Source: Labilibacter sediminis (GTDB taxonomy: Bacteria > Bacteroidota > Bacteroidia > Bacteroidales > Marinilabiliaceae). Taken from it: a DNA stretch of 64,000 bases. The stretch is taken from the NCBI RefSeq assembly GCF_005877885.1, contig NZ_VCHY01000003.1:310001-374000 (forward strand), in the 5' to 3' direction. Of the stretch, positions 1-64,000 are shown piece after piece; positions within the stretch are counted from its first letter, which is position 1, and every line of letters begins with the position of its first letter. Position numbers and translations under genes: made by a program. The notes under the pieces are model-generated. The model saw only the letters and a program-made list of their open reading frames with translations, was not told the DNA's origin and did no database searches.

Positions 1-802
1 TTCCCTTTGCTATTCCCAGGCGAATAATTTTATCTATATGTCCTTTTTTAATAATTTCATCAGGGTGTGAATCATCGGTACAAAGCATAACATCATCAGG
101 ATGCGTTTGCAACAAATTATAAAGATTATCGAAATTTTTAGCTGCACTCCCCTCCCTGATTTGAACAACAACACCTTGTTTTATTTTATCAACAGCTTCA
201 TTAACCGTTACACATTCGTGGTCAGATGTAATACCAGCTTGAGTATATTTTAATAAATCCTCCCCTACTAAACCAGGTGCATGACCATCTACTTTTTTTC
301 CTACTTTATGGGCAGCTTCTATTTTATTCCAAACTTCTTTATCCTTATTAACTACACCGGGAAAATTCATCATTTCTGATAAAAAATAAATATCATCTCG
401 ATCTAAAAGTTCCCTAATTTGTTCAGAAGAAATAAAAGCTCCACTTGTTTCAAATGATGTAGCAGGCACACATGATGGAGCACCAAAAAAACATTTCAAT
501 GGTGTTTTAGTAGCATCTTCTATCATATACTCCACACCTTTTACACCTAAAACGTTGGCGATTTCATGTGGATCAGAAACAACCGCAACTGTTCCACGTG
601 GAACAATTAGTTTTGAAAATTGAGTTGGCGTAAGCATAGAACTCTCTATATGAACATGAGCATCTATTAAACCTGGAAGAATATAATTACGAAACTCCTG
701 CTCAACTTTTTCTATTCTTACAATTTTAGAATTCTCTACTGAAACTATACCATTAAAAATTACTCTATTTATAATATCTACAATTTTTCCTTTAACCTGC
801 AT
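1..802 (-). CDS. ade: Adenine deaminase (N-terminal part, gene runs off the left edge)
   Basis: This frame is open from an ATG at 802 to the window edge and encodes about 267 residues, roughly half of a normal adenine deaminase. The enzyme converts adenine to hypoxanthine in purine salvage. Metal-site motifs of the amidohydrolase superfamily are visible: DAHVHIESSM near residue 47, DGHAPGL, SDHECV and CTDDSHPD. The gene lies downstream of mnmG on the same strand, separated by a palindrome with a T-tract that could end mnmG transcription. A second perfect palindrome (590-605) lies inside the coding sequence, where it encodes Val-Pro-Arg-Gly-Thr. The assignment rests on motifs and order; only the C-terminal half is unseen. 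Confidence 0.93.
   Translation of the reverse strand, partial: MQVKGKIVDIINRVIFNGIVSVENSKIVRIEKVEQEFRNYILPGLIDAHVHIESSMLTPTQFSKLIVPRGTVAVVSDPHEIANVLGVKGVEYMIEDATKTPLKCFFGAPSCVPATSFETSGAFISSEQIRELLDRDDIYFLSEMMNFPGVVNKDKEVWNKIEAAHKVGKKVDGHAPGLVGEDLLKYTQAGITSDHECVTVNEAVDKIKQGVVVQIREGSAAKNFDNLYNLLQTHPDDVMLCTDDSHPDEIIKKGHIDKIIRLGIAKG
590..605. promoter_or_regulatory. parS: parS-type ParB binding site inside ade
   Basis: TGTTCCACGTGGAACA is a perfect 16-bp palindrome. It fits the widely conserved chromosomal parS form (TGTTnCACGTGnAACA) at every defined position. It sits within ade codons for VPRGT, so protein and DNA constraints overlap here. Binding by ParB is inferred; no parA or parB lies in the window. 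Confidence 0.75.
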
Positions 803-819
803 AACCAAACTATTATATA

Positions 820-845
820 CAAAAAATGGTTCCACGTGGAACCAT
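820..845 (-). terminator. Possible intrinsic terminator of mnmG made from the parS palindrome
   Basis: Read on the minus strand, the mnmG stop codon is followed at once by an 8-bp stem (ATGGTTCC/GGAACCAT) with an ACGT loop and then a run of six T. This is the classical layout of a Rho-independent terminator. The same bases form a parS-like site, so either or both roles are possible. Confidence 0.5.
826..845. promoter_or_regulatory. parS: Second parS-type palindrome between mnmG and ade
   Basis: ATGGTTCCACGTGGAACCAT is a perfect 20-bp palindrome sharing the 14-bp core GTTCCACGTGGAAC with the site at 590-605, 237 bp away. Its outer bases (G/C) differ from the usual T/A of parS. It overlaps the last base of the mnmG stop codon by one. 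Confidence 0.6.
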
Positions 846-2722
846 TATCTACCCATTAAAACTAAAAGAACATTTATATCGCTTGGGCTAACTCCTGAAA
901 TTCTACTGGCCTGCCCTATGGTTTTTGGTTGAATTTTTGCGAGCTTCTGACGAGCTTCTGTAGAAATCGTTTTTAATTCATCATAATTAAAACGATTAGA
1001 AATGTCTAAATGCTCGAGCCTGGATAACTTATCAGCCATGAGCTTTTCACGATCTATATAACCTTGATACTTTAAAAAGATTTCTGCGGACTGTATAATT
1101 TCCTCTCTCCTATTTTCAGGTATATCCTTTATGTGTTTTTTAAATGGTTCAATTACTTCTACCAACTCAAAAATACTAACCTGAGGACGAAGTAAAACAT
1201 CTTTTAATTTTACTGCTTGCTTTAACGGTGATGTATTAACACTCTCAAGATATGAATTTATATATTTAGGTTTAATACTAAAAGTTTGTACAAAATCTAT
1301 AATTAAATCACGATATTTAACCTTCTCATCTAACAAATCCTTTCTGTATTGTTTAGCCAATCCAAGTTTAAACCCTTTTGGTGTTAAACGTAAATCAGCA
1401 TCATCTTGTCTTAATAAAATACGATACTCAGCACGAGAGGTAAACATACGATACGGTTCATCAACTCCTTTAGTAACCAAATCATCAATAAGTACTCCGA
1501 TATAAGCTTCATCCCTACTTAAAATAAACTCTTCCTTATTAATTAATTTTAAATGAGCATTTATACCTGCGATTAAACCTTGCGCACCTGCTTCCTCATA
1601 ACCTGTAGTTCCATTAATTTGTCCGGCAAAATATAAATTAGGAACTAATTTTGTTTCTAAAGAATGTCTTAACTGTGTAGGATCAAAAAAATCATACTCT
1701 ATTGCATAACCCGGACGAAAGATACTTGCATTTTCGAGTCCCTCAATATTTTTTAAAGCATCTAACTGAACATCTAATGGTAATGAACTACTAAATCCAT
1801 TTAAATAAAATTCAATAGTTGTCTCTCCCTCTGGCTCCAGATGCAACTGATGTTTATCCTTATCAGCGAAAGTCACTATTTTAGTTTCGATACTGGGACA
1901 ATAACGAGGTCCTATACTTTGAATTGTACCATCATATAAAGGAGAAGCATCTAAGCCCTTACGTAATGATTCATGTACTGTTGTGTTTGTGTAGGTTAGC
2001 CAACAACTTTGCTGTTTAAGATTTGACTTTTCCTCAGGTAAATAAGAAAACTTATAAAAAGTATCATCCCCTTTTTGCTCCTGACATTTAGAAAAATCGA
2101 TTGTACGACCATCTATACGAACAGGGGTGCCAGTTTTCATTCGACCAGTTGTAAAACCTTTATCAAAAAGCTTTCTTGTTATACCATAAGAACTTGGTTC
2201 ACTGATACGTCCACCTTCCATTTGAACCTTTCCTATATGCATTAACCCATTTAAAAAAGTTCCATTAGTAAGTACTAAAGCTTTGCATTTAAACTCTACA
2301 CCTTGTTGCGTTACTACAGAATTAACCTGATCACCTTTAAAATTAATATCTACTACTGTATCTTGCCAAAAGGATAAATTATCGGTATTCTCCAGAATAG
2401 AACGCCATTCACCAGAAAAAACCATTCTATCACATTGAGAACGAGGACTCCACATAGCTGGTCCTTTTGACCTATTTAATAGTCGAAACTGAATTGATGA
2501 TCTATCTGTAACAATTCCACAATAACCACCTAAGGCATCTATTTCACGAACTATTTGCCCCTTAGCTATACCTCCTATCGCAGGATTACAGCTCATTTGG
2601 GCTATTTTATTCATATCCATTGTGATCAACAAGGTCTTTGATCCCATATTGGCAGCAGCTGCTGCAGCTTCACAACCAGCATGACCAGCGCCAACAACAA
2701 TAATATCGTAACTAAAATCCAT
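845..2722 (-). CDS. mnmG: tRNA uridine-5-carboxymethylaminomethyl modification enzyme MnmG (GidA)
   Basis: MnmG acts with MnmE to modify the wobble uridine (U34) of several tRNAs, using FAD, methylene-tetrahydrofolate and NADH. The N-terminus carries the FAD-binding Rossmann motif [10 protein letters not shown] (residues 11-20). The family signatures [36 protein letters not shown] and [13 protein letters not shown] follow, and the C-terminal helical domain is complete. I start at the ATG at 2722 (MDFSYDII, 625 aa) instead of the ATG 11 codons upstream, because family members begin just before the Rossmann strand and the extra residues look non-coding. The gene follows ybeY by 65 bp. It is often located near bacterial replication origins. 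Confidence 0.97.
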
Positions 2723-2787
2723 AATAAAATTATAAGGATGCAAAGGTACAAGCATCCAACAATTTATACACTAAAATTTAAACAGAA

Positions 2788-3213
2788 TTATTGAGAAATT
2801 GTTTTTAGTAGATTCAAGGCTTCATCCTCGAGTTCATGCATCTTTTCATTTTCCTCTTCAGTTTTATCATCGAAACCTAAAAGATGCAAAACACCATGTA
2901 TTATCACACGATTTAATTCATTTTCAAAACTAACTGAATATTCTTTAGCATTTGAATTTACAGTATCAATGCTAATAAAAATATCACCACTAATAATATC
3001 ACCTTCACAGTAATTAAAAGTAATAATATCAGTAAAATAATTATGGTTTAAGAATTCCTTATTTATTTCAAGAAGGTAAGAATCTGAGCAAAAAATAAAG
3101 GCTATTTCACCTGTAGTACAATTATATTTGGAAATAACCTTATTAACCCAGTTGGTAATAACTACAGTATCTAATTTCAAATCAGATACTTCCTGATAAT
3201 CGAAACTAAACAC
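2788..3213 (-). CDS. ybeY: Endoribonuclease YbeY
   Basis: YbeY is a metal-dependent single-strand RNase needed for 16S rRNA 3' maturation and ribosome quality control. This 141-aa protein has the family core TDIITFNY and the metal motif HGVLHLLGFDD at residues 106-116. The usual pattern is H-x3-H-x5-H. Here the third ligand is Asp116, which I recall as common in Bacteroidota members. It starts one base before the end of the upstream rsbW-like gene, so the two are translationally coupled, and mnmG follows. Confidence 0.93.
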   Translation of the reverse strand: MFSFDYQEVSDLKLDTVVITNWVNKVISKYNCTTGEIAFIFCSDSYLLEINKEFLNHNYFTDIITFNYCEGDIISGDIFISIDTVNSNAKEYSVSFENELNRVIIHGVLHLLGFDDKTEEENEKMHELEDEALNLLKTISQ

Positions 3214-3618
3214 TTATAAATTAAAGCTTAATTTAACCTTACTACCATTATTTTCGAAATCTATATCATCGGCCAAATGATTCATTAAAAAAATACCACG
3301 ACCGTGTGTTTTTTCAACGTTCTCTGGCAAGGTTGGATCAGGAATATCTGTAAAATCAAAACCGCTACCCTGATCAGTGATAACAAACTCCACTACCTTA
3401 TCTGAAACCTGATACTCCAACTCTACATCCTTATTACTATCGAGCTTATTTCCATGGACAATAGCATTATTAACTCCCTCAACGATAGCTAATAGCAACT
3501 TTCCATAAACATCGGCATGTATATCAAACTGGACAGAAATATCATCTATTAATTTTTCAACCAAACTAATATTTTTGATATCTGATTTTAATACTATTTT
3601 TTCCACTGTTAAATCCAT
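3214..3618 (-). CDS. RsbW-like anti-sigma regulatory factor (serine/threonine kinase, HATPase fold)
   Basis: This 134-aa protein is a minimal GHKL ATPase of the RsbW/SpoIIAB type. It has the N-box with Glu47 and Asn50/51 followed by IVHGNK, a G1 box DQGSGF (residues 82-87) and a G2 box GRGIFLM (106-112). Such proteins bind a sigma factor or another partner and phosphorylate a STAS-domain antagonist. No sigma factor or STAS gene is adjacent; the only STAS gene in the window lies 36 kb away (39161-39472). It heads the unit rsbW-like - ybeY - mnmG, an arrangement I regard as typical for the phylum. Its partner cannot be named from the sequence. Confidence 0.85.
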   Translation of the reverse strand: MDLTVEKIVLKSDIKNISLVEKLIDDISVQFDIHADVYGKLLLAIVEGVNNAIVHGNKLDSNKDVELEYQVSDKVVEFVITDQGSGFDFTDIPDPTLPENVEKTHGRGIFLMNHLADDIDFENNGSKVKLSFNL

Positions 3619-3713
3619 TTAGCTCTTTATAATATACATTTTGACTGTATACTTAAAATAAAATAAATAGTTACTTAAAACCTAAAATATTTGGAATAAT
3701 AAATATAAATATT

Positions 3714-4913
3714 CTATTTATGCAACCAATGCAAAGGATTAATTTTTTTGCTCTCTTCCCAAATTTCAAAATGTAAGATACCACTCTTATTATTTTTATC
3801 AGCAAAAATTTGACCAATAGATTGATTACTTTTTATTTCCTGGCCATTTTTTACGTAAACGGTTGCTAAATTAGCATACACTGTTAGATATTTACCATGC
3901 CTGATAATCACCGCCTTATTGTAGCCCGGAATAGCAATAACGCGGGATACAGTACCCTCATATACACTATTTACTTCGTTTTCCTTGGAAGCTGTAATAT
4001 CAATGCCATTGTTCTTAATTTTTACGCCCTTTAAAACGGAATGATTATGTTCACCAAAATAACTTGTAACCACACCACCCTTCACCGGCCAATTTAATTT
4101 TCCTTTAGCATTACTAAAGTTACTAAAACTATAGCTAGATTCTTTCTTACTAGCTTCTAAAATTAATTTTTCAATACTTAATTGTAATTCTTTAGAAAAT
4201 TTCTGTTTTTTCTTAATATCTCGTTTTAACCAGTTTTCATCTTTTTTCAATTTGGCAATATATCCTTGCTTTTTTGCAACGGATAATTTGAGCAATTCTC
4301 TTTCTTCAATTAAAGCGTGATAACTTTTTTCTTTTTGATTTAAAATAGCTTTATTGATAGTTATAATACTATCATGAACTTGTTGAGTTTCAAAAAGAAG
4401 ATCAGCCTGTTTTTTACGGTAGGAACCATATTGCTTCATTAAATTAAAGCGCCTATAAGCCTCTGAGAAAGAGGAGGCACTGAAGATGATCATGAACTCA
4501 TTATTATTAGATTTAAACTGCTTATTCGCTTCAATTATAAGTTTCTCATAGCCTTTTTTAATCGTTATAATTTCGGATTTTAACTCATTAACAAAAACTT
4601 CATTTTCCGATATTATTCCGTTTATTTCTGAAATTTCCTGACTATAAGAGTTAATAATATTGTTTTGTGCAGTGATTTGAGCATTTAAAATTGAAAGCTG
4701 TGAGTACATTTCCTTGCGCGAATTACCTTTTTGCAAAAGTAAATTTTTAGCATTTTTTATTTCACTTAAATATTGCTCCCTTTTAACTTTAAGTTTCTCT
4801 ACTTCTAAGCTTTGAGAAAATAAAGTAATGCCTATAAAACTCCAAAGAATAAAGAGGTTAAATAGTTTTAACTTTGTACGAGCCAGGAATTTTGAAATGA
4901 GTACTACCACCAC
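3714..4913 (-). CDS. envC: EnvC-like murein hydrolase activator (degenerate LytM/M23 domain)
   Basis: The 399-aa protein has a signal-anchor-like N-terminus, a long coiled coil (about residues 35-260) and a C-terminal LytM/M23 domain (about 275-399). This is the EnvC architecture, which recruits amidases to the septum for cell separation. The zinc ligands of active M23 enzymes are largely missing: NNGIDI replaces the His-containing HxGxD site, YANL replaces YAHL, and only LHFEI is kept. It is therefore probably an activator, not a hydrolase. The start is a GTG at 4913, overlapping the upstream DUF4292 gene by 56 bp. No nearer ATG gives a signal peptide, so the exact start is uncertain. Confidence 0.85.
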   Translation of the reverse strand: MVVVLISKFLARTKLKLFNLFILWSFIGITLFSQSLEVEKLKVKREQYLSEIKNAKNLLLQKGNSRKEMYSQLSILNAQITAQNNIINSYSQEISEINGIISENEVFVNELKSEIITIKKGYEKLIIEANKQFKSNNNEFMIIFSASSFSEAYRRFNLMKQYGSYRKKQADLLFETQQVHDSIITINKAILNQKEKSYHALIEERELLKLSVAKKQGYIAKLKKDENWLKRDIKKKQKFSKELQLSIEKLILEASKKESSYSFSNFSNAKGKLNWPVKGGVVTSYFGEHNHSVLKGVKIKNNGIDITASKENEVNSVYEGTVSRVIAIPGYNKAVIIRHGKYLTVYANLATVYVKNGQEIKSNQSIGQIFADKNNKSGILHFEIWEESKKINPLHWLHK

Positions 4914-5691
4914 TATTCTTTTGTAAATAATTAACTTTTAAATCTACACTTACAGATTTTGAGCCTTGATTAGCATTGATAAAAATTCCTTTCGGAAATA
5001 GTACCGAATCAAATTTACTAAAATCTTTATAATCAATTACTAAAGATTGATTTGTATTGAAATCCTTAATATAAACATTAAAAATTCTGTAAATATCCGG
5101 ATGAATCTTTAACTCATGAATTAAGATATTATTTCTACTCTTTTTATTTAAGCGTCCAAGCCTTCTATCCTTAATCGACTTGAAACTGTAGTAATCAACA
5201 CCTACATCATGTTTATATTTTTTTAAGCCATCATAATGATCCATTGTTGAAGGATATAAGAACAAACTATTTGTAAGTAAGGATTGTATAGTACTGAAAT
5301 TTAAATCAATACCAAATTTATCGAAGAAATAATTGTAATCCGTTTTTAACACTGTTTTATTATGCTTATCGATGATAACGACATTATTCATCGTTAATTT
5401 AGCCCTCACTAATTCAATGCCCATCAAAGCATATATTGAAACTATAATAAAGCTATCCTTTTGTATTACAAAACTTCCTTTAAATGACTTTTTTTCCTGA
5501 TCATTTGTGAAAGTAAAGCCAACCTTTTTGAGATATAACTTATCAAAATCTAATTCATTTACTTTTAACTGATTACGAAGCTTAGCATCAGTAATATTAG
5601 AAACTTCACCAATACGAATTTTTTCCGTTGACTTACACGAAACAAAAAATAAACAGAAAGATAAAACAAACCCTACACTACTCTTCCACAT
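4858..5691 (-). CDS. DUF4292 family lipoprotein
   Basis: The 277-aa product begins with a lipoprotein signal peptide ending in a lipobox (FFVSC, Cys19). The body matches my memory of DUF4292, a Bacteroidota family with an LolA/LolB-like beta fold. The features used are the KGSFVIQKDSFIIVSI strand pair followed by ALMGIELVRA. The role is not established, but the fold and the setting between a TPR lipoprotein and an EnvC homologue suggest envelope or outer-membrane lipoprotein work. It overlaps the upstream TPR gene by 14 bp and the downstream envC-like gene by 56 bp, so the three are surely one transcript. Confidence 0.8.
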   Translation of the reverse strand: MWKSSVGFVLSFCLFFVSCKSTEKIRIGEVSNITDAKLRNQLKVNELDFDKLYLKKVGFTFTNDQEKKSFKGSFVIQKDSFIIVSIYALMGIELVRAKLTMNNVVIIDKHNKTVLKTDYNYFFDKFGIDLNFSTIQSLLTNSLFLYPSTMDHYDGLKKYKHDVGVDYYSFKSIKDRRLGRLNKKSRNNILIHELKIHPDIYRIFNVYIKDFNTNQSLVIDYKDFSKFDSVLFPKGIFINANQGSKSVSVDLKVNYLQKNSGGSTHFKIPGSYKVKTI

Positions 5692-7423
5692 ACTTTTCTA
5701 ACTCAATTTTTTTAGTCAATATTTCCGATTTATTCCCCATTTCAAGCGACTTTTTCCATTGAATAACTGCACCATCAATATCCTCATTTTTATAAAGAAT
5801 ATCACCATAATGCTCAACGATAACATCACTTGTATCGCCTCCATTATCAATAGCTCTTTCAATAATATATTTAGCTTCGAAAAATCTTCCTCTTTTAAAC
5901 AACACCCATGCATAAGTATCAAGATAAGTGGAGTTTCCAGGCTCCAACTCGATACACTTAGAGATCATACGTTCAGCCTTATCAAGATCTTGATTTTCAA
6001 CTGATAGGTAATAACTATAGTTATTAAGAACAACAACATTGTTCTCATCAACTTTAAGGGCATTTTGGTAACTTTTAAAGGCCTCTTCAGGTCTTTTTAA
6101 ATTATATAAAACATCACCTAAATAAGAGTGAAACTGACCATTTAAATTGATATTGTCACCAGTAAACTGAATACCATGCTCAAGTGACTTTAAAGCAACT
6201 CTATATTCTTCTTTTTGCATGGCACCCATGGCATGAAAAAGATTAAATAAAGGAATATCCGGGAAGATTAGTAAAGCTTCCTTTGCATCAACATAAAGAA
6301 GTTCAAACTTTGCCAGGTCGATTTCTAAAAAGAACATATCCTGCCATACCGATGGATTGCTTTTGTCTATAACCAGAGCTTTCTTATACTCCTCTAAAGC
6401 TTTTTCCTTATTGTCGTTATTTTGCAGGTAATTAGCATAGTAAATATGGCTTCTTGAATCATCATTATGAACCGAAGTTAATTGTTCGAAAAGAGAAGTA
6501 ATTTTATCGTCTTCAGCATAATTTTTAAAATCATTTCCCATTAAAAAAGGAAGCATTCGCTGAAACTTCACCTCAAGATTTAAATCATTATCGTTTAAGG
6601 CTTTACTGAAGTTATTAAAAAAAGATAAAGTATCTTTTCGTTGCAAGGAGATATTAGCCAATGAAAAATAACCTAAACCATTATCAGGATCAAGCTCAAG
6701 AATTTTACGATAACTTTCTTCAGCTTTATCTAATTCCTTATTATACATGTACACATCACCCATAAATCCGTAATATCTAGGCTCATATGGATTTTCCTCT
6801 ATCAACTTTTCGACTTCTTTATAAGCCAGTCCTTTTTTCCCAATTTCCAGATAAATCTTCTCTTTCTCCAAAGAAATGACCTCATTTATACCTATACTTT
6901 TTTCGAGGATATTATATGTTTCAATTGCTTTATCGTAGTCTTTATTTTTATAGTACAATTGAGCCAAAATATAAGTAAACTCATCACTATTAGGAAACTG
7001 AGTAACTAAAGATTCGTAAACTTCAATAGATTTAGGAATATTTTCGTTTTGCTGATATAAATCGCCGAGAAGTATTTTATACCATTTATTATCAGGAGAA
7101 AGACGAACAGAGTTACTTAATAGATCCTGAGCTCCTTTATAATTTTGATTGTTTATTTCAATATTTGCCAATTCATAGTAACTGGTACTACTTAAAGAAT
7201 CAACCTTAAGGCATTCAATAAAATACATCTTGGCTTTATCAATATTACCAAGCATCTTTAAACGCTGTCCTTCATAAAAGAAATAATCAAACTTTCTTTT
7301 TTGTGCAGCACTTAAAACGGAAACTTTTTCTTTAGGTCCATTTGAATGTACAACATTATCTTTTAAAGTTTTACAACCAGATAAAACACTAATAGCCAAT
7401 AAAAAATATAAAATTTTTCTCAT
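5678..7423 (-). CDS. Tetratricopeptide-repeat lipoprotein
   Basis: The preferred start is the ATG at 7423 (MRKILYFLLAISVLSGC), which gives a clean lipoprotein signal with Cys17 and 581 residues. A longer frame from 7489 only adds 22 residues that overlap dut. The mature protein is built from many TPR units, for example YYELANIEINNQNYKGAQ, YYGFMGDVYMYNKELDKA and YFSLANISLQRKD, and ends with HYGDILYKNEDIDGA. TPR scaffolds mediate protein contacts; no enzyme motif is present. It belongs to the dut - TPR - DUF4292 - envC run. Confidence 0.88.
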   Translation of the reverse strand: MRKILYFLLAISVLSGCKTLKDNVVHSNGPKEKVSVLSAAQKRKFDYFFYEGQRLKMLGNIDKAKMYFIECLKVDSLSSTSYYELANIEINNQNYKGAQDLLSNSVRLSPDNKWYKILLGDLYQQNENIPKSIEVYESLVTQFPNSDEFTYILAQLYYKNKDYDKAIETYNILEKSIGINEVISLEKEKIYLEIGKKGLAYKEVEKLIEENPYEPRYYGFMGDVYMYNKELDKAEESYRKILELDPDNGLGYFSLANISLQRKDTLSFFNNFSKALNDNDLNLEVKFQRMLPFLMGNDFKNYAEDDKITSLFEQLTSVHNDDSRSHIYYANYLQNNDNKEKALEEYKKALVIDKSNPSVWQDMFFLEIDLAKFELLYVDAKEALLIFPDIPLFNLFHAMGAMQKEEYRVALKSLEHGIQFTGDNINLNGQFHSYLGDVLYNLKRPEEAFKSYQNALKVDENNVVVLNNYSYYLSVENQDLDKAERMISKCIELEPGNSTYLDTYAWVLFKRGRFFEAKYIIERAIDNGGDTSDVIVEHYGDILYKNEDIDGAVIQWKKSLEMGNKSEILTKKIELEKYVEE

Positions 7424-7460
7424 AATAATCTCTTTTGAAAACACTTTCAGTATTGGAATC

Positions 7461-7901
7461 TTAGTGTTTTCCTGTGTGTCCAAAACCACCTTCTCCTCTG
7501 TCCGATGATTCCAATTCTTCTACCAAATCAAATTCAGCAACCTCATGCTTTGCAATAACCATCTGACAAATACGTTCTCCACTTTTAATTAGGAAATCGT
7601 CATTAGAAAGATTGACCAGAATAACCTTAATTTCTCCACGATAATCGGCATCGATAGTACCGGGACTATTTAAAACAGAAATTCCATGTTTAAATGCCAG
7701 TCCGCTTCGAGGGCGTATTTGAGCTTCATATCCCTCGGGAAGTTCAATGAATAATCCGGTTGGAATAAGTACTCTCTGAAGTGGTTTTAAAATGATTTCA
7801 TCATGTAAAAAAGCTCTTAAATCAAGTCCTGCTGATAAAGCTGTGCTATACTCCGGAAGAGCGTTATTACTTTTATTAATGATTTTAATTTGTACCGACA
7901 T
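7461..7901 (-). CDS. dut: Deoxyuridine 5'-triphosphate nucleotidohydrolase (dUTPase)
   Basis: dUTPase hydrolyses dUTP to dUMP and pyrophosphate, keeping uracil out of DNA and feeding dTMP synthesis. All five trimeric dUTPase motifs are present in this 146-aa protein: AGLDLRA (24-30), RPRSGLA (63-69), [13 protein letters not shown] (81-93), GERICQMV (108-115) and the glycine-rich C-terminal arm [10 protein letters not shown] (135-144). Length is typical. Its start overlaps the end of the flippase gene by 17 bp, indicating coupled translation. Confidence 0.97.
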
Positions 7902-9396
7902 TTATATTCTGTATTTTATTTTTAAACTCTATTTTTAAAATAATCAATAAAAATACAATTATTAAGCCAATACGCGTTATATAAAGTAATATATAAAACC
8001 ATAGACTTGATAACGAGTGTATCTTTGCAAGCAAATATGGTGATAAATAATATCCTATAAAGAAAATAATGCCTACAATGCTTGAATAAGTTATGAGCTT
8101 CTTCCAATGGTAGGATATAAAATAGTGTTTCCTACCCCAAAAAATGCTTAACAATACCATTACTAAAAAACAAAGTAATCCACTTATAGCTGAGCCAATA
8201 TATCCTATATATGGAATTAGTACGACATTAATAACCAAAGTTACTATACTTCCAATAATACCCATGTATGCACCATAAATGGTTTTATCTGATATTTTAT
8301 ACCAAACTGAAAGTGCAAAGTAAATGCCACTCAACAATTGTGATATTAAAACAATAGGAATGACAATATTACCCTCTATATAACTTTCTGTTAATACCAG
8401 ATTAACCACATCGATAAAAAACGTTACACCAAGAAAAATAATTAATCCTGATAGCACAAAGTAATCAAGTACTTTAGCATAAATACTGGTGTCATTTGTA
8501 TCATTGTGATGTTTAAAGAAAAAAGGTTCAAAAGCCATACGAAATGACTGCGTAAACATGGCCATTAAAATACCGATCTTGAAATTTGCAGCGTAAATAG
8601 CAGCTTGTTCATAAGCATCCTGACCAGGAAGCATATTGGGTAATAATATTTTATCTATATTTTGATTAACCATACCTGTTATCCCAACTATTAATATAGG
8701 ATAAGAGTATTTAAACATTGTTTTAAGTAACTGATAATCAAACTTACCAAGACTTTTTACTAAGTCAGGAATAAGGAAAATAAAAACACATATAGAGGCA
8801 AATAAATTCGAAAGAAATACAAAAAAAGCCTCATTATTCTGATAAGCTGACCAGTCAATTAACCTAAAAAAATTAAAATTAAAATGTTTAGGACACCAAT
8901 AAAGAAAATACAAATTAAAGCCGATTAAAATAACGACATTCAAAAGCTTTACAAAAGCAAACTTAACACTTCTGCCCTCTAATCTTAGTTTAGCGAAAAT
9001 AAGAGCTGTAATTGTATCAAAAAAAACAATTAAAGCAGCTACCTGAACAATTTCGGTAGTAATATAATCACTCGTGATACCTGAAAGTTCATTTTGAAAC
9101 AAATATAGGATTAATAAGAAAAGTGAACTCGTAGAGAAAATACTTGTTATACCGGTGGTAAAAACAGTAGAATAAGACTTTCCCTTAGCAAACCTAAAGA
9201 AACTTGTTTCGAAACCGTAAGTTAAAACCACCAAAAAAATAGCAATATAGCTATACATTTCACTTACCACGCCATACTGAGCTCCATCCATTGAACGAAT
9301 GTAGTAAGGCATTAATAGCCAATTAAGCAGCCTTACTAAAATAGTTCCTCCACCATATATAATGGTATCACCAGCTAAAGATTTAAACTTTCCCAC
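7885..9396 (-). CDS. Polysaccharide flippase (Wzx/MATE-like, MOP superfamily)
   Basis: The 503-aa protein is almost entirely hydrophobic, with about 12-14 predicted membrane segments. It has the N-terminal family signature [19 protein letters not shown] followed by PYY, typical of oligosaccharide/lipid flippases of the MOP superfamily. The substrate is probably an undecaprenyl-linked glycan or a lipid II-like molecule, but the sequence does not decide. It sits between ruvB (10 bp upstream) and dut (17 bp overlap). It is not in a polysaccharide cluster, which suggests a conserved, possibly cell-wall-related role. Confidence 0.82.
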
Positions 9397-9405
9397 CTTA
9401 TTGGA

Positions 9406-10431
9406 TTAAAACAGAGAAAACTGTTCCTGATTAAAACTATCTTTTCCTAAATGACTATAAGCCAAAGCTGTGGCCATTCGGCCCCTTGGTGTACGTTTAA
9501 TAAAACCCTCTTTTATTAAAAATGGTTCATATACCTCTTCTATGGTGCCACTATCTTCTCCAATAGCAGTACCAATGGTACTAATACCAACAGGTCCACC
9601 TTGAAACTTATCGATAAGTGTATTTAATATCTTATGATCCATGTCGTCTAAACCATGCTGATCGATGTTTAAAGCTTCAAGCGCATGTTTAGAGATACTT
9701 ATATCAATGGCTCCATTTCCCTTTACCTGGGCAAAATCACGAACTCTTCGCAAAAGAGCGTTTGCAATACGAGGAGTTCCCCTACTCCTTCCTGCAATTT
9801 CTAAACAAGCATCTTTTGTGATACTTGTATCTAAAATACCAGATGACCTGTTTATAATACCGGAAAGTAGTTTAGAATCATAATATTCAAGATGACAATT
9901 AATACCAAAACGAGCACGAAGCGGACTTGTAAGTAAACCACTTCTGGTAGTTGCACCTACAAGCGTAAAAGGATTTAATTCGATTTGAATACTTCTGGCA
10001 CCAGGACCTTTATCAATTACTATATCTATACGGTAATCCTCCATGGCTGAATACAAATATTCCTCCACAACAGGACTTAACCGATGTATTTCGTCGATAA
10101 AAAGAACATCATTTGGTTCTAAGTTGGTAAGAATACCTGCCAAATCACCAGGCTTATCCAGTACCGGTCCACTTGTGATCTTAAAACCTACACCAAGCTC
10201 ATTGGCTATAATATTTGAAAGCGTTGTTTTTCCGAGTCCAGGCGGGCCGTGAAGTATCACATGATCAAGCGCTTCATTACGCATAGATGCTGCCTGAACA
10301 AACACTTTTAAGTTTTCAACGATTTTACTTTGACCTTTAAAATCTTTAAAAGTTAAGGGGCGAAGTTTATTATCAACATCCTTTTCAATACTATCATACT
10401 CCTCCTCACGTATATCGAAATCTTCTTTCAT
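9406..10431 (-). CDS. ruvB: Holliday junction branch-migration ATPase RuvB
   Basis: RuvB is the AAA+ motor that, with RuvA, drives branch migration of Holliday junctions. The 341-aa protein has Walker [10 protein letters not shown] (62-70), Walker B with FIDEIHRL, sensor motif GATTRSG, the [13 protein letters not shown] sensor-2 region, and the C-terminal winged helix with EPFLIKEGF and RTPRGR. Length and order are standard. The gene follows a lone response regulator by 8 bp and precedes the flippase, so RuvB is made as part of a mixed operon. Confidence 0.97.
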
Positions 10432-10439
10432 TCACTAAA

Positions 10440-10826
10440 TTAAATAACACCTAATTCGGCAATCAATTTATTAAATAACTGTAAATCAAAAGGCTTGGCC
10501 ATATATTCATTCATTCCATGGGACAAACATTTTTCTCTATCAGCATCAAATGTGTTAGCTGTTAATCCTATTATTGGTGTAGAGTAATCTAATTTTTCTT
10601 CATACTCCCTTATTTTAACAGAAGCCTCTAACCCATCCATTACCGGCATCATCAAATCCATAATAATCAAATTAAACCTTCTTGACTTTACTTTATCAAG
10701 CGCCTCCTGACCATTATTGGCAATATCAATCACATAGCCATACTTGGATAAATTAAGAAAGATAAGCTTCTGATTTAGAAGGTTATCTTCCACCAATAAA
10801 ATATTTAAAGATGTTGATTTTTCCAT
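10440..10826 (-). CDS. Single-domain response regulator (receiver only)
   Basis: This is a 128-aa CheY-type receiver with acidic residues ED at 13-14, phospho-acceptor Asp57 in IIMDLMMP, Thr in GLTAN and Lys in MAKPFD. The pattern (PVMDGLEAS, ALTAN-like) resembles receivers of hybrid histidine kinases more than chemotaxis CheY. No output domain follows, so it acts by protein contact or as a relay intermediate. No cognate kinase is adjacent. It is the first gene of the ruvB transcript. Confidence 0.9.
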   Translation of the reverse strand: MEKSTSLNILLVEDNLLNQKLIFLNLSKYGYVIDIANNGQEALDKVKSRRFNLIIMDLMMPVMDGLEASVKIREYEEKLDYSTPIIGLTANTFDADREKCLSHGMNEYMAKPFDLQLFNKLIAELGVI

Positions 10827-10893
10827 TAAAAGGTGACTTAATTTAGGCTCTTACAATAATAGAAATAAAAAAGAATTAAATTAAATCTTTAAT

Positions 10894-10901
10894 CAAAAAT
10901 A
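10894..10901 (-). promoter_or_regulatory. Possible -7 element for the response regulator - ruvB operon
   Basis: On the minus strand TATTTTTG fits the Bacteroidota -7 consensus TAnnTTTG, in the gap between the nadA stop and the regulator start. I see no clear -33 TTG at the right distance, and A/T-rich gaps produce chance matches. Confidence 0.3.
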
Positions 10902-10907
10902 CAACCT

Positions 10908-11903
10908 TTATAATCCTAATGCCTTAGATATTTCAAGCATTTTTTCGATAGGCTTCACTGCTTTAATCCTGATATTTTCATCAATATCTATTTTTGGCCA
11001 ACCATACTTAAGCGCATTATATAACTTTTCCATAGTGTTTAAACGCATATATTCACAATCGTTACAAGCGCAGGTTGAATCATTAGGAGGAGCCGGAATA
11101 AACTCCTTATTTGGGCTTTTTAGTTGCATTTGATGGATGATCCCGGACTCTGTGGCAACTATATACTTATTAGAAGTATTTACTTCAGAATATTTAAGTA
11201 ATGCAGCTGTTGAACCAACATGATCTGCAACCATAAGTAAAGGTTTCTTACATTCAGGATGTGCAAGAATCTCGGCATCGGGATTGTCTTTCTTAAGTTC
11301 AAGAATCTTTTCCAAAGAAAATTTCTCATGAACATGACATGCTCCATCCCATAATATCATATTACGACCAGTAATACTATTAATATAGTTCCCTAGGTTT
11401 CTATCAGGACCAAAGATTAGTTTAGCATCTTCATCAAAACTATCCACTATGGCCTTCGCATTGGTAGAAGTAACCACAATATCCGATAAAGCTTTTATAC
11501 GCGCTGATGTATTAACGTAAGTTACCACTTTATGATCAGGGTACTTAGAAATAAACTCTTCAAACGCATCTGGCGGACAGCTATCAGCAAGACTACAACC
11601 TGCATTTAAATCAGGAATTAATACTGTTTTATCCGGTGACAATATTTTAGCAGTTTCACCCATAAAGTGAACACCAGCCACAATAATTATATCAGCATCC
11701 GTTTTGCGAGCAAATTGAGCAAGTGCCAAACTATCCCCAACAAAGTCAGCTATATCTTGTATTTCATTGTTTTGATAGAAATGAGCCATCAAAACAGCAT
11801 TCTTCTCTTTCTTTAAATTATTAAAGGCTTCATGAATATCTTCAATACCTTCTACAGATTCTGTTACAAATCCACTTTTCAACCAATCCGTTTTTAAATC
11901 CAT
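10908..11903 (-). CDS. nadA: Quinolinate synthase A
   Basis: NadA condenses iminoaspartate with dihydroxyacetone phosphate to quinolinate, the second step of de novo NAD synthesis, using a [4Fe-4S] cluster. The 331-aa protein shows MAHFYQNNEIQDIADFVGDS near the N-terminus, VHFMGETAKILSP, NAGCSLADSCP, GACHVHEKF, and CACNDCEYM near the C-terminus. These contain the cluster cysteines. nadB and nadC are not in the window. It is the last minus-strand gene before the large gene-free region that I propose as the replication origin. Confidence 0.96.
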   Translation of the reverse strand: MDLKTDWLKSGFVTESVEGIEDIHEAFNNLKKEKNAVLMAHFYQNNEIQDIADFVGDSLALAQFARKTDADIIIVAGVHFMGETAKILSPDKTVLIPDLNAGCSLADSCPPDAFEEFISKYPDHKVVTYVNTSARIKALSDIVVTSTNAKAIVDSFDEDAKLIFGPDRNLGNYINSITGRNMILWDGACHVHEKFSLEKILELKKDNPDAEILAHPECKKPLLMVADHVGSTAALLKYSEVNTSNKYIVATESGIIHQMQLKSPNKEFIPAPPNDSTCACNDCEYMRLNTMEKLYNALKYGWPKIDIDENIRIKAVKPIEKMLEISKALGL

Positions 11904-12345
11904 TATTATATATAAATAAAAGAGAGATTTCTAAAGAAATATAATGATTATAATATCCTGTTAATACCGTTTATAAATTAATTTTAAAACGTTTGCTTTG
12001 TGTTGGTATACACATTTGATGTTTAGATATTAATATCAAATTAACAATTAAAAGAATTCTCTAAATACTAAAAATCAGAATTTTACTATTCTTTATTAAC
12101 ATGTTGTTAATAGAGTACAAATTTAATAAGAATATCTTTTTTAACCGTGGTTTCGCTGTTAAAATGATGTTTGAACTTGATTTTAAAAACAATTGAAAAA
12201 TATTTGACACGTAATACTAGTCGCTGGTATATACAAAAAAGTACCTCGAGCAAATTTATTTTATACTATTTATAATTTCCGGTTTGACACTTTATCAACA
12301 TTTAATTCAGGGTTATTCACAAGCTTTCAATAACTACTTTTTAAT
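11902..12345 (+). repeat. Left copy of a diverged direct duplication (offset 843 bp)
   Basis: The sequence from the nadA start codon to about 12345 aligns to 12745-13190 at a constant offset of 843 bp; three separate landmarks all give 843. In 11941-12030 I counted 76 of 90 bases identical. Copy borders are approximate because the similarity fades. Confidence 0.8.
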
Positions 12346-12485
12346 CATGGTAAGTTAAATGTCACTTTAAAAGGAAACGTTTGAAATTATACAGGAAAGC
12401 AAGTGTATGGTAAATTTACTAACTATAGCTGACTTATTAAGTAAACTCCTAGGTTTACCTTTCAAGAACGACTAAAACGAACAAG

Positions 12486-12683
12486 TTATAACATCAACCC
12501 TTTATATCCATCATTACACAGTAAGGTATCGTCATCTATAACAAAATAGCTCCATATTGATTTTAATAGGCCGTTTTTAGGAGTTATATCTATTTTCTCT
12601 GACCAAATTACGTTTTCCTGATTTAAAAACGCTAATAATTGGTTAAAACAGATTTTTGGTTTGGAACTAACTTTAATAAAGCT
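12486..12683 (-). pseudogene. Possible decayed gene fragment inside the origin region
   Basis: A 65-codon stop-bounded frame encodes a plausible protein tail (for example NQLLAFLNQENVIWSEKIDI, then IDDDTLLCNDGYKG) but has no start codon near its upstream end. Composition looks protein-like, not random. I do not recognise it. It could be the remnant of a gene once present in the duplicated unit, or chance. Confidence 0.3.
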
Positions 12684-12744
12684 TTAATCCGTGATTCCAT
12701 ACATTTATTGTTTCAGCTACAAATCAACGTTTAAATCGAATTCT

Positions 12745-13190
12745 ATTATTATATATATTCTTAAAAGAGATCTCTAAAGAATTATAATGATTATAATGGC
12801 CTGTTAATACCGTTTAAAAAATAATTCAAAAACTTTTGTTTTGTGTAGGTATACACATTTAGCATTAAGATATTAATACCTTATCAACAGCTTTGGTATT
12901 TCTCTATATATTTAAATTCAGCATCTTACTTTTCTTCTTTAACATGTTGTTAAAAACGTACAGTTCTGATAAGAATATTGTTGTAAGTCAGAATTAACCT
13001 GTTAAAACGCTGTTTAAAATTGCGTTTTAACTTGCTTTAAAAAAACTTGACACGAATTGTGAGCAGCTGGTATATACAAAAAATAAACCGTCACAAATTT
13101 ATTTTATACTTTTTATAATTTCGGGTTTCACATTTTATTAACATCTAATACACGGTTATTCACAAGCTATTAATAGATGATTTTAATGCC
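12745..13190 (+). repeat. Right copy of the diverged direct duplication
   Basis: This is the partner of 11902-12345. Shared landmarks include the start ATAATGATTATAAT (11941 and 12784), TTAACATGTTGTTAA and TTATTCACAAGCT. The copy ends shortly before the rpiB promoter region. Its left end may include a trace of the nadA 5' end. Confidence 0.8.
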
Positions 13191-13230
13191 TTCAATTGAT
13201 ATTAGTTAAAACTGTTACTTAGTTATTTTC

Positions 13231-13238
13231 TATCTTTG
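13231..13238 (+). promoter_or_regulatory. Possible -7 promoter element of rpiB
   Basis: TATCTTTG is an exact match to TAnnTTTG. It would place the transcription start near 13245, a dozen bases before the preferred rpiB start. I see no convincing -33 TTG upstream. Confidence 0.35.
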
Positions 13239-13256
13239 AAAAAAAAAATGAAAAAT

Positions 13257-13685
13257 ATGAAGGTTGGTTTTGCTTCGGATCATGCTGGTTATGAGCTTAA
13301 AGAGTTGTTGAAAACGTACTTAACAGATAAAGGAATTACTGTTTCAGACTTTGGTTGTCATTCAATAGAAAGTGTTGATTACGCTGATTTTGCGCATCCA
13401 TTGGCATCGGCTGTAGAAACTAACGAAGTAGACTTAGGAATGTCTATTTGTGGTAGTGGAAATGGTATTAACATGACTGTTAATAAACATCAGGGAATAA
13501 GAGCTGCTTTATGTTGGAATCAAGAAATTTCTGAATTAGCGCGTTCTCATAACAATGCTAATGTCTGTTCTTTACCTGCACGTTATCTGACAGTTGAAGA
13601 TGCTAAAGATATTGTTGATGCTTTTTTAGAAACGGCATTTGAAGGTGGACGTCATCAAAGAAGAATTGAAAAAATACCTTGTTAA
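13257..13685 (+). CDS. rpiB: Ribose 5-phosphate isomerase B
   Basis: RpiB interconverts ribose 5-phosphate and ribulose 5-phosphate in the pentose phosphate pathway. The protein begins MKVGFASDHAGYELK, the standard RpiB N-terminus, and has the active-site Cys in SICGSGNGI followed by NKHQGIRAAL and SHNNANVCSLPARYL. I choose the ATG at 13257 (142 aa). An ATG at 13248 and a TTG at 13236 are possible, but the TTG lies inside a promoter-like octamer. It is the first rightward gene beyond the putative origin. Ribulose 5-phosphate is also the precursor of CDP-ribitol, whose synthase is encoded at 24424-25797. Confidence 0.95.
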   Translation: MKVGFASDHAGYELKELLKTYLTDKGITVSDFGCHSIESVDYADFAHPLASAVETNEVDLGMSICGSGNGINMTVNKHQGIRAALCWNQEISELARSHNNANVCSLPARYLTVEDAKDIVDAFLETAFEGGRHQRRIEKIPC

Positions 13686-13697
13686 TAACTATATAAA

Positions 13698-15071
13698 GTG
13701 GGTAAAGAGTCTAAGCAATTTTTAAGTAAGTCTGACGATATAGCTTTTGATTTAAAGCATCGTGATAAGATTAAGTTTAATATTTCGAGATATGATGCAG
13801 CTGTTCAAAAAGGTGAACAACGGTATGATAATATAGAGTTAGCCCGATTAAGGGCTGCTCAAAAGAAAAGGAATGTATTAGCCAATTTATACGATTATTT
13901 ATTAGAATTTGAAAACAATGCTAAAAATAATGGTTCGGAGGTTTTGTGGGCTTTGGATGAAAAAGAAGCTATTAATTATGTAGTGGATATTTTAAAGCAA
14001 AACAATACAAAATTGGTGGTTAAGAGTAAATCTATGACCACTGAAGAAATTGAATTTAATCATGGTGTTGAAGCTATTGGTGTTAAATCTGTAGAAACAG
14101 ATTTAGGTGAGTATATTGTTCAGGTAGCTGGTGAAAAGCCTTATCATATTGTAACACCCGCGATGCATAAATCAAAAGAGGATATTGCTGAATTGTTTCA
14201 CAGGGAATTTGACACCCCTGAGCATAGCTCACCCGAGTTTTTAACGAACTTTGTTAGAGAACAATTAAGAGAAAACTTTCAGGATGCTGAAGTAGGTGTT
14301 ACAGGAGCTAACTTTTTAATTGCTGACAGAGGCGCAATTGCTGTTACTGAAAATGAGGGTAATGCAATTATGTCTGCATCTTTTCCTAAAGTACATATTG
14401 TTATTGCCGGTATTGAGAAAGTAATCCCTTCATATAAAGATTTAGGATTATTTTGGCCGTTATTATCAGCTCACGGAACAGGTCAACAAATGACTGTTTA
14501 TAATAGTATATATTCAGGACCTAAGAAAGATATTGAAGTAGACGGTCCTGAAAAAATGTTTATTATTCTTCTGGATAATGGTAGAACTGAATTGTACGAT
14601 CAGAAACATCAGGCAGAATCTTTATCATGTATTCGTTGTGGAGCATGTTTAAATGGTTGTCCTATCTATAAAAATATAGGAGGTTATACGTATAATTCAA
14701 CTTATAGTGGACCAATTGGTAGTGTAATTACTCCTCATTTTAAGGATTTTAAAGACTTTAAGCACTTAAGTTTTGCATGCTCTTTATGTGGCAGGTGCGA
14801 AGAAGTGTGCCCTGTAAAAATACCTTTACCAAAATTGCTTTTATATAATAGAAAAGATTCTGTTGAAAAGGGATATCCACCATTTGCTGAAAAGTTATCT
14901 ACCAATCTATCTTCTTTTGTGTTGTCATCGCGATCAAATATAGATTTAGTTAGTGGTAATATTAAAAACTTTGGTAAAAAATTAGTAGAGCATAAAATTG
15001 TAGGTAGTAAGAGAAAATTACCTGATATACCTTCTAAATCATTTAGTAAGCAATGGAAAAAGAGAAAATAA
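13698..15071 (+). CDS. lutB: LutB-like lactate utilisation iron-sulfur protein
   Basis: The 457-aa protein combines an LUD domain (about 60-300) with a ferredoxin-type domain. That domain has two [4Fe-4S] motifs: CIRCGACLNGCPIY (about 313) and CSLCGRCEEVCP (about 359). This is the LutB/YkgF arrangement, a subunit of the LutABC system that oxidises L-lactate to pyruvate. The start is a GTG at 13698, 12 bp after rpiB; no ATG lies nearby. The usual partners lutA and lutC are absent from the window, so they are elsewhere or this protein has another electron-transfer role. Confidence 0.85.
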   Translation: MGKESKQFLSKSDDIAFDLKHRDKIKFNISRYDAAVQKGEQRYDNIELARLRAAQKKRNVLANLYDYLLEFENNAKNNGSEVLWALDEKEAINYVVDILKQNNTKLVVKSKSMTTEEIEFNHGVEAIGVKSVETDLGEYIVQVAGEKPYHIVTPAMHKSKEDIAELFHREFDTPEHSSPEFLTNFVREQLRENFQDAEVGVTGANFLIADRGAIAVTENEGNAIMSASFPKVHIVIAGIEKVIPSYKDLGLFWPLLSAHGTGQQMTVYNSIYSGPKKDIEVDGPEKMFIILLDNGRTELYDQKHQAESLSCIRCGACLNGCPIYKNIGGYTYNSTYSGPIGSVITPHFKDFKDFKHLSFACSLCGRCEEVCPVKIPLPKLLLYNRKDSVEKGYPPFAEKLSTNLSSFVLSSRSNIDLVSGNIKNFGKKLVEHKIVGSKRKLPDIPSKSFSKQWKKRK

Positions 15072-15154
15072 TACGGAGTTTATTCTATGTTTTATAATTT
15101 GAATATCTAGGTTTAACCATAATTGTGTATTTTAGCATTTATAAATCTTAAATT

Positions 15155-15598
15155 ATGCTATCCAATACTTGTAAGTACGCTGTGCGTTCAGTAATATATC
15201 TAGCTTTACACCAGGAAGAAGGAAGAAAAATTGGTATCAAACAGATATCTAAAGATTTAGATATTCCTACTCCGTTTTTAGGGAAAATATTGCAAACATT
15301 AGCAAAACAGAAAGTATTACTTTCCAATAAAGGACCTCACGGAGGTTTTTCATTGGCTATGGATGCAAGTGAAATCACTTTACTGGATATTGTTAAAATT
15401 ATTGATGGTCTTGATGTTTTTGAGAATTGTATGATAGGTATGAATACATGTAAATCAGCACATGAAGAAGGAAGACCATGTCCGGTTCATGAGCAATTTT
15501 GCGAAGTTAGAAGAAAAATGTATTCTCTTTTTGAAGAAGAATCAATAGGAAATATCGTTAATAAAATAGAAAGTAAAGAAGATTATTACTTGTTGTAA
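15155..15598 (+). CDS. Rrf2 family transcriptional regulator with four cysteines
   Basis: This 147-aa regulator has an N-terminal winged helix (MLSNTCKYAVRSVIYLA, SKDLDIPTPFLGKILQTLAK, SNKGPHGGFSLA) typical of IscR/NsrR-like proteins. Its cysteine-rich loop reads ENCMIGMNTC and PCPVHEQFC, which could hold an Fe-S cluster sensing iron-sulfur status, NO or redox. The target genes are not evident. It follows lutB by 83 bp, and LutB is an Fe-S protein. Its 3' end overlaps the convergent VanZ-like gene by 13 bp. Confidence 0.88.
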   Translation: MLSNTCKYAVRSVIYLALHQEEGRKIGIKQISKDLDIPTPFLGKILQTLAKQKVLLSNKGPHGGFSLAMDASEITLLDIVKIIDGLDVFENCMIGMNTCKSAHEEGRPCPVHEQFCEVRRKMYSLFEEESIGNIVNKIESKEDYYLL

Positions 15599-15993
15599 GG
15601 TGCTTTAAATAACATGAGTTTATAAATAAACTGATTATCTTTTAATAAAAGATATAGTATACTTCCAACGATTACACCAAGTGTATTAAATAATGCATCG
15701 TAAATATTAGCTGTTCTGTTTGTTGTAATTAGGTATTGTAAAAATTCTACAGCAATACCTAAAGCAATGGTATCAAAAATAATCCAAAACTTACGTAACG
15801 AATTTTTGTTTCTGTAGTTTTCAATAAAAAAGACAAAGCTTAAGGCAAAGTACATCATAAAATGTGCGAACTTGTCAAAATGACGATGTAAATGAACTTC
15901 ATCAGGTATCACTTTATTGATATTCATCAAGCTTAAAAATAAAATAATAGCAATTAGAAGTAAAGTTCGCCAATAGGCTTTTAATGTATTCAT
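15586..15993 (-). CDS. VanZ-like membrane protein
   Basis: This 135-aa protein has four predicted membrane helices and the VanZ-family feature HFDKFAHFMMYFALSF, followed by GIAVEFLQYLITTNRTANIYDALFNT. That VEFLQ...R..D..DxxxNxxG pattern is typical of the family. VanZ in enterococci gives low-level teicoplanin resistance, but most family members have no proven function. It faces the Rrf2 gene tail to tail. The 151 bp between its start and hemW contain a parS-type site. Confidence 0.8.
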   Translation of the reverse strand: MNTLKAYWRTLLLIAIILFLSLMNINKVIPDEVHLHRHFDKFAHFMMYFALSFVFFIENYRNKNSLRKFWIIFDTIALGIAVEFLQYLITTNRTANIYDALFNTLGVIVGSILYLLLKDNQFIYKLMLFKAPYNK

Positions 15994-16037
15994 ATATAGT
16001 TGATTATAAATATTCTTTTTAGTAATATTTTAAAAAG

Positions 16038-16046
16038 TTATCAACA
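16038..16046 (+). other. DnaA-box-like TTATCAACA next to a parS site
   Basis: TTATCAACA differs from the DnaA box TTATCCACA by one base and is the same variant found twice in the proposed origin. It lies 29 bp before the parS-type palindrome. Chance is possible in such A/T-rich DNA. Confidence 0.25.
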
Positions 16047-16074
16047 AAAGTATGATAAAATACTATAAAACAAA

Positions 16075-16090
16075 TGTTTCACGTGAAACG
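16075..16090. promoter_or_regulatory. parS: parS-type ParB binding site upstream of hemW
   Basis: TGTTTCACGTGAAACG contains the perfect 14-bp palindrome GTTTCACGTGAAAC, the classical chromosomal parS core. It lies in the divergent VanZ/hemW gap, on the opposite side of the proposed origin from the two sites at 590 and 826. Confidence 0.8.
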
Positions 16091-16144
16091 TTGATGTTAA
16101 AAGACTTTAAATCATAAATTGTTCTTGTTCTTAGAAAAAAAATA

Positions 16145-17272
16145 ATGGCTGGTATATATATTCATGTTCCATATTGTATTCAAAAATGTGGTTATTGCGA
16201 TTTTTATAGTATTATACGTTTAACGAGTAAAGAAGATTTTGTTGCGACATTAATCAAAGAAATTGAAATTAGAAAAAGTGCTTTAGTTAAGGAAGGTATA
16301 CAAACTATTTATTTTGGAGGCGGTACCCCTAGTTTGTTGAGTATAGATGAGTTAGGGCGTATTTATAAAGCGCTCAAAGAACATTTTGATATTTCTAATG
16401 TTCAGGAAGTTACCATTGAAGTAAATCCGGATGATGTAACACATGATTTTTTAAAATCGCTTAAAAATATTGGTTTTAACAGGTTGAGTATGGGAGTGCA
16501 AAGTTTTAATAATAAAATTTTGGCTTTCATGAACAGAAGACATAGTGCCGATCAGGCAAAAAACGCCGTTCAAATAGCCAAGCAGGCCGGATTTAATAAT
16601 ATCAGTATTGATCTTATTTATGGAATTCCTAATATGAGTATGGAATGTTGGCGTGATTCCATAGATCAGACTATTGATATGGATGTTCAACACATTTCTG
16701 CCTATCATTTAACGTTTGAACCGGATACACCTTTTTTTACCAAACTTAAAAGAAACGAAATACAGGAAATTAAAGATGATGATAGTCTTCAGCAGTATAA
16801 TTTATTGGTGAAAAGGCTGACAGAAGCTGGTTTTATTGATTATGAAATTTCAAATTTTTCAAAGCCTTCACTTGAATCACAGCATAATTCGAACTATTGG
16901 AAGGGAAATAACTATCTCGGTTTAGGTCCTTCTGCACATTCTTTTATAAATCAGGTACGAAGCTGGAATGTTTCTGATCTTAATGAATATATTTCTCTTG
17001 TTAATAATGCAAAGAATTTTAGTGAGCAGGAGGAGCTGAGTTTTAAAGATATATATAATGAGACTATTATGCTTGGTTTGCGTACTCGTAAGGGTGTTGA
17101 TTTAAAACAACTCAAACATGATGGTAATCCTGAAATATTATCACATTTTAGTAAGGAGTTAAAAATAAATATGGCTGCAGGAAATGTATATGAGCAGGAA
17201 GGATTTATAAGGATTTCCGATGATAAGAAGTTTTTAACAGACAAAATTATTTCAAATTTTTTCATTGTATAA
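16145..17272 (+). CDS. hemW: Heme chaperone HemW (radical SAM)
   Basis: HemW is a radical-SAM protein that binds heme and hands it to respiratory enzymes; it was long mistaken for coproporphyrinogen oxidase HemN. The N-terminus has the [4Fe-4S]/SAM motif CIQKCGYCDF (CxxxCxxC), then FGGGTPSLL, GVQSFN and IDLIYGIP. The HNxxYW signature appears as HNSNYW before LGLGPSAHS, which favours HemW over HemN. At 375 aa it is of normal HemW length. The next gene starts 10 bp after its stop. Confidence 0.93.
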   Translation: MAGIYIHVPYCIQKCGYCDFYSIIRLTSKEDFVATLIKEIEIRKSALVKEGIQTIYFGGGTPSLLSIDELGRIYKALKEHFDISNVQEVTIEVNPDDVTHDFLKSLKNIGFNRLSMGVQSFNNKILAFMNRRHSADQAKNAVQIAKQAGFNNISIDLIYGIPNMSMECWRDSIDQTIDMDVQHISAYHLTFEPDTPFFTKLKRNEIQEIKDDDSLQQYNLLVKRLTEAGFIDYEISNFSKPSLESQHNSNYWKGNNYLGLGPSAHSFINQVRSWNVSDLNEYISLVNNAKNFSEQEELSFKDIYNETIMLGLRTRKGVDLKQLKHDGNPEILSHFSKELKINMAAGNVYEQEGFIRISDDKKFLTDKIISNFFIV

Positions 17273-17282
17273 TCAATTAAAG

Positions 17283-17681
17283 ATGTTGAATAGATACATA
17301 TTTCTTATAGTAATTTTAAGATTTACAGTAGCCTCTGCGCAGGAAATAGATGAAGATAGAACGCTAAATACGCAGCAGTTTTATGAAAAAATATTGACTA
17401 CTGATAATGGTTTAATTTTTGATATCAGGGTACCAAACCTTTTTGAAGAAAGCAGAATTGTTGATGCTCAGTTGGCTGATACAAAAAATAAGCTTACTAC
17501 TTTGTTGAAAGATGTAGATAAGAAAACGCCACTTTTTATATATTGTCAGGTAGGAAAGCGAACAAAACAGTGTATATTATGGTTGGATAAGCTGGGATAT
17601 ACGCGTGTGTATCATTTGCAGGGTGGTTTTAAAGAATGGAAAAAAAATGGTATGCCTATTGATTCTACAATAATTGAATAA
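17283..17681 (+). CDS. Exported rhodanese-like sulfurtransferase
   Basis: The ATG at 17283 gives a signal peptide (LNRYIFLIVILRFTVASAQ) and 132 residues; a TTG at 17265 is less likely. The mature part is a single rhodanese domain with FDIRVPNLFEESRI and the active-site loop YCQVGKRTKQC, with the nucleophilic Cys in place. The final HLQGGFKEWKKNGMP is diagnostic. A periplasmic role in sulfur or redox transfer is inferred. It is probably co-transcribed with hemW. Confidence 0.87.
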   Translation: MLNRYIFLIVILRFTVASAQEIDEDRTLNTQQFYEKILTTDNGLIFDIRVPNLFEESRIVDAQLADTKNKLTTLLKDVDKKTPLFIYCQVGKRTKQCILWLDKLGYTRVYHLQGGFKEWKKNGMPIDSTIIE

Positions 17682-17697
17682 AATTTACTAATAACAT

Positions 17698-18561
17698 ATG
17701 TTCGAAAATAATTTTAAAGTTGGTGTAATAGTTTCCTGGCTGTCTATATTTTTAAATATAGTTTTATTTGCAATAAAGTTCTGGGTTGGAATTTTATATA
17801 ATTCGGTTGCTTTAATTGCGGATGCCTGGCATACACTAACAGATTCTATTTCATCGTTTGCTGTTTTAATAGGTATTAAAATCTCATCGAAACCAGCTGA
17901 CGAGGAGCATCCTTTCGGACATGGTAGAGCTGAGTTAGTAGCCACAATTTTTGTTGGTATTTTATTAGCATTGGTTGGAGCTAATTTTACCTATGAGTCA
18001 ATATTAAAACTACGTGCCCACGAGGCAGTAGAGTATGGATCGTTAGCAATTATAGTTACAATTATTTCTATAGTGGTAAAAGAAATAATGGCTCAATATT
18101 CTATATTTTTCGGTAAGAAAACAAAATCAAACAGCCTTGTTGCTGACGGATGGCACCACAGGAGTGATGCTATTTCGAGTATTATAATTTTGGTTGGTAT
18201 TTTTTTTGGTAAATATTTTTGGTGGATTGATGGTGTGTTAGGTTTAATTGTTTCCGGCTTAATATTTTATACCACGTATAAAATATTGAAAGAGGCTCTA
18301 TCAATATTCTTAGGTGAAAAAATAGATGATGAATTGCGTGAAAGTATTCAGGCCATTGGTTATGATATTTATAATAAAGATATCGATCCGCATCATTTTT
18401 TATTACATAAATACGGACATCATTCTGAGCTAACTTTTCATATTTCGTTGCATGGCAGCATGAGTTTAACCGAGGCACACAATATTGCCACCAAATATGA
18501 AAAAGCTGTTGAAGAAAAGCACAATATAGGCGTTACTATACATATTGATTCGCTTGATTAA
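17698..18561 (+). CDS. Cation diffusion facilitator (CDF) family metal transporter
   Basis: This 287-aa protein has about six membrane helices and a C-terminal cytoplasmic domain. The transport site is visible as DAWHTLTD in TM2 and DGWHHRSD in TM5, and the signature EEHPFGHGRAE follows TM2. The His in the first site (HxxxD) suggests Zn2+-type selectivity, but Fe2+ or Mn2+ cannot be excluded. The C-terminal part with HHFLLHKYGHHSELTFHI is the usual regulatory domain. It lies 16 bp after the rhodanese gene. Confidence 0.92.
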   Translation: MFENNFKVGVIVSWLSIFLNIVLFAIKFWVGILYNSVALIADAWHTLTDSISSFAVLIGIKISSKPADEEHPFGHGRAELVATIFVGILLALVGANFTYESILKLRAHEAVEYGSLAIIVTIISIVVKEIMAQYSIFFGKKTKSNSLVADGWHHRSDAISSIIILVGIFFGKYFWWIDGVLGLIVSGLIFYTTYKILKEALSIFLGEKIDDELRESIQAIGYDIYNKDIDPHHFLLHKYGHHSELTFHISLHGSMSLTEAHNIATKYEKAVEEKHNIGVTIHIDSLD

Positions 18562-18672
18562 GCTGTAATTATCCCTGTTTTTAATAGTATCATCAACTTA
18601 AAGCCTAATCATATGTAAAAGCTTGTACAAACACCTTATTTGCCCTTTATATTTAGTTCAAATTAAGGTTTA

Positions 18673-19464
18673 ATGAGGTTTATATCCATTCTTTTTGTTG
18701 TACTTGTTTTAGGTTGTAGTTCTGGTAGAAATAAAATATCTATATCTACCTTAAAATTAAATTGCCAACATCTGAGTTCACAGATTTCAATCGATAAGCC
18801 TTATTTCGATTCTATACAAGCTATTATTTCCACTTACAATTCTGATTTGTTTATTTTTAAGCAGACACAGTTTAGTTCTAATTGTACACAGGTTATTGAA
18901 GATAAGGGATATCGTTTTATTCCGGTTTATTCTACTGAAGATGATTCTTCAGTTGTCAGTGCGCCAATAATTATTAAAACATCATCAATTGAGGTTTTAG
19001 GCAGATCATATTTTATTTATACAGAGGATTTTTTATTGGAAGAAAAGAATATAGTTGAATGGTTTAAGCTTAAAAGTAAGAGTACTGGTCATATTTTTTA
19101 CTTATTTAATATTCAGCTTCAAGATAGTTTGACGCCATATTTAAATAAAAAAATTGCTTATAGTTTACTTAAACGTATCGACAATGTATCCGCTGGCTTG
19201 CCGGTTATTGTTTTAGGTGATTTTATATATGAAAATAGTGAAATAAGTAAAGTTATGACGGGAGATTGGGTTAATGTATTTCCGTTAAAAGAAATTAAGT
19301 CAGGAGTTAGCTCTGACTTTTTAGTTAATGATTTTTTTAAAGTCATCCGTTCTAACCGTAAGCAGACCAACGATTCTTTGGTAAATAATATGGTGGTTAA
19401 GTTTTTACTAAATACGCAAAAAATAAATAAAAGTACTGACGGAGGAGTGATCCCTGAGATGTAA
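18673..19464 (+). CDS. Lipoprotein with a degenerate endonuclease/exonuclease/phosphatase (EEP) fold
   Basis: The 263-aa protein has a lipobox (LVLGC, Cys15). The body follows an EEP layout: an early LNCQHL strand, DSIQAIISTYNSDLFIFKQT in place of the usual xxPDIxxLQE, GLPVIVLGDFI where active enzymes have GDFN, and SSDFLVND where SDH is expected. The key catalytic Glu, Asn and His are thus replaced, so it is probably not an active nuclease. The fold assignment is inference from this spacing. It could be a binding protein at the membrane. Confidence 0.55.
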   Translation: MRFISILFVVLVLGCSSGRNKISISTLKLNCQHLSSQISIDKPYFDSIQAIISTYNSDLFIFKQTQFSSNCTQVIEDKGYRFIPVYSTEDDSSVVSAPIIIKTSSIEVLGRSYFIYTEDFLLEEKNIVEWFKLKSKSTGHIFYLFNIQLQDSLTPYLNKKIAYSLLKRIDNVSAGLPVIVLGDFIYENSEISKVMTGDWVNVFPLKEIKSGVSSDFLVNDFFKVIRSNRKQTNDSLVNNMVVKFLLNTQKINKSTDGGVIPEM

Positions 19465-19470
19465 TTCTAA

Positions 19471-20130
19471 TTATTTTTTAGAAAGATATTTACCTACAAT
19501 CATTGCTAAAATAAGGGTTACATAAAACTGACCTCCTATACCTAAAAGTATCGTTAATAGTTTTGCTTCCTGTGATATAGGTGTAATATCGCCATAGCCA
19601 ATGGTGGTTAAGGTGATATATGAATAGTAAAAGTAGTCACTTGCTACCGGATCTTGAATAGTGCTAAAGGTAAACGCATTGGGATTAGATAATGAAATAA
19701 TGACAGCAAATAAGGTACCTATAATACCAATTAAGAGATATACATTAATGGCCTCAAAAATGACAATGCTGGTTACATTTTTACTTTTGGCCAATTGACT
19801 GATGAGTTTGTATACGATAATAAAAAAGAAGATTATTTTTGAAAATTCTGATATGTAATTAGCTATAGAACCCTGTGTGATAATTACATATAGTTCGCTT
19901 ATGGCTATGGTAGCCAAAGATATAAAGAATATCTTGAGTTTATCTGTTTTTATGGTAAACGCAGCTGTAAATAATAGCAGATTAAATAAAAAACGAATGA
20001 TATTTCCGTTATAGTTAGATTTAGCAAACAGTATTGCTCCGGATAAAAGAAGAAGAATATTTATAAATAAAAGGGTATTTCCTATTAAGATACGTTTGTT
20101 AAGTATGTTGTTGTAAATATTCTTGATCAT
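19471..20130 (-). CDS. Two-pore-domain-like potassium channel
   Basis: This 219-aa protein has about six hydrophobic helices and a C-terminal pore module with the K+ selectivity filter TTIGYGD (residues 175-181) before the last helix. It matches the Ion_trans_2 family. There is no RCK/TrkA-N domain and no positively charged S4-like helix, so gating by voltage or ligand is not indicated. It ends 6 bp from the convergent EEP-like gene and begins 6 bp after the DUF2797 gene, which is probably upstream in the same transcript. Confidence 0.88.
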   Translation of the reverse strand: MIKNIYNNILNKRILIGNTLLFINILLLLSGAILFAKSNYNGNIIRFLFNLLLFTAAFTIKTDKLKIFFISLATIAISELYVIITQGSIANYISEFSKIIFFFIIVYKLISQLAKSKNVTSIVIFEAINVYLLIGIIGTLFAVIISLSNPNAFTFSTIQDPVASDYFYYSYITLTTIGYGDITPISQEAKLLTILLGIGGQFYVTLILAMIVGKYLSKK

Positions 20131-20135
20131 AGTTG

Positions 20136-20930
20136 TTACAATTCAATTTCAACAAGATAACCTCTATGTTTTCTTACATTTATTACCTGGCTGTTATTAA
20201 TATATAGATATTGACCTTTAATACCTGTTAGAGTTCCTTCTAATACATTCGTTTTATCAAAACTTTGGCTTAATATCTTAGCTGGATATTCTGATATTGG
20301 AAAATCAATTGTTGTTATTTCATGATCTAATTTACAATATTGTTTTAACTCTTCCGGTAAATATGAGATAGCAGCCTCTTTTTCTTTATTTAGATCGATA
20401 TCATTATTTACACCTTTAAGCATTTTTTGCCAGCTGGTTTTATCCGAAAAAAATTGCATTAAATACTTTTCAATTATACCTGCAATATGTCGATTTGGTG
20501 TTTCTGCGATTATAACAGCTGCAGTTGCACCCTGATCAATCCAGCGTGTAGGAATTTGCGATTGTCGGGTTATTCCGACTTTTAAATTTGAAGATACTGA
20601 TAGATAAACAACATGGGGAGTTAAACAATGGTTTTTAGACCATTCCATATCCCGCGATATACCTAAATGTGCCTGGCATTTATCAGGGTGTAAAATGCAT
20701 TTGCTTGCTTCAGGAGCTTCCATAAAACAGTTGTAACAGAAACCCTGAGAGAATGATTTATTCGTTTTTTTACCACATGCCACACAATTAATTTGATTCT
20801 GAAAACTTAGTTTTATGGGTTTACCGATGAAGTCATTTAAACTAACATACTCCTCTCCTACCGGTATACAATATTCAACTTCTGCTGAAAGTTTAGTTTT
20901 CATTTTTTCAATATTTCCTTTATATATCAT
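20136..20930 (-). CDS. DUF2797 family zinc-binding protein
   Basis: The 264-aa protein has two cysteine pairs typical of a zinc ribbon (CVACGKK and CYNCF) followed by DKCQAHLGISRDMEW and VYLSVSSNLKVGITRQ with RWIDQGA. This resembles the GIY-YIG-like core that I associate with DUF2797. The molecular function is unknown. Starts at 20930 and 20903 (MKTKLSAEVEYC) are both possible. It is 39 bp downstream of the U32 peptidase gene, so a common transcript is likely. Confidence 0.75.
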   Translation of the reverse strand: MIYKGNIEKMKTKLSAEVEYCIPVGEEYVSLNDFIGKPIKLSFQNQINCVACGKKTNKSFSQGFCYNCFMEAPEASKCILHPDKCQAHLGISRDMEWSKNHCLTPHVVYLSVSSNLKVGITRQSQIPTRWIDQGATAAVIIAETPNRHIAGIIEKYLMQFFSDKTSWQKMLKGVNNDIDLNKEKEAAISYLPEELKQYCKLDHEITTIDFPISEYPAKILSQSFDKTNVLEGTLTGIKGQYLYINNSQVINVRKHRGYLVEIEL

Positions 20931-20969
20931 GTGGTGTATTTTTAGTGTTTTAGTGATATTAATTAAATA

Positions 20970-22226
20970 TTATTGGTTTAATGAAGGATGTGCATCAACC
21001 ATTTTATAAAGCTTATCAGATCTCCTTATTTTTTCTTTTACAGGAATAGAGAACCTTTCTCCTTTAACGGTTTCGTTCACCGGTTTTAGATCAACTCTAA
21101 TTTCTGGTACAGTCATTTTAACTACACCTGTAGTTGGACCTGTAATCAATATCTCCTCTCCTACTTTTAAACTTTGTGTTTCCATCAGAAATTCAGCTAC
21201 CCCAATTTTCGGAAAGTAATTGGTTCCTTTTCCAATATAAATCTTTCTTTTAGATGCTCTGTTACCATAATTATGACTCCACTCTCCAAGTTTTTGCCCT
21301 AAATAATATCCATTCCAAAAACCACGATTAAATACGGTGGATAATTCTTTATTCCAGGCATCAATCTTATCCTGTGTAAAACTATCATTTAATATAGCAT
21401 CAATAGCTTCATTGTAGGCTTTTACAACCGTATATACATATTCCGGACCTCTGGCTCGGCCTTCAATTTTAAATACACGAACACCAGAATCAACCATCTT
21501 GTTTAAAAAATGAATGGTTTTTAAATCTTTTGGCGACATAATGTATTCATTATCTACTTCCAGCTCCTGACCTGTTTCCTTATCCGTAACCACATAGCTT
21601 CTTCTGCATGTTTGCAGACAAGCCCCTCTGTTTGCCGATGAATCCGTATTGTGAAGACTTAAGTAGCACTTACCGGAAACAGCCATGCATAAAGCACCAT
21701 GACTAAACATTTCAATTTGAATAAGTTCCCCTTTAGGACCCTTTATTTGCTGAAGTTGAATTTGTCGGAAAATTTGAGCAACTTGATCCATATTGAGTTC
21801 TCGTGCCAATACCACAACATCAGCAAACTGAGCGTAAAATTTTAGCGCCTCAATATTGGATATATTAAGCTGCGTACTAAGATGAACCTCAATATCAATT
21901 TCCCGAGCAAAAGAAATGGCAGCCACATCAGATGCAATAACAGCTGAAATATTGGCTTCTTTGGCGGCCAGTATAATTTTTTTCATCAGGTTTAAATCCT
22001 GATCATAAAGTACTGTGTTGACAGTTAAATATGTCTTTACACTATTTTGCTGAGCAATTTTAACAATCTCTCTTAAATCATCTACGGTAAAATTATTGGA
22101 TGATCTGGATCGCATGTTTAAACCTTCAATTCCAAAATATACAGAATTCGCTCCTCCCTGAATGGCTGCACGTAATGATTCATAAGAACCTACGGGAGCC
22201 ATTATTTCAAAATCTTCTCTTTTCAT
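20970..22226 (-). CDS. U32 family peptidase-like protein (TrhP/RlhA type)
   Basis: This 418-aa protein carries U32 hallmarks: APVGSYESLRAAIQGGANSVYFG at the N-terminus (TIM-barrel start), the FSHGALCMAVSGKCYLS segment with NRGACLQTCRR cysteines, and FKIEGRARGPEYV. Members such as TrhP and RlhA are now known as RNA hydroxylation factors needing prephenate and iron, not proteases. The C-terminal beta domain is present. Which RNA is modified here cannot be told. The name collagenase-like protease often given to this family should be read with care. Confidence 0.88.
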   Translation of the reverse strand: MKREDFEIMAPVGSYESLRAAIQGGANSVYFGIEGLNMRSRSSNNFTVDDLREIVKIAQQNSVKTYLTVNTVLYDQDLNLMKKIILAAKEANISAVIASDVAAISFAREIDIEVHLSTQLNISNIEALKFYAQFADVVVLARELNMDQVAQIFRQIQLQQIKGPKGELIQIEMFSHGALCMAVSGKCYLSLHNTDSSANRGACLQTCRRSYVVTDKETGQELEVDNEYIMSPKDLKTIHFLNKMVDSGVRVFKIEGRARGPEYVYTVVKAYNEAIDAILNDSFTQDKIDAWNKELSTVFNRGFWNGYYLGQKLGEWSHNYGNRASKRKIYIGKGTNYFPKIGVAEFLMETQSLKVGEEILITGPTTGVVKMTVPEIRVDLKPVNETVKGERFSIPVKEKIRRSDKLYKMVDAHPSLNQ

Positions 22227-22428
22227 TTATAAATAGTGCTTCAAAGTATTTGTTACCAGTATGATATGTTATAAATATCGTAGTTTTAATAATTGAGGTA
22301 CAAAATTACATTTTTTATATGATTGTTAGTGAAGTATATGCGCTTTTACGTTTTTTTATTATGTAAGTATTTCTTTCCTTTGCTGGCAAATTCTTATTAT
22401 AATTTGTACTATATCACAATGTATTATC

Positions 22429-23262
22429 ATGCTATACGATAAAACCGTTAGAGAAAAAGGAGAAACTAGTGTAAGACAAGCGCAGAATGTAATGCTGGAA
22501 ATGATGAAGTTAATAGATGAGTTATGTAAAAAGCATAGTTTAGAATATTGGCTTGATGCGGGAACTTTGATCGGTGCAGTAAGACATGGAGGTTTTATTC
22601 CATGGGATGATGACCTGGATATTTGTATGTCTCGTGAGGATTATGAAAAGTTTATTGAAATTGCGCATAATGAGCTTCCTGATGAATTGTTTATGCAAAC
22701 TAAGTATACAGATAAGTCGCGATGGAAGTTTGTAAAAATAAGAGATAATTACAGTACTTATATTCAAAACAGTGAGGTTGGAAGAGATATCAAATATCAC
22801 CAGGGTATTTTTGTGGATATTTTTCCTTGTGATGTGGTTGAAAGAGATACTTTTATTCCAAAACTATTTATAAATAGAAGATTTGCTCGATCATCAAATT
22901 CTGTTGTTAGCAAGTTTTCGGGATTAATTAACTTCTTCTCTACTATTATTGTAAAAACATATGGCTATAATAAATGGAAATGGTATTTTTTAAAAAAGTA
23001 TAAAGGTAATACTCCTAAATTTGTTTGTTCTGGGATTGATAATACTTTTAGTTTTTTAAAGTTTGATTATGATGTAATTTATCCTATTAAACAAATTGAG
23101 TTTGAAGGTATATCTTTTATGGCTCCGAATAATCCGGATTCATATTTAACGACCATGTTTGGTGACTATATGAAGTTACCCGCAGAGGAAGACAGACATG
23201 TACATGCATATAAAATTCTTCCATTTGATAAATGTGGACATCCTAACGCAATGAATTATTAA
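22429..23262 (+). CDS. LicD family phosphotransferase
   Basis: LicD proteins use the nucleotidyltransferase fold to attach phosphocholine or, in the related fukutin/FKRP enzymes, ribitol phosphate to glycans. This 277-aa protein has the signature YWLDAGTLIGAVRHGGFIPW followed by the catalytic acidic run DDDLD (residues 60-64), then GIFVDIFPCD. No choline-uptake or activation genes are nearby, but a CDP-ribitol synthase is (24424-25797). Ribitol 5-phosphate transfer is therefore the likelier activity (inference). It is followed 24 bp later by a CDP-polyol phosphotransferase-like gene. Confidence 0.88.
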   Translation: MLYDKTVREKGETSVRQAQNVMLEMMKLIDELCKKHSLEYWLDAGTLIGAVRHGGFIPWDDDLDICMSREDYEKFIEIAHNELPDELFMQTKYTDKSRWKFVKIRDNYSTYIQNSEVGRDIKYHQGIFVDIFPCDVVERDTFIPKLFINRRFARSSNSVVSKFSGLINFFSTIIVKTYGYNKWKWYFLKKYKGNTPKFVCSGIDNTFSFLKFDYDVIYPIKQIEFEGISFMAPNNPDSYLTTMFGDYMKLPAEEDRHVHAYKILPFDKCGHPNAMNY

Positions 23263-23286
23263 TTTGAGAATAGTAAATTCAATAAA

Positions 23287-24381
23287 ATGGAAAAGGAAAT
23301 TGTTAATAATAAATACTACGCACTTTTTGTTACCCAGCATTTATATTTTATTCCACAGTTTTACCCAATAGCAAAGGAGTTGCAAAAAAGAAATGAGAAT
23401 TTTTTATTTCTGTTAATGGGTAAAGATTTACCATTTCAAAATCAAATTGCTGAAGATTTTTGTTTAGACAATAACTTTAAGTTCGTTATATACGATGAAA
23501 ATGCTCCAGCTATTAAATGTAAGTACATGATTAATGGAGGAAATAAATTTCCGGTATTTCCTATAGATTATCAATATTCTGTGTCGGTGGTTCATGGTAT
23601 AGGAACAAAGGCTGGGTATTATACTGACATTTTAAATAGTCATGATATCAGGTTTATTGAAGGGCAAAAACGTGTGGATACTATACTAGAGTTATTTCCG
23701 GATACCAAATGTAATTTGTTTAATGTAGGATTTGCAAAACTGGATACTGCCATTAATTTATCTGGTAGTGAAAAGGAGCAAATGTTTAAGCAATTTAATT
23801 TAGATACTTCAAAGAAAACGATTTTATACGCACCTACATTTTATCCTAGCTCTATAGAAAATATGCCGCTAAATTTTCCTGAAGAGTTTAAGGAATACAA
23901 TATTATTATAAAGCCTCATTTTTTTTCTTTACAGCGTAAGAAGTATATTCATCAGTATAAAAAAATGCAGAAATGGAATAAGTATAATAATGTGTACTTT
24001 GCTCAATCTAAGGATTTTGATTTGTGTCCATTTCTTGCTGTTTCAGACATTATGATTTCTGATGAATCTTCGGCTATTTTTGAGTTTGCGGCCTTAAATA
24101 AACCGGTTATATTAAATAAAAATGTAAGGTATCGTTTATCATACCGTATTTTTAAGTGGAAAATAAAAAAGAGGTTGGATTCAGAAATGAATCAATACCG
24201 AAAAGTAGGAACGGCAGTAGATACTTTTAAGGCATTAAAATATGCTGTAGAAGAGGAATTAAAAAATCCTGCAAAAAATGAGAAATATAGAAAAGAAATA
24301 TGTGATCAAATAGTAGGACAGGTAGATGGTAAAGTGTCTGTTAGAATTGCTGATATTCTGGAAAAATTTAATAGTAAGTAA
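23287..24381 (+). CDS. CDP-glycerol/CDP-ribitol phosphotransferase family protein
   Basis: The 364-aa protein resembles the catalytic half of TagB/TagF/TarL teichoic acid enzymes (GT-B fold). Visible motifs are VVHGIGTKAGYY (the HG loop), ILYAPTFYPSS, IIIKPHFF and SDESSAIFEFAALNKPVI, the CDP-binding part. There is no N-terminal glycosyltransferase extension. It probably transfers glycerol or ribitol phosphate from a CDP-linked donor to a glycan. Its stop codon lies in the stem of a hairpin shared with the convergent gene. Confidence 0.82.
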   Translation: MEKEIVNNKYYALFVTQHLYFIPQFYPIAKELQKRNENFLFLLMGKDLPFQNQIAEDFCLDNNFKFVIYDENAPAIKCKYMINGGNKFPVFPIDYQYSVSVVHGIGTKAGYYTDILNSHDIRFIEGQKRVDTILELFPDTKCNLFNVGFAKLDTAINLSGSEKEQMFKQFNLDTSKKTILYAPTFYPSSIENMPLNFPEEFKEYNIIIKPHFFSLQRKKYIHQYKKMQKWNKYNNVYFAQSKDFDLCPFLAVSDIMISDESSAIFEFAALNKPVILNKNVRYRLSYRIFKWKIKKRLDSEMNQYRKVGTAVDTFKALKYAVEEELKNPAKNEKYRKEICDQIVGQVDGKVSVRIADILEKFNSK

Positions 24382-24408
24382 ATACTGTATTGCACAGAAT
24401 TTACTTAC
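24374..24408. terminator. Inverted repeat between convergent genes, probable bidirectional terminator
   Basis: GTAAGTAAATACTGT (24374-24388) pairs with ACAGAATTTACTTAC (24394-24408) across a 5-base loop, with a single internal mismatch. The stop codon of the rightward gene lies in the left arm. T-tracts are weak on both sides, so efficiency is uncertain. Confidence 0.55.
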
Positions 24409-24423
24409 CATTATATATTAAGA

Positions 24424-25797
24424 TTAAACGCTTAATTTTTTTACGTATATAAGTTGACCTGTAAAATAATTTAATAGGGTACTTAAAGAAGTTTCGGCTA
24501 CTTTATCAACTTTTAAAAGTGTTTCTTCTGGTTCAATACCGAAGTTTTTCACCCGCATTGGTGTTGCTGTTCTTTCCGGATTGATACAGTTTACGCGAAT
24601 TCCTTCATTTTCCCACTCTTCTGCTAAAGCTTGTGTTAAGTTTACAATGGCTGTTTTGGTTGAAGAATATGCCGAATAAAATGATCTTCCTCTGGTATAC
24701 GAGCTTGATGTATAATTTAGTAATTGACCTCTTGATTCTGATAGGTATTTATAACTTTCTTTTGCTACAACAATGGCTCCTTTTAAATTAATATCAATGG
24801 TATCATTTATGGTTTTATAATCCATTTGTACTAAAGGCTGACGTTGAAGTATAGCTGCACTATTGACAACATAGTCAATTCTTCCACATTCATCATAAAC
24901 CTGTTTTAATACTTCTTTTATTTTTTCTTCATCTCTAATGTCAACACCATTTAAACTGCGGCTAAATCTAAATACTTTGGCTCCATGTTTAGTTGCTAAT
25001 TCTGCCGTGGCACCGCCAATTCCATCATTACCTCCAAATACAACAAGTACTTTGTTTTTAATGGATTGTAAATCTGGTTTGTCAAATATTTCTTTGTGCT
25101 TAATTTGAAATATTTTGTCAGAAATAAATAAGTCTAATTCGTGGGTAATTTTAATATTAGTTTCATCTCCTGCAACTACTTTTATGGGCGTTTCTGGCAG
25201 GTATTTTTTTATTACTCCACAATCATCCGTTGCTTTAAAGTTAGGATCCTTTAAGCCAATATCGTAAGCTTTTTTTATTGTTTCAAGTTTAAAAGCCTGA
25301 GGTGTTTGTCCATTCATCAACTTGTTACGATCGGGTATCGAAACTATTTCTTCGTTTTCAACCTCAATAATGGTATCTGTACTCGGAACTGCTACATCAA
25401 TAGCATCATGGTTATGTAACTCTTTATAGATATCAGCAAGTATTCGGTTTGAAATAAAAGGTCTTACTGCGTCATGAAAAACCAGGTTTATGCGTTTTTC
25501 ATCATTTTCCGGCCAGTAGGCATTTATCGCTGATAAACTTGATTCGTTTCTGGTATTCCCACCTAAAAGAACTTTTTTGACTTTCGCAAAATTATTGTGA
25601 TTGATTATATCTTTTACTTCGTCTACATAGCCTCTATGGGTAACTATAGCAATTTCATCAATATATTTTGACTGCTGGAATGTTTCGATGGTGTGTTCTA
25701 AAATCTTTTTTCCTGCGACTCTGATAAATTGTTTTGGTTTACTACTTCCAAAACGAGTTCCGCTTCCTCCAGCTAATATAATTCCTACAGTTTTCAT
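24424..25797 (-). CDS. bcs1: Bifunctional ribulose 5-phosphate reductase / CDP-ribitol pyrophosphorylase (Bcs1/Acs1 type)
   Basis: The 457-aa protein is a fusion. The N-terminal half (about 1-235) is an IspD/TarI-type cytidylyltransferase with LAGGSGTRFG (8-17), SKPKQF, FHDAVRPF and VAVPSTDTI. The C-terminal half (about 245-457) is a short-chain dehydrogenase with FGGNDGIGG, NSAA and the YSAYSSTK catalytic motif. This domain pair matches Haemophilus Bcs1/Acs1, which makes CDP-ribitol from ribulose 5-phosphate and CTP for capsules containing ribitol phosphate. A role as IspD of the isoprenoid pathway is unlikely given the fusion and context. Confidence 0.85.
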   Translation of the reverse strand: MKTVGIILAGGSGTRFGSSKPKQFIRVAGKKILEHTIETFQQSKYIDEIAIVTHRGYVDEVKDIINHNNFAKVKKVLLGGNTRNESSLSAINAYWPENDEKRINLVFHDAVRPFISNRILADIYKELHNHDAIDVAVPSTDTIIEVENEEIVSIPDRNKLMNGQTPQAFKLETIKKAYDIGLKDPNFKATDDCGVIKKYLPETPIKVVAGDETNIKITHELDLFISDKIFQIKHKEIFDKPDLQSIKNKVLVVFGGNDGIGGATAELATKHGAKVFRFSRSLNGVDIRDEEKIKEVLKQVYDECGRIDYVVNSAAILQRQPLVQMDYKTINDTIDINLKGAIVVAKESYKYLSESRGQLLNYTSSSYTRGRSFYSAYSSTKTAIVNLTQALAEEWENEGIRVNCINPERTATPMRVKNFGIEPEETLLKVDKVAETSLSTLLNYFTGQLIYVKKLSV

Positions 25798-25854
25798 TTA
25801 ATTTATATTAATTCGTTTATCCTTTGATGTGTAACTTTATGGGTAATAATATTT

Positions 25855-26832
25855 TTATTCTGTTTTCTCAAAATATTTTTTCAATACAAGTACTGATATT
25901 AAATCTTCTCGTTTTTTGTTTTTAAACTGACTCACGTACTTGTTTGCATTTTGGCGTATTTTATCTGCTTTATCAGGATTCTGGATATAATATTCCAGTT
26001 TATTGTTTAAATCGGAATAATCATCCTTTATATGAATATAATGGTGGTCAGGAATGAGTGTTCCTTCCATAAACCAGGTTTCAAATTTTGGAGTAGGCAT
26101 TACAGCCACAGAATTGGATGACATTACCCATTTTAAATTGGTTGCCACATCATTTCCTTCAATAGATAATATAAACTTGTAGTTTAGTTGTTCGTGAATG
26201 GTTAGCTTCTCTGTATGCCATTTATCGGTATTGTTATAGTTATTTACATGACCAATATCGCAAATAGGATTTTTGAAGTGTTTTTTGAAAAAATCAACGC
26301 GTTGTGGCTGGTAATCCCAAATATTTCCTCTCCACATCAGCATGTTTTTCTTTTTGTAAAATGATTTACTTTCCTTAACAAAGCTAAAGTGACGAACTTT
26401 ATTTAAGTTGAGTAAAACTGAGTTTATGTTATTAGAATTTATAGGCCTGCTTTTTACTATCGACGGTACTTTCGGTATTTCTGTTATATCTCCAAATTGA
26501 TAACTAAATTTATTGTTGTTATCAAATAAACGGGTATACCACCACGCATCAAAAAAGTAAGTTTGAAACTCCTTTGAATACACAAAATCTTTTAAAGTCT
26601 TAACATTGTCAGAAAAGGTTATTTTTTCGTTCAATTTATTGCAATAATTAACCCGCTCCTGAATGTATTCTGGGTTGTATTTTGATTGAGATTGAAGTAT
26701 TTTATTCAGCTTTTTTTGCGTGTTTTTAGAGGTATATTTAAGTTTTAAAAAACTTTTAAGGTAATACACCAGCTTTATGTTCTTATGTTTTATAGAAACA
26801 ATTTTAGCATATGTCTTTTTTATACTGCCCAT
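25855..26832 (-). CDS. Glycosyltransferase family 90 (CAP10/POGLUT-like)
   Basis: This 325-aa protein has the GT90 signature in its second half: LMWRGNIWDYQPQR, then LNYKFILSIEGNDVATNLKW, MSSNSVAVMP and ETWFMEGTLIPDHHY. GT90 enzymes transfer xylose or glucose; bacterial members modify LPS or capsules. The N-terminal 100 residues are basic and variable. It lies 57 bp upstream of the CDP-ribitol synthase on the same strand and is probably in the same transcript. Confidence 0.85.
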   Translation of the reverse strand: MGSIKKTYAKIVSIKHKNIKLVYYLKSFLKLKYTSKNTQKKLNKILQSQSKYNPEYIQERVNYCNKLNEKITFSDNVKTLKDFVYSKEFQTYFFDAWWYTRLFDNNNKFSYQFGDITEIPKVPSIVKSRPINSNNINSVLLNLNKVRHFSFVKESKSFYKKKNMLMWRGNIWDYQPQRVDFFKKHFKNPICDIGHVNNYNNTDKWHTEKLTIHEQLNYKFILSIEGNDVATNLKWVMSSNSVAVMPTPKFETWFMEGTLIPDHHYIHIKDDYSDLNNKLEYYIQNPDKADKIRQNANKYVSQFKNKKREDLISVLVLKKYFEKTE

Positions 26833-26948
26833 CTCAAAATATTATTGAAACCGTATTTTTTATTACAAATTTGATATTCGCTAATAACATTGGTCTCATG
26901 TTGCATTAATTATAAAAACTGTAAAAATTAGTTATTAAATAAACTGAT

Positions 26949-27053
26949 TTATAAATGAATTCCTGTTTTTATTGCTTCTAATCTGGCTTCTACGTCAAAA
27001 TCGCCACAAATATAACTATTTAATATGGTTGTAATGGGGTGTATTATACGATT
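26949..27053 (-). pseudogene. Possible 3' remnant of a lost gene in the GT90/GT4 gap
   Basis: The 288-bp gap 26833-27120 holds a 34-codon stop-bounded frame on the minus strand. It reads like a protein C-terminus (TTILNSYICGDFDVEARLEA, then IKTGIHL and stop) and has no start codon. Such a tail suggests a glycan gene eroded by deletion. The rest of the gap shows nothing I can name. Chance is possible at this length. Confidence 0.3.
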
Positions 27054-27120
27054 TCATCACCATTATTAATATGTTATATTTACAGCACTTTGTAATAATA
27101 CTTTATTTAAGATTTTTATC

Positions 27121-28119
27121 ATGACATGGTTAGAGTTTTTAGTTTTTGGATGGAAGTATACTTCGTTTAACACTGCCAGGAAAAAGAAAAGAGTACCAGA
27201 AAAGGTTAATTCGATTCATTATGTGGTGCATGAAGGAACCAAAGATTGGATTCTTGGAGCAAAAGCACGTCGTCTTTCTAAATATTCAAATAGAGATGCA
27301 TCTGTGTTTTATTCAACTAAGTTTAATGATTTAAAGCCTGCAGATGCTTATTTTTTTCTGCATCCTAATTTGTATATCAAATCGCTACAGCGAAATGCCT
27401 GGTTAAAGCATTGTAAATGTATAGTCATGTTTACTCACCCGGAGTTTAAAAACAAGTTTTCCATAAAACATAGGGTGTATGTTTTAAATAAGGCTCATAA
27501 AGTTATTTTCTTAAATCGGGAGCATGCTGATTTAATGGTACACCACGGTTTAATAAAAAGTAAGGTGGAAATTATGCATTTAGCTTCTGATTCTGATATG
27601 TTTTTACCACATGACAGAACAAATGCTAAGGTTTGTGTTTCTATGGCATACTATAAGAGGAAAAATCCGTATTTACTGTTCGAGATTGTCAAAAAAATGC
27701 CACATCGAAATTTTCTGCTTATTGGAAAAAAGTGGGAGCAATTTGAGCATTGGGCCAAGCTAAAAGAACTGGCTAACTTTGAGTATCATGAAGGAATTTT
27801 ATATGAAAATTATCCTAAGTTATATGCCCAATGCGATGTCTTTTTATCTTCCTCTTATTTAGAAGGAGGACCTGTTCCTTTACTGGAAACTATGTTGTGT
27901 AATATGGTGCCTGTAGCTTCGAAAACCGGATATTGTACTGATATTATTAAGCATGGAGAAAATGGATTTTTATTTGATACAAATGCATCTGCTGATGATG
28001 TGATACCTCTGATCGATAAAGCCTATACATTACCTGTTAATACACGCGAAAGTGTAATTGATTTTACGTGGGAAAAATATGGAACTAAAATTGATGAATT
28101 GTTTGATATGAGAGAGTAG
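27121..28119 (+). CDS. Glycosyltransferase family 4-like
   Basis: The 332-aa protein has a GT-B fold with the GT4 C-terminal signature CDVFLSSSYLEGGPVPLLETMLCNMVPVAS, which I break here as CDVFLSSSYLEGG, PVPLLETML and PVASKTG. After it come DIIKHGENGFLF and a short C-terminal helix. The N-terminal domain is compact. The acceptor and donor are unknown. It is transcribed away from the GT90 gene and converges on the next glycosyltransferase, ending 2 bp from it. Confidence 0.83.
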   Translation: MTWLEFLVFGWKYTSFNTARKKKRVPEKVNSIHYVVHEGTKDWILGAKARRLSKYSNRDASVFYSTKFNDLKPADAYFFLHPNLYIKSLQRNAWLKHCKCIVMFTHPEFKNKFSIKHRVYVLNKAHKVIFLNREHADLMVHHGLIKSKVEIMHLASDSDMFLPHDRTNAKVCVSMAYYKRKNPYLLFEIVKKMPHRNFLLIGKKWEQFEHWAKLKELANFEYHEGILYENYPKLYAQCDVFLSSSYLEGGPVPLLETMLCNMVPVASKTGYCTDIIKHGENGFLFDTNASADDVIPLIDKAYTLPVNTRESVIDFTWEKYGTKIDELFDMRE

Positions 28120-28121
28120 CA

Positions 28122-29216
28122 TTATTTAGAAATTATTTCTTCTAAATAGCTATTAACCTTTTTAACGGACTCTTTTATATTAAAGTTTATCTCAATATGT
28201 TTTTGTGCTTTTTGGGCAATTTTATTGCGCTTTTCCGGATTTTGAACAAGGTATTCTATACTGTCGTATATAGATTTTGGATCTTCAACAGGAACAAATA
28301 ATCCGGTTTTTTTATCATCAATTAGTTCAAAAGCTCCATTAACAGGTGTTGAAATAACAGGTACCCCCTCTAACATCGATTCCAGAATTACATTGGGCAT
28401 TCCTTCGTATAAGGAAGGCAGTACAAATATATCTGCCCTTTTAAATAATGGATGAATAGATTCTTTAAATCCCAAAAAGAAGAAGGTATCTTCAAGATTG
28501 TGTTGAGCAATAAGTTTTGACAGATATGTATATTGTCTTCCTGTTCCTGCGATAAAAAACTTCCAGTTTTTATGATTTTCTTTGGCATATTTGGCTGCCA
28601 GAACCAGGTAACGGAATCCTTTTTGTTTATCGAGTCTTCCGGCACTTAAAATTATGGTAGTATCTTCATTTATCGAAGTAATGGTGGAATAGTCGAAGGT
28701 TGATTTTGCTGATCCATTGGCGGTAATACCATTGTAGATAACTTTTACAAAATTGTTGTCCCACCAACCAAAGCTGTCGTATAAATTCTTTAAAGAATTT
28801 GAATTGGTCAGGATACCATCAGAAAGATTTTTAAAAGTAAATTTATATTTCCATTTCTTTTTAATCAGCTGTACACCCTGGCGACCAATTACTTTTGGGC
28901 CATTGCTTATAATTCTTGAGGCAAAACCAGCAATACGAACATCCCTGTTTAAACTACCTATAACCACATCTGTTTTGGTTTTTTTTAAATATACAGCCAG
29001 CTTAAGAGAACTATATAAACTAAAATCGGTATTGTAAGAAAGATGAAGAATTTTTAATCCTGCATTTTTAGCCTTTCTTGCTAATATTGAATTTTTTCGA
29101 GCACCAATGGTGATATCATGACCCAGGGATTGAAGTCCAATGGCAGTATTAATAATCCATTTTTCTCCTCCACCCCATTTCTTTTTACCAATAGAGTTTA
29201 CAAAAAGTAAGGTCAT
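28122..29216 (-). CDS. Glycosyltransferase family 4
   Basis: This 364-aa GT-B enzyme begins with a glycine-rich acceptor loop (GKKKWGGGEKWIINTAIGL). It has the donor-site motifs LSAGRLDKQKGF, FFLGFKESIHPLFKRAD and FVLPSLYEGMPNVILESM, with GLFVPVEDP after them. This is the normal retaining GT4 layout. It likely adds a sugar to an LPS core or capsule intermediate. It lies 118 bp downstream of the heptosyltransferase-like gene on the same strand. Confidence 0.88.
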   Translation of the reverse strand: MTLLFVNSIGKKKWGGGEKWIINTAIGLQSLGHDITIGARKNSILARKAKNAGLKILHLSYNTDFSLYSSLKLAVYLKKTKTDVVIGSLNRDVRIAGFASRIISNGPKVIGRQGVQLIKKKWKYKFTFKNLSDGILTNSNSLKNLYDSFGWWDNNFVKVIYNGITANGSAKSTFDYSTITSINEDTTIILSAGRLDKQKGFRYLVLAAKYAKENHKNWKFFIAGTGRQYTYLSKLIAQHNLEDTFFFLGFKESIHPLFKRADIFVLPSLYEGMPNVILESMLEGVPVISTPVNGAFELIDDKKTGLFVPVEDPKSIYDSIEYLVQNPEKRNKIAQKAQKHIEINFNIKESVKKVNSYLEEIISK

Positions 29217-29250
29217 AAATATAGTCTAACAGGTGTTTTTTACGTTAGCT

Positions 29251-29258
29251 CAAAAATA
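29251..29258 (-). promoter_or_regulatory. Possible -7 element upstream of the GT4 gene
   Basis: TATTTTTG on the minus strand fits TAnnTTTG and would start transcription about 28 bases before the ATG at 29216. No -33 element is evident. Confidence 0.28.
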
Positions 29259-29334
29259 GAGTTTTAATTCGATACTTTGATTAAAACAGATATAAACAAT
29301 AAAAATTATTGATTTAAGTAACTATTTTTTAAGA

Positions 29335-30348
29335 TTAAGAGAACAGAGCTGAATGTTGTTTAATTTCATTAACCAATTGAATAGGTGTAATATCTGTTAA
29401 GCACTTTTTTACTTCTTTTAATTTACAATTGGTGCTTCCGTCTTTACTACATGGCTGACATGGAAGGTTTTGTTCAAAAATTTTCATTTTCTCACCCGAT
29501 GGATATCCAAATGCTGTTGGCCCGATTAACGCAATACCTGGCTTATTAAATAAATCAGCAGCATGTAAAAATCCGGTATCACCACTAATCACATATTTTG
29601 AATGTGCGGTGATACAAAAACTTTCTAATAGGTTGGTTTTACCGGCAAGGTTTGTGACACGTTCAGGTGCTGCTTCCATAATTTCTTTACAGAAATCATC
29701 TCCCGGACCAGCCAGAATAACAAAATTGAAATCGTTTAAAAGCGTCACAAGTTCTTTCCAGTATTCCACCGGCCATCTTTTAAGTTCCCACGCTGCTGAA
29801 GGAACCAAAGTTATGGTTTTATTTGGCTGATCTTTTAATAGGTCAGTGCATTTATTTTCGGTACCCTCTGGAAATACCCAGTTATTTTCAGGGGTAAAAA
29901 AATCAGAAATACCCCATTTCTTAACCGGATTTCTGAATGATTCAAATGACCTGAAAGGATTTGGTAAAAGATTTATCCTAAACTTAAATAGAAGTAAGCG
30001 TTTTAATCTTGTTTTTCTTCGGGTAATTAAATTTGTTCTTAAACCCAGTGGATTTAAAAAGGCTTTTAAAATATTTGATCGAATATTACTATGTGCATCG
30101 TAAATATGCGTATAGCCTTCTTTCTTTAGTTTTTTAGCTAATTTAATGAGACCTGTTATACCTAACTCCCGGTCAAATTCCCAAATATGATCTATTCTTG
30201 GATCTATTTTTATAAGGGAAGCAAGGTCTTTTCTAATAACCCAATGAATTTCGCTGTTTGGGTGATGATTTTTAAAACCACCCGTGACTGACATACACTG
30301 AATAATATCGCCAATTGAGCTAAAGCGAATAATAAGTATCTTTTCCAA
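29335..30348 (-). CDS. Glycosyltransferase family 9 (heptosyltransferase-like)
   Basis: The 337-aa protein starts EKILIIRFSSIGDIIQ, the typical N-terminus of WaaC/WaaF/WaaQ-type enzymes that build the LPS inner core from ADP-heptose. The C-terminal half has TLVPSAAWELKRWPVEYW, VISGDTGFLHAADLFNKPGI and ALIGPTAFGYPSG, and a cysteine pair in LPCQPCSKDG seen in many Bacteroidota members. The start must be the TTG at 30348, because no in-frame ATG lies near and the family begins exactly here. A TAGATTTG octamer overlaps this start but probably by chance. Confidence 0.9.
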   Translation of the reverse strand: MEKILIIRFSSIGDIIQCMSVTGGFKNHHPNSEIHWVIRKDLASLIKIDPRIDHIWEFDRELGITGLIKLAKKLKKEGYTHIYDAHSNIRSNILKAFLNPLGLRTNLITRRKTRLKRLLLFKFRINLLPNPFRSFESFRNPVKKWGISDFFTPENNWVFPEGTENKCTDLLKDQPNKTITLVPSAAWELKRWPVEYWKELVTLLNDFNFVILAGPGDDFCKEIMEAAPERVTNLAGKTNLLESFCITAHSKYVISGDTGFLHAADLFNKPGIALIGPTAFGYPSGEKMKIFEQNLPCQPCSKDGSTNCKLKEVKKCLTDITPIQLVNEIKQHSALFS

Positions 30349-30366
30349 ATCTATATATATGAATGC

Positions 30367-30400
30367 AAAAAACCGGTATCCAATCAGATAACGGTTTTAA
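30367..30400 (-). terminator. Intrinsic terminator after atpDC
   Basis: AAAACCG (30369-30375) pairs with CGGTTTT (30392-30398), with an inner ATC/GAT pairing. On the minus strand the stem is followed by a run of T. It lies between the atpC stop and the start of the GT9 gene and would end transcription of the ATP synthase genes. Confidence 0.65.
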
Positions 30401-30419
30401 TTTTATTTTTCTTTTCTAA

Positions 30420-30674
30420 TTATTTTTTTTCCGAATCAATGAGTACATAAGCTTTGTTGTTATTACACTCAAAAATACCACCCTCACATTCAAAAAAACT
30501 TTCTTTACCATCTTTACCAATCACCCGAATGGTTCCGTTATTTAAAACAGAAACTATGGGTGCATGGTTTTTAAGTACAGTAAATCGTCCATTAATTCCT
30601 GGTAATTGTATTAATCCAACATCTGAAGAATATAATACTGAATTCGGGGTGATAATTTCTAGATTTAAATCCAT
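30420..30674 (-). CDS. atpC: ATP synthase F1 epsilon subunit (short form)
   Basis: The 84-aa protein covers only the N-terminal beta-sandwich of the epsilon subunit: LEIITPNSVLYSSDVGLIQLPGINGRFTV, seen here as LEIITPNSVLYS, LIQLPG and FTVLKNHAPIV. The C-terminal helical hairpin that inhibits ATP hydrolysis in many bacteria is missing. It lies 5 bp downstream of atpD, as expected. Short epsilon subunits are, to my knowledge, usual in this phylum, so this is not a broken gene. Confidence 0.93.
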   Translation of the reverse strand: MDLNLEIITPNSVLYSSDVGLIQLPGINGRFTVLKNHAPIVSVLNNGTIRVIGKDGKESFFECEGGIFECNNNKAYVLIDSEKK

Positions 30675-30679
30675 AACAC

Positions 30680-32200
<1,521 letters not shown>

Positions 32201-32239
32201 TTAAGAATTGGGTAAAAGTTACAAATTATTTCAAAAGTA

Positions 32240-33214
32240 CTAGCTAATTCGCTGCATAAGTTTAGAGGCAAAATTAATTAACTCTTGCTTAACATCTTGA
32301 TTACCATTTATTTGATTGAGACTGTTGATAGCCAGGTTGTAATATTCATCCATCTTTTTCTGTGATGCTTTATCAACTCCCAGTTTTTGATAGATAGTTT
32401 TTACAGCAGCTATTTTTTCGTCCTGGGTAAATTCTTTTTTTGTAATCCAGCTATTTAACTCTTGTGCTTCTTCGTTTTTAGCTTTACCTATTGCAGTTAA
32501 CAGCAAAAACGTTTTTTTGTTTGCAACAATATCGCCCCCAATTTTTTTACCAAAAGTATCTTTTTCTCCAAATGAGTCCAGAAAGTCATCCTGCAATTGA
32601 AATGCGAGACCGATATTTAGCCCGAATTGATAGATTAATTCGGCTTCTTCTTTTGAAGCATTGGCTATAATTGCACCTGTTTTTAAACTTCCGGCTAACA
32701 ATATAGCAGTTTTAAGCCTGATCATTTCCAGGTATTCGTCAACAGTAACATCCATTCTGTCTTCAAAATCCATGTCGTACTGTTGTCCTTCGCAAACGCC
32801 TAGAGCCAATTCATTAAATAAATTAAATACTTCGGGTAGTTTGTTGTTATTGCACTTGCTAATCAGTTGATATGCTTTAACAAACATGGCATCGCCTGAT
32901 AGAATAGCAGCATTTTCGTTCCACTTTTTATGTACCGTTGGCATATTTCTTCTTACATCTGCATTATCCATAATATCGTCATGCAGTAATGTAAAATTAT
33001 GAAACACCTCAAGGCCTAATGCCGGGTAAATGGCTTCATCTATGTTACCATTGAATAGTTGAGCACCCATAAGGCAAAGAACTGGTCGGATTCTTTTTCC
33101 ACCCATGTTTAGTGTGTAGGCTATGGGCTCGTATAAATTTTTAGGTTCTCCAGTAAAATTTGTGGTATCCAATTTATGATTAACCAGTTCCTGAATTTGC
33201 TGAATATTTAGCAT
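32240..33214 (-). CDS. Trans-isoprenyl diphosphate synthase (polyprenyl synthetase family)
   Basis: The 324-aa enzyme elongates allylic diphosphates with isopentenyl diphosphate. The first aspartate-rich motif is LLHDDIMDNADVRRN (DDxxD) and the second is FQLQDDFLDSFG. GGKRIRP near the N-terminus binds the diphosphate. The residues before the first motif are bulky, and chain length (farnesyl, geranylgeranyl or longer) cannot be fixed by eye. Its ATG is immediately next to the stop of the exporter gene, so it is translated from the same mRNA. Confidence 0.93.
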   Translation of the reverse strand: MLNIQQIQELVNHKLDTTNFTGEPKNLYEPIAYTLNMGGKRIRPVLCLMGAQLFNGNIDEAIYPALGLEVFHNFTLLHDDIMDNADVRRNMPTVHKKWNENAAILSGDAMFVKAYQLISKCNNNKLPEVFNLFNELALGVCEGQQYDMDFEDRMDVTVDEYLEMIRLKTAILLAGSLKTGAIIANASKEEAELIYQFGLNIGLAFQLQDDFLDSFGEKDTFGKKIGGDIVANKKTFLLLTAIGKAKNEEAQELNSWITKKEFTQDEKIAAVKTIYQKLGVDKASQKKMDEYYNLAINSLNQINGNQDVKQELINFASKLMQRIS

Positions 33215-35614
33215 TTAATCAATCTCCTTTTTTGTGTTTTGAATTTTTAAATCGTCCAACTCAATATCTTCATCCTCATTATAAATATGCAATAAAGGTT
33301 CTTTAAACGATTTATTGGTGATGTGTTTTTCCAGGGTTAATAACAACGAAGGTAGCAAAATTAGATTGGATAAAAGTGCTATTAAAAGTGTTACTGCTAC
33401 TAGTATACCCAGAGCTACTGTGCCACCAAATTCGGAAAATCCAAATATTCCAAATCCAAAAAACAGTATAATAGAAGTATAAATCATACTTACACCTGTT
33501 TCTTTTAATGCTAGCACAACAGCTGCTTTAATACTCCAATTGGTTTCGCTAAGCTCTTGTCGGTATTTCGCCAGATAATGAATGGTGTCATCAACAGAAA
33601 TACCAAATGCAATACTAAAAACCAATATTGTAGAAGGTTTTATAGGTATTCCGAAATATCCCATTAATGCGGCTGTCATCACAAGTGGTATTAAATTAGG
33701 AATTAACGAAACCAATACCATTCTTTTAGATGAAAACATCCAGGCCATAAAAGAGGCGATAAGAACCACTGCCAAAAATAAACTAACAAATAAATTGCGA
33801 ATCAAATATTTAGTACCCTTAAAGAATAATACGCTCGCACCTGTTACTGATGTATTGTACCTTTCTTTAGGAAAAATTTCGTTTAAGTTTTCTGTTACCA
33901 AATCATTTAAGTCCGACATTTTTGTGGTTCCAACGTCTTTCATTCTAAAACTTAAACGCGTTTTTTGCTTTGTTGAATCAATAAATGTATTGATTAAATT
34001 TTGTTGTTCTCCCCCACTTTTAGACACGTATGAAAGTAGAAAATTTCGTTCCTGGTTATTCGGGATACCGAAGTACTTTGGATTACCATTATAAAATCCC
34101 TGGCGAGCAAACTTAACAACCTCAGATAAAGAAAGTGCTTTTGATATATCCGGATGTGAAGAGATTTCAGCATGCAGCTGATCCATTCTTTTAAGATTGC
34201 TGGTTTTTAAAACACTATTCGGTTTTTTTGTGTCAATCATAATTTCCATTGGCATTAAGCCGTCAAAGTTTTCTTCAAAAAACTTTAAATCGGTATAAAG
34301 CGGATCATCATGCGGAATGTCATCGAGCATATAACCGGTGGTTTTAATCATCGAAATACCAATAAACCCTAAAAGAAGAATAGCTCCTGTAGTTATATAT
34401 ACTGTGTTTCTATGATTTAAGGATATATGTACCAGTTTATCTACAATATTATTAACGGCTTTATTGTCCAGGTGGTTTAGGTGTCTTTCTTTTGGGGCCG
34501 ATAAAAAGCTAAAAATAATAGGTATCAAAAGTAACGATAGTATAAAAACACCAATAATATTAATTGCAGCAATAATACCAAACTCAACCAATATTCTGCT
34601 ACTGGTAAAAATAAAAGTAGCAAAACCGGAAGCTGTAGTTAAGTTGGTTAAGAAAGTAGCATTACCAATTTTTCTGATAACTCTTTGAAGCGCTTTTATT
34701 TTATTGCCATGTTTACGGTATTCCTGATGGTATTTATTTAGGAGGAATACAGAGTTAGGTATACCAATAACAATAATTAGCGGAGGTATCATACCAGTTA
34801 AAATGGTAATTTTAAAGCCTAGCAGTGCCTGAGTTCCTAAAGCCCAAATAACGGCAATAACGACAACCAACATCGAAAATATTACCACTTTAAATGATCG
34901 AAAAAACATAAATATAATCACGGCAGTAATTCCTAGTGCCATGAAAATAAACATATTGAGTTCTTTTTTGATCATTTCGGCTGTGGTTACCCTTATAAAA
35001 GGCAGGCCCGAATAACGAATATTTATTTTAGATTTGAGTGTATATACATCACCTGCTTCTACAATTTTGTTTACCAATTCAACTCTTTCCGGACTTTGTA
35101 AAATTTCAGGATCAAGAGTTATCGCCATTAAATAGCAAAAGCTTTCTTGGTTGTATAAAGTTCCTTTGTAAAACGGAAGGCTAAACAAATGTTCTTTTAG
35201 TGAGTCAAGTTCGTATTGCGACGAAACCTGATCATTAAATATAGGTTCTATTTCAAACCGTTTCTTTTCTTTGTTTTTGATTAAATCATAAGCTTCTGAC
35301 ACAGAAAAAACAGAACTTACGCCTTTTATTGAATCAATACCTTTGCTAAAATTTATCCAGTTCCTGTAATTATTCAGTCTAAAAAAATCTTTATCCTTTA
35401 TACCAATAACCATTAGGTTTCCTTCATTACCAAAAACCTCTTCAAAAGCTTCATATTCTAAATATGCCGGATCGTCTTCGGGTAATAAGGGAGCATATTG
35501 ATATGACATTTGAACATCGCCGGCTTTATATCCCATAAATACTGTGATGCCTAATAAAATGGTAAGAAGTAGAATTCTATTTCTTAGTATAGTGCGTGCT
35601 ATGAAAATCCACAT
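33215..35614 (-). CDS. RND/MMPL superfamily exporter (patched-like)
   Basis: This 799-aa protein has the duplicated RND layout. There is one N-terminal helix, a periplasmic domain (about 35-220), a five- to six-helix block with GITAVIIFMFF and FLLNKYHQEYRKHG, then a second helix, periplasmic domain and helix block with FGISVDDTIHYLAKYR. The GxSxDxxxH motif in the second block carries the proton-relay Asp. It belongs to the MMPL/HAE3 branch, which moves lipids or hopanoid-like molecules, unlike tripartite drug pumps. No membrane-fusion protein is nearby. The adjoining polyprenyl synthase suggests an isoprenoid or lipid substrate (inference). Confidence 0.85.
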   Translation of the reverse strand: MWIFIARTILRNRILLLTILLGITVFMGYKAGDVQMSYQYAPLLPEDDPAYLEYEAFEEVFGNEGNLMVIGIKDKDFFRLNNYRNWINFSKGIDSIKGVSSVFSVSEAYDLIKNKEKKRFEIEPIFNDQVSSQYELDSLKEHLFSLPFYKGTLYNQESFCYLMAITLDPEILQSPERVELVNKIVEAGDVYTLKSKINIRYSGLPFIRVTTAEMIKKELNMFIFMALGITAVIIFMFFRSFKVVIFSMLVVVIAVIWALGTQALLGFKITILTGMIPPLIIVIGIPNSVFLLNKYHQEYRKHGNKIKALQRVIRKIGNATFLTNLTTASGFATFIFTSSRILVEFGIIAAINIIGVFILSLLLIPIIFSFLSAPKERHLNHLDNKAVNNIVDKLVHISLNHRNTVYITTGAILLLGFIGISMIKTTGYMLDDIPHDDPLYTDLKFFEENFDGLMPMEIMIDTKKPNSVLKTSNLKRMDQLHAEISSHPDISKALSLSEVVKFARQGFYNGNPKYFGIPNNQERNFLLSYVSKSGGEQQNLINTFIDSTKQKTRLSFRMKDVGTTKMSDLNDLVTENLNEIFPKERYNTSVTGASVLFFKGTKYLIRNLFVSLFLAVVLIASFMAWMFSSKRMVLVSLIPNLIPLVMTAALMGYFGIPIKPSTILVFSIAFGISVDDTIHYLAKYRQELSETNWSIKAAVVLALKETGVSMIYTSIILFFGFGIFGFSEFGGTVALGILVAVTLLIALLSNLILLPSLLLTLEKHITNKSFKEPLLHIYNEDEDIELDDLKIQNTKKEID

Positions 35615-35643
35615 ATGATTATAAAAAAGAAAGAGTATATGAG

Positions 35644-36720
35644 TTATGAATTTGTAATGATGAGTCCTTCAATATCCACCAATAAATTTTCTATTGAAAA
35701 TTCAGTATTAACTATCTGTATGTCAGCGTTTCTTATCGATTCAGTTACAAGTTTATGTACTTTATTTATGTCAGTTTTATTTTTTACGTAAATCTTAACT
35801 GATTTAAAATGTTCTTTAAGAGGTGTTTGATCTGATATTGTAATTTTATTTCTTTCGAGATTCGATGATTCGATATGTTCCAATAGCGCCTGTAGTGTTG
35901 ATAAAGTTTGTTGTTCTACATCATCTGAAGAATTAGCAATATCCTGTTTTGTGCTTGCTGCATTGGCTAACCAAATTTCTTTGTTTTCAGTTTCAATGTA
36001 TTTACCACAAGCCAAATTATCAATATTTCTTATTGTTTTTGTTACATCAAGGTGATTGCTAAAAGCATAAAAATCAATAGTTACATTACCAAACTTACAT
36101 TCACTGTTAGTTTCTAAGGGCATTCCACTAACAAAAAGCGGAGCTTCATAAAAGAATTCTTTTATCTCATTAAATACTTGCTCACATGGCTTGTTATTTC
36201 CATCATAATTAGATGTACCTCCAATTTGCGGAATATAGTTCCATTGACGATATATATGCCCAAAGTTTAGCTCTTCAGCCATTAGTATTTGCTCGGCAAA
36301 ATCAAAACAACGCTGTGTGCTAAATAATAACGAATCTTCACTAAACTGAATACCGCCTGATATAATTTCAAAACCATTATTGTGTGAAATAGTAACGTAT
36401 GGATGCTTTAAAATACTTTTATATTTTAAATCATTTTTATTGCTCCACAATTGGTACTCAATAGCAAAGTTATCTTCGTTATGTGGAGCTTGTGAAATTA
36501 TGGTATAAGCAGGAATATCTTTTTTATATATGTCTTTAATGATGTCTGATATGGTATTGTATTCATCCGAAAAGTTTTCTGCTTTCGATGAATTTAAATA
36601 AAAACACAGTTTTACTACAGCCTTATCGCTTGTTTTTTTATTAATAGCAAAAAGAGTATTTCTAACTTTTGCTTCAAATGAATTCCCCTCTTGTGAATTA
36701 ATATTTCCTATAATTCTCAT
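35644..36720 (-). CDS. Chorismatase-like / tandem YjgF-fold protein
   Basis: I do not recognise this 358-aa protein with certainty. The central stretch AEQILMAEELNFGHIYRQWNYIPQI followed by EQVFNEIKEFFYEA (quoted in parts: FGHIYRQWNYIPQI, EQVFNEIKEFF) closely follows the FkbO/Hyg5/XanB2 chorismatase pattern (RxWNYxPxI...FN). In those enzymes two YjgF-like domains cleave chorismate. The C-terminal 60 residues (KSVKIYVKNKTDINKVHKLV) also look YjgF-like. If active it would make a hydroxybenzoate or dihydrodiol for quinone, pigment or aryl-lipid synthesis. It is the first gene of the leftward unit with the RND/MMPL exporter. Confidence 0.5.
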   Translation of the reverse strand: MRIIGNINSQEGNSFEAKVRNTLFAINKKTSDKAVVKLCFYLNSSKAENFSDEYNTISDIIKDIYKKDIPAYTIISQAPHNEDNFAIEYQLWSNKNDLKYKSILKHPYVTISHNNGFEIISGGIQFSEDSLLFSTQRCFDFAEQILMAEELNFGHIYRQWNYIPQIGGTSNYDGNNKPCEQVFNEIKEFFYEAPLFVSGMPLETNSECKFGNVTIDFYAFSNHLDVTKTIRNIDNLACGKYIETENKEIWLANAASTKQDIANSSDDVEQQTLSTLQALLEHIESSNLERNKITISDQTPLKEHFKSVKIYVKNKTDINKVHKLVTESIRNADIQIVNTEFSIENLLVDIEGLIITNS

Positions 36721-36734
36721 TCCTATATCAGTAT

Positions 36735-36754
36735 TATATTTGGCAGCAAATTTA
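36735..36754. promoter_or_regulatory. Divergent promoter-like octamers
   Basis: TATATTTG (36735-36742, plus) and TAAATTTG (36747-36754, read on the minus strand) both fit TAnnTTTG in the 182-bp gap between the two divergent operons. Neither has a clear -33 TTG. The minus element lies about 27 bp before the chorismatase-like start. Confidence 0.28.
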
Positions 36755-36902
36755 TCTCTTTTATCCGTTTAGCGATATATTAAATTGTTTATTTTTTGAA
36801 AGGAAGTTTGTTTTTCAACATTTTATTAACAAAAACAGTAACCAATTGGCAAGAACCAGCGTAGTAGTGGGAGGAAAACAATTAATTTAACGGAATTGTG
36901 TT

Positions 36903-37415
36903 ATGAAAAAAATATACTTATTTTTATTTTTTTTATTGCTCATGCCTTGTCTTAGTCATGCGCAAGTAGAGAAGTATAAGTCTGTTTTTACGCTGAATTT
37001 TATTCGATATATCGGATGGCCGGAGGATGCAAAAAACGGTGACTTTGTAATTGGAGTTTTAAAAGATGCAAAGATTGCAGATTGGTTAACGAAGCAATCT
37101 GGAGGTAAAAAATTTGGCTATCAAAATGTGGTCATTAAACAGTTTAAATCGGTTGATGAAATGGTGGATTGTCAGGTTTTATATGTATCTGCCAATATAA
37201 ATTTCTCAAGACACTCTGCAACCATTAAAAGTAAGCTTGGTAAAAGTTCGTTAATCATAACTGAAACCGAAGGAGCTACTAAACATGGGGCAGTTATTAA
37301 CTTTGTTGTGAGAGAAAATAATTTAAAGTTTGAAATTCACGATTCAAATGCTCAGGCTTTAGGATTAAGTATTAGTTCGAAACTGGCGAATATGGCGGCA
37401 GCCATTAAGATGTAA
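36903..37415 (+). CDS. YfiR family periplasmic protein
   Basis: The 170-aa protein has a signal peptide (cleaved after LSHAQ) and the YfiR/DUF4154 core YKSVFTLNFIRYIGWPEDA, FVIGVL, LYVSANI and SLIITETEG. In Pseudomonas YfiR binds and restrains the diguanylate cyclase YfiN in the periplasm. Here no GGDEF protein is present; the next gene, 17 bp away, is a chemoreceptor with a periplasmic domain. I infer that this protein senses periplasmic or redox conditions and signals through that receptor. It opens a 22-kb run of plus-strand genes. Confidence 0.85.
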   Translation: MKKIYLFLFFLLLMPCLSHAQVEKYKSVFTLNFIRYIGWPEDAKNGDFVIGVLKDAKIADWLTKQSGGKKFGYQNVVIKQFKSVDEMVDCQVLYVSANINFSRHSATIKSKLGKSSLIITETEGATKHGAVINFVVRENNLKFEIHDSNAQALGLSISSKLANMAAAIKM

Positions 37416-37432
37416 CCTAATTAATTATAATA

Positions 37433-39139
37433 ATGAGAATAAAGTTAAACATTGCTCAAAAACTAATCGGTGGATTTAGTTTAATATTATTGGCAATACT
37501 TATAAATGGTATATCAACATATGTAACGCTTAATAATAGTAGAGCCTTAAGTGATAAAATTACTGGTGTTTATAGTCCGTCAGAGCATGGTATACAGCAG
37601 TTTAAGGATATGGTAATCAGCTCTAAAGCTTTAATTAAAAGTTGGGTTTTCATTGATCGTCAGCCAGGGACTGCGGATAAAATGGTATTAGAAAAACTAC
37701 ATGCAGAGGATTATACCAAGTTAATTGAAAGTATAGATGCCATTAAAAGTGATTGGGCTAATGAAGAGGACCGCCAGGCTTTTGATTCTATCAAGAATAA
37801 GGCAGATGCTTTATTTGTAAAACATGCCTATGTTATGTCGAGCTTAAATACGTTTGAGTCGTACGACGATGTAATGGTAATCTTTGAAGTTGAACCAATG
37901 GTTCAGGAGGACGGAGAAATCATAACCCTAAGTAACGAGATCATTGATGATTTAAATACTTTAGGAGAAAAGTTTGATACCTTAAATAAAGCTTCTCTTG
38001 CCGAAATGGATAACTCGTTTGGCTGGTTTAGTGGTTTTGTGTTGGTTATGATTATTGTATTAATTCTGGTATCCGGAGGTATTGCATATGTATTATATAC
38101 TAGCATTGTACAACCTTTAGTTAAAGGAGTAAACTTTGCCCAGGCAATTGGTGAGGGAGATTTAACTGCAGAACTTGAAATTCAGCAAGAAGATGAAATT
38201 GGTTTATTGGCAAAATCACTCGTAACTATGGCCGCTAATATTAAAGGTATTGTGGTATCCATAAAAGAAAATGCCAATGATCTTGTATCCAGTGGTAATA
38301 ATGTGAAGAGCAGCTCTATGCAACTATCTAAAGGATCTGCTGATCAAGCGGCGTCTGCTGAGGAAGTATCAACATCCATTGAAGAGATGGTGGCAAATAT
38401 TGATCAGAATACCGAGAATGCTGTGGAAACGGAAAAAATTACCGTAGAAACAGCTAAAGATGTGAATGTAGCAGATGAATTATCTTCAAAGGCTGCTGAT
38501 TCCATGAAAAGTGTATCTGAAAAAATTACCATTATTGGAGATATAGCATTTCAAACCAATATATTAGCGCTTAATGCAGCAGTTGAAGCGGCACGTGCAG
38601 GTGAGCATGGTAGAGGATTTTCAGTTGTTGCAGCAGAGGTAAGAAAACTAGCTGAAAGAAGTAAAGTTGCGGCCGACGAAATTTATGATCTTGTAAATGG
38701 TGGTTTAAAAGTATCGCAGGAAGCAGGAGAAAAATCAAGATTGCTAGTGCCGGACATTGAAAAAACAACGCAGTTGATTAAAGAAATATCAGCCGCTAGT
38801 TTAGAGCAAAAAACCGGTGCTGAGCAAATCAATATGGCCATGCAACAGTTAAACCTGATTACTCAGGAGAATGCATCTTCGTCTGATGAGTTAACGCAAA
38901 GTGCAGAGCAACTTTCTAGTTTGGCTGACCGATTAAAAGAAGCAGTAAGCTTCTTTAATATTGGTGATTCTGAAGAGGAAATATCTATATCCAGACCGAG
39001 TATAGAAGTTGAAAAAGAGGAATCAGGTGTTAAGGCTGAAACAAAAGCTAAGAAGAAGAAAAAAGTAAATGTTTCAGGAAAAGATGATTTAATCAACCTC
39101 GAAAAGGAGTTTGATTTAGATAATTACGAAAAATTTTAA
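37433..39139 (+). CDS. mcp: Methyl-accepting chemotaxis protein
   Basis: The 568-aa receptor has TM1 (about 11-31), a periplasmic helical domain of about 165 residues, TM2 (about 197-223), a HAMP domain (to about 276) and a cytoplasmic coiled coil. Its hairpin tip is canonical: [20 protein letters not shown], then [21 protein letters not shown]. The tail is a lysine-rich flexible linker ending in NYEKF. This fits the CheR/CheB tether consensus x-[HFYW]-x-x-[HFYW] at the very C-terminus. It is the only receptor in the cluster, so its adjacent YfiR partner, CheA and CheW define one signalling array. Confidence 0.95.
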
Positions 39140-39160
39140 TTCTCAAATAGTCTGTTTATT

Positions 39161-39472
39161 ATGGATGTACCATTTTCAATTGAAGTAAAGCAAGCTGAAA
39201 ATACGGTAGATATGATCATTACTGGAGATTTAATTATTAATCATATTACTAAAATTAAAGAACAGATAGAGAATTCTATTGATTATTCAAAAAACCTTGG
39301 TATTCGTGTAACAAATCCTTCAAGTATTGATATCACTTTTATTCAAATACTTTTTTCTCTAAAAAATAAGTATGAAAATAAAGAAGTAGATTTTAAATTT
39401 GAAGGTATTTTAAATGAAGAATTACATGGTTTAGTATCTAATGCAGGATTTCAAGACCTATTTAAACTATAG
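39161..39472 (+). CDS. STAS-domain protein (anti-anti-sigma-like)
   Basis: The 103-aa protein has the STAS layout: FSIEVKQAENTVDMIITGDL, a helix, then NPSSIDITFIQILFSLK where the phosphorylatable residue normally follows Asp (DSS/DIS). Here IDITF offers Thr. The end LVSNAGFQDLFKL matches the last STAS helix. STAS proteins are substrates of RsbW-like kinases. The position between receptor and cheY suggests a switch partner within this pathway; SiaC-like proteins at the other end of the cluster have a similar logic. Confidence 0.75.
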   Translation: MDVPFSIEVKQAENTVDMIITGDLIINHITKIKEQIENSIDYSKNLGIRVTNPSSIDITFIQILFSLKNKYENKEVDFKFEGILNEELHGLVSNAGFQDLFKL

Positions 39473-39491
39473 AAATAAATATTAACTAGTT

Positions 39492-39857
39492 ATGGCTAAG
39501 ACAGTTCTTATTGTTGACGATTCAGAAAGTATAAGAGAAGTTGTAAATTTTACCCTTCAAAACGAAGGTTATGATGTTTTGGTTGGAATTGACGGGGAAG
39601 ATGCTCTTCAGTTTCTTGATGGAAGAAATATCGATATTATTATTACCGATTTGCATATGCCTAATCTTGATGGCTTAGGTTTAATTCGTAAGGTAAGAGA
39701 AATAGACACTTACAAACATATTCCAATTCTTTTTCTAACTACAGAATCTCAGGCAGCAAAAAAAATGGAAGCTAAGCAAGCTGGTGCAACAGGATGGATT
39801 ATTAAACCATTTGTTCCGGCCAAATTGCTAAGTGCAATCTCAAGAGTTTTAAGATGA
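39492..39857 (+). CDS. cheY: Chemotaxis response regulator CheY
   Basis: This is a 121-aa stand-alone receiver: DD at 9-10, phospho-acceptor Asp53 in IITDLHMP, Thr-Thr in LFLTTES and Lys in IIKPF. The sequence VDDSESIREVV and KHIPILFLTTES are typical of chemotaxis CheY of the F6/F7-like families. It overlaps the following Hpt gene by 4 bp (ATGA). Because no flagellar motor genes exist here, phospho-CheY must act on another target, for example gliding or T9SS machinery, pili or the Hpt protein. Confidence 0.92.
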   Translation: MAKTVLIVDDSESIREVVNFTLQNEGYDVLVGIDGEDALQFLDGRNIDIIITDLHMPNLDGLGLIRKVREIDTYKHIPILFLTTESQAAKKMEAKQAGATGWIIKPFVPAKLLSAISRVLR

Positions 39858-40243
39858 TTGAGAAAATTAAAAAGGGATTTATAGATGACTCTATTAAGGA
39901 ACTTGAATCAATAGAAATTGATTTAGGAAACGAAAGGTTAGGGAGTGTTTCTGATTGTGTGATTGAAAAAATATTTACTACCACACATAATATCAAAGGA
40001 ACTGCACCAATGCTTGGAATAGTAGGCGTTCAGGAAATTGTTGAACCTATTGAGCAGGTTTATGCTGCTTTACGTAAAGGTGATTTAACATGTTCCAGCG
40101 AAATAGTAGATAATACTATTAAGTTAATCCCTGTCATAAAATCAGAATTAAACATTAGTCAACCACACGATATTGACTCAGAAGACCTAAATAAATCACT
40201 AAAGTTTTTTGATTCTTTAATATCCAAAGATGCAGGCGCATGA
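39854..40243 (+). CDS. Stand-alone histidine phosphotransfer (Hpt) protein
   Basis: The 129-aa protein is a single Hpt domain with phospho-acceptor His45 in TTHNIKGTAPMLG, equivalent to HSLKGGG in CheA P1 (also His45 there). It overlaps cheY and cheA by 4 bp at each end, so the three are translated in tight coupling. It may act as a phosphate sink or as a relay from CheA/CheY to another receiver. Such a free Hpt between cheY and cheA is unusual. Confidence 0.85.
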   Translation: MIEKIKKGFIDDSIKELESIEIDLGNERLGSVSDCVIEKIFTTTHNIKGTAPMLGIVGVQEIVEPIEQVYAALRKGDLTCSSEIVDNTIKLIPVIKSELNISQPHDIDSEDLNKSLKFFDSLISKDAGA

Positions 40244-42273
40244 TTGATAAGTTTAGAGCCAAATTTGTTGAAGAATCCCTCGACAATGTTCATGATTTGG
40301 AAGAAGCTTTGCTTCTTTTAGAAAATGATAAGTCGGATAAGGAAATTATAGAGCGTATTTTTAGAGCTATGCACTCTTTAAAAGGTGGTGGTGCGATGTT
40401 TGGGTTTAATGACTTGAGCGAATTTACACACCATCTTGAAACAGTATTTGATTGGGTAAGAAACAATAAACTGGTTGTTACGGATGATTTAATCTCGCTT
40501 ACCTTTAATGCTATAGACCAAATAAAGCATTTTCTTCAGGTAGGCGATTTAACTGAGGAATCTGAAAAGAAGGATTTGGAAATTATTACCCGCAAGGTTC
40601 AACAATTTGTTTCTAAACCATCTGAAATTTCAAGTTCACCAGAGCAAACTATATCGTCAGAGGTAAAGGTAGAAACAGATGATTCAAAATCATTTTTTAT
40701 ACAGTTTAAACCTCATAGAAACATATTACAAAACGGTACAAATCCACTTTTTTTACTGGATGATCTTCATGCCTTAGGTGAGGCAGTTGTTTTGTATAAT
40801 GGTAGCAAAGTTCCAGAATTAGATCAGTTAGATCCCCAAGAATGTTTTATTTTCTGGGACGTAATCTTAAATACTTCGGAACCAATTAATGAAATTCAGG
40901 ATGTATTTATTTTCGTTGAAGACGAGTGTGATCTCGAAATCACAGAAATTTTTAGTGGAAACATAATTCATCATCCTGTTTTAATCGATTTAATTGATAA
41001 AGCAAAAAAAGGAGAACAAGCCTTAAGCTCTAATCTTTTAAAAAGTGTTTCCTGGTCTGGCGAAAAGAAAGCAGGTAGTGGTGAAAAGAAGAAAGCCCAA
41101 TTAAAGGAACACAAGATTTCAAGTATCAGGGTTGCTTCAACTAAAATTGATGAATTGGTTAACCTGGTTAGTGAATTGGTTACTATTCAGGCACAACTGA
41201 ATTTATATGCTGAAAATAATGGTGAGCCACAAATAATTTCTCTTTCCGAAAATATTCAGAAACTTAGCCGTCAATTACGTGATAATGCGTTTGAAATTAG
41301 CTTGATACCACTTCAAAATGATTTGATGCGTTTTCAACGTTTGGTCCGTGATTTATCTAAGGAGCTGAATAAAGAAATTGACTTTATTATTGAAGGTGGC
41401 GATATTGAGCTGGATAAAAATATAATAGAGCATTTAACAGATCCATTGTTACACATGATTAGAAATTGTGTGGATCATGGAATTGAAATGCCGGATGAGC
41501 GTATTAAAAAAGGCAAGTCACCTAAGGGAACAATTATATTCAAAGCTTATTACGAAGGTGCCAGCGTTATTATTAAGGTAATAGATGATGGTAAAGGAAT
41601 TGATCCGGAATTCATATTAAATAAGGCCATATCTAAAGGTCTGATAGATGAAGGGGTTGAGCTGACGAAGAGTGAGATCTTTGACCTGGTATTTATGAGC
41701 GGATTTTCTACCAAGGATAATGTATCAGATCTTTCGGGCAGAGGTGTTGGAATGGACGTTGTTAAAAGAAAAATTGGTGAAATTCGTGGAGAAGTATCTA
41801 TTGATTCTGAACCGGATAAAGGAACAACAATAACCCTTGAATTACCACTTACTCTTTCTATTATCGATGGTTTATTGGTTACAATTGCTAAATCGCAATA
41901 TGTAATTCCAATTTCATCCATCGAAAAAATATTTCCATTGGAAATTGAAGATCAAAAAAATATCTTCAACAATGTTATTACTATGGATGGAGAGCAATTT
42001 CCAATTGTAGAATTAAGAGGAGTATTTAATGAGGAGAAATCGGAAGCAAAACAACATATTATTCAGGTTAAATATGAGAATAAAAAAGTTGGTATTGTTG
42101 TGGATGAGGTAATTGGGGAATATCAAACTGTTGTGAAACCACTGGGAAGATTATTGCGTAATCAGGATATTATTTCTGGTGCATCAATAATGGGAGATGG
42201 TACCATTTCTATGGTTGTTGATACCAATAGATTAATACATTATCACTGGTCTCAAAAATTACATAAACATTAG
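40240..42273 (+). CDS. cheA: Chemotaxis histidine kinase CheA
   Basis: The 677-aa kinase has P1 with His45 (AMHSLKGGGAMFGF). A P2-like regulatory domain (about 155-265, IQFKPHRNILQNGTNPLFLL, LDPQECFIFWDVIL) follows. P3 (about 295-355, RVASTKIDELVNLVSELV) dimerises it, P4 is the ATPase with MIRNCVDHGIE, DDGKGID and GRGVGMDVVK, and P5 is CheW-like. All catalytic elements are intact. It is followed directly by two cheW genes, with its stop codon abutting the first start. Confidence 0.97.
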   Translation: MIDKFRAKFVEESLDNVHDLEEALLLLENDKSDKEIIERIFRAMHSLKGGGAMFGFNDLSEFTHHLETVFDWVRNNKLVVTDDLISLTFNAIDQIKHFLQVGDLTEESEKKDLEIITRKVQQFVSKPSEISSSPEQTISSEVKVETDDSKSFFIQFKPHRNILQNGTNPLFLLDDLHALGEAVVLYNGSKVPELDQLDPQECFIFWDVILNTSEPINEIQDVFIFVEDECDLEITEIFSGNIIHHPVLIDLIDKAKKGEQALSSNLLKSVSWSGEKKAGSGEKKKAQLKEHKISSIRVASTKIDELVNLVSELVTIQAQLNLYAENNGEPQIISLSENIQKLSRQLRDNAFEISLIPLQNDLMRFQRLVRDLSKELNKEIDFIIEGGDIELDKNIIEHLTDPLLHMIRNCVDHGIEMPDERIKKGKSPKGTIIFKAYYEGASVIIKVIDDGKGIDPEFILNKAISKGLIDEGVELTKSEIFDLVFMSGFSTKDNVSDLSGRGVGMDVVKRKIGEIRGEVSIDSEPDKGTTITLELPLTLSIIDGLLVTIAKSQYVIPISSIEKIFPLEIEDQKNIFNNVITMDGEQFPIVELRGVFNEEKSEAKQHIIQVKYENKKVGIVVDEVIGEYQTVVKPLGRLLRNQDIISGASIMGDGTISMVVDTNRLIHYHWSQKLHKH

Positions 42274-42732
42274 ATGATGGAAGTCGATTTTAAAACACTT
42301 ATATCTTTTAAACTGGGAGATCAAACATTTGCTTTTGATAGCCTTTTGGTTAGAAATATTTTGCCCTACGAAAATAATGTAACAAAAGTACCTAACTCAA
42401 AAGATTTTGTCTTAGGTATTATCAATCTTCACGGGATCATAGTTCCGGTTACCGATATGCGTATGATTATGGATATTGATGAAACCGCCATTACTAAAGA
42501 TACTTCTATCATCATTGTTTCACCTGAAGATAAACAGGAGAGTCAGTTTGGGATTTTAGTGGATGTAGTAAAGGAAGTGTTCGAAGTTAAAAAGGCTAAA
42601 ATCGGTCCGTCATCGTTTCAAAAAGGAATGGGACTCATTGAAACATTTGAGGGTACGGTTCAGGAAAACGATGAATTTATTCACTTGATCGATTTAAAGC
42701 ATGTAGTTTCACAAATTGAAAGTAAAAACTAA
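42274..42732 (+). CDS. cheW: CheW coupling protein, copy 1
   Basis: This is a 152-aa CheW domain with ISFKLGDQTFAFD, the NILPYEN strand, LGIINLHGIIVPVTDMRMIM and FGILVDVVKEVFEV. CheW links receptors to CheA. It starts immediately after the cheA stop codon. It differs clearly from the second copy, so the two probably occupy different places in the array. Confidence 0.93.
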   Translation: MMEVDFKTLISFKLGDQTFAFDSLLVRNILPYENNVTKVPNSKDFVLGIINLHGIIVPVTDMRMIMDIDETAITKDTSIIIVSPEDKQESQFGILVDVVKEVFEVKKAKIGPSSFQKGMGLIETFEGTVQENDEFIHLIDLKHVVSQIESKN

Positions 42733-42737
42733 TATCA

Positions 42738-43220
42738 ATGGAAGAAATCAATAATTCATATCTTTCGTTTAAAATAGGAACGGAATCTTTTGCCATTCAT
42801 GTTAGTAAGGTAAATGAAATTAGGGAATATGAAGTTCCTCGCAATATGCCTGAATCTATTTCTTTCATGAAGGGCGTAATTGACCATCGTGAGGAAGTTA
42901 TACCAGTTATAGATACAGGAGTTAAATTTGCTTTAAAGCCTGTTGAAATAACACAACAAACTTGTATCATTATTATTGATGTTACAAGAAAAGATTCTGG
43001 AAAAACATTTCGTGTTGGAATATTAACAGATGCGGTTACAGATGTTTTTGAAGCTGCAGAAAGTCAGTTTAAACATATTGAAACAGATTATAGTCCTAAT
43101 TATATAAAAGCTACATGTCAAGTAAACGATAACTTTTATCTGATATTAAATTCAGATGAAGTATTCAGTGTGAATGACATAGTGGAAATGAGTTCTGTTA
43201 TTAAAGAAGTTAAAGCATAG
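42738..43220 (+). CDS. cheW: CheW coupling protein, copy 2
   Basis: The 160-aa protein has the CheW features YLSFKIGTESFAIHVSKVNEI, written here as SFKIGTESFAIHV, then REYEVPRNMP, SFMKGVIDHREEVIPVIDTG and RVGILTDAVTDVFE. It lies 5 bp after the first cheW. Its stop codon overlaps the GTG start of cheR by one base (TAGTG). Two CheW proteins for a single local receptor suggest that further receptors elsewhere in the genome use this kinase. Confidence 0.93.
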   Translation: MEEINNSYLSFKIGTESFAIHVSKVNEIREYEVPRNMPESISFMKGVIDHREEVIPVIDTGVKFALKPVEITQQTCIIIIDVTRKDSGKTFRVGILTDAVTDVFEAAESQFKHIETDYSPNYIKATCQVNDNFYLILNSDEVFSVNDIVEMSSVIKEVKA

Positions 43221-44089
43221 TGGATCGAGATAAGATATACTCAAAGGAGCTGGATTGCTTTAAAGCCGAATTATCTTCTAAGGATTTTGATGCTTTTAGT
43301 AATTTCATTTATTCCGAATTCGGAATAAAAATGCCTGCTGTAAAGAGGATTATGCTACAAGGACGCTTGTTAAAAAGAATCAGGCACCTGAAAATGAAAT
43401 CCTATGGTGAGTATAAAGATTATCTGTTTAGTAAAGAAGGTCAAAAAGAAGAGATATTTAATTTTTTAAATGTTGTAACTACCAATAAAACTGACTTTTA
43501 CAGGGAGCCTATTCATTTTGATTTTTTAAAGTCTAAAGTGCTTCCCGAATTTAACGCTAAAGCAGGCCATGAACCATTTAAAATTTGGAGTGCGGGCTGC
43601 TCAAGTGGTGAAGAATTATACACGATGTCTATTACTTTGAACGAGTATAAAAGAGAAAATCCAACTTTTAAGTTTTCTATTTTAGGTACAGATATTTCTC
43701 AAAATGTTTTAGGTAAAGCAGCAAAAGGAGTTTATCCAATGAACAAAGTGGATATAATTCCTTTGGAGTTGAAAAAAAAGTATCTTTTAAAAAGTAAGAG
43801 TAAAGAAAACCAAACGGTAAAGGTAAGACCGGAGTTGCAAAGCAGCTTAAGTTTAAAATATTTAAACCTGATGGATGCATCTTACTCTAATATTACAGAA
43901 AAGTTTGACGCTATCTTTTGTAGAAATGTTTTAATATATTTCGACAGAGCTACACAAGAAAGCGTAATAAATAAGTTAAGTTCACATCTTAAAACAGGCG
44001 GTTATTTTTTTATTGGACATTCAGAGTCATTAACAGGTATGGATGTACCCTTAGAACATATTAAGCCAACTATTTTTAGAAAAAAATAA
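43220..44089 (+). CDS. cheR: Chemotaxis protein methyltransferase CheR
   Basis: CheR methylates receptor glutamates with S-adenosylmethionine. The 289-aa protein has the N-terminal helical domain, TTNKTDFYREPIHF, the SAM-binding loop SAGCSSGEELYTMS, LGTDISQNVL, and IFCRNVLIYFDRATQ. It is complete and likely active. The start is a GTG overlapping the cheW stop. With CheD and CheB just downstream it forms the full adaptation set for the receptor, whose C-terminal NYEKF could tether it. Confidence 0.95.
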   Translation: MDRDKIYSKELDCFKAELSSKDFDAFSNFIYSEFGIKMPAVKRIMLQGRLLKRIRHLKMKSYGEYKDYLFSKEGQKEEIFNFLNVVTTNKTDFYREPIHFDFLKSKVLPEFNAKAGHEPFKIWSAGCSSGEELYTMSITLNEYKRENPTFKFSILGTDISQNVLGKAAKGVYPMNKVDIIPLELKKKYLLKSKSKENQTVKVRPELQSSLSLKYLNLMDASYSNITEKFDAIFCRNVLIYFDRATQESVINKLSSHLKTGGYFFIGHSESLTGMDVPLEHIKPTIFRKK

Positions 44090-44106
44090 AGCACAAAACG
44101 ATAACC

Positions 44107-45009
44107 ATGAATAATTTATCAGACAGACAGTTATTAAAGGAGCTAAGACAGCGGCTAGAGAATGGTAAAAACAGTGAAAAAGAGATAAAAGACTTAACGT
44201 TGGAATTGCAGAGTGTTTCCAAAAAGTTTAAAGAATCGGAAGCGCTTAAAAGCCATTTTATTTCAAATATATCAAATGAAATAGTTAACCCATTTACCTC
44301 TATTTTAGGGTTGTCAAAAGCTATTTTATCGGTAGAAAAACATGATTGGAAAAAAGTGGTATCTATGGTTGCTTTAATTCACTCTGAAGCATTCAACCTT
44401 GATTTTCAATTAAAAAATATATTTGTTGCCGCGAAAATTGAAGCAGGTGAAATAGCACCAAATATTGCCAAAGTAAATATTCGCAGTTTACTGCAAACAG
44501 TTGTTGATTCTTTCAATATTATTTCTCGCAAAATGGGGATTAATATTGAAACTCAGTTTAATATTGAGCATGGTTTTGGAAAGAACTTTTATTTTAAAAC
44601 TGATTCTGAAAAATTAAAACTGATTCTGAGTAACCTTATAAATAATGCCTTAAAGTATAGTTATAAAGATAGTAAGGTTATAATATCTGTATGGTTGGAT
44701 GATGAAGATGTGTTAAAAATTTCAGTTCAGGATTATGGAACAGGAATTTCTGAAAAGAATCAAAAAACCATATTCGAAAGATTTAAAAGGTTAGATACAG
44801 GAATCAACTCCATTAATAGAGGGCATGGTTTAGGGTTATCTATTACAAAGGCTTTATTGGATGTGTTAAGTGGTAACATAGAAATTGCCAGTCAAAAAGG
44901 AGAAGGATCAACCTTTACCATTAGTGTACCGGAGGCAAAAAATATTGTGGATGGATTTAGCGGTGATGGTAATGATTTATTCTTTGATGAAGAGGACGAG
45001 ATTTTTTAA
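44107..45009 (+). CDS. Histidine kinase-like protein lacking the phospho-acceptor histidine
   Basis: The 300-aa soluble protein has an N-terminal coiled coil (1-45), a dimerisation region and a HATPase domain. Its H-box reads FISNISNEIVNPFTSILG, so Asn57 (codon AAT) stands where SHEIRTP-type kinases have His. The ATP-binding boxes look intact: NLINNALKYS, DYGTGIS, FERFKR and GHGLGLS. It cannot autophosphorylate in the normal way. It may act as a binding partner of CheA or CheY, or as a phosphatase. It sits between cheR and cheD, 17 bp after cheR. Confidence 0.88.
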   Translation: MNNLSDRQLLKELRQRLENGKNSEKEIKDLTLELQSVSKKFKESEALKSHFISNISNEIVNPFTSILGLSKAILSVEKHDWKKVVSMVALIHSEAFNLDFQLKNIFVAAKIEAGEIAPNIAKVNIRSLLQTVVDSFNIISRKMGINIETQFNIEHGFGKNFYFKTDSEKLKLILSNLINNALKYSYKDSKVIISVWLDDEDVLKISVQDYGTGISEKNQKTIFERFKRLDTGINSINRGHGLGLSITKALLDVLSGNIEIASQKGEGSTFTISVPEAKNIVDGFSGDGNDLFFDEEDEIF

Positions 45010-45019
45010 GGGCGACTAG

Positions 45020-45490
45020 ATGAACCAATATTTACAACATTTTTTATATCCTTCTTCATTGTTTGTAAGTAAAGAGCCCTATCTGGTGAAAACCATATTA
45101 GGTTCTTGTGTGGCGATTTGCTTATGGGATTCCCGGTTGAAGATTGGCGGACTAAATCATTATATGCTTCCGCATTGGAATGGTAATGATTTGGCTTCAC
45201 CTAAATATGGAAATATTGCTATTGATAAGCTCATCGACCGATTACTTTTTCACGGATCGCGTATCGAAGATCTGCAGGCGAAAGTATTTGGTGGGGGTGA
45301 ACTGATGCAAACCGGCAATTCCAAAACTTTAATTGGAGAACGAAACATTAGAGTCGCTCGTCTTATGTTGGAGGAACGAAATATTCCAATAGTAGCATCG
45401 AGTACCGGTGGGAAAAGAGGTAGGAAGATAATCTTCTTTACCGATACCGGAGAGGTACGACACAAGCTATTGGATAAAAAAAGTAATTAG
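45020..45490 (+). CDS. cheD: Chemoreceptor glutamine deamidase CheD
   Basis: CheD deamidates receptor glutamines and can act as a phosphatase partner. The 156-aa protein has the catalytic Cys30 in ILGSCVAICLWD and His47 in GLNHYMLPH, then NIAIDKLI and AKVFGGGELM. Length and motifs are standard. It starts 10 bp after the kinase-like gene. Its presence means that the receptor probably carries Gln at some methylation sites. Confidence 0.95.
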   Translation: MNQYLQHFLYPSSLFVSKEPYLVKTILGSCVAICLWDSRLKIGGLNHYMLPHWNGNDLASPKYGNIAIDKLIDRLLFHGSRIEDLQAKVFGGGELMQTGNSKTLIGERNIRVARLMLEERNIPIVASSTGGKRGRKIIFFTDTGEVRHKLLDKKSN

Positions 45491-45578
45491 GAGCTAATTT
45501 GCTTCTGCGATAATGAACCACAAAATATTTTTTCTATCTTACTAAGATAATGAGAAATGATTTTGAAAACCTTATTCT

Positions 45579-46658
45579 ATGCTGATGAATAAAATTAGGG
45601 TACTTGTAGTTGATGATTCAGCAGTTGTGCGACAAAGCCTATCTTCTATTTTAGGTTCAGATCCTGAGATAGAGGTCATGGGAACAGCAGCTGATCCAAT
45701 AATAGCTGTAAAAAAAATAATGAAGGAAATTCCAGATGTAATAACTCTGGATATTGAGATGCCTCGAATGGATGGCCTGACTTTCTTACGAAAGATTATG
45801 TCGCAACATCCAATTCCTGTGGTGGTTATTTCTTCATTAACTTCTGAAGGAACAGAAGTAGCTATGAAAGCCTTAGAATATGGAGCATCAGAAATTATAG
45901 GAAAGCCGGCGATGAATGCTGCTAAGTTCATCAATGAATCAAAGATAATGATTTGTGATGCCGTAAAAGCAGCAGCTCAGGCAAAATTATCAAGGCGTAA
46001 AATAAAAACTCCTCCGCAAAATATAGAGGTCAAACCAAAGTATAGTGCCGATGTAATTCTTGAAAAAGCATCAGCTTCAACCAGAATTACAATAACAGAA
46101 AAGGTGGTTGTATTAGGAGCTTCTACAGGAGGGACAGAAGCCATTAGGGTATTTCTAAAAAACTTACCGGAAAAAATGCCGGGTATAGCCATTGTTCAAC
46201 ATATGCCGGAAGGATTTACACGTTCATTTGCCAATAGCCTAAATAATATTTGTGCTTTAGAGGTTAAAGAGGCAGAGAATGGAGATAAACTCTATCAGGG
46301 CAGAGTACTTATTGCTCCCGGTAACCGTCATATGTTGTTGAAGAGAGTGGGCAAAGAGTATTTTGTTGAAGTTAAAGAAGGACCGTTGGTTAACAGGCAC
46401 AGACCATCCGTTGATGTTCTATTCAGAAGTGCATCAAGGTATGCAGGTAAAAATGCCACTGGAATTTTGTTAACAGGTATGGGTAATGATGGTGCCAAAG
46501 GTTTATTTGAGTTAAAAGAGTCAGGAGCTAAAACAATTGCACAGGATGAGCAAAGCTCAATTGTTTACGGAATGCCTAAAGAGGCCGCAAAAATTGGTGC
46601 AGTAGAAAAAGTTTTATCTCTCGACGATATTGCACCATTTCTTTTAAAATCACTTTAA
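45579..46658 (+). CDS. cheB: Chemotaxis protein-glutamate methylesterase CheB
   Basis: The 359-aa protein has an N-terminal receiver (Asp58 in [12 protein letters not shown]) and a C-terminal methylesterase with Ser182 ([10 protein letters not shown]), His208 (VQHMPEGFT) and Asp304 ([10 protein letters not shown]). This is complete CheB, removing receptor methyl groups when phosphorylated by CheA. An alternative ATG lies two codons downstream (45585). An 88-bp gap with no recognisable signal separates it from cheD. Confidence 0.96.
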
Positions 46659-46756
46659 AAGGTAGCATAAGTCGCTAAAATGGTAAAAAGTTTATAATTT
46701 CGTTAGCGCAAATCCAACCCCATCCATAATTAAAAATAAACACAAAATTGATTATT

Positions 46757-48634
46757 GTGAAAAAGTCTGAATTATCACGCATTATAGGGAAATTTACTTT
46801 TAGAGGAATCCTTTTGGGATTATTTATTTTAATCTTTGTATTTCTTTTAAATCTGAATTCTTCTGTTTTTATGCAATCCAATAGAACTATTGCTGATATG
46901 TTCTATATGTTCCCTGGTATGTGGCTCCTTACCTTGTTACCTGCATTAACTGGTTTGGGTGGATATTTGGTGGCGCTTTCATTAATCAAGGTTATAAAAA
47001 AACAAAAAAAATATATCAAGTCGGAGTCCAAACGCTCTGAAATGGTACTTACTTTTATCAATAATCTTCGTCAGGGAAATTTATCGAATCAGGATTTACT
47101 TACCGGCAAAAGGGACCAATTAAGCAAGTCGTTGCTAAAATTAAGAGATTATCTGATTAAGAGTAAAGATGAGCAGGAGCAAAGAAGAGTAGAAGAGGAA
47201 CAACGCACCTGGGTAACTCAAGGACTGGCGCAGTTTGCTGAAATTTTAAGAAGAAATAATGATAACCTGGAAGAGTTATCCTACAATATTATCAGCTACA
47301 TGGTTAATTATTTAAAAATTAACCAGGGCGGATTCTATCTTTTAAATACCAATGCTAAGAAGGAAAAGTTTTTTGAGCTTAGTGCAAGTATTGCTTTCGA
47401 TAGAAAGAAATTTGTAGATCAAATCATACCTTGGGATGAAGGGTTATTGGGTAGGTGTGCCATCGAAAAGGACACAATCTATATGACCGATATTCCCAAT
47501 GAATATACTACCATTACATCGGGTTTAGGGGAAGCCAACCCAAAAGCTATTTTAATTGTTCCTTTAAAAGTAAATGATGAAGTTTACGGGGTAATTGAGT
47601 TGGCTTCGTTTAGTGAATTTCAACCTTTCGAAATAGAGTTTGTTGAGCGCACTGCCGAAAGTATTGCATCAACTATATCTACAGTCCAAATCAACATTCA
47701 AACCACTAAATTACTTCACGAAACTCAAATTCAGGCTGAAAAAATGTCTCAACAGGAAGAAGAGTTACGTCAGAACCTGGAGGAGATGCAAGCCACACAG
47801 GAAGAGTCGGATCGCAGAGAGGTGGAGATGAAAGGTATTCTTGAAGCTATTGATAACTCGGCCATTAGTAGTGAGTTTGCAACAGATGGATCCTTAATAT
47901 CTGTAAATCAGCTTTTCTTACAAACATTTAAATATCTGCCTGAGGAAATTGAAGGTCAGAATATTAAAATTTTCTTTTTCCAGGATGATCTGGAAGATTT
48001 AACCAAATCGCTTTCTGATTTAAAGAACGGACACAACTTTAAGGGAAGAGTACGTAGAAGAACAAAGCTGGGTGAAGAAATTTTCCTGTTGACAACGTAC
48101 ACTCCTGTAATTGACAACCATGGTGATATCGTTAAAATTTTGAGTGTTGAGAACGATGTTACGGAGCAAGTGCATATGGAAGAGCAAATGAAGAAATCCA
48201 AGGAAGAACTTGGAGTAATGCTTGAGCAGGCACGTGACGAAATGAAAGAGCAGTTTAAGGAAATTGAAGCTGTAAAAATTAGAAATGAAAAAACACTTGA
48301 AGGTGCGTTAGATGCCATTATTACAATAAATAAAGAGGGTATTCTTGAATTCTTTAATCTTGCTGCAGAAAGTCTTTGGGGTTATGAAAGAAGTGAAGTT
48401 TTAGGTCAACACATATCTATGCTATTTTCAGAAGATACTGCTAAAAATGATCCTTTCGTAAAAGCCTATGTAACAACAGAGGCAACAAAAGTGGTTGGAG
48501 AAAGAAGAGAGGTTCCTATTAAAAATAAATTTGGGGATGATATTCCTGTTCTATTTTTGCTTTCTGAAGCACAGGTGGGAGACGATCAATCGTTTACAGC
48601 CTTTATACAGAATGTTGAAGTGGAGTTATTTTAA
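46757..48634 (+). CDS. Membrane GAF-PAS-PAS sensor without an output domain
   Basis: From a GTG at 46757 (MKKSELSR; a TTG at 46748 is possible) the 625-aa protein has two membrane helices (about 17-33 and 50-78) and a coil. A GAF domain (about 155-310) follows, then an E/Q-rich coiled coil (QQEEELRQNLEEMQATQEES), a PAS domain (about 355-475), another coil and a second PAS domain (about 505-620). There is no kinase, GGDEF, phosphatase or MCP tip. With cheR and cheB copies immediately downstream, I infer that it is a receptor-like protein whose E/Q-rich coil may be methylated. It starts the second half of the cluster. Confidence 0.85.
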   Translation: MKKSELSRIIGKFTFRGILLGLFILIFVFLLNLNSSVFMQSNRTIADMFYMFPGMWLLTLLPALTGLGGYLVALSLIKVIKKQKKYIKSESKRSEMVLTFINNLRQGNLSNQDLLTGKRDQLSKSLLKLRDYLIKSKDEQEQRRVEEEQRTWVTQGLAQFAEILRRNNDNLEELSYNIISYMVNYLKINQGGFYLLNTNAKKEKFFELSASIAFDRKKFVDQIIPWDEGLLGRCAIEKDTIYMTDIPNEYTTITSGLGEANPKAILIVPLKVNDEVYGVIELASFSEFQPFEIEFVERTAESIASTISTVQINIQTTKLLHETQIQAEKMSQQEEELRQNLEEMQATQEESDRREVEMKGILEAIDNSAISSEFATDGSLISVNQLFLQTFKYLPEEIEGQNIKIFFFQDDLEDLTKSLSDLKNGHNFKGRVRRRTKLGEEIFLLTTYTPVIDNHGDIVKILSVENDVTEQVHMEEQMKKSKEELGVMLEQARDEMKEQFKEIEAVKIRNEKTLEGALDAIITINKEGILEFFNLAAESLWGYERSEVLGQHISMLFSEDTAKNDPFVKAYVTTEATKVVGERREVPIKNKFGDDIPVLFLLSEAQVGDDQSFTAFIQNVEVELF

Positions 48635-48651
48635 TAAACAGAATTTGATAA

Positions 48652-49494
48652 GTGGGGGACATTACGTTTAAAAAGTATCTGGAAGAATTAAAGAAACACA
48701 CACCGTATAATTTTTGTGATTATTCTGATAATTCTATTCAAAGGCGAATTGAAAAAATTCTGAAGGATCATGATATGGATATGAATCAGCTTCTGTTAAA
48801 AACAAAAACAGATGATGATTTTGTAGAGAAGTTGGTTGATGATATTACTGTTAATACAACGGAATTATTCCGGAATCCTGAAACATGGGAATATTTATAT
48901 ACAAAAGTATTTCCGTCGTTAAGAAAGAAAAAATCAATTAATATATGGCATGCCGGGTGTTCAACCGGTCAGGAAGTGTATTCAAACCTCATATTATTTA
49001 ATGAATTGGGTTTGTTAGATCATACAAATGTTGTGGCCACAGATATTAATCAAAAGGTTATCAGAGGGGCTAAAAAAGGTGAGTATGACCTAAATTTTAA
49101 CAACAGATATATCGAGGTTTTTGATTCTTTAATGAATAAACTGGGCAACAAGTCATCTGATTTCGGAAAATATTTTGAGATGAACAATGCCAAGGATACG
49201 ATGAAGGTTAAAGATTTTATCGTTAAAAAGCCTAAATTCAGACGTCACGATTTGGTAGAAGAAGAAATACCTTTTTATCAAAAGTTTGATGTAATATTCT
49301 GCCGAAATGTACTAATCTATTTTAATCCTGAATTACAACTGAAAATTGTAAGGAAGTTTTATGATAAACTATATGATGGCGGGGTGCTGGTGTTAGGAAC
49401 ACACGAAGCATTACATGGATTTTTTAAAACGAAATTTATTAAACACGGAATGGTGTATACGAAGAGTAATACTTTCCATTTCAAATATAAGTAG
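48652..49494 (+). CDS. cheR: Second CheR-type methyltransferase
   Basis: This 280-aa CheR homologue keeps the catalytic features: TVNTTELFRNPETW, HAGCSTGQEVYSN, VATDIN and IFCRNVLIYFNPELQ. It should bind SAM and be active. The GTG start is at 48652, 17 bp after the GAF-PAS-PAS gene. It differs strongly from the first CheR (43220-44089) and probably methylates a different substrate, most simply the adjacent GAF/PAS coiled-coil proteins (inference). Confidence 0.92.
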   Translation: MGDITFKKYLEELKKHTPYNFCDYSDNSIQRRIEKILKDHDMDMNQLLLKTKTDDDFVEKLVDDITVNTTELFRNPETWEYLYTKVFPSLRKKKSINIWHAGCSTGQEVYSNLILFNELGLLDHTNVVATDINQKVIRGAKKGEYDLNFNNRYIEVFDSLMNKLGNKSSDFGKYFEMNNAKDTMKVKDFIVKKPKFRRHDLVEEEIPFYQKFDVIFCRNVLIYFNPELQLKIVRKFYDKLYDGGVLVLGTHEALHGFFKTKFIKHGMVYTKSNTFHFKYK

Positions 49495-49498
49495 TTAA

Positions 49499-50305
49499 AT
49501 GGCAATTGCACCAACAATACATGATATTAGGGAAATAACGCCTGTTTTAAGTGATAAGTTTAAAATAGACTTCTCTAATTATGCATTTTCATTTCTGCGC
49601 AGAAGGTTTGCTCACATTTTTAATGTTTTAAATGTTAAGAGCACTAAAGATTTTATCGAGAAAATTAAAAGTGGAGAATTAACCGAAGATTTTTCATATC
49701 ATTTTCCGGTACCCGATACTGAAATGTTTCGAGATCCCTCCTTTTGGCGTTATTTGCGTTTAAAGATATTACCAGGCTTAGAGGAAGATAAATTTAGTTT
49801 TTGGTTTCCGCAATTGGTATCATGTGAGGAGTTGTTTTCTTTATTGGTTATTCTTAAGGAAGAAGGAGTAATTGATAAGGCTAAGGTATATTGTAATGTG
49901 TCTAGTGCAAAGAAGCTTGAAGAAATTAAGAGCGGCATTACAGATTCAAAAAAGATTGAGCTGAATAAGCAAAATTTTAAACGCCTGGAGCTTAATCATC
50001 ATTTTGAAGATTATTTTATAAATGAGGACGGAAAGGTTTTTATAGATAAAAGCCTGATGACTAATGTTGAGTTTTTAAAAGGTAACTTTTTTAATGAAGT
50101 GCCCAATACAACCGTGTCGTTTGTGATATTTAGAAATAGAATGATCTATTACAATGCCAAACTACAGGTGAATGCCGAAGAAATATTAGCCAAATATATT
50201 CATAAAGGAGGCTATATGGCTATTGGAATTAAAGAACGTATTAGTCAGGCAAATCAATCTTTGTTTGATGAATACGAAATAAGTGAAAAGATTTATAAAG
50301 TTTGA
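49499..50305 (+). CDS. Degenerate CheR-like protein (probably no methyltransferase activity)
   Basis: The 268-aa protein follows CheR throughout: an N-terminal helix set with FSFLRRRF, DTEMFRDPSFWRYLRLKILP, and at the end FVIFRNRMIYYNAKLQ and GGYMAIG. The SAM site is lost. PQLVSCEELFSLL replaces the GCSTGEE loop, CNVSS replaces ATDI, and Cys-Arg-Asn-Val of CRNVLIYF is altered. The frame is intact, so it is not a pseudogene. It is likely a structural paralogue that binds the same substrate or regulates the active CheR 4 bp upstream. Confidence 0.82.
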   Translation: MAIAPTIHDIREITPVLSDKFKIDFSNYAFSFLRRRFAHIFNVLNVKSTKDFIEKIKSGELTEDFSYHFPVPDTEMFRDPSFWRYLRLKILPGLEEDKFSFWFPQLVSCEELFSLLVILKEEGVIDKAKVYCNVSSAKKLEEIKSGITDSKKIELNKQNFKRLELNHHFEDYFINEDGKVFIDKSLMTNVEFLKGNFFNEVPNTTVSFVIFRNRMIYYNAKLQVNAEEILAKYIHKGGYMAIGIKERISQANQSLFDEYEISEKIYKV

Positions 50306-50317
50306 TAAATCAATTTA

Positions 50318-50893
50318 ATGGTGAAAAATAAACCTGCATATTACAAAGGTATTGTTATTGGTGGCTCTGCCGGAAGCTTTTCTTTGGTAACTAAAATCTT
50401 ATCCAGGATAAAGCCAGATTTTAAGTATCCTATTATTATTTGCTTACACAGGTTAAAGCACATTAGGTCTGGTTTGCTCGAAGGACTTAATCTGAAGTCA
50501 AACTTATCGGTAGTTGAACCATACGATAAATTGCGTTTAGAAGGAGGTAAAGTTTATTTGGCACCTTCTAATTATCATCTTTTTATTGAGTTTGATTCAA
50601 CAGTTTCTCTTTCAACCGAGGAAGTTTTAAACCATAGTCGTCCGTCGATCGACCACACATTTTTTTCAGCAGCCACTTCTTTTCGTGAAAAAATGGTAGG
50701 TATTTTACTTACCGGTGCAAATAAGGATGGAGCAAGGGGTATAAAAGATGTGCATAATAAAAATGGATTTACGATTGTTCAGGATCCTAAAACCTGTGAC
50801 GTGGATATGATGACTAAATCGGCTTTACAATTATTTAACCCGGATAAAGTTTTATCTCCTGAAGAAATAATAGATTTTTTAAATAGTCTTTAA
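50318..50893 (+). CDS. Receiver-less CheB methylesterase
   Basis: The 191-aa protein is a CheB catalytic domain alone. Ser17 (VIGGSAGSF), His44 (CLHRLKH) and Asp137 (TGANKDGARG) make up the triad, with YLAPSNYHLF and HSRPSIDHTFFSAA between. Without a receiver it is not controlled by CheA phosphorylation in the usual way. Together with the second CheR it forms a phosphorylation-independent methylation pair inside the GAF/PAS part of the cluster. Confidence 0.9.
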   Translation: MVKNKPAYYKGIVIGGSAGSFSLVTKILSRIKPDFKYPIIICLHRLKHIRSGLLEGLNLKSNLSVVEPYDKLRLEGGKVYLAPSNYHLFIEFDSTVSLSTEEVLNHSRPSIDHTFFSAATSFREKMVGILLTGANKDGARGIKDVHNKNGFTIVQDPKTCDVDMMTKSALQLFNPDKVLSPEEIIDFLNSL

Positions 50894-50905
50894 ATTAATT
50901 AGATC

Positions 50906-51670
50906 ATGATAAAAAATCCAATATATCGGTTGTATGTTTTTGCAGGCTTAGCTTTTGTTTTTGCACTTGTAAAGTATTTTTTTGTTGAAGCAGAAATCTC
51001 ACCTAAGTTTTTTCTTTTGGAGGTAGTTTCGTTCGGATTATTTATAGCTATTATTTTTTTAGCGGATAAATTATTGAAAGAAGCTTCTCAAAACGAAGAA
51101 AACTATAAGGAGGAGTTGGATAAGCAAAAGTTTAGATATGAGGATGAAATAGATAATTTAAAATCTAAATTATCTCAATCGCAAAATGAGGATAAACTTG
51201 TTTTAAATAATGATGAACTTAATAAGGTAGCAGACAATATAATTAACCGTATTAAGAAATGTGAGAGTGTTGAAGCTTTAGCCAATGAACTTTTATGCCA
51301 AATGGCTAAATGCTATGAGGTTATGGTTGGAGTTTGTTATTTTAATTCAGAACCTTCTGATAAGTTTAACGTAAAAGCTACTTTTGGTATAGGTAAAGAG
51401 GTAGAAATTGCTGATTTTATGCCAAATGAAGGGTTAAATGGTCAGGTAGTTTCTGATATGAAACCGATGTTAGTGGATGAAATTGATGAAGATTATCTTA
51501 GTGTTGAATCTGGTTCAGGATCATCAAAGCCGGTGTATCTTTATCTACTGCCAGTCGTAAAAAATAACCAGAGTATCGGTCTTATAGAAGTTGCTTCTTT
51601 TAGTAATATTAAAATTGATCAACACTGGGTAACAATAAATAATCGTATTGCTGATACCATACTTTTATAG
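50906..51670 (+). CDS. Membrane-anchored GAF domain protein
   Basis: The 254-aa protein has two N-terminal membrane helices (about 8-26 and 36-55), a charged coiled coil (about 58-105) and a GAF domain (about 110-254). Recognisable GAF parts are VMVGVCYFN, MPNEGLNGQVVSDMKPMLV and SIGLIEVASF. It resembles the GAF region of the flanking proteins at 46757 and 51679, so the three probably arose by duplication and may form mixed complexes. No output domain is present. It lies 8 bp before the SiaA-like gene. Confidence 0.83.
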   Translation: MIKNPIYRLYVFAGLAFVFALVKYFFVEAEISPKFFLLEVVSFGLFIAIIFLADKLLKEASQNEENYKEELDKQKFRYEDEIDNLKSKLSQSQNEDKLVLNNDELNKVADNIINRIKKCESVEALANELLCQMAKCYEVMVGVCYFNSEPSDKFNVKATFGIGKEVEIADFMPNEGLNGQVVSDMKPMLVDEIDEDYLSVESGSGSSKPVYLYLLPVVKNNQSIGLIEVASFSNIKIDQHWVTINNRIADTILL

Positions 51671-51678
51671 ATAGCAAC

Positions 51679-54285
51679 ATGCAAATAAAAAAAGTACAAA
51701 ACCGAATAAGAAAGTATCTTGATTTCTCTCTGCTCTCAGAAAGAGATTTGTTTTTTTTATTGAGTTTTCTCCTTCTCACATATTTATTTATATGGGCTGG
51801 TTTTATCGATTTTTTAAATATCCCCTTCTCATTAAATACAATCATATCAATTCATGCCTCTCAACTGGTTTGGCTTGTTGATATTTTGGTTTTGAGTGTT
51901 CCATTCGGAGTAATTGTACTTTTAAATTACGGCAGAATTACAAAGGCTAATCAATCCAAAGAAATTAAAAAACTTAAGAATCAGTTAGAGTCAAATATCT
52001 TAATTGCTGATCTTATTCAGAAAGGTGAGTTTAAGAAAATTCTGAATAATAATAATGAAGTTTCACCTTTGTTAAGTTTAGCTAAAAACTTGATGGAAAC
52101 CAATGAAAAGGAAAAAGAGCTTAAATGGATTGCTAAGGGTAAAGAGCTGGTTAATGAGGATTTAAGGACTTATAGAACCATTGATGAACTTTCAATTGAA
52201 GTATTAAAAACCATTATAAAATATTGTGGAGCTATACAGGGTAGTTTTTACATATTAAAAGATGATAAAATGGTTAATAAAGCTACCTATGCATTTAACA
52301 GGCAGCGTTTTATTAACCAGGAATTTGAAATTGGAAGAGGATTGGTAGGTCAAGTGGCTTTTGAAAAAGCTATGATCTATCGTACAGAAATTCCTGATGA
52401 TTATTTTACTGTTACATCTGGAATTATAGGTGATAAGAAACCCAAAAGTTTAATTATTCTGCCTTTAATGCAGGAAGAGGAACTACAGGGTATTATTGAA
52501 ATAGGCTTTCTGAGCAAGGCTTTGCCTGATTATAAGATAAGCTTTGCACAGGAATTGGTTGGAATGATTGGTCGTACTATATACGCCCAAAAAATTAATG
52601 CTAAAACAGAGTATTTATTGCAGGAGTCGCAGGAGATGACTGAAACTCTTCAACAGAATGAGGAGAAATTAAAAGAAAATGCTCGTGAAATGATGATTGC
52701 TCAGGAGGATCTTGAACAATCAAATGAGTTATTAGAGTCAAAAATTCAGGAAGTAGAGAATGGTCAAAAACGTTTGGTAGCATTACTTACCAATGCTTCA
52801 GAGTTTATTTCCATCTATGATGAAAACCAAAGACTTCTATTTGAAAGTCCTTCAGTAAAAAGAATATTGGGTTATAGTGATGAAGATGATATTCAAGGGA
52901 TGGACCCTGAAATGCTAACACCAAGGGGCTATCGTACCATTAATAACTTATTTAAATATCTACTTGAAACACCTGGAGGAGAAAATGTAGCACAGTACGC
53001 CTATTTAAAAAAGAATGGAGAAAAGTTATTCCTGGAAACGAAAGGAAAAAACTTACTACATGATCCAGCCATTAAAGGTATCATCTTTAATACTCAGGAT
53101 ATTACTGAAAGAATAAGGGCCGAGAAAGAGGAGCGCATGAAAAGTAGAATGCAATCTCTGTCTGAGAATTCTCCGGATATGATTTTGCGTATTAATACTA
53201 CAGGAAAGCTGGTTTATGCTAACCCTGTAGTTAGTGATTTTATTGGTTTATCGCTAACAGAAATTACCAAGAAAAGAATAAGTGATTTACAGGTGGATGA
53301 ACGCTTTGTTGATTTTATTAACCATGTTTTGCATGAAATAAAAACTAACGAAGAACAAATCATCGAAGAGATCGAAATGAACACCCCGGATGGCGATAAA
53401 ATAATGCAAATAAAGGCCATTCCTGAGCTAAATAACGATAAGGTTTTAGAATCTGTATTGTTTGTGGCGCATGATATGACCGAGATAAAGAAAATTGAGC
53501 AGGAAATAAAAGAGAAAAATAAGAAGATTTCGGATAGTATTAATTACGCACAAAGAATTCAAACATCCATTCTTCCTGATACATCGCTATTACAAAGGCA
53601 TTTTCCAAGGTCCTTTATCTTTTATCGTCCAAAGGATGTTGTTAGTGGAGATTTTCCGTGGTTTGTACAAAAAGACGAAACATTATATGTTGCAGCCGTA
53701 GACTGTACAGGTCATGGTGTGCCCGGAGCATTATTATCATTTATCGGATACTTTTTGTTGAATAACATTGTGAACATTGATGACAATTTTAATGCTGCAA
53801 AAATATTGGAATTATTGCATCAGGATGTACGTTCAACCTTAAAGCAAAACGAAGAGGGTAATAATGGAAGAGATGGAATGGACCTCGCTCTTTGTAAAAT
53901 TGATAAGGAAAATAAGACAATACAATTTGCCGGAGCTCATAATCCATTATATTTGTTGAGAAATGGCGAATTAATAGAATATAAAGGAACCAGAAAAGGT
54001 ATAGGAGGTAAACCTCTTTTAAAGAAAAAGGAAAAGGATTTTGAAAATCATGAAATTCATTATCAGGAAGGTGATAAAATCTTTATTTTCTCAGATGGTT
54101 TACCTGATCAGTTAGGAGGAGAACGACGACGCAAATATCAATCAAAGCGTATTAGAGAAGCCTTAACTGCTGAAAAAGATTTAACAATGGCTCATTTTTC
54201 TCGTCATTTTTCATCTGATTTTTACGATTGGATGGGTGAAGAAAAACAAGTAGATGATGTGCTGTTAATAGGTATTGAATTATAA
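51679..54285 (+). CDS. SiaA-like membrane GAF/PAS PP2C-type phosphatase
   Basis: The 868-aa protein has two membrane helices (about 25-45 and 63-85) and a GAF domain (about 165-310). A long E/Q-rich coil, two PAS domains (about 370-480 and 490-605) and a C-terminal SpoIIE/PP2C phosphatase (about 620-868) follow. The metal-binding aspartates are present in VVSGDF, AVDCTGHGVPGALLS, GRDGMD, SDGLPDQ and VDDVLLIG. By analogy with Pseudomonas SiaA it should dephosphorylate the SiaC-like protein encoded two genes downstream. The sensor half is not the HAMP/dCache type of Pseudomonas. Confidence 0.9.
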   Translation: MQIKKVQNRIRKYLDFSLLSERDLFFLLSFLLLTYLFIWAGFIDFLNIPFSLNTIISIHASQLVWLVDILVLSVPFGVIVLLNYGRITKANQSKEIKKLKNQLESNILIADLIQKGEFKKILNNNNEVSPLLSLAKNLMETNEKEKELKWIAKGKELVNEDLRTYRTIDELSIEVLKTIIKYCGAIQGSFYILKDDKMVNKATYAFNRQRFINQEFEIGRGLVGQVAFEKAMIYRTEIPDDYFTVTSGIIGDKKPKSLIILPLMQEEELQGIIEIGFLSKALPDYKISFAQELVGMIGRTIYAQKINAKTEYLLQESQEMTETLQQNEEKLKENAREMMIAQEDLEQSNELLESKIQEVENGQKRLVALLTNASEFISIYDENQRLLFESPSVKRILGYSDEDDIQGMDPEMLTPRGYRTINNLFKYLLETPGGENVAQYAYLKKNGEKLFLETKGKNLLHDPAIKGIIFNTQDITERIRAEKEERMKSRMQSLSENSPDMILRINTTGKLVYANPVVSDFIGLSLTEITKKRISDLQVDERFVDFINHVLHEIKTNEEQIIEEIEMNTPDGDKIMQIKAIPELNNDKVLESVLFVAHDMTEIKKIEQEIKEKNKKISDSINYAQRIQTSILPDTSLLQRHFPRSFIFYRPKDVVSGDFPWFVQKDETLYVAAVDCTGHGVPGALLSFIGYFLLNNIVNIDDNFNAAKILELLHQDVRSTLKQNEEGNNGRDGMDLALCKIDKENKTIQFAGAHNPLYLLRNGELIEYKGTRKGIGGKPLLKKKEKDFENHEIHYQEGDKIFIFSDGLPDQLGGERRRKYQSKRIREALTAEKDLTMAHFSRHFSSDFYDWMGEEKQVDDVLLIGIEL

Positions 54286-54311
54286 AATATACAAAATTAA
54301 ATAACAGAACA

Positions 54312-54887
54312 ATGGGAAATGCACTAGACAACCATAGTTTTTTAGATTTTGCTTACCAGCTCTATCGAACTATGAAAACAAACGAGATAAGTCTGGTATA
54401 TGAAGGAGAAATAAATCAGGATATCACCAAAACTTTTACTTCATTAACAGAAAGGAATCTTGCTAAAAGTGAAGAATCAAACGCTGTTCAAAGAAAAGTG
54501 TTTAATGTGATGGTGGAGTGTTTGCAAAACATTAGTAAGCATGCCGATTCATTATCAGAAGATGATCAGAAAGAGCGTAGAGGAATTGTTATGGTGAGTA
54601 AGGGAGAAGAAAGCTATAATATCATCACGGGTAATGTGATTAAAAACTCAAAGGTTCCTGGTTTACGTGAAAGTCTTGAGCAAGTGAATTCTCTGGATAA
54701 AAAAGGATTGTCAACATTATATAAAACGCAAATGCGCGAAGGAAAACTTTCTGAAAAAGGCGGAGCCGGGCTTGGATTAATTGATATCGCCAAAAAAACG
54801 GGAAGTACCTTAACTTATCAGTTTAAAGAAATTGATGAAGAACTGTCCTTTTTTATTTTAACCTCAACCATCAAACGTAATAAATAA
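54312..54887 (+). CDS. siaB: SiaB family protein kinase
   Basis: The 191-aa protein matches the SiaB/DUF6272 family, a GHKL-type kinase. The N-box has Glu69 and Asn73 (NVMVECLQNISKHA), and the G2 box is GGAGLGLIDIAKKTG (150-164). In Pseudomonas SiaB phosphorylates SiaC. It lies between the phosphatase and siaC-like genes, 26 bp and 20 bp from them, exactly as in the sia operon. The surrounding chemosensory genes are a new context for it, as far as I know. Confidence 0.88.
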   Translation: MGNALDNHSFLDFAYQLYRTMKTNEISLVYEGEINQDITKTFTSLTERNLAKSEESNAVQRKVFNVMVECLQNISKHADSLSEDDQKERRGIVMVSKGEESYNIITGNVIKNSKVPGLRESLEQVNSLDKKGLSTLYKTQMREGKLSEKGGAGLGLIDIAKKTGSTLTYQFKEIDEELSFFILTSTIKRNK

Positions 54888-54907
54888 CATTTAAAAATAT
54901 ATAAACC

Positions 54908-55288
54908 ATGGAAGTTATCAATATACAAGGAACAGATGATACTCCTAATGTAATTCTAGATAAAGACAACGGGAAATTTGAAATTTCAGGTCGTTCATTA
55001 CCCGAAGATGTAAATATGTTTTATGAACCAATCATGAATTGGATCGATGGCTATTCTGAGGGACCTAATGGTGAAACAGAATTTCATTTTAAACTGGAAT
55101 ATTTTAACACAGCTTCATCAAAAATTATCTTAGATATCCTTCTTAAATTCGAAGAAATAGTTGAGGATGGCCATGATGTTAGAATCAAGTGGCATTACCA
55201 TGAAGAGGAGGAAGATATGTTAGAAGCAGGTGAAGAATATGCTGATATCGTAGAAATTCCGTTTGACTACGAACCTTATACTGACTAG
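54908..55288 (+). CDS. siaC: SiaC family regulatory phosphoprotein (DUF1987)
   Basis: The 126-aa protein shows the SiaC features ISGRSLPEDVNMFYEPIMNW and EYFNTASSKIILDIL. Thr68 in FNTASSK falls at the same position as the phosphorylated Thr68 that I recall for Pseudomonas SiaC. There, unphosphorylated SiaC binds and activates the diguanylate cyclase SiaD. No GGDEF protein lies in this window, so the partner here must be different. The following gene, an ABC exporter with a TerB domain, is the nearest candidate. Confidence 0.9.
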   Translation: MEVINIQGTDDTPNVILDKDNGKFEISGRSLPEDVNMFYEPIMNWIDGYSEGPNGETEFHFKLEYFNTASSKIILDILLKFEEIVEDGHDVRIKWHYHEEEEDMLEAGEEYADIVEIPFDYEPYTD

Positions 55289-55312
55289 ATCATAAATAGC
55301 AAGGATTAACCT

Positions 55313-58300
55313 ATGAGTGAAGAAATATTAAAGGCGCTGATGCAGTTGTTTGGCCTTATAGCCAAGCAGGATGGAGGAGTACAAAATAGTGAAGTAGAAT
55401 TTGTAAAAAATTTCTTAAACCAACAGCTTAGTTCAGAGGCTGTAGGGGAATATTTTGCTCTGTTTCAAAGGCACTCTAAGGTTAAGAAATCCGCACTGAA
55501 TAAAGGAGAAGAGGATAAGGTTCAGCTTACTTCAATGAAGGATTCTGTTAGGATTCTTGGTATTTGTAAAAAAATTAACAAGCAGCTAAACAAGGAACAA
55601 AAGGTTGTTGTACTGGTTCGTTTGTATGAATTGGTTAACGCAGACAGGCGTTTTACAGATCAGCGAATGGCCATTATTAATACCGCTGCTGATGTATTTA
55701 AGTTTTCAGAAACTGAGAAAACAAATATTGAATCGTTTGTTGTAAATGAAGCTTTAAAAGATCTTGATTTTGAAAACCTCCTAACCATTAACTCAAATGA
55801 GCACGATGGAGAACAAAGGGAGCATATACAATCAGGTAAGCTGGATGGTAGTGTTTTAATTTTGAGAGTTAAAAGTGCAGACTTGTATTTTCTTAGATAT
55901 ACTGGAAGTCAGGATGTATTTTTAAATGGTTTACTTTTAAGTCAGCGACGAATTTATCTTTTCCCGAAAGGAAGTTTTATAAAACTTCCGGGTGGAGCTC
56001 CTATATATTATACCGATGTAGTTGGTCATTTTATGACTGACGGATCAACTCCTAAAATTTCATATGTTGTAAACAGCCTAGGTTTTCAATTTAAAAATGG
56101 AGGTATTGGACTACGCGATGTAAATTTAGGTGAAGAACATGGGCGACTTGTTGGAATAATGGGGGCCAGTGGTGCCGGTAAAACCACATTGTTGAATGTT
56201 CTTTCTGGAACAGAAAGTCCAAGCTCGGGAGAGGTTCGTATTAACGGTATTAACCTTCATACCGAAAAAGAAAAACTGGAAGGTGTTATTGGTCTTATTC
56301 CGCAGGACGATCTTTTAATAGAAGAGTTAACGGTTTTTGAAAACCTTTACTATAACGCTAAACTTTGTTTTAAGGATAAAAATGAAGAGGAAATAACCAA
56401 TATGGTTAATGATACTCTTCAAAACCTGGGTCTATTTGAACGACGTAATTTAAAGGTTGGATCTCCGCTAAATAAAATGATTAGTGGAGGTCAGCGTAAG
56501 CGATTAAATATTGCTCTTGAGCTAATCAGGGAACCGGCAATATTATTTGTGGATGAACCTACATCAGGTCTGTCTTCAAGAGACTCTGAGAATGTAATGA
56601 ATTTGCTTAGGGAGCTTACCTTAAAGGGCAAATTAATTTTTGTAGTTATCCATCAGCCATCATCAGATATTTATAAAATGTTTGATAAGATGTTTATCCT
56701 TGACACAGGTGGTTATCCTGTATATTACGGTAACCCGAGTGAATCACTTATTTATTTTAAGCAGTTAGATGCCCAAATAAATAGTGAGCAGGGTGAATGT
56801 CCTCAGTGTGGTAACTTAAATCCGGAAATGGTGTTTAATATTATAGATGCCAATGTGTTGGATGAATATGGAAATTACACAAATAAAAGAAAGACTAACC
56901 CTCAGGAGTGGAATGAACACTATAAAAAGAATATCTCTATTCCGGAAATTACAGAAGTAGAAAGTGCTCCACCTCAATCATTAAATATTCCAGTGTGGAT
57001 TAAGCAGTTTAAGATATATACATTACGGGATTTCTTTTCAAAGATCTCTAACCTTCAGTATATTTTACTGAACCTTTTAGAAGCACCGGTTATTGGATTT
57101 ATTTTATCGTTTTTAATCAGATATATTGTAGATCCAGACTCTAATGTATATGTATTTAGAGACAATGAGAACATTCCTCCATATGTATTTATGGGGATTG
57201 TAGTGGCCTTGTTTTTTGGGCTTATTGTAAGTGCTGAAGAAATATTTAAGGATGCAAAAATACTCAAGCGGGAGGCCTTTTTAAATCTGTCCCGATCAAG
57301 TTACCTTATTTCAAAGGTCCTTATTTTATTTACGATATCTGCTATTCAAATGGCATTATTTGTTGCTGTGGCAAATACCATATTGGGTATAGAAGGTATG
57401 TTTTTTCAATTTTGGCTGGCATTGTTTTCAGTTTCAGCTTTTGCCAATATTTTAGGCCTTATTCTTTCAGCTTCATTTAATTCAATTGTAACTATCTATA
57501 TACTTATTCCTTTTGTAATGATACCGCAAATGGTATTGGGAGGAGCTATGTTTACATTTGATAAACTAAACAGAGATATCTCCAGTGCCGATAAAGTTCC
57601 ATTTATTGCTGAATTTATGCCATCACGTTGGATTTATGAAGGTTTAATTGTTGATCAGTTTAAAAACAATAAGTTTCAACGTTTATTTTATGATGTTGAA
57701 CAAGAAGAAAGTACTGCTAATTTTAAAATAGTATACTATTTTCAGGAGTTAGATGACATTTTAGATAATTGCAAGAAGTATATTGAATCAACTAATTCAG
57801 ATAAGGATGCAGAGCAGTTTAGCGATGATTTAGCATTGTTAAAGAACGAAATTGGTAAAGAAAACAGAAGAGTATCAGATATTCAATATACTCATTTGGA
57901 TAAATTGAACTCTAAAGATTTTGATTTAGAATTGTATACATCTGTAGCCAAACATTTAGAAGCTTTAAGATCACATTATACCGAGCGATTTACTAAAGCT
58001 TCTAATAAAAAGGATAAAATGATTAATATGGCTATCTCTAAATATTCTAAAGAGAAATTTAACCATATTAAGGACGTGAACCTAAATGAAAGCATTTCGG
58101 ATGTTGTGCTAAAAGTTTTTGAAAAGAATAAAATTTTGCGTCAGGGAGATAAGTTAATTCAGAATGTAGAACCAATTTATCAGATGCCTGAACCAGAAGG
58201 TTTTTTGTCATTTAGAACTCACTTTTTTGCACCTAAAAAACATTTTGGTGGTAAGTTTTACGAAACACTTTGGTTCAATATTTTTGTGGTATGGATATTT

Positions 58301-58387
58301 ACGATTTTACTTTATGTAGTTTTATATTTTGATTTATTACGTAAATCGTTTAATTTCCTTGGCGAATTAAAATATCTTAAAAAGTAA
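55313..58387 (+). CDS. TerB - FHA-like - ABCG-type exporter fusion
   Basis: The 1024-aa protein has an N-terminal TerB/DjlA-like helical domain (about 1-150) and a beta-rich FHA-like segment (about 165-255, with DVFLNGLLL and FPKGSFIKLPGG). An ABC ATPase has Walker A GASGAGKTT (ending at 292), signature SGGQRKR (from 391) and Walker B ILFVDEPTSG. A CPQCGNLNP cysteine pair (about 495) and an ABC2-type membrane domain (about 580-770) follow. A long charged coil and a last helix (about 1000-1018) end it. The half-transporter layout resembles FHA-ABCG proteins such as Rv1747, whose activity is set by phosphorylation. The substrate is unknown. Confidence 0.87.
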   Translation: MSEEILKALMQLFGLIAKQDGGVQNSEVEFVKNFLNQQLSSEAVGEYFALFQRHSKVKKSALNKGEEDKVQLTSMKDSVRILGICKKINKQLNKEQKVVVLVRLYELVNADRRFTDQRMAIINTAADVFKFSETEKTNIESFVVNEALKDLDFENLLTINSNEHDGEQREHIQSGKLDGSVLILRVKSADLYFLRYTGSQDVFLNGLLLSQRRIYLFPKGSFIKLPGGAPIYYTDVVGHFMTDGSTPKISYVVNSLGFQFKNGGIGLRDVNLGEEHGRLVGIMGASGAGKTTLLNVLSGTESPSSGEVRINGINLHTEKEKLEGVIGLIPQDDLLIEELTVFENLYYNAKLCFKDKNEEEITNMVNDTLQNLGLFERRNLKVGSPLNKMISGGQRKRLNIALELIREPAILFVDEPTSGLSSRDSENVMNLLRELTLKGKLIFVVIHQPSSDIYKMFDKMFILDTGGYPVYYGNPSESLIYFKQLDAQINSEQGECPQCGNLNPEMVFNIIDANVLDEYGNYTNKRKTNPQEWNEHYKKNISIPEITEVESAPPQSLNIPVWIKQFKIYTLRDFFSKISNLQYILLNLLEAPVIGFILSFLIRYIVDPDSNVYVFRDNENIPPYVFMGIVVALFFGLIVSAEEIFKDAKILKREAFLNLSRSSYLISKVLILFTISAIQMALFVAVANTILGIEGMFFQFWLALFSVSAFANILGLILSASFNSIVTIYILIPFVMIPQMVLGGAMFTFDKLNRDISSADKVPFIAEFMPSRWIYEGLIVDQFKNNKFQRLFYDVEQEESTANFKIVYYFQELDDILDNCKKYIESTNSDKDAEQFSDDLALLKNEIGKENRRVSDIQYTHLDKLNSKDFDLELYTSVAKHLEALRSHYTERFTKASNKKDKMINMAISKYSKEKFNHIKDVNLNESISDVVLKVFEKNKILRQGDKLIQNVEPIYQMPEPEGFLSFRTHFFAPKKHFGGKFYETLWFNIFVVWIFTILLYVVLYFDLLRKSFNFLGELKYLKK

Positions 58388-58401
58388 CCTTTTATAAGGT
58401 T
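58386..58401. repeat. Short inverted repeat after the ABC exporter gene
   Basis: AACCTTTTATAAGGTT is a 6-bp stem with a 4-base loop overlapping the stop codon. There is no T-tract, so it is at most a weak terminator or mRNA end protector. Confidence 0.3.
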
Positions 58402-58445
58402 TATAGTATAACCTAATTGATTTGATTTATATAAAAAACTTTATC

Positions 58446-59369
58446 ATGTTAAAGAAATTATTTTACACAACGGCTATATTGGTTGGAGTTTTGTTATTCT
58501 CTGCCTGTTCTGGAAATTCTGGTAAAACTAATAAAACAGAATCAGATGACTTTACTTTAGATGAGGCTGCTCTTAATCAGGATGCACCGCTTGAGTTATC
58601 AGAAGAAATTATCGGAGATGTTATTCAAAATATTTCATCCCCGGTTGAAATGGCTGCTTTAATTAAGAAATCAGGTGTTGATTTTTCTCAAAAGATTCTT
58701 AATAAGCCAGAAAGAATCAGCGATTACAATACAAGTTTTAAAAGAGCACTTAATTTAGGTGTTTTTAGTGCTGATTTAGGTTATATCAATACATTTGATA
58801 AAAATACCATTGTAATTTCTTATTTATTAGGTATTAAAGAATTAGCAGAAGGTATTAAAGTTGGTCAGTTTTTCGATTTTAATTCATTAAAGCAAATTGC
58901 CACTAACAGTAACAACTTAGACTCTTTAATGGAGATTTCTGTGAATAGTTTCAACAAGATGGATTCATATCTTAGAGAACAAAACAGAAGTAACGTTAGT
59001 ACACTGATTGTGACAGGAGCCTGGATAGAAGGTTTGTATATTGCTGGTAGTGTTATTAAAGAGACTAAAGATTCAGAATTAATTAACCGTATTGGTGAGC
59101 AAAAAGATATTATTGATATTTTATTGATCATTTTAAATAACTATAGTGCAGATCCTAATTTTGCTGAAATGGTTACTCGCATGGAGCAAATTAAACAAGC
59201 TTATGCAGGTGTTAAAATTACAACTGAGTTTGGCGAACCTAAGCGAATTGAAAGAGAGGGTACCTTAGTTATCGTTCAGGACGAAATTAGCCATGTTGAA
59301 ATTACTCCTGAGCAAATTGATGCTATTGTTACTGAAATTGCTAATTTGAGGGATTTCATTGTATTGTAG
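58446..59369 (+). CDS. Lipoprotein of unknown function
   Basis: I choose the ATG at 58446 (MLKKLFYTTAIL), which gives a lipoprotein signal with the lipobox LLFSAC and 307 residues; a TTG eight codons upstream is unlikely. The mature part starts with a low-complexity acidic linker, then is helical (SSPVEMAALIKKSGVDFS, LGVFSADLGYINTF, VTGAWIEGLYIAG). I recognise no domain. It lies 58 bp after the ABC exporter gene and is probably co-transcribed. It may serve that exporter or the array from the periplasmic side. Confidence 0.75.
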   Translation: MLKKLFYTTAILVGVLLFSACSGNSGKTNKTESDDFTLDEAALNQDAPLELSEEIIGDVIQNISSPVEMAALIKKSGVDFSQKILNKPERISDYNTSFKRALNLGVFSADLGYINTFDKNTIVISYLLGIKELAEGIKVGQFFDFNSLKQIATNSNNLDSLMEISVNSFNKMDSYLREQNRSNVSTLIVTGAWIEGLYIAGSVIKETKDSELINRIGEQKDIIDILLIILNNYSADPNFAEMVTRMEQIKQAYAGVKITTEFGEPKRIEREGTLVIVQDEISHVEITPEQIDAIVTEIANLRDFIVL

Positions 59370-59396
59370 AAAATTGATTTTAAAGAATTATCTTTG
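59364..59396 (+). promoter_or_regulatory. Probable promoter of the small secreted protein gene
   Basis: A TTG at 59364-59366 is followed after 22 bp by TATCTTTG (59389-59396), an exact TAnnTTTG. The spacing is slightly longer than the usual 19-21. Transcription would begin near 59403, 28-49 bases before the possible ATG codons. Confidence 0.4.
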
Positions 59397-59451
59397 TTTG
59401 CTTTAATTATATGAGATTTTCATTTAGCAAATGAATGCAAAATTAAAACAC

Positions 59452-59907
59452 ATGAAAAAGATTTTAGTAATTGCGATATTATTTGTTACTGTTTTTTCAG
59501 TGACCAGTCATGCTCAATGTGGAGATGACCTACTAAAAGTGGCTTTGAAAGAAATGGGTGATGCTCAATATATGAAGGATTTTACTATTGATCTTAAAAA
59601 GGCCAAGAAGGATACTAAAACAGGATTTAAAAAGTTTAGTGTAATCCTAAATAGTAGAAGTCATTATAAATTTAACACCGTTAATTCTATTGGTAATCCT
59701 GAAAAGGTAATTATTCAATTGTATGATGGAGATAAACTCATTGCAAGTAACTTTGAAGGTGGTAAAATGTATAGTGCCATCGAGTATATTTGTCGGAAGT
59801 CGAAAGTTTATAACCTGGTATTTTCATTTAAAGGAGGAGAGGAAGGCTGTTCTAAGTCAGTGATGTCATTAGTTAAACAGTATTCTGCCGGAGAAATGAA
59901 TTTTTAG
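59452..59907 (+). CDS. Small secreted protein of unknown function
   Basis: The ATG at 59452 (MKKILVIAILFVTVFSVTSH) gives a signal peptide cleaved near HAQ and a product of 151 residues; an ATG seven codons upstream is also possible. The mature protein has three cysteines and a beta-rich stretch (KFSVILNSRSHYKF, VIIQLYDGDKLIASNF, YNLVFSFKGGEEGC) that looks like a small sandwich domain. No family is recognised. It has its own promoter-like signal and ends at a strong terminator. Confidence 0.72.
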   Translation: MKKILVIAILFVTVFSVTSHAQCGDDLLKVALKEMGDAQYMKDFTIDLKKAKKDTKTGFKKFSVILNSRSHYKFNTVNSIGNPEKVIIQLYDGDKLIASNFEGGKMYSAIEYICRKSKVYNLVFSFKGGEEGCSKSVMSLVKQYSAGEMNF

Positions 59908-59925
59908 GAAAAATATAATTTAAAA

Positions 59926-59960
59926 GAAAAAGCGTTGCCTGTTTAGAGCAACGCTTTTTT
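59926..59960. terminator. Bidirectional intrinsic terminator
   Basis: AAAAAGCGTTGC pairs with GCAACGCTTTTT across the loop CTGTTTAGA. It has a GC-rich stem with A and T runs on either side, so it works for both convergent genes. The T-run ends at the stop codon of the oxidoreductase gene. Confidence 0.85.
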
Positions 59961-60946
59961 TATATGGTTTCCCAAGAGGAACTTTTACTCGATCGAAATA
60001 TTGCGTCAATCACCTTCATATTTTTAACCGCATCGTCAGGATCAACCGGAGGGTTCGTGTCTTGTAAAACAGACTCAGAAAACGCCTCAAACATCAATCC
60101 GTACTGGTCGCAAATGTCAAAGCTGATATTTCTTTCTCCCTGAGGTGTTGAGATGATTATTTCTGATTTAATATCAACATAGGTATTAAAAGGAACAGTT
60201 ACCTTTATTGTACCTGAAGTACCTACAATTTCAACTCCTTGGTTAGGGTGACTTAAGGTAGATATGTTAAAAGTGGATCTGCAATCACCAAAATCTAAAA
60301 TTCCTGTGCTTAATGTATCTGTCTTAAATTCCCGGTGATATTCACATAAAGCAATAACTTTTTGGGGTTCTTTGTCTAAAAGAAACCTGGGAACAGAAAT
60401 AGCATAACATCCAATGTCCATGATTGCACCACCGCCATACTCCCTAATGTTTCTAATGTTAGTGCTTTGTGGGTTATTGTATGCAAAAGCAATATTGATA
60501 TACTTTATTTTACCTATTTGATTTGTCCTTATTATATTTTTAATATGCATCCATTGAGGATGAAATTTATACATAAAGGCCTCCATTAGTTTTACCTGAT
60601 GTTTTTGGCAATGATTAATGGATTGTTGGGCTTCAGATGCATCTAAAGTGAGAGGTTTTTCACATAGTATATGCTTGCCCGCTTTAGCTGCTTTTTCAAT
60701 CCATTCGGCATGCATATGGTTAGGAAGTGGTATGTATACGGCTTCAACATTTTTATCATCAATTAACTTTTGGTAGCTATCGAATGATTTTTCAATATTA
60801 AAGTCTTTTGCAAACTGTTTTGCTTTATCCATAGATCGTGATGCAATGGCCACCAATTCGCAATTTGCAGTATTTTGTAGAGGAAGTACAATGCGTTTAA
60901 GCAAGTGATTGGATACTCCTAATATGCCAATTTTTATTTTTCTCAT
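59960..60946 (-). CDS. Gfo/Idh/MocA family oxidoreductase
   Basis: The 328-aa protein has an N-terminal Rossmann fold (KIGILGVSNHLLKRIVLPL, with G-x-x-x-H instead of the usual GxGxxG), VAIASRSMDKAKQFA, YIPLPNHMHAEW and the signature ILCEKPLTLD with Lys of EKP. The C-terminal substrate domain has GGAIMDIGCYAIS. These enzymes oxidise or reduce sugars and cyclitols with NAD(P). The substrate cannot be told. It lies 11 bp downstream of the large propeller-like protein gene. Confidence 0.92.
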   Translation of the reverse strand: MRKIKIGILGVSNHLLKRIVLPLQNTANCELVAIASRSMDKAKQFAKDFNIEKSFDSYQKLIDDKNVEAVYIPLPNHMHAEWIEKAAKAGKHILCEKPLTLDASEAQQSINHCQKHQVKLMEAFMYKFHPQWMHIKNIIRTNQIGKIKYINIAFAYNNPQSTNIRNIREYGGGAIMDIGCYAISVPRFLLDKEPQKVIALCEYHREFKTDTLSTGILDFGDCRSTFNISTLSHPNQGVEIVGTSGTIKVTVPFNTYVDIKSEIIISTPQGERNISFDICDQYGLMFEAFSESVLQDTNPPVDPDDAVKNMKVIDAIFRSSKSSSWETI

Positions 60947-60957
60947 GTTCAGAATAC

Positions 60958-63708
60958 TTATTCTATACGATAATTATATAAGTAGTTGTCTTCTCCTCCA
61001 ACAATAAGGTTAAACTTATGACTGGATGAATTTAAAAATCCAATACTAAATCTGGATTGCCCTTTTAGCGGGAAATTCTTATAAATGGATCCGTCATTAT
61101 TAATGAGGTAGATTTTGTTGTTATTTGAGTCAAATACGCCCAATTTCTGATCATTTTTAGAAAAATAGTATATATCCGCTACAGGTAATATATTTCCCTC
61201 TATTTCTGTGTTAAATACTTTTTTTCCATTACTGCTTTCTACGACAATTTCATCTTTGGTAATTAGGATATTTTCTTTCCCTTTATGAGAGGTAATGCTT
61301 TGGGAGATATATTGATGAGGTACAATATTATCAAGCAGCTCTTGTGTTGAGCATTCACCGTTTAATAAGTTAACTTTTTTAATATTACCCGAAATATCTG
61401 TAGTCATTAGAATTGGGGTGTTGCTTTCATAAGTAGCAAACCATTCGCTGTTTTTATTACTGGTAAAATCTGGCGATATAGTTACTCTGTTTTGTCCCTT
61501 ACGGTTAAGGATATAGTTTCTAATATCATCCGAAAAAACAATATAGTCTTTGTCGCCGATCCTGAAATGCTGAATGGGCTTACTAACAGTTCCTTCTGTA
61601 GTTTTAGCCTTCCATCCGGATATCATTTTGCCATTTTTATCATACACATAGGTCTTATGATTTTCACAAGCTAAAAAGATGCGATAGTTTCGATTTTTAT
61701 CGTAATCGAATAAAGAGATGCCATTAGTGGCTTTATGCGCAAGGTTTATTGGGTATTTTTCAACATGGTTTCCATTTCTATCTAAAAGATAAATACGATG
61801 TTTTGTATTGAAGAGGTATTGTAATTTATTGTTTCTATAGAAATCGATTTGATGAACTTTACTCAGAATTGGGGCGTCTAATTTCTTTATCCAAAGTATA
61901 CGACCGTTGTTTGCTAACAGATATATCATATTTGATTTATCCTGTACAAATATTTCTTTTTCCTTGGTATAATGGTTTTCAACCAGTGTTGGTTTTGTTA
62001 TTATAGTACTGTCGAGTTTGCTTTGCCAAATAGTTTGTGGTTCTTTTTCTCTATTAGGTAAATATTCGAGACAGATATTTGTGTATAAAAGTTCGTTAGC
62101 ATTAGTAATTTGAATTCCAAGACCATAAAACTTACCTAAAGCAAACTGTTGGGTTTTATTGGGATTTAATAGATTAAAATCGCTTGCATTGGGTAAAATG
62201 TGAGATATCTGTGCCAGGTCGCAATAGATAAACATGTTTTCTTTATATGAAAAGTTTTCTAAAAACCGTTGGTGGTATTTATCATTGCGAAGTGTTTTCT
62301 TGAGAATATTAGCATAAATAATGTTAGATAGTGATTTCTTAGTGTCGGAAAATGCTATATAATTTCCTAGAAAAGTATAGTATTTGCTTGGTGTGTCAGG
62401 ACAGAAATAATCAAATATAATCTTAAATAATCCCATGTTTTCGCTTTGATAAATGGGGTATTTCGTTTCGTCATCAAGCTTGTAATAATCAATAGGCGAT
62501 ATTTCTGATTTATTGGTTAAGGTTTTTAAGTGATTAATAGTTTTTGTTTTACCAGTGGTTTTTATAATTAAATAATTACCATCTTTCTTTTCTAGGGGAT
62601 TGGTGTTAGCATAAACCAGTGCAAATTCATCATCAATAATATCAGAGATAATATTTTCCGCTTTCTCACGATTTATATTTAAGCCGAGTTTATTGATTTT
62701 ACTGGTGTAAGAATCAATTTCATTTCGTTGTTTTAGATAGGTGTGTAAATTATCGATAAGCTGATCTGCATCCTTATAACTGAATGATTGTATATATTGA
62801 ACGTTGGAAGGTATTATCTTATTAATAGATGTTGAGCTACCATCGAGTCCTTTAAATAGAAGGTTTAAATTATTTTTAGCTGTTGAAGGGTAAAGAAATC
62901 CATTAATAAGTAATTGATTTTTTTTGAGATTAATATCAAACTCTCCCCATCTGGCTAATTTACTGAATACACTTAACCTGGGTTTGTAGTCAGAATTGAA
63001 TAATAAATTTAACGTTTCGGTAATGTGTTCGAAGTTGACAAAGATATTTGCCTCACAATTATGTCCTATGGTTTTGTAAAGGTTATTAAACGTTTCGTCT
63101 GACAATAAAGAAAAACCTGTTCTTAACTGGCGTATAGAATTTTCAACCAGTATTGATGAAGGACTTGCAATTAAATACCCTTTATTAAAAGAGATGTAAA
63201 TCGATTTAGCTGATGAAATTGATTGTAAAGAATATATACTTATTGAGTTATATTTTTCCTCTGTAGTATGCCATAAGCTATCATTTTGTGTAGTTAGGTA
63301 GTCAATGATATTTCTTTGTTCTGCTTTATTGCTTAGCGGATAAATAAATAGTGGTTTAACTTTATCTATACCTTCACGGTGTAAAGAAATGGTAAGAGGT
63401 TTAACTTTTAATTTATTTAGAATTCGAGTATCGAAATTATTGCTATTGACTATGGTATCAATATTTTTTGTAAAATCATTAAACCAATTAAATGCTGCTA
63501 ATGCTTCACGATACTTAATGTCGTTAAGTAATATGTCAATTACTTTTTTAGGATTTTGTGTTTGTATGATAATCGATGCATCAGCAGGTATAGCCTTTAT
63601 TGTATCATTATTTTTATAGTTTTTAAGAGTTCCTAAATAAAAATAGGCGCAAGTTAAAATGCAAACCAATACAATGGAAACAGAAATGGTTAAATATTTC
63701 TTTGACAT
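60958..63708 (-). CDS. Large membrane-anchored protein with a C-terminal propeller-like region
   Basis: The 916-aa protein has one N-terminal membrane helix (about 6-27). A 500-residue region follows that begins IPADASIIIQTQNPKKVIDIL and resembles the DUF3352 type. The C-terminal 350 residues hold repeated short strands of the PQQ/WD type (NNGRILWIKKLDAP, LFDYDKNRNYRIFLAC, VYDKNGKMISGWKAKT, LINNDGSIYKNFPLKG). The last part should fold as a beta-propeller. No catalytic motif is seen. It probably faces the periplasm. A promoter-like sequence precedes it. Confidence 0.72.
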   Translation of the reverse strand: MSKKYLTISVSIVLVCILTCAYFYLGTLKNYKNNDTIKAIPADASIIIQTQNPKKVIDILLNDIKYREALAAFNWFNDFTKNIDTIVNSNNFDTRILNKLKVKPLTISLHREGIDKVKPLFIYPLSNKAEQRNIIDYLTTQNDSLWHTTEEKYNSISIYSLQSISSAKSIYISFNKGYLIASPSSILVENSIRQLRTGFSLLSDETFNNLYKTIGHNCEANIFVNFEHITETLNLLFNSDYKPRLSVFSKLARWGEFDINLKKNQLLINGFLYPSTAKNNLNLLFKGLDGSSTSINKIIPSNVQYIQSFSYKDADQLIDNLHTYLKQRNEIDSYTSKINKLGLNINREKAENIISDIIDDEFALVYANTNPLEKKDGNYLIIKTTGKTKTINHLKTLTNKSEISPIDYYKLDDETKYPIYQSENMGLFKIIFDYFCPDTPSKYYTFLGNYIAFSDTKKSLSNIIYANILKKTLRNDKYHQRFLENFSYKENMFIYCDLAQISHILPNASDFNLLNPNKTQQFALGKFYGLGIQITNANELLYTNICLEYLPNREKEPQTIWQSKLDSTIITKPTLVENHYTKEKEIFVQDKSNMIYLLANNGRILWIKKLDAPILSKVHQIDFYRNNKLQYLFNTKHRIYLLDRNGNHVEKYPINLAHKATNGISLFDYDKNRNYRIFLACENHKTYVYDKNGKMISGWKAKTTEGTVSKPIQHFRIGDKDYIVFSDDIRNYILNRKGQNRVTISPDFTSNKNSEWFATYESNTPILMTTDISGNIKKVNLLNGECSTQELLDNIVPHQYISQSITSHKGKENILITKDEIVVESSNGKKVFNTEIEGNILPVADIYYFSKNDQKLGVFDSNNNKIYLINNDGSIYKNFPLKGQSRFSIGFLNSSSHKFNLIVGGEDNYLYNYRIE

Positions 63709-63733
63709 ATGGTGGTTATTAATATTTTAATCA

Positions 63734-63764
63734 CAAATCTAACCTCAGGAAAATTTATATACAA
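63734..63764 (-). promoter_or_regulatory. Promoter of the propeller-protein/oxidoreductase operon
   Basis: On the minus strand TTG (63764-63762) and TAGATTTG (63741-63734) are separated by 20 bp, which fits the Bacteroidota pattern TTG-N19-21-TAnnTTTG. The predicted start of transcription is about 20 bases before the ATG at 63708. Confidence 0.5.
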
Positions 63765-63792
63765 GATTTTAAAAAAATAATACAACAATTAT

Positions 63793-64000
63793 TTAACGAA
63801 TAATCATAATCTTAGTGGCCATAGATTCACTTCCATCTTTATTTGTTGCAAAAACTAAATAAACACCACTTCCTACTTTTTCGTTATACATGTTTTTGCC
63901 ATTCCAGATAACCTGTCCTCCTGTAGACATTGCCTCATATACAACCTTTCCACTTAAGTCTGTTATTTTTATGGAAGAATTTTCTACCAAGCCGGTAATT
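63793..64000 (-). CDS. C-terminus of a type IX secretion system protein, PorZ-like (partial)
   Basis: The frame is open to the right edge; only the last 68 residues are visible. They form a type A T9SS C-terminal domain: ITGLVENSSIKITDLSGKVV, GGQVIWNGKNM, VGSGVYLVFATNKDGSES and the final KIMIIR. The wording ITGLVENS...KITDLSGK...GGQ.IWNG is what I recall from PorZ, the surface component of the attachment complex that handles A-LPS. The call of PorZ over another T9SS cargo is tentative because the propeller region lies outside the window. Confidence 0.7.
   Translation of the reverse strand, partial: ITGLVENSSIKITDLSGKVVYEAMSTGGQVIWNGKNMYNEKVGSGVYLVFATNKDGSESMATKIMIIR

Follow-up and report, generated by a model that had tools for sequence, protein, structure and literature searches.

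How gliding Bacteroidota are steered, and what role their chemotaxis genes play, is an open question. In Labilibacter sediminis (Marinilabiliaceae), a 64,000-nucleotide stretch of DNA (the window) carries chemosensory genes followed by a SiaABC-type partner switch and an exporter, and the question raised by this locus is whether these genes form one signalling system or two neighbouring ones. The run comprises 23 co-oriented genes on the plus strand (36903-59907), the first part extending from YfiR to CheB1 and the second from the GAF/PAS gene to the 158-aa ORF in the order given in Table 1. All gaps as called are ≤89 bp, the widest (89 bp) lying between CheB1 and the GAF/PAS gene; CheY/Hpt and Hpt/CheA overlap by 4 bp each and CheW2/CheR1 by 1 bp. 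A terminator-like hairpin sits 3′ of the last gene. An earlier note, made from the sequence alone, had placed its named genes on one strand with short gaps and overlaps; all are present as described, and Pfam agrees with the names from the YfiR-like DUF4154 protein through TerB-ABC. Its gene list omitted the histidine-kinase (HK)-like gene, its “second CheR/CheB set” is really a CheR with a SAM motif, a CheR without one and a receiver-less CheB, and one further conserved gene beyond its endpoint at 59369 belongs to the run.

Table 1. Features of the chemosensory-Sia run (positions within the window).
Feature	Position	Strand	Basis or remark
YfiR/HmsC-like periplasmic protein	36903..37415	+	DUF4154 PF13689, E 3.6e-31
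Chemoreceptor (MCP), HAMP, CheR-tether-like C-terminus NYEKF	37433..39139	+	PF00015
STAS-domain protein	39161..39472	+	PF01740
CheY	39492..39857	+	PF00072
Stand-alone Hpt protein, His45	39854..40243	+	PF01627
CheA: P1 His45, dimerisation, ATPase, CheW-like domain	40240..42273	+	Pfam domains, residue check
CheW1	42274..42732	+	PF01584
CheW2	42738..43220	+	PF01584
CheR1 methyltransferase	43220..44089	+	PF01739, E 3.8e-58
HK-like protein, 300 aa, Asn57 at phosphoacceptor His position	44107..45009	+	PF02518
CheD	45020..45490	+	PF03975
CheB1, receiver + methylesterase	45579..46658	+	PF01339, PF00072
GAF/PAS/PAS protein, hydrophobic N-terminus	46748..48634	+	Pfam
CheR2 methyltransferase	48652..49494	+	PF01739
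CheR3, CheR-like	49499..50305	+	PF01739, weak, E 8.1e-15
CheB2, methylesterase domain, receiver-less; Ser17, His44, Asp137	50318..50893	+	PF01339
GAF-like membrane protein	50906..51670	+	PF13185, weak, under cut-off
SiaA-type GAF/PAS/PP2C phosphatase	51679..54285	+	PF07228; 6k4e, E 1.8e-35
SiaB-family kinase	54312..54887	+	DUF6272 PF19788; 6kko_A
SiaC, Thr68	54908..55288	+	PF09345, 140 bits; PDB SiaC, E 8e-16
TerB - FHA-like - ABC ATPase - ABC2 membrane exporter	55313..58387	+	Pfam; structure model and fold search
Predicted lipoprotein	58422..59369	+	start more likely ATG at 58446
Conserved 158-aa protein, final gene of run	59431..59907	+	follows lipoprotein in relatives
Terminator-like hairpin	59927..59959	.	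13-pair stem and T-run

The linkage of the two parts proved to be widespread within the family. In 40 of 68 Marinilabiliaceae genomes, from 17 of 21 genera, SiaC and CheA share a strand and SiaC follows ∼13–16 kb downstream, within the 20 kb span over which the earlier note had suggested looking for co-occurrence. The run through TerB-ABC is complete in 17 of 29 named loci, and those 17 genera keep the same order even where CheA identity has fallen to about 50%. Chance gene order can be ruled out because the order is kept in relatives, and the joining in one locus is real and conserved; the lack of conserved linkage that the note had named as counting against a single system is not seen. The idea of one indivisible system is not supported as it was put: the run breaks at two joints, CheB|GAF-PAS and SiaA|SiaB, and another family has the second half by itself. 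The first break occurs in two Saccharicrinis MAGs, between CheB1 and the GAF/PAS gene. Six Carboxylicivirga-type loci retain SiaA beside the che genes but have SiaB-SiaC-ABC elsewhere; within genus g7, SiaB-SiaC-ABC shares the CheA contig in 9 of 14 genomes, at a distance of 23–123 kb, and in the other 5 it is missing from the genes listed for that contig. Two genomes of another family (loci L186, L189) hold CheR-CheB-GAF-SiaA-SiaB-SiaC-ABC-lipoprotein, and the stretch read around it contains no che core. Other Bacteroidales families carry the che core without SiaA-SiaB-SiaC-ABC; among 40 stretches read, a single one (L155, from another family) has the two side by side, joined again.

Separate breaks and a standalone second half point to two modules in one neighbourhood, probably co-regulated. 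To this reading, taken as a whole with the mechanism proposed below, we would give an even chance. The two different break joints in different lineages, the standalone L186 and L189, and the che cores without a Sia-ABC neighbour in other Bacteroidales families would also fit two independent adjacent operons that exchange no signal and have stayed side by side because rearrangement is slow or expression is shared. We regard such independence as possible though somewhat unlikely, given the same-order linkage in most genera despite diverged CheA, the SiaA left behind with the che genes at the Carboxylicivirga-type loci after SiaB-SiaC departed, and the reunited halves of L155.

Under the two-module reading, the first module (YfiR to CheB1) would be an adapting chemosensory array. 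The set expected of such a system is complete at the locus (MCP, CheA with its P1 His, CheW, CheY, CheR and CheB), and as in canonical MCP-CheA-CheW-CheY-CheR-CheB-CheD systems all parts are present with their active residues kept. CheY Asp53 occurs in 95 of 95 alignment rows, and median identity over the 29 named loci is 93% for CheY vs 63% for CheA. The MCP ends in an aromatic-x-x-aromatic motif in 28/28 rows (L048 and L128 being one contig), here NYEKF, which may serve as a CheR tether. The MCP and CheW1/2 would drive CheA, which would phosphorylate CheY, while CheR1, CheD and CheB1 would adapt the array. Unlike canonical systems, the locus adds a His-less HK-like protein, STAS and Hpt proteins and a YfiR-like protein (under both NCBIfam YfiR cut-offs), and its che cluster is without CheZ, CheC or CheX. 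Family-wide, CheZ was over cut-off in 0 of 71 Marinilabiliaceae genomes (one weak match), CheC was found in 1/71, and CheX in 0/71, an absence made less certain for other genomes because the genome that holds the window encodes, on contig C34 and as part of a CheY-CheC-hybrid-HK trio, a CheC/CheX-like protein whose CheX-like part the search did not report.

The HK-like protein is a candidate for the missing function. Asn57, Glu58 and Asn61 are present in 59/59 alignment rows (58 distinct); PDB kinases align His at Asn57, the phosphoacceptor His of HisKA kinases being replaced in every row, and Asn61 occupies the catalytic Thr/Asn position four residues further on. By comparison, the His is kept in 30 of 32 other HK-like proteins of the loci. 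The available text of PMC3510030 describes the role in HisKA phosphatase activity of the Asn/Thr four residues after the His, and reports that CrdS H371A retains most phosphatase activity while N375 is essential. Because Asn replaces the phosphoacceptor His while the phosphatase Asn stays, we predict a CheY-P phosphatase that would act in place of CheZ/CheC/CheX; this His-to-Asn kinase relative offers a sharp biochemical prediction. Alternatively, the protein could be a scaffold or allosteric partner resembling DivL without phosphatase activity, which we consider doubtful but conceivable: DivL, which has no phosphoacceptor His, is among its PDB sequence matches (4q20), and ATP-binding residues that a pure phosphatase might not need are kept in nearly all rows, yet the HisKA phosphatase Asn is invariant.

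The most likely target of the predicted CheY-P would be the type IX secretion/gliding motor, through a putative contact with GldL. The earlier note saw no flagellar genes in the cluster; genome-wide, FlhA was over cut-off in 0 of 71 Marinilabiliaceae genomes (two weak partial matches). GldJ, the gld gene searched, was detected at E < 1e-100 in 68/71 and over its curated cut-off in 52/71 (controls, 0/14 over cut-off), which speaks for an apparatus of the gliding type but does not connect it with the locus CheY. A precedent is PorX, whose receiver domain binds GldL according to the portion of PMC10951265 available; the locus differs in that its CheY has a single domain and belongs to an adapting array. 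In a 2025 study of the direction in which the T9SS rotates, directional bias is attributed to GldJ, and CheY is mentioned, in the accessible part, for the flagellar motor only (PMC12239597). The present locus offers a chemosensory array with its CheY and a predicted phosphatase, all candidates for testing against GldL.

The second module (GAF/PAS to the last ORF) would be a c-di-GMP-free Sia partner switch. Its SiaA, SiaB and SiaC are recognisable by sequence to PDB 6k4e, 6kko and 7e6g and resemble the PP2C SiaA, SiaB kinase and SiaC Thr68 of SiaABCD, a switch known from biofilms of Pseudomonas aeruginosa (as covered in the available parts of PMC8457831 and PMC7647112), but miss the Pseudomonas-type NCBIfam equivalog cut-offs (SiaA 174/700, SiaB 90/225, SiaC 86/150 bits); SiaB scores 176 bits against NF038262 (cut-off 85). 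The SiaA metal-site residues Asp675, Asp806 and Asp859 are kept in 27/27 rows with letters there, and the N-box Asn and G-box of the SiaB ATP site in 30/30. Thr68, to which the earlier note had pointed, is present at the locus and in 32 of 33 SiaC rows, some of them paralogs; the paralogous SiaC of L129 has Ala at this position. Unlike in SiaABCD, the sensor half of SiaA is GAF/PAS, and CheR/CheB genes and a TerB-FHA-ABC exporter adjoin.

A further difference concerns the target, which in SiaABCD is the diguanylate cyclase SiaD. The earlier note saw no c-di-GMP genes in the cluster; genome-wide, GGDEF was matched in 0/71 Marinilabiliaceae genomes, and in 8 of 14 control genomes in the same search. 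SiaC occurs in 70 of the 71, and therefore needs a target other than a diguanylate cyclase. A second kind of target is thus to be expected in this flagellum-less marine family with near-universal SiaC, and the obvious candidate is the adjoining exporter; part of PMC8457831 proposes DUF1987/SiaC as a modulator of adjacent proteins.

Membrane GAF/PAS sensors may set SiaA, with SiaA and SiaB together setting Thr68 phosphorylation, and CheR2/CheB2 may tune the sensors. CheR2 has its SAM motif in 26/28 Marinilabiliaceae rows and CheR3 in 0/28; the CheB2 Ser/His/Asp residues are kept in 31/31 (at least one duplicate among rows). In the GAF/PAS/PAS protein, no kinase or phosphatase domain was detected. 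The position of GAF/PAS and CheR/CheB genes between the halves, together with order, co-orientation and linkage in 40/68 genomes, would suit a single circuit in which SiaA activity follows the output of the array, be it CheY or methylation state, and CheA acts chiefly through the Sia switch. We find this quite improbable: CheB2, being receiver-less, offers no obvious route from CheA, Pfam detected no receiver domain in SiaA, the GAF/PAS or the GAF proteins, and the Sia module also occurs without a nearby che core. Several lineages have the modules apart, so the two need not share a circuit.

In the two-module reading SiaC would gate the TerB-FHA-ABC exporter and its lipoprotein. The FHA-like domain sits ahead of the ABC ATPase, a call resting on a predicted model and fold search. 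VIA-align returned 50 rows, mostly FHA domains, with FHA Z scores up to 8.1 (87 aligned, rmsd 3.1), Z ∼8 being borderline per the tool, and a TerB-like helical protein as the top row (Z 9.1). Foldseek gave probability 1.00 for some FHA chains at a best E of 7.8e-3, with no FHA match at E ≤ 0.001. In a 41-row alignment compared by eye with the FHA motif, the usual phosphothreonine residues were not evident, and docking of phospho-SiaC on this domain is consequently unsupported. The closest parallel, Rv1747, is an FHA-bearing ABC exporter regulated by a Ser/Thr kinase, and its FHA-2 (6cah) is among the fold matches; the locus exporter differs in having a TerB domain in front, and the usual phosphothreonine residues are not evident in it. 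The exporter gains support as SiaC target because a second, paralogous SiaB-SiaC pair adjoins TerB-ABC in 13 of 14 Marinilabiliaceae loci read; both paralogous loci adjoin exporters with an FHA-like domain. A TerB-ABC ortholog is absent beside SiaC in most phylum-sample loci outside the class. The lipoprotein Cys20 (aligned-fragment numbering) is invariant in 10 rows, and its fold had no PDB match; no family matched the 158-aa protein.

Coupling of the modules is likely: if they are expressed together, and perhaps also through crosstalk of CheR/CheB, surface movement would be tied to export of a surface or matrix factor. The Nostoc hmp locus is not known to include an exporter. Its HmpU/HmpW/HmpV partner switch is likewise tied to surface motility with an unknown target, HmpV being STAS-type where the present switch uses SiaC (PMC8256260, as far as its available text goes). 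The boldest reading, a c-di-GMP-free Sia switch with its own CheR/CheB and FHA-ABC gating, wired to a gliding-steering array with a new class of CheY phosphatase, seems unlikely to us in full. The phosphatase it invokes, a His-less kinase relative fixed in Bacteroidales che clusters, appears once in the Desulfuromonadales, in MAG L087, where the HK-like protein also has the Asn and adjoins CheD in a che cluster.

In this locus, two modules, each a variant of a known system, are joined in a conserved arrangement: a che core running from YfiR to CheB1 and a Sia module running from the GAF/PAS gene to the last ORF. The unexpected part of the locus is a His-less kinase relative. The genes listed in the earlier note were all found in the window (G000:C219:310001-374000, from a draft genome of 6.36 Mb), in the same direction, with gaps of ≤89 bp as called and names backed by Pfam, but that list omitted an HK-like gene between CheR1 and CheD. 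The gene run extends to the last ORF and stops ahead of a terminator-like hairpin. By CheB1, the closest named organisms were Plebeiobacterium and other Marinilabiliaceae.

Coordinates of the features discussed, in the window or in the locus named
Feature	Sequence	Coordinates	Strand	Length (aa)
Divergent gene upstream of YfiR	window	35644-36720		358
HK-like protein	window	44107-45009	+	300
CheR3	window	49499-50305		
TerB-ABC exporter	window	55313-58387		
Lipoprotein	window	58422-59369		
Last ORF	window	59431-59907	+	158
CheY, CheC/CheX-like protein, hybrid kinase	L213 (G000:C34:114386-118889)	4387-8890		
Tandem SiaB-family protein	L153	12265-13350		
Tandem SiaB-family protein	L157	3096-4223		
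Protein upstream of STAS-CheY-CheA	L133	454-2259		~600
Protein upstream of STAS-CheY-CheA	L061	265-2073		~600
Protein upstream of STAS-CheY-CheA	L161	17683-19473		~600
CheW-like/CheY-like protein	L194 (G586:C5)	8738-10327		317
Second CheA cluster	L114 (G000:C122)	5558-11958		

The SAM motif of CheR3 was absent in 28/28 family rows, yet the gene is kept beside CheR2, and by its sequence CheR3 is a putative fixed pseudo-methyltransferase. A looser motif pattern was found in 25/29 CheR1, 26/28 CheR2 and 0/28 CheR3 rows, and a stricter one in 20/29, 16/28 and 0/28, respectively. The predicted lipoprotein model (mean pLDDT 77.0) gave no identifiable fold against the PDB (best match E 0.5), and PHROGs searches with the lipoprotein, the last ORF and the divergent upstream gene, which also lacked a Pfam match, returned nothing. 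Two promoter scans yielded 34 and 55 matches compared to 45.6 and 58.2 in shuffled sequence, and therefore transcription units were not readable from the sequence; the motifs TTTG-TAnnTTTG and TAnnTTTG occurred 7 and 106 times (6.47 and 105.4 when shuffled).

The order through TerB-ABC was kept in 17 of the 29 named Marinilabiliaceae-type loci (L033, L041-L047, L049-L052, L054, L056-L059), with Hpt undetected in some of these and YfiR not found in L047. The run reached SiaA in six Carboxylicivirga-type loci (L035-L040), SiaB in L060, and ended at CheB1 in L034, L106 and L055; L048 and L053 are short stretches, and two sequences were duplicated among the rows (L048 = L128; L046 = L127). The earlier note had proposed a search for CheA and SiaC within 20 kb of each other, and SiaC lay 12,988-16,090 bp downstream of CheA on the same strand in at least 40 of the 68 family genomes with a CheA ortholog, representing 17/21 genera. 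Among the matches listed, SiaC was otherwise arranged on the CheA contig in 12 genomes and not on that contig in 16, both groups being scored as unlinked. This count, made on SiaC rows without the top-scoring paralog group, omits three of the 71 family genomes: G044 (distant CheA only), G062 and G067 (no CheA match). Chance or mis-called ORFs were ruled out by the gene order conserved in relatives, and an assembly peculiarity of one strain by the linkage in 17/21 genera. In genus g7, the SiaB-SiaC-TerB/ABC-lipoprotein-ORF unit was intact in all four stretches read (L115, L116, L117, L126) and lay 23-123 kb from CheA in 9/14 genomes. The break in G051 falls between CheB1 and the GAF/PAS gene, leaving the second half intact, and G052 looks alike as far as its contigs extend.

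Outside the family, stretches were read from 40 of the 49 Bacteroidales genomes with a CheA match, several on short contigs. A che core ending in CheB and followed by GAF/PAS sequence (one ~750-aa protein in the loci opened) was present in 21/40, and SiaC in two, L155 and L153. In L155 (genome G310) the che core is followed directly by GAF-SiaA-SiaB-SiaC-TerB/ABC, with GAF/PAS, CheR2, CheR3 and CheB2 absent. L153 carries its SiaC (38% identical) behind the GAF/PAS gene but in the reverse orientation, and in L157 a SiaB-like gene occurs without SiaC. The SiaB-family proteins of L153, where the copy adjoins SiaC, and L157 consist of two DUF6272-like halves in tandem. Quick trees without bootstraps placed 15 Marinilabiliaceae-type CheA rows in one clade (SH-aLRT 100), with the L155 CheA outside it (SH-aLRT 100). 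In the TerB-ABC tree, by comparison, the L155 sequence is the sister of the window-type clade. On this evidence, the idea that Marinilabiliaceae simply passed the entire locus to G310 was rejected. Two genomes from another family of the class (G362, G459) carry CheR-CheB-GAF-SiaA-SiaB-SiaC-TerB/ABC-lipoprotein-ORF. The 17-20 kb read there contained no che core, and neither genome had a CheA match at E ≤ 1e-120; thus, the second CheR/CheB pair appears to be part of the Sia module. In the phylum sample, SiaC was found in 20/345 genomes and CheA (E ≤ 1e-120) in 5/345, the two together solely in the window's genome. The earlier proposal of a single system is partly supported: the joining is conserved, but the breaks at module joints and the Sia module standing alone in G362 and G459 speak against one indivisible system. 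By titles and abstract openings, none of the papers listed in searches of an open-access library described a che-SiaABC locus or SiaC in Marinilabiliaceae. Among other Bacteroidales, a ~600-aa protein upstream of STAS-CheY-CheA (L133, L061, L161; no Pfam match for the L133 copy, the one scanned) is possibly an unrecognised input component. In a different group of the phylum, a protein with CheW-like and CheY-like parts lies directly upstream of SiaC (L194).

The box of the HK-like protein reads FISNISNEIVNP, with Asn57 aligned with the phosphoacceptor His of PDB kinases. Asn57, Glu58 and Asn61 were identical in 59/59 rows (58 distinct) from Marinilabiliaceae and other Bacteroidales families, and the ATP-binding residues were largely kept (N-box Asn 59/59, Asp209 58/59, Gly213 57/59). 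His was present in 30 of the 32 other HK-like proteins encoded in the loci; one showed no motif and one had Asn. The latter (FLSNIRNEINNP; L087, a Desulfuromonadales MAG from another phylum) is 33% identical to the window's protein and probably of the same kind, since it lies beside CheD in a che cluster. An excerpt of work on Myxococcus CrdS reports that a His-to-Ala variant still cut the half-life of the phosphate on the regulator (53.5 min down to 2.6 min), and that the Asn four residues after the His is essential (PMC3510030). CheZ was found in 0/71 family genomes over cut-off (one weak match), CheX in 0/71 and CheC in 1/71, and with these counts a predicted CheY-P phosphatase is the best reading of the HK-like protein. 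Against this reading, the window's genome itself supplied the single CheC match: on another contig (L213), the gene for a CheC/CheX-like protein stands between those for CheY and a large hybrid histidine kinase with PAS/GAF domains. The CheX search did not pick up the CheX-like part of this CheC/CheX-like protein, and these absences are therefore not watertight.

Based on PDB sequences, the window SiaC matches solved SiaC, SiaB matches 6kko_A and the phosphatase 6k4e, and the functional residues of all three are kept. SiaC was present in at least 70/71 family genomes, with at least seven matches each in G054 and G057 (genus g20; genomes of 3.4-3.6 Mb). The earlier note described the locus as free of c-di-GMP genes; across the family, GGDEF was found in 0/71 genomes by a search that was positive in 8/14 controls. 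Given these counts, a SiaD-like target for SiaC is excluded as far as the GGDEF model sees. A paralogous SiaB-SiaC pair adjoined a convergent TerB/ABC paralog in 13/14 of the family loci read, L207 being the exception, and also in L179. Residues ~133-243 of TerB-ABC have a predicted FHA-like fold (mean pLDDT 86.6), while residues 1-266 had no match among PDB sequences. FHA domains usually read phosphothreonine, and the model thus suggests a contact between SiaC and this domain of the exporter. Since the usual phosphothreonine-binding residues are not evident by eye, such a contact may be phosphate-independent; it would then resemble SiaC-SiaD, an interaction precluded once SiaC is phosphorylated, according to part of the published account (PMC8457831).

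With respect to output, flagellar FlhA had no match over cut-off in 71 family genomes, and GldJ was strong in 68/71. Median identity over the named family loci was 93% for CheY versus 63% for CheA, which fits a constrained partner. PorX binds GldL through its CheY-like domain, as stated in an excerpt of PMC10951265, and we infer a CheY-GldL link here. Elsewhere, the window's genome holds a distant second CheA cluster (L114), in which an MCP with CZB zinc-binding domains is grouped with an OprB-like porin, a receiver protein, CheA (~34% identical) and CheW.
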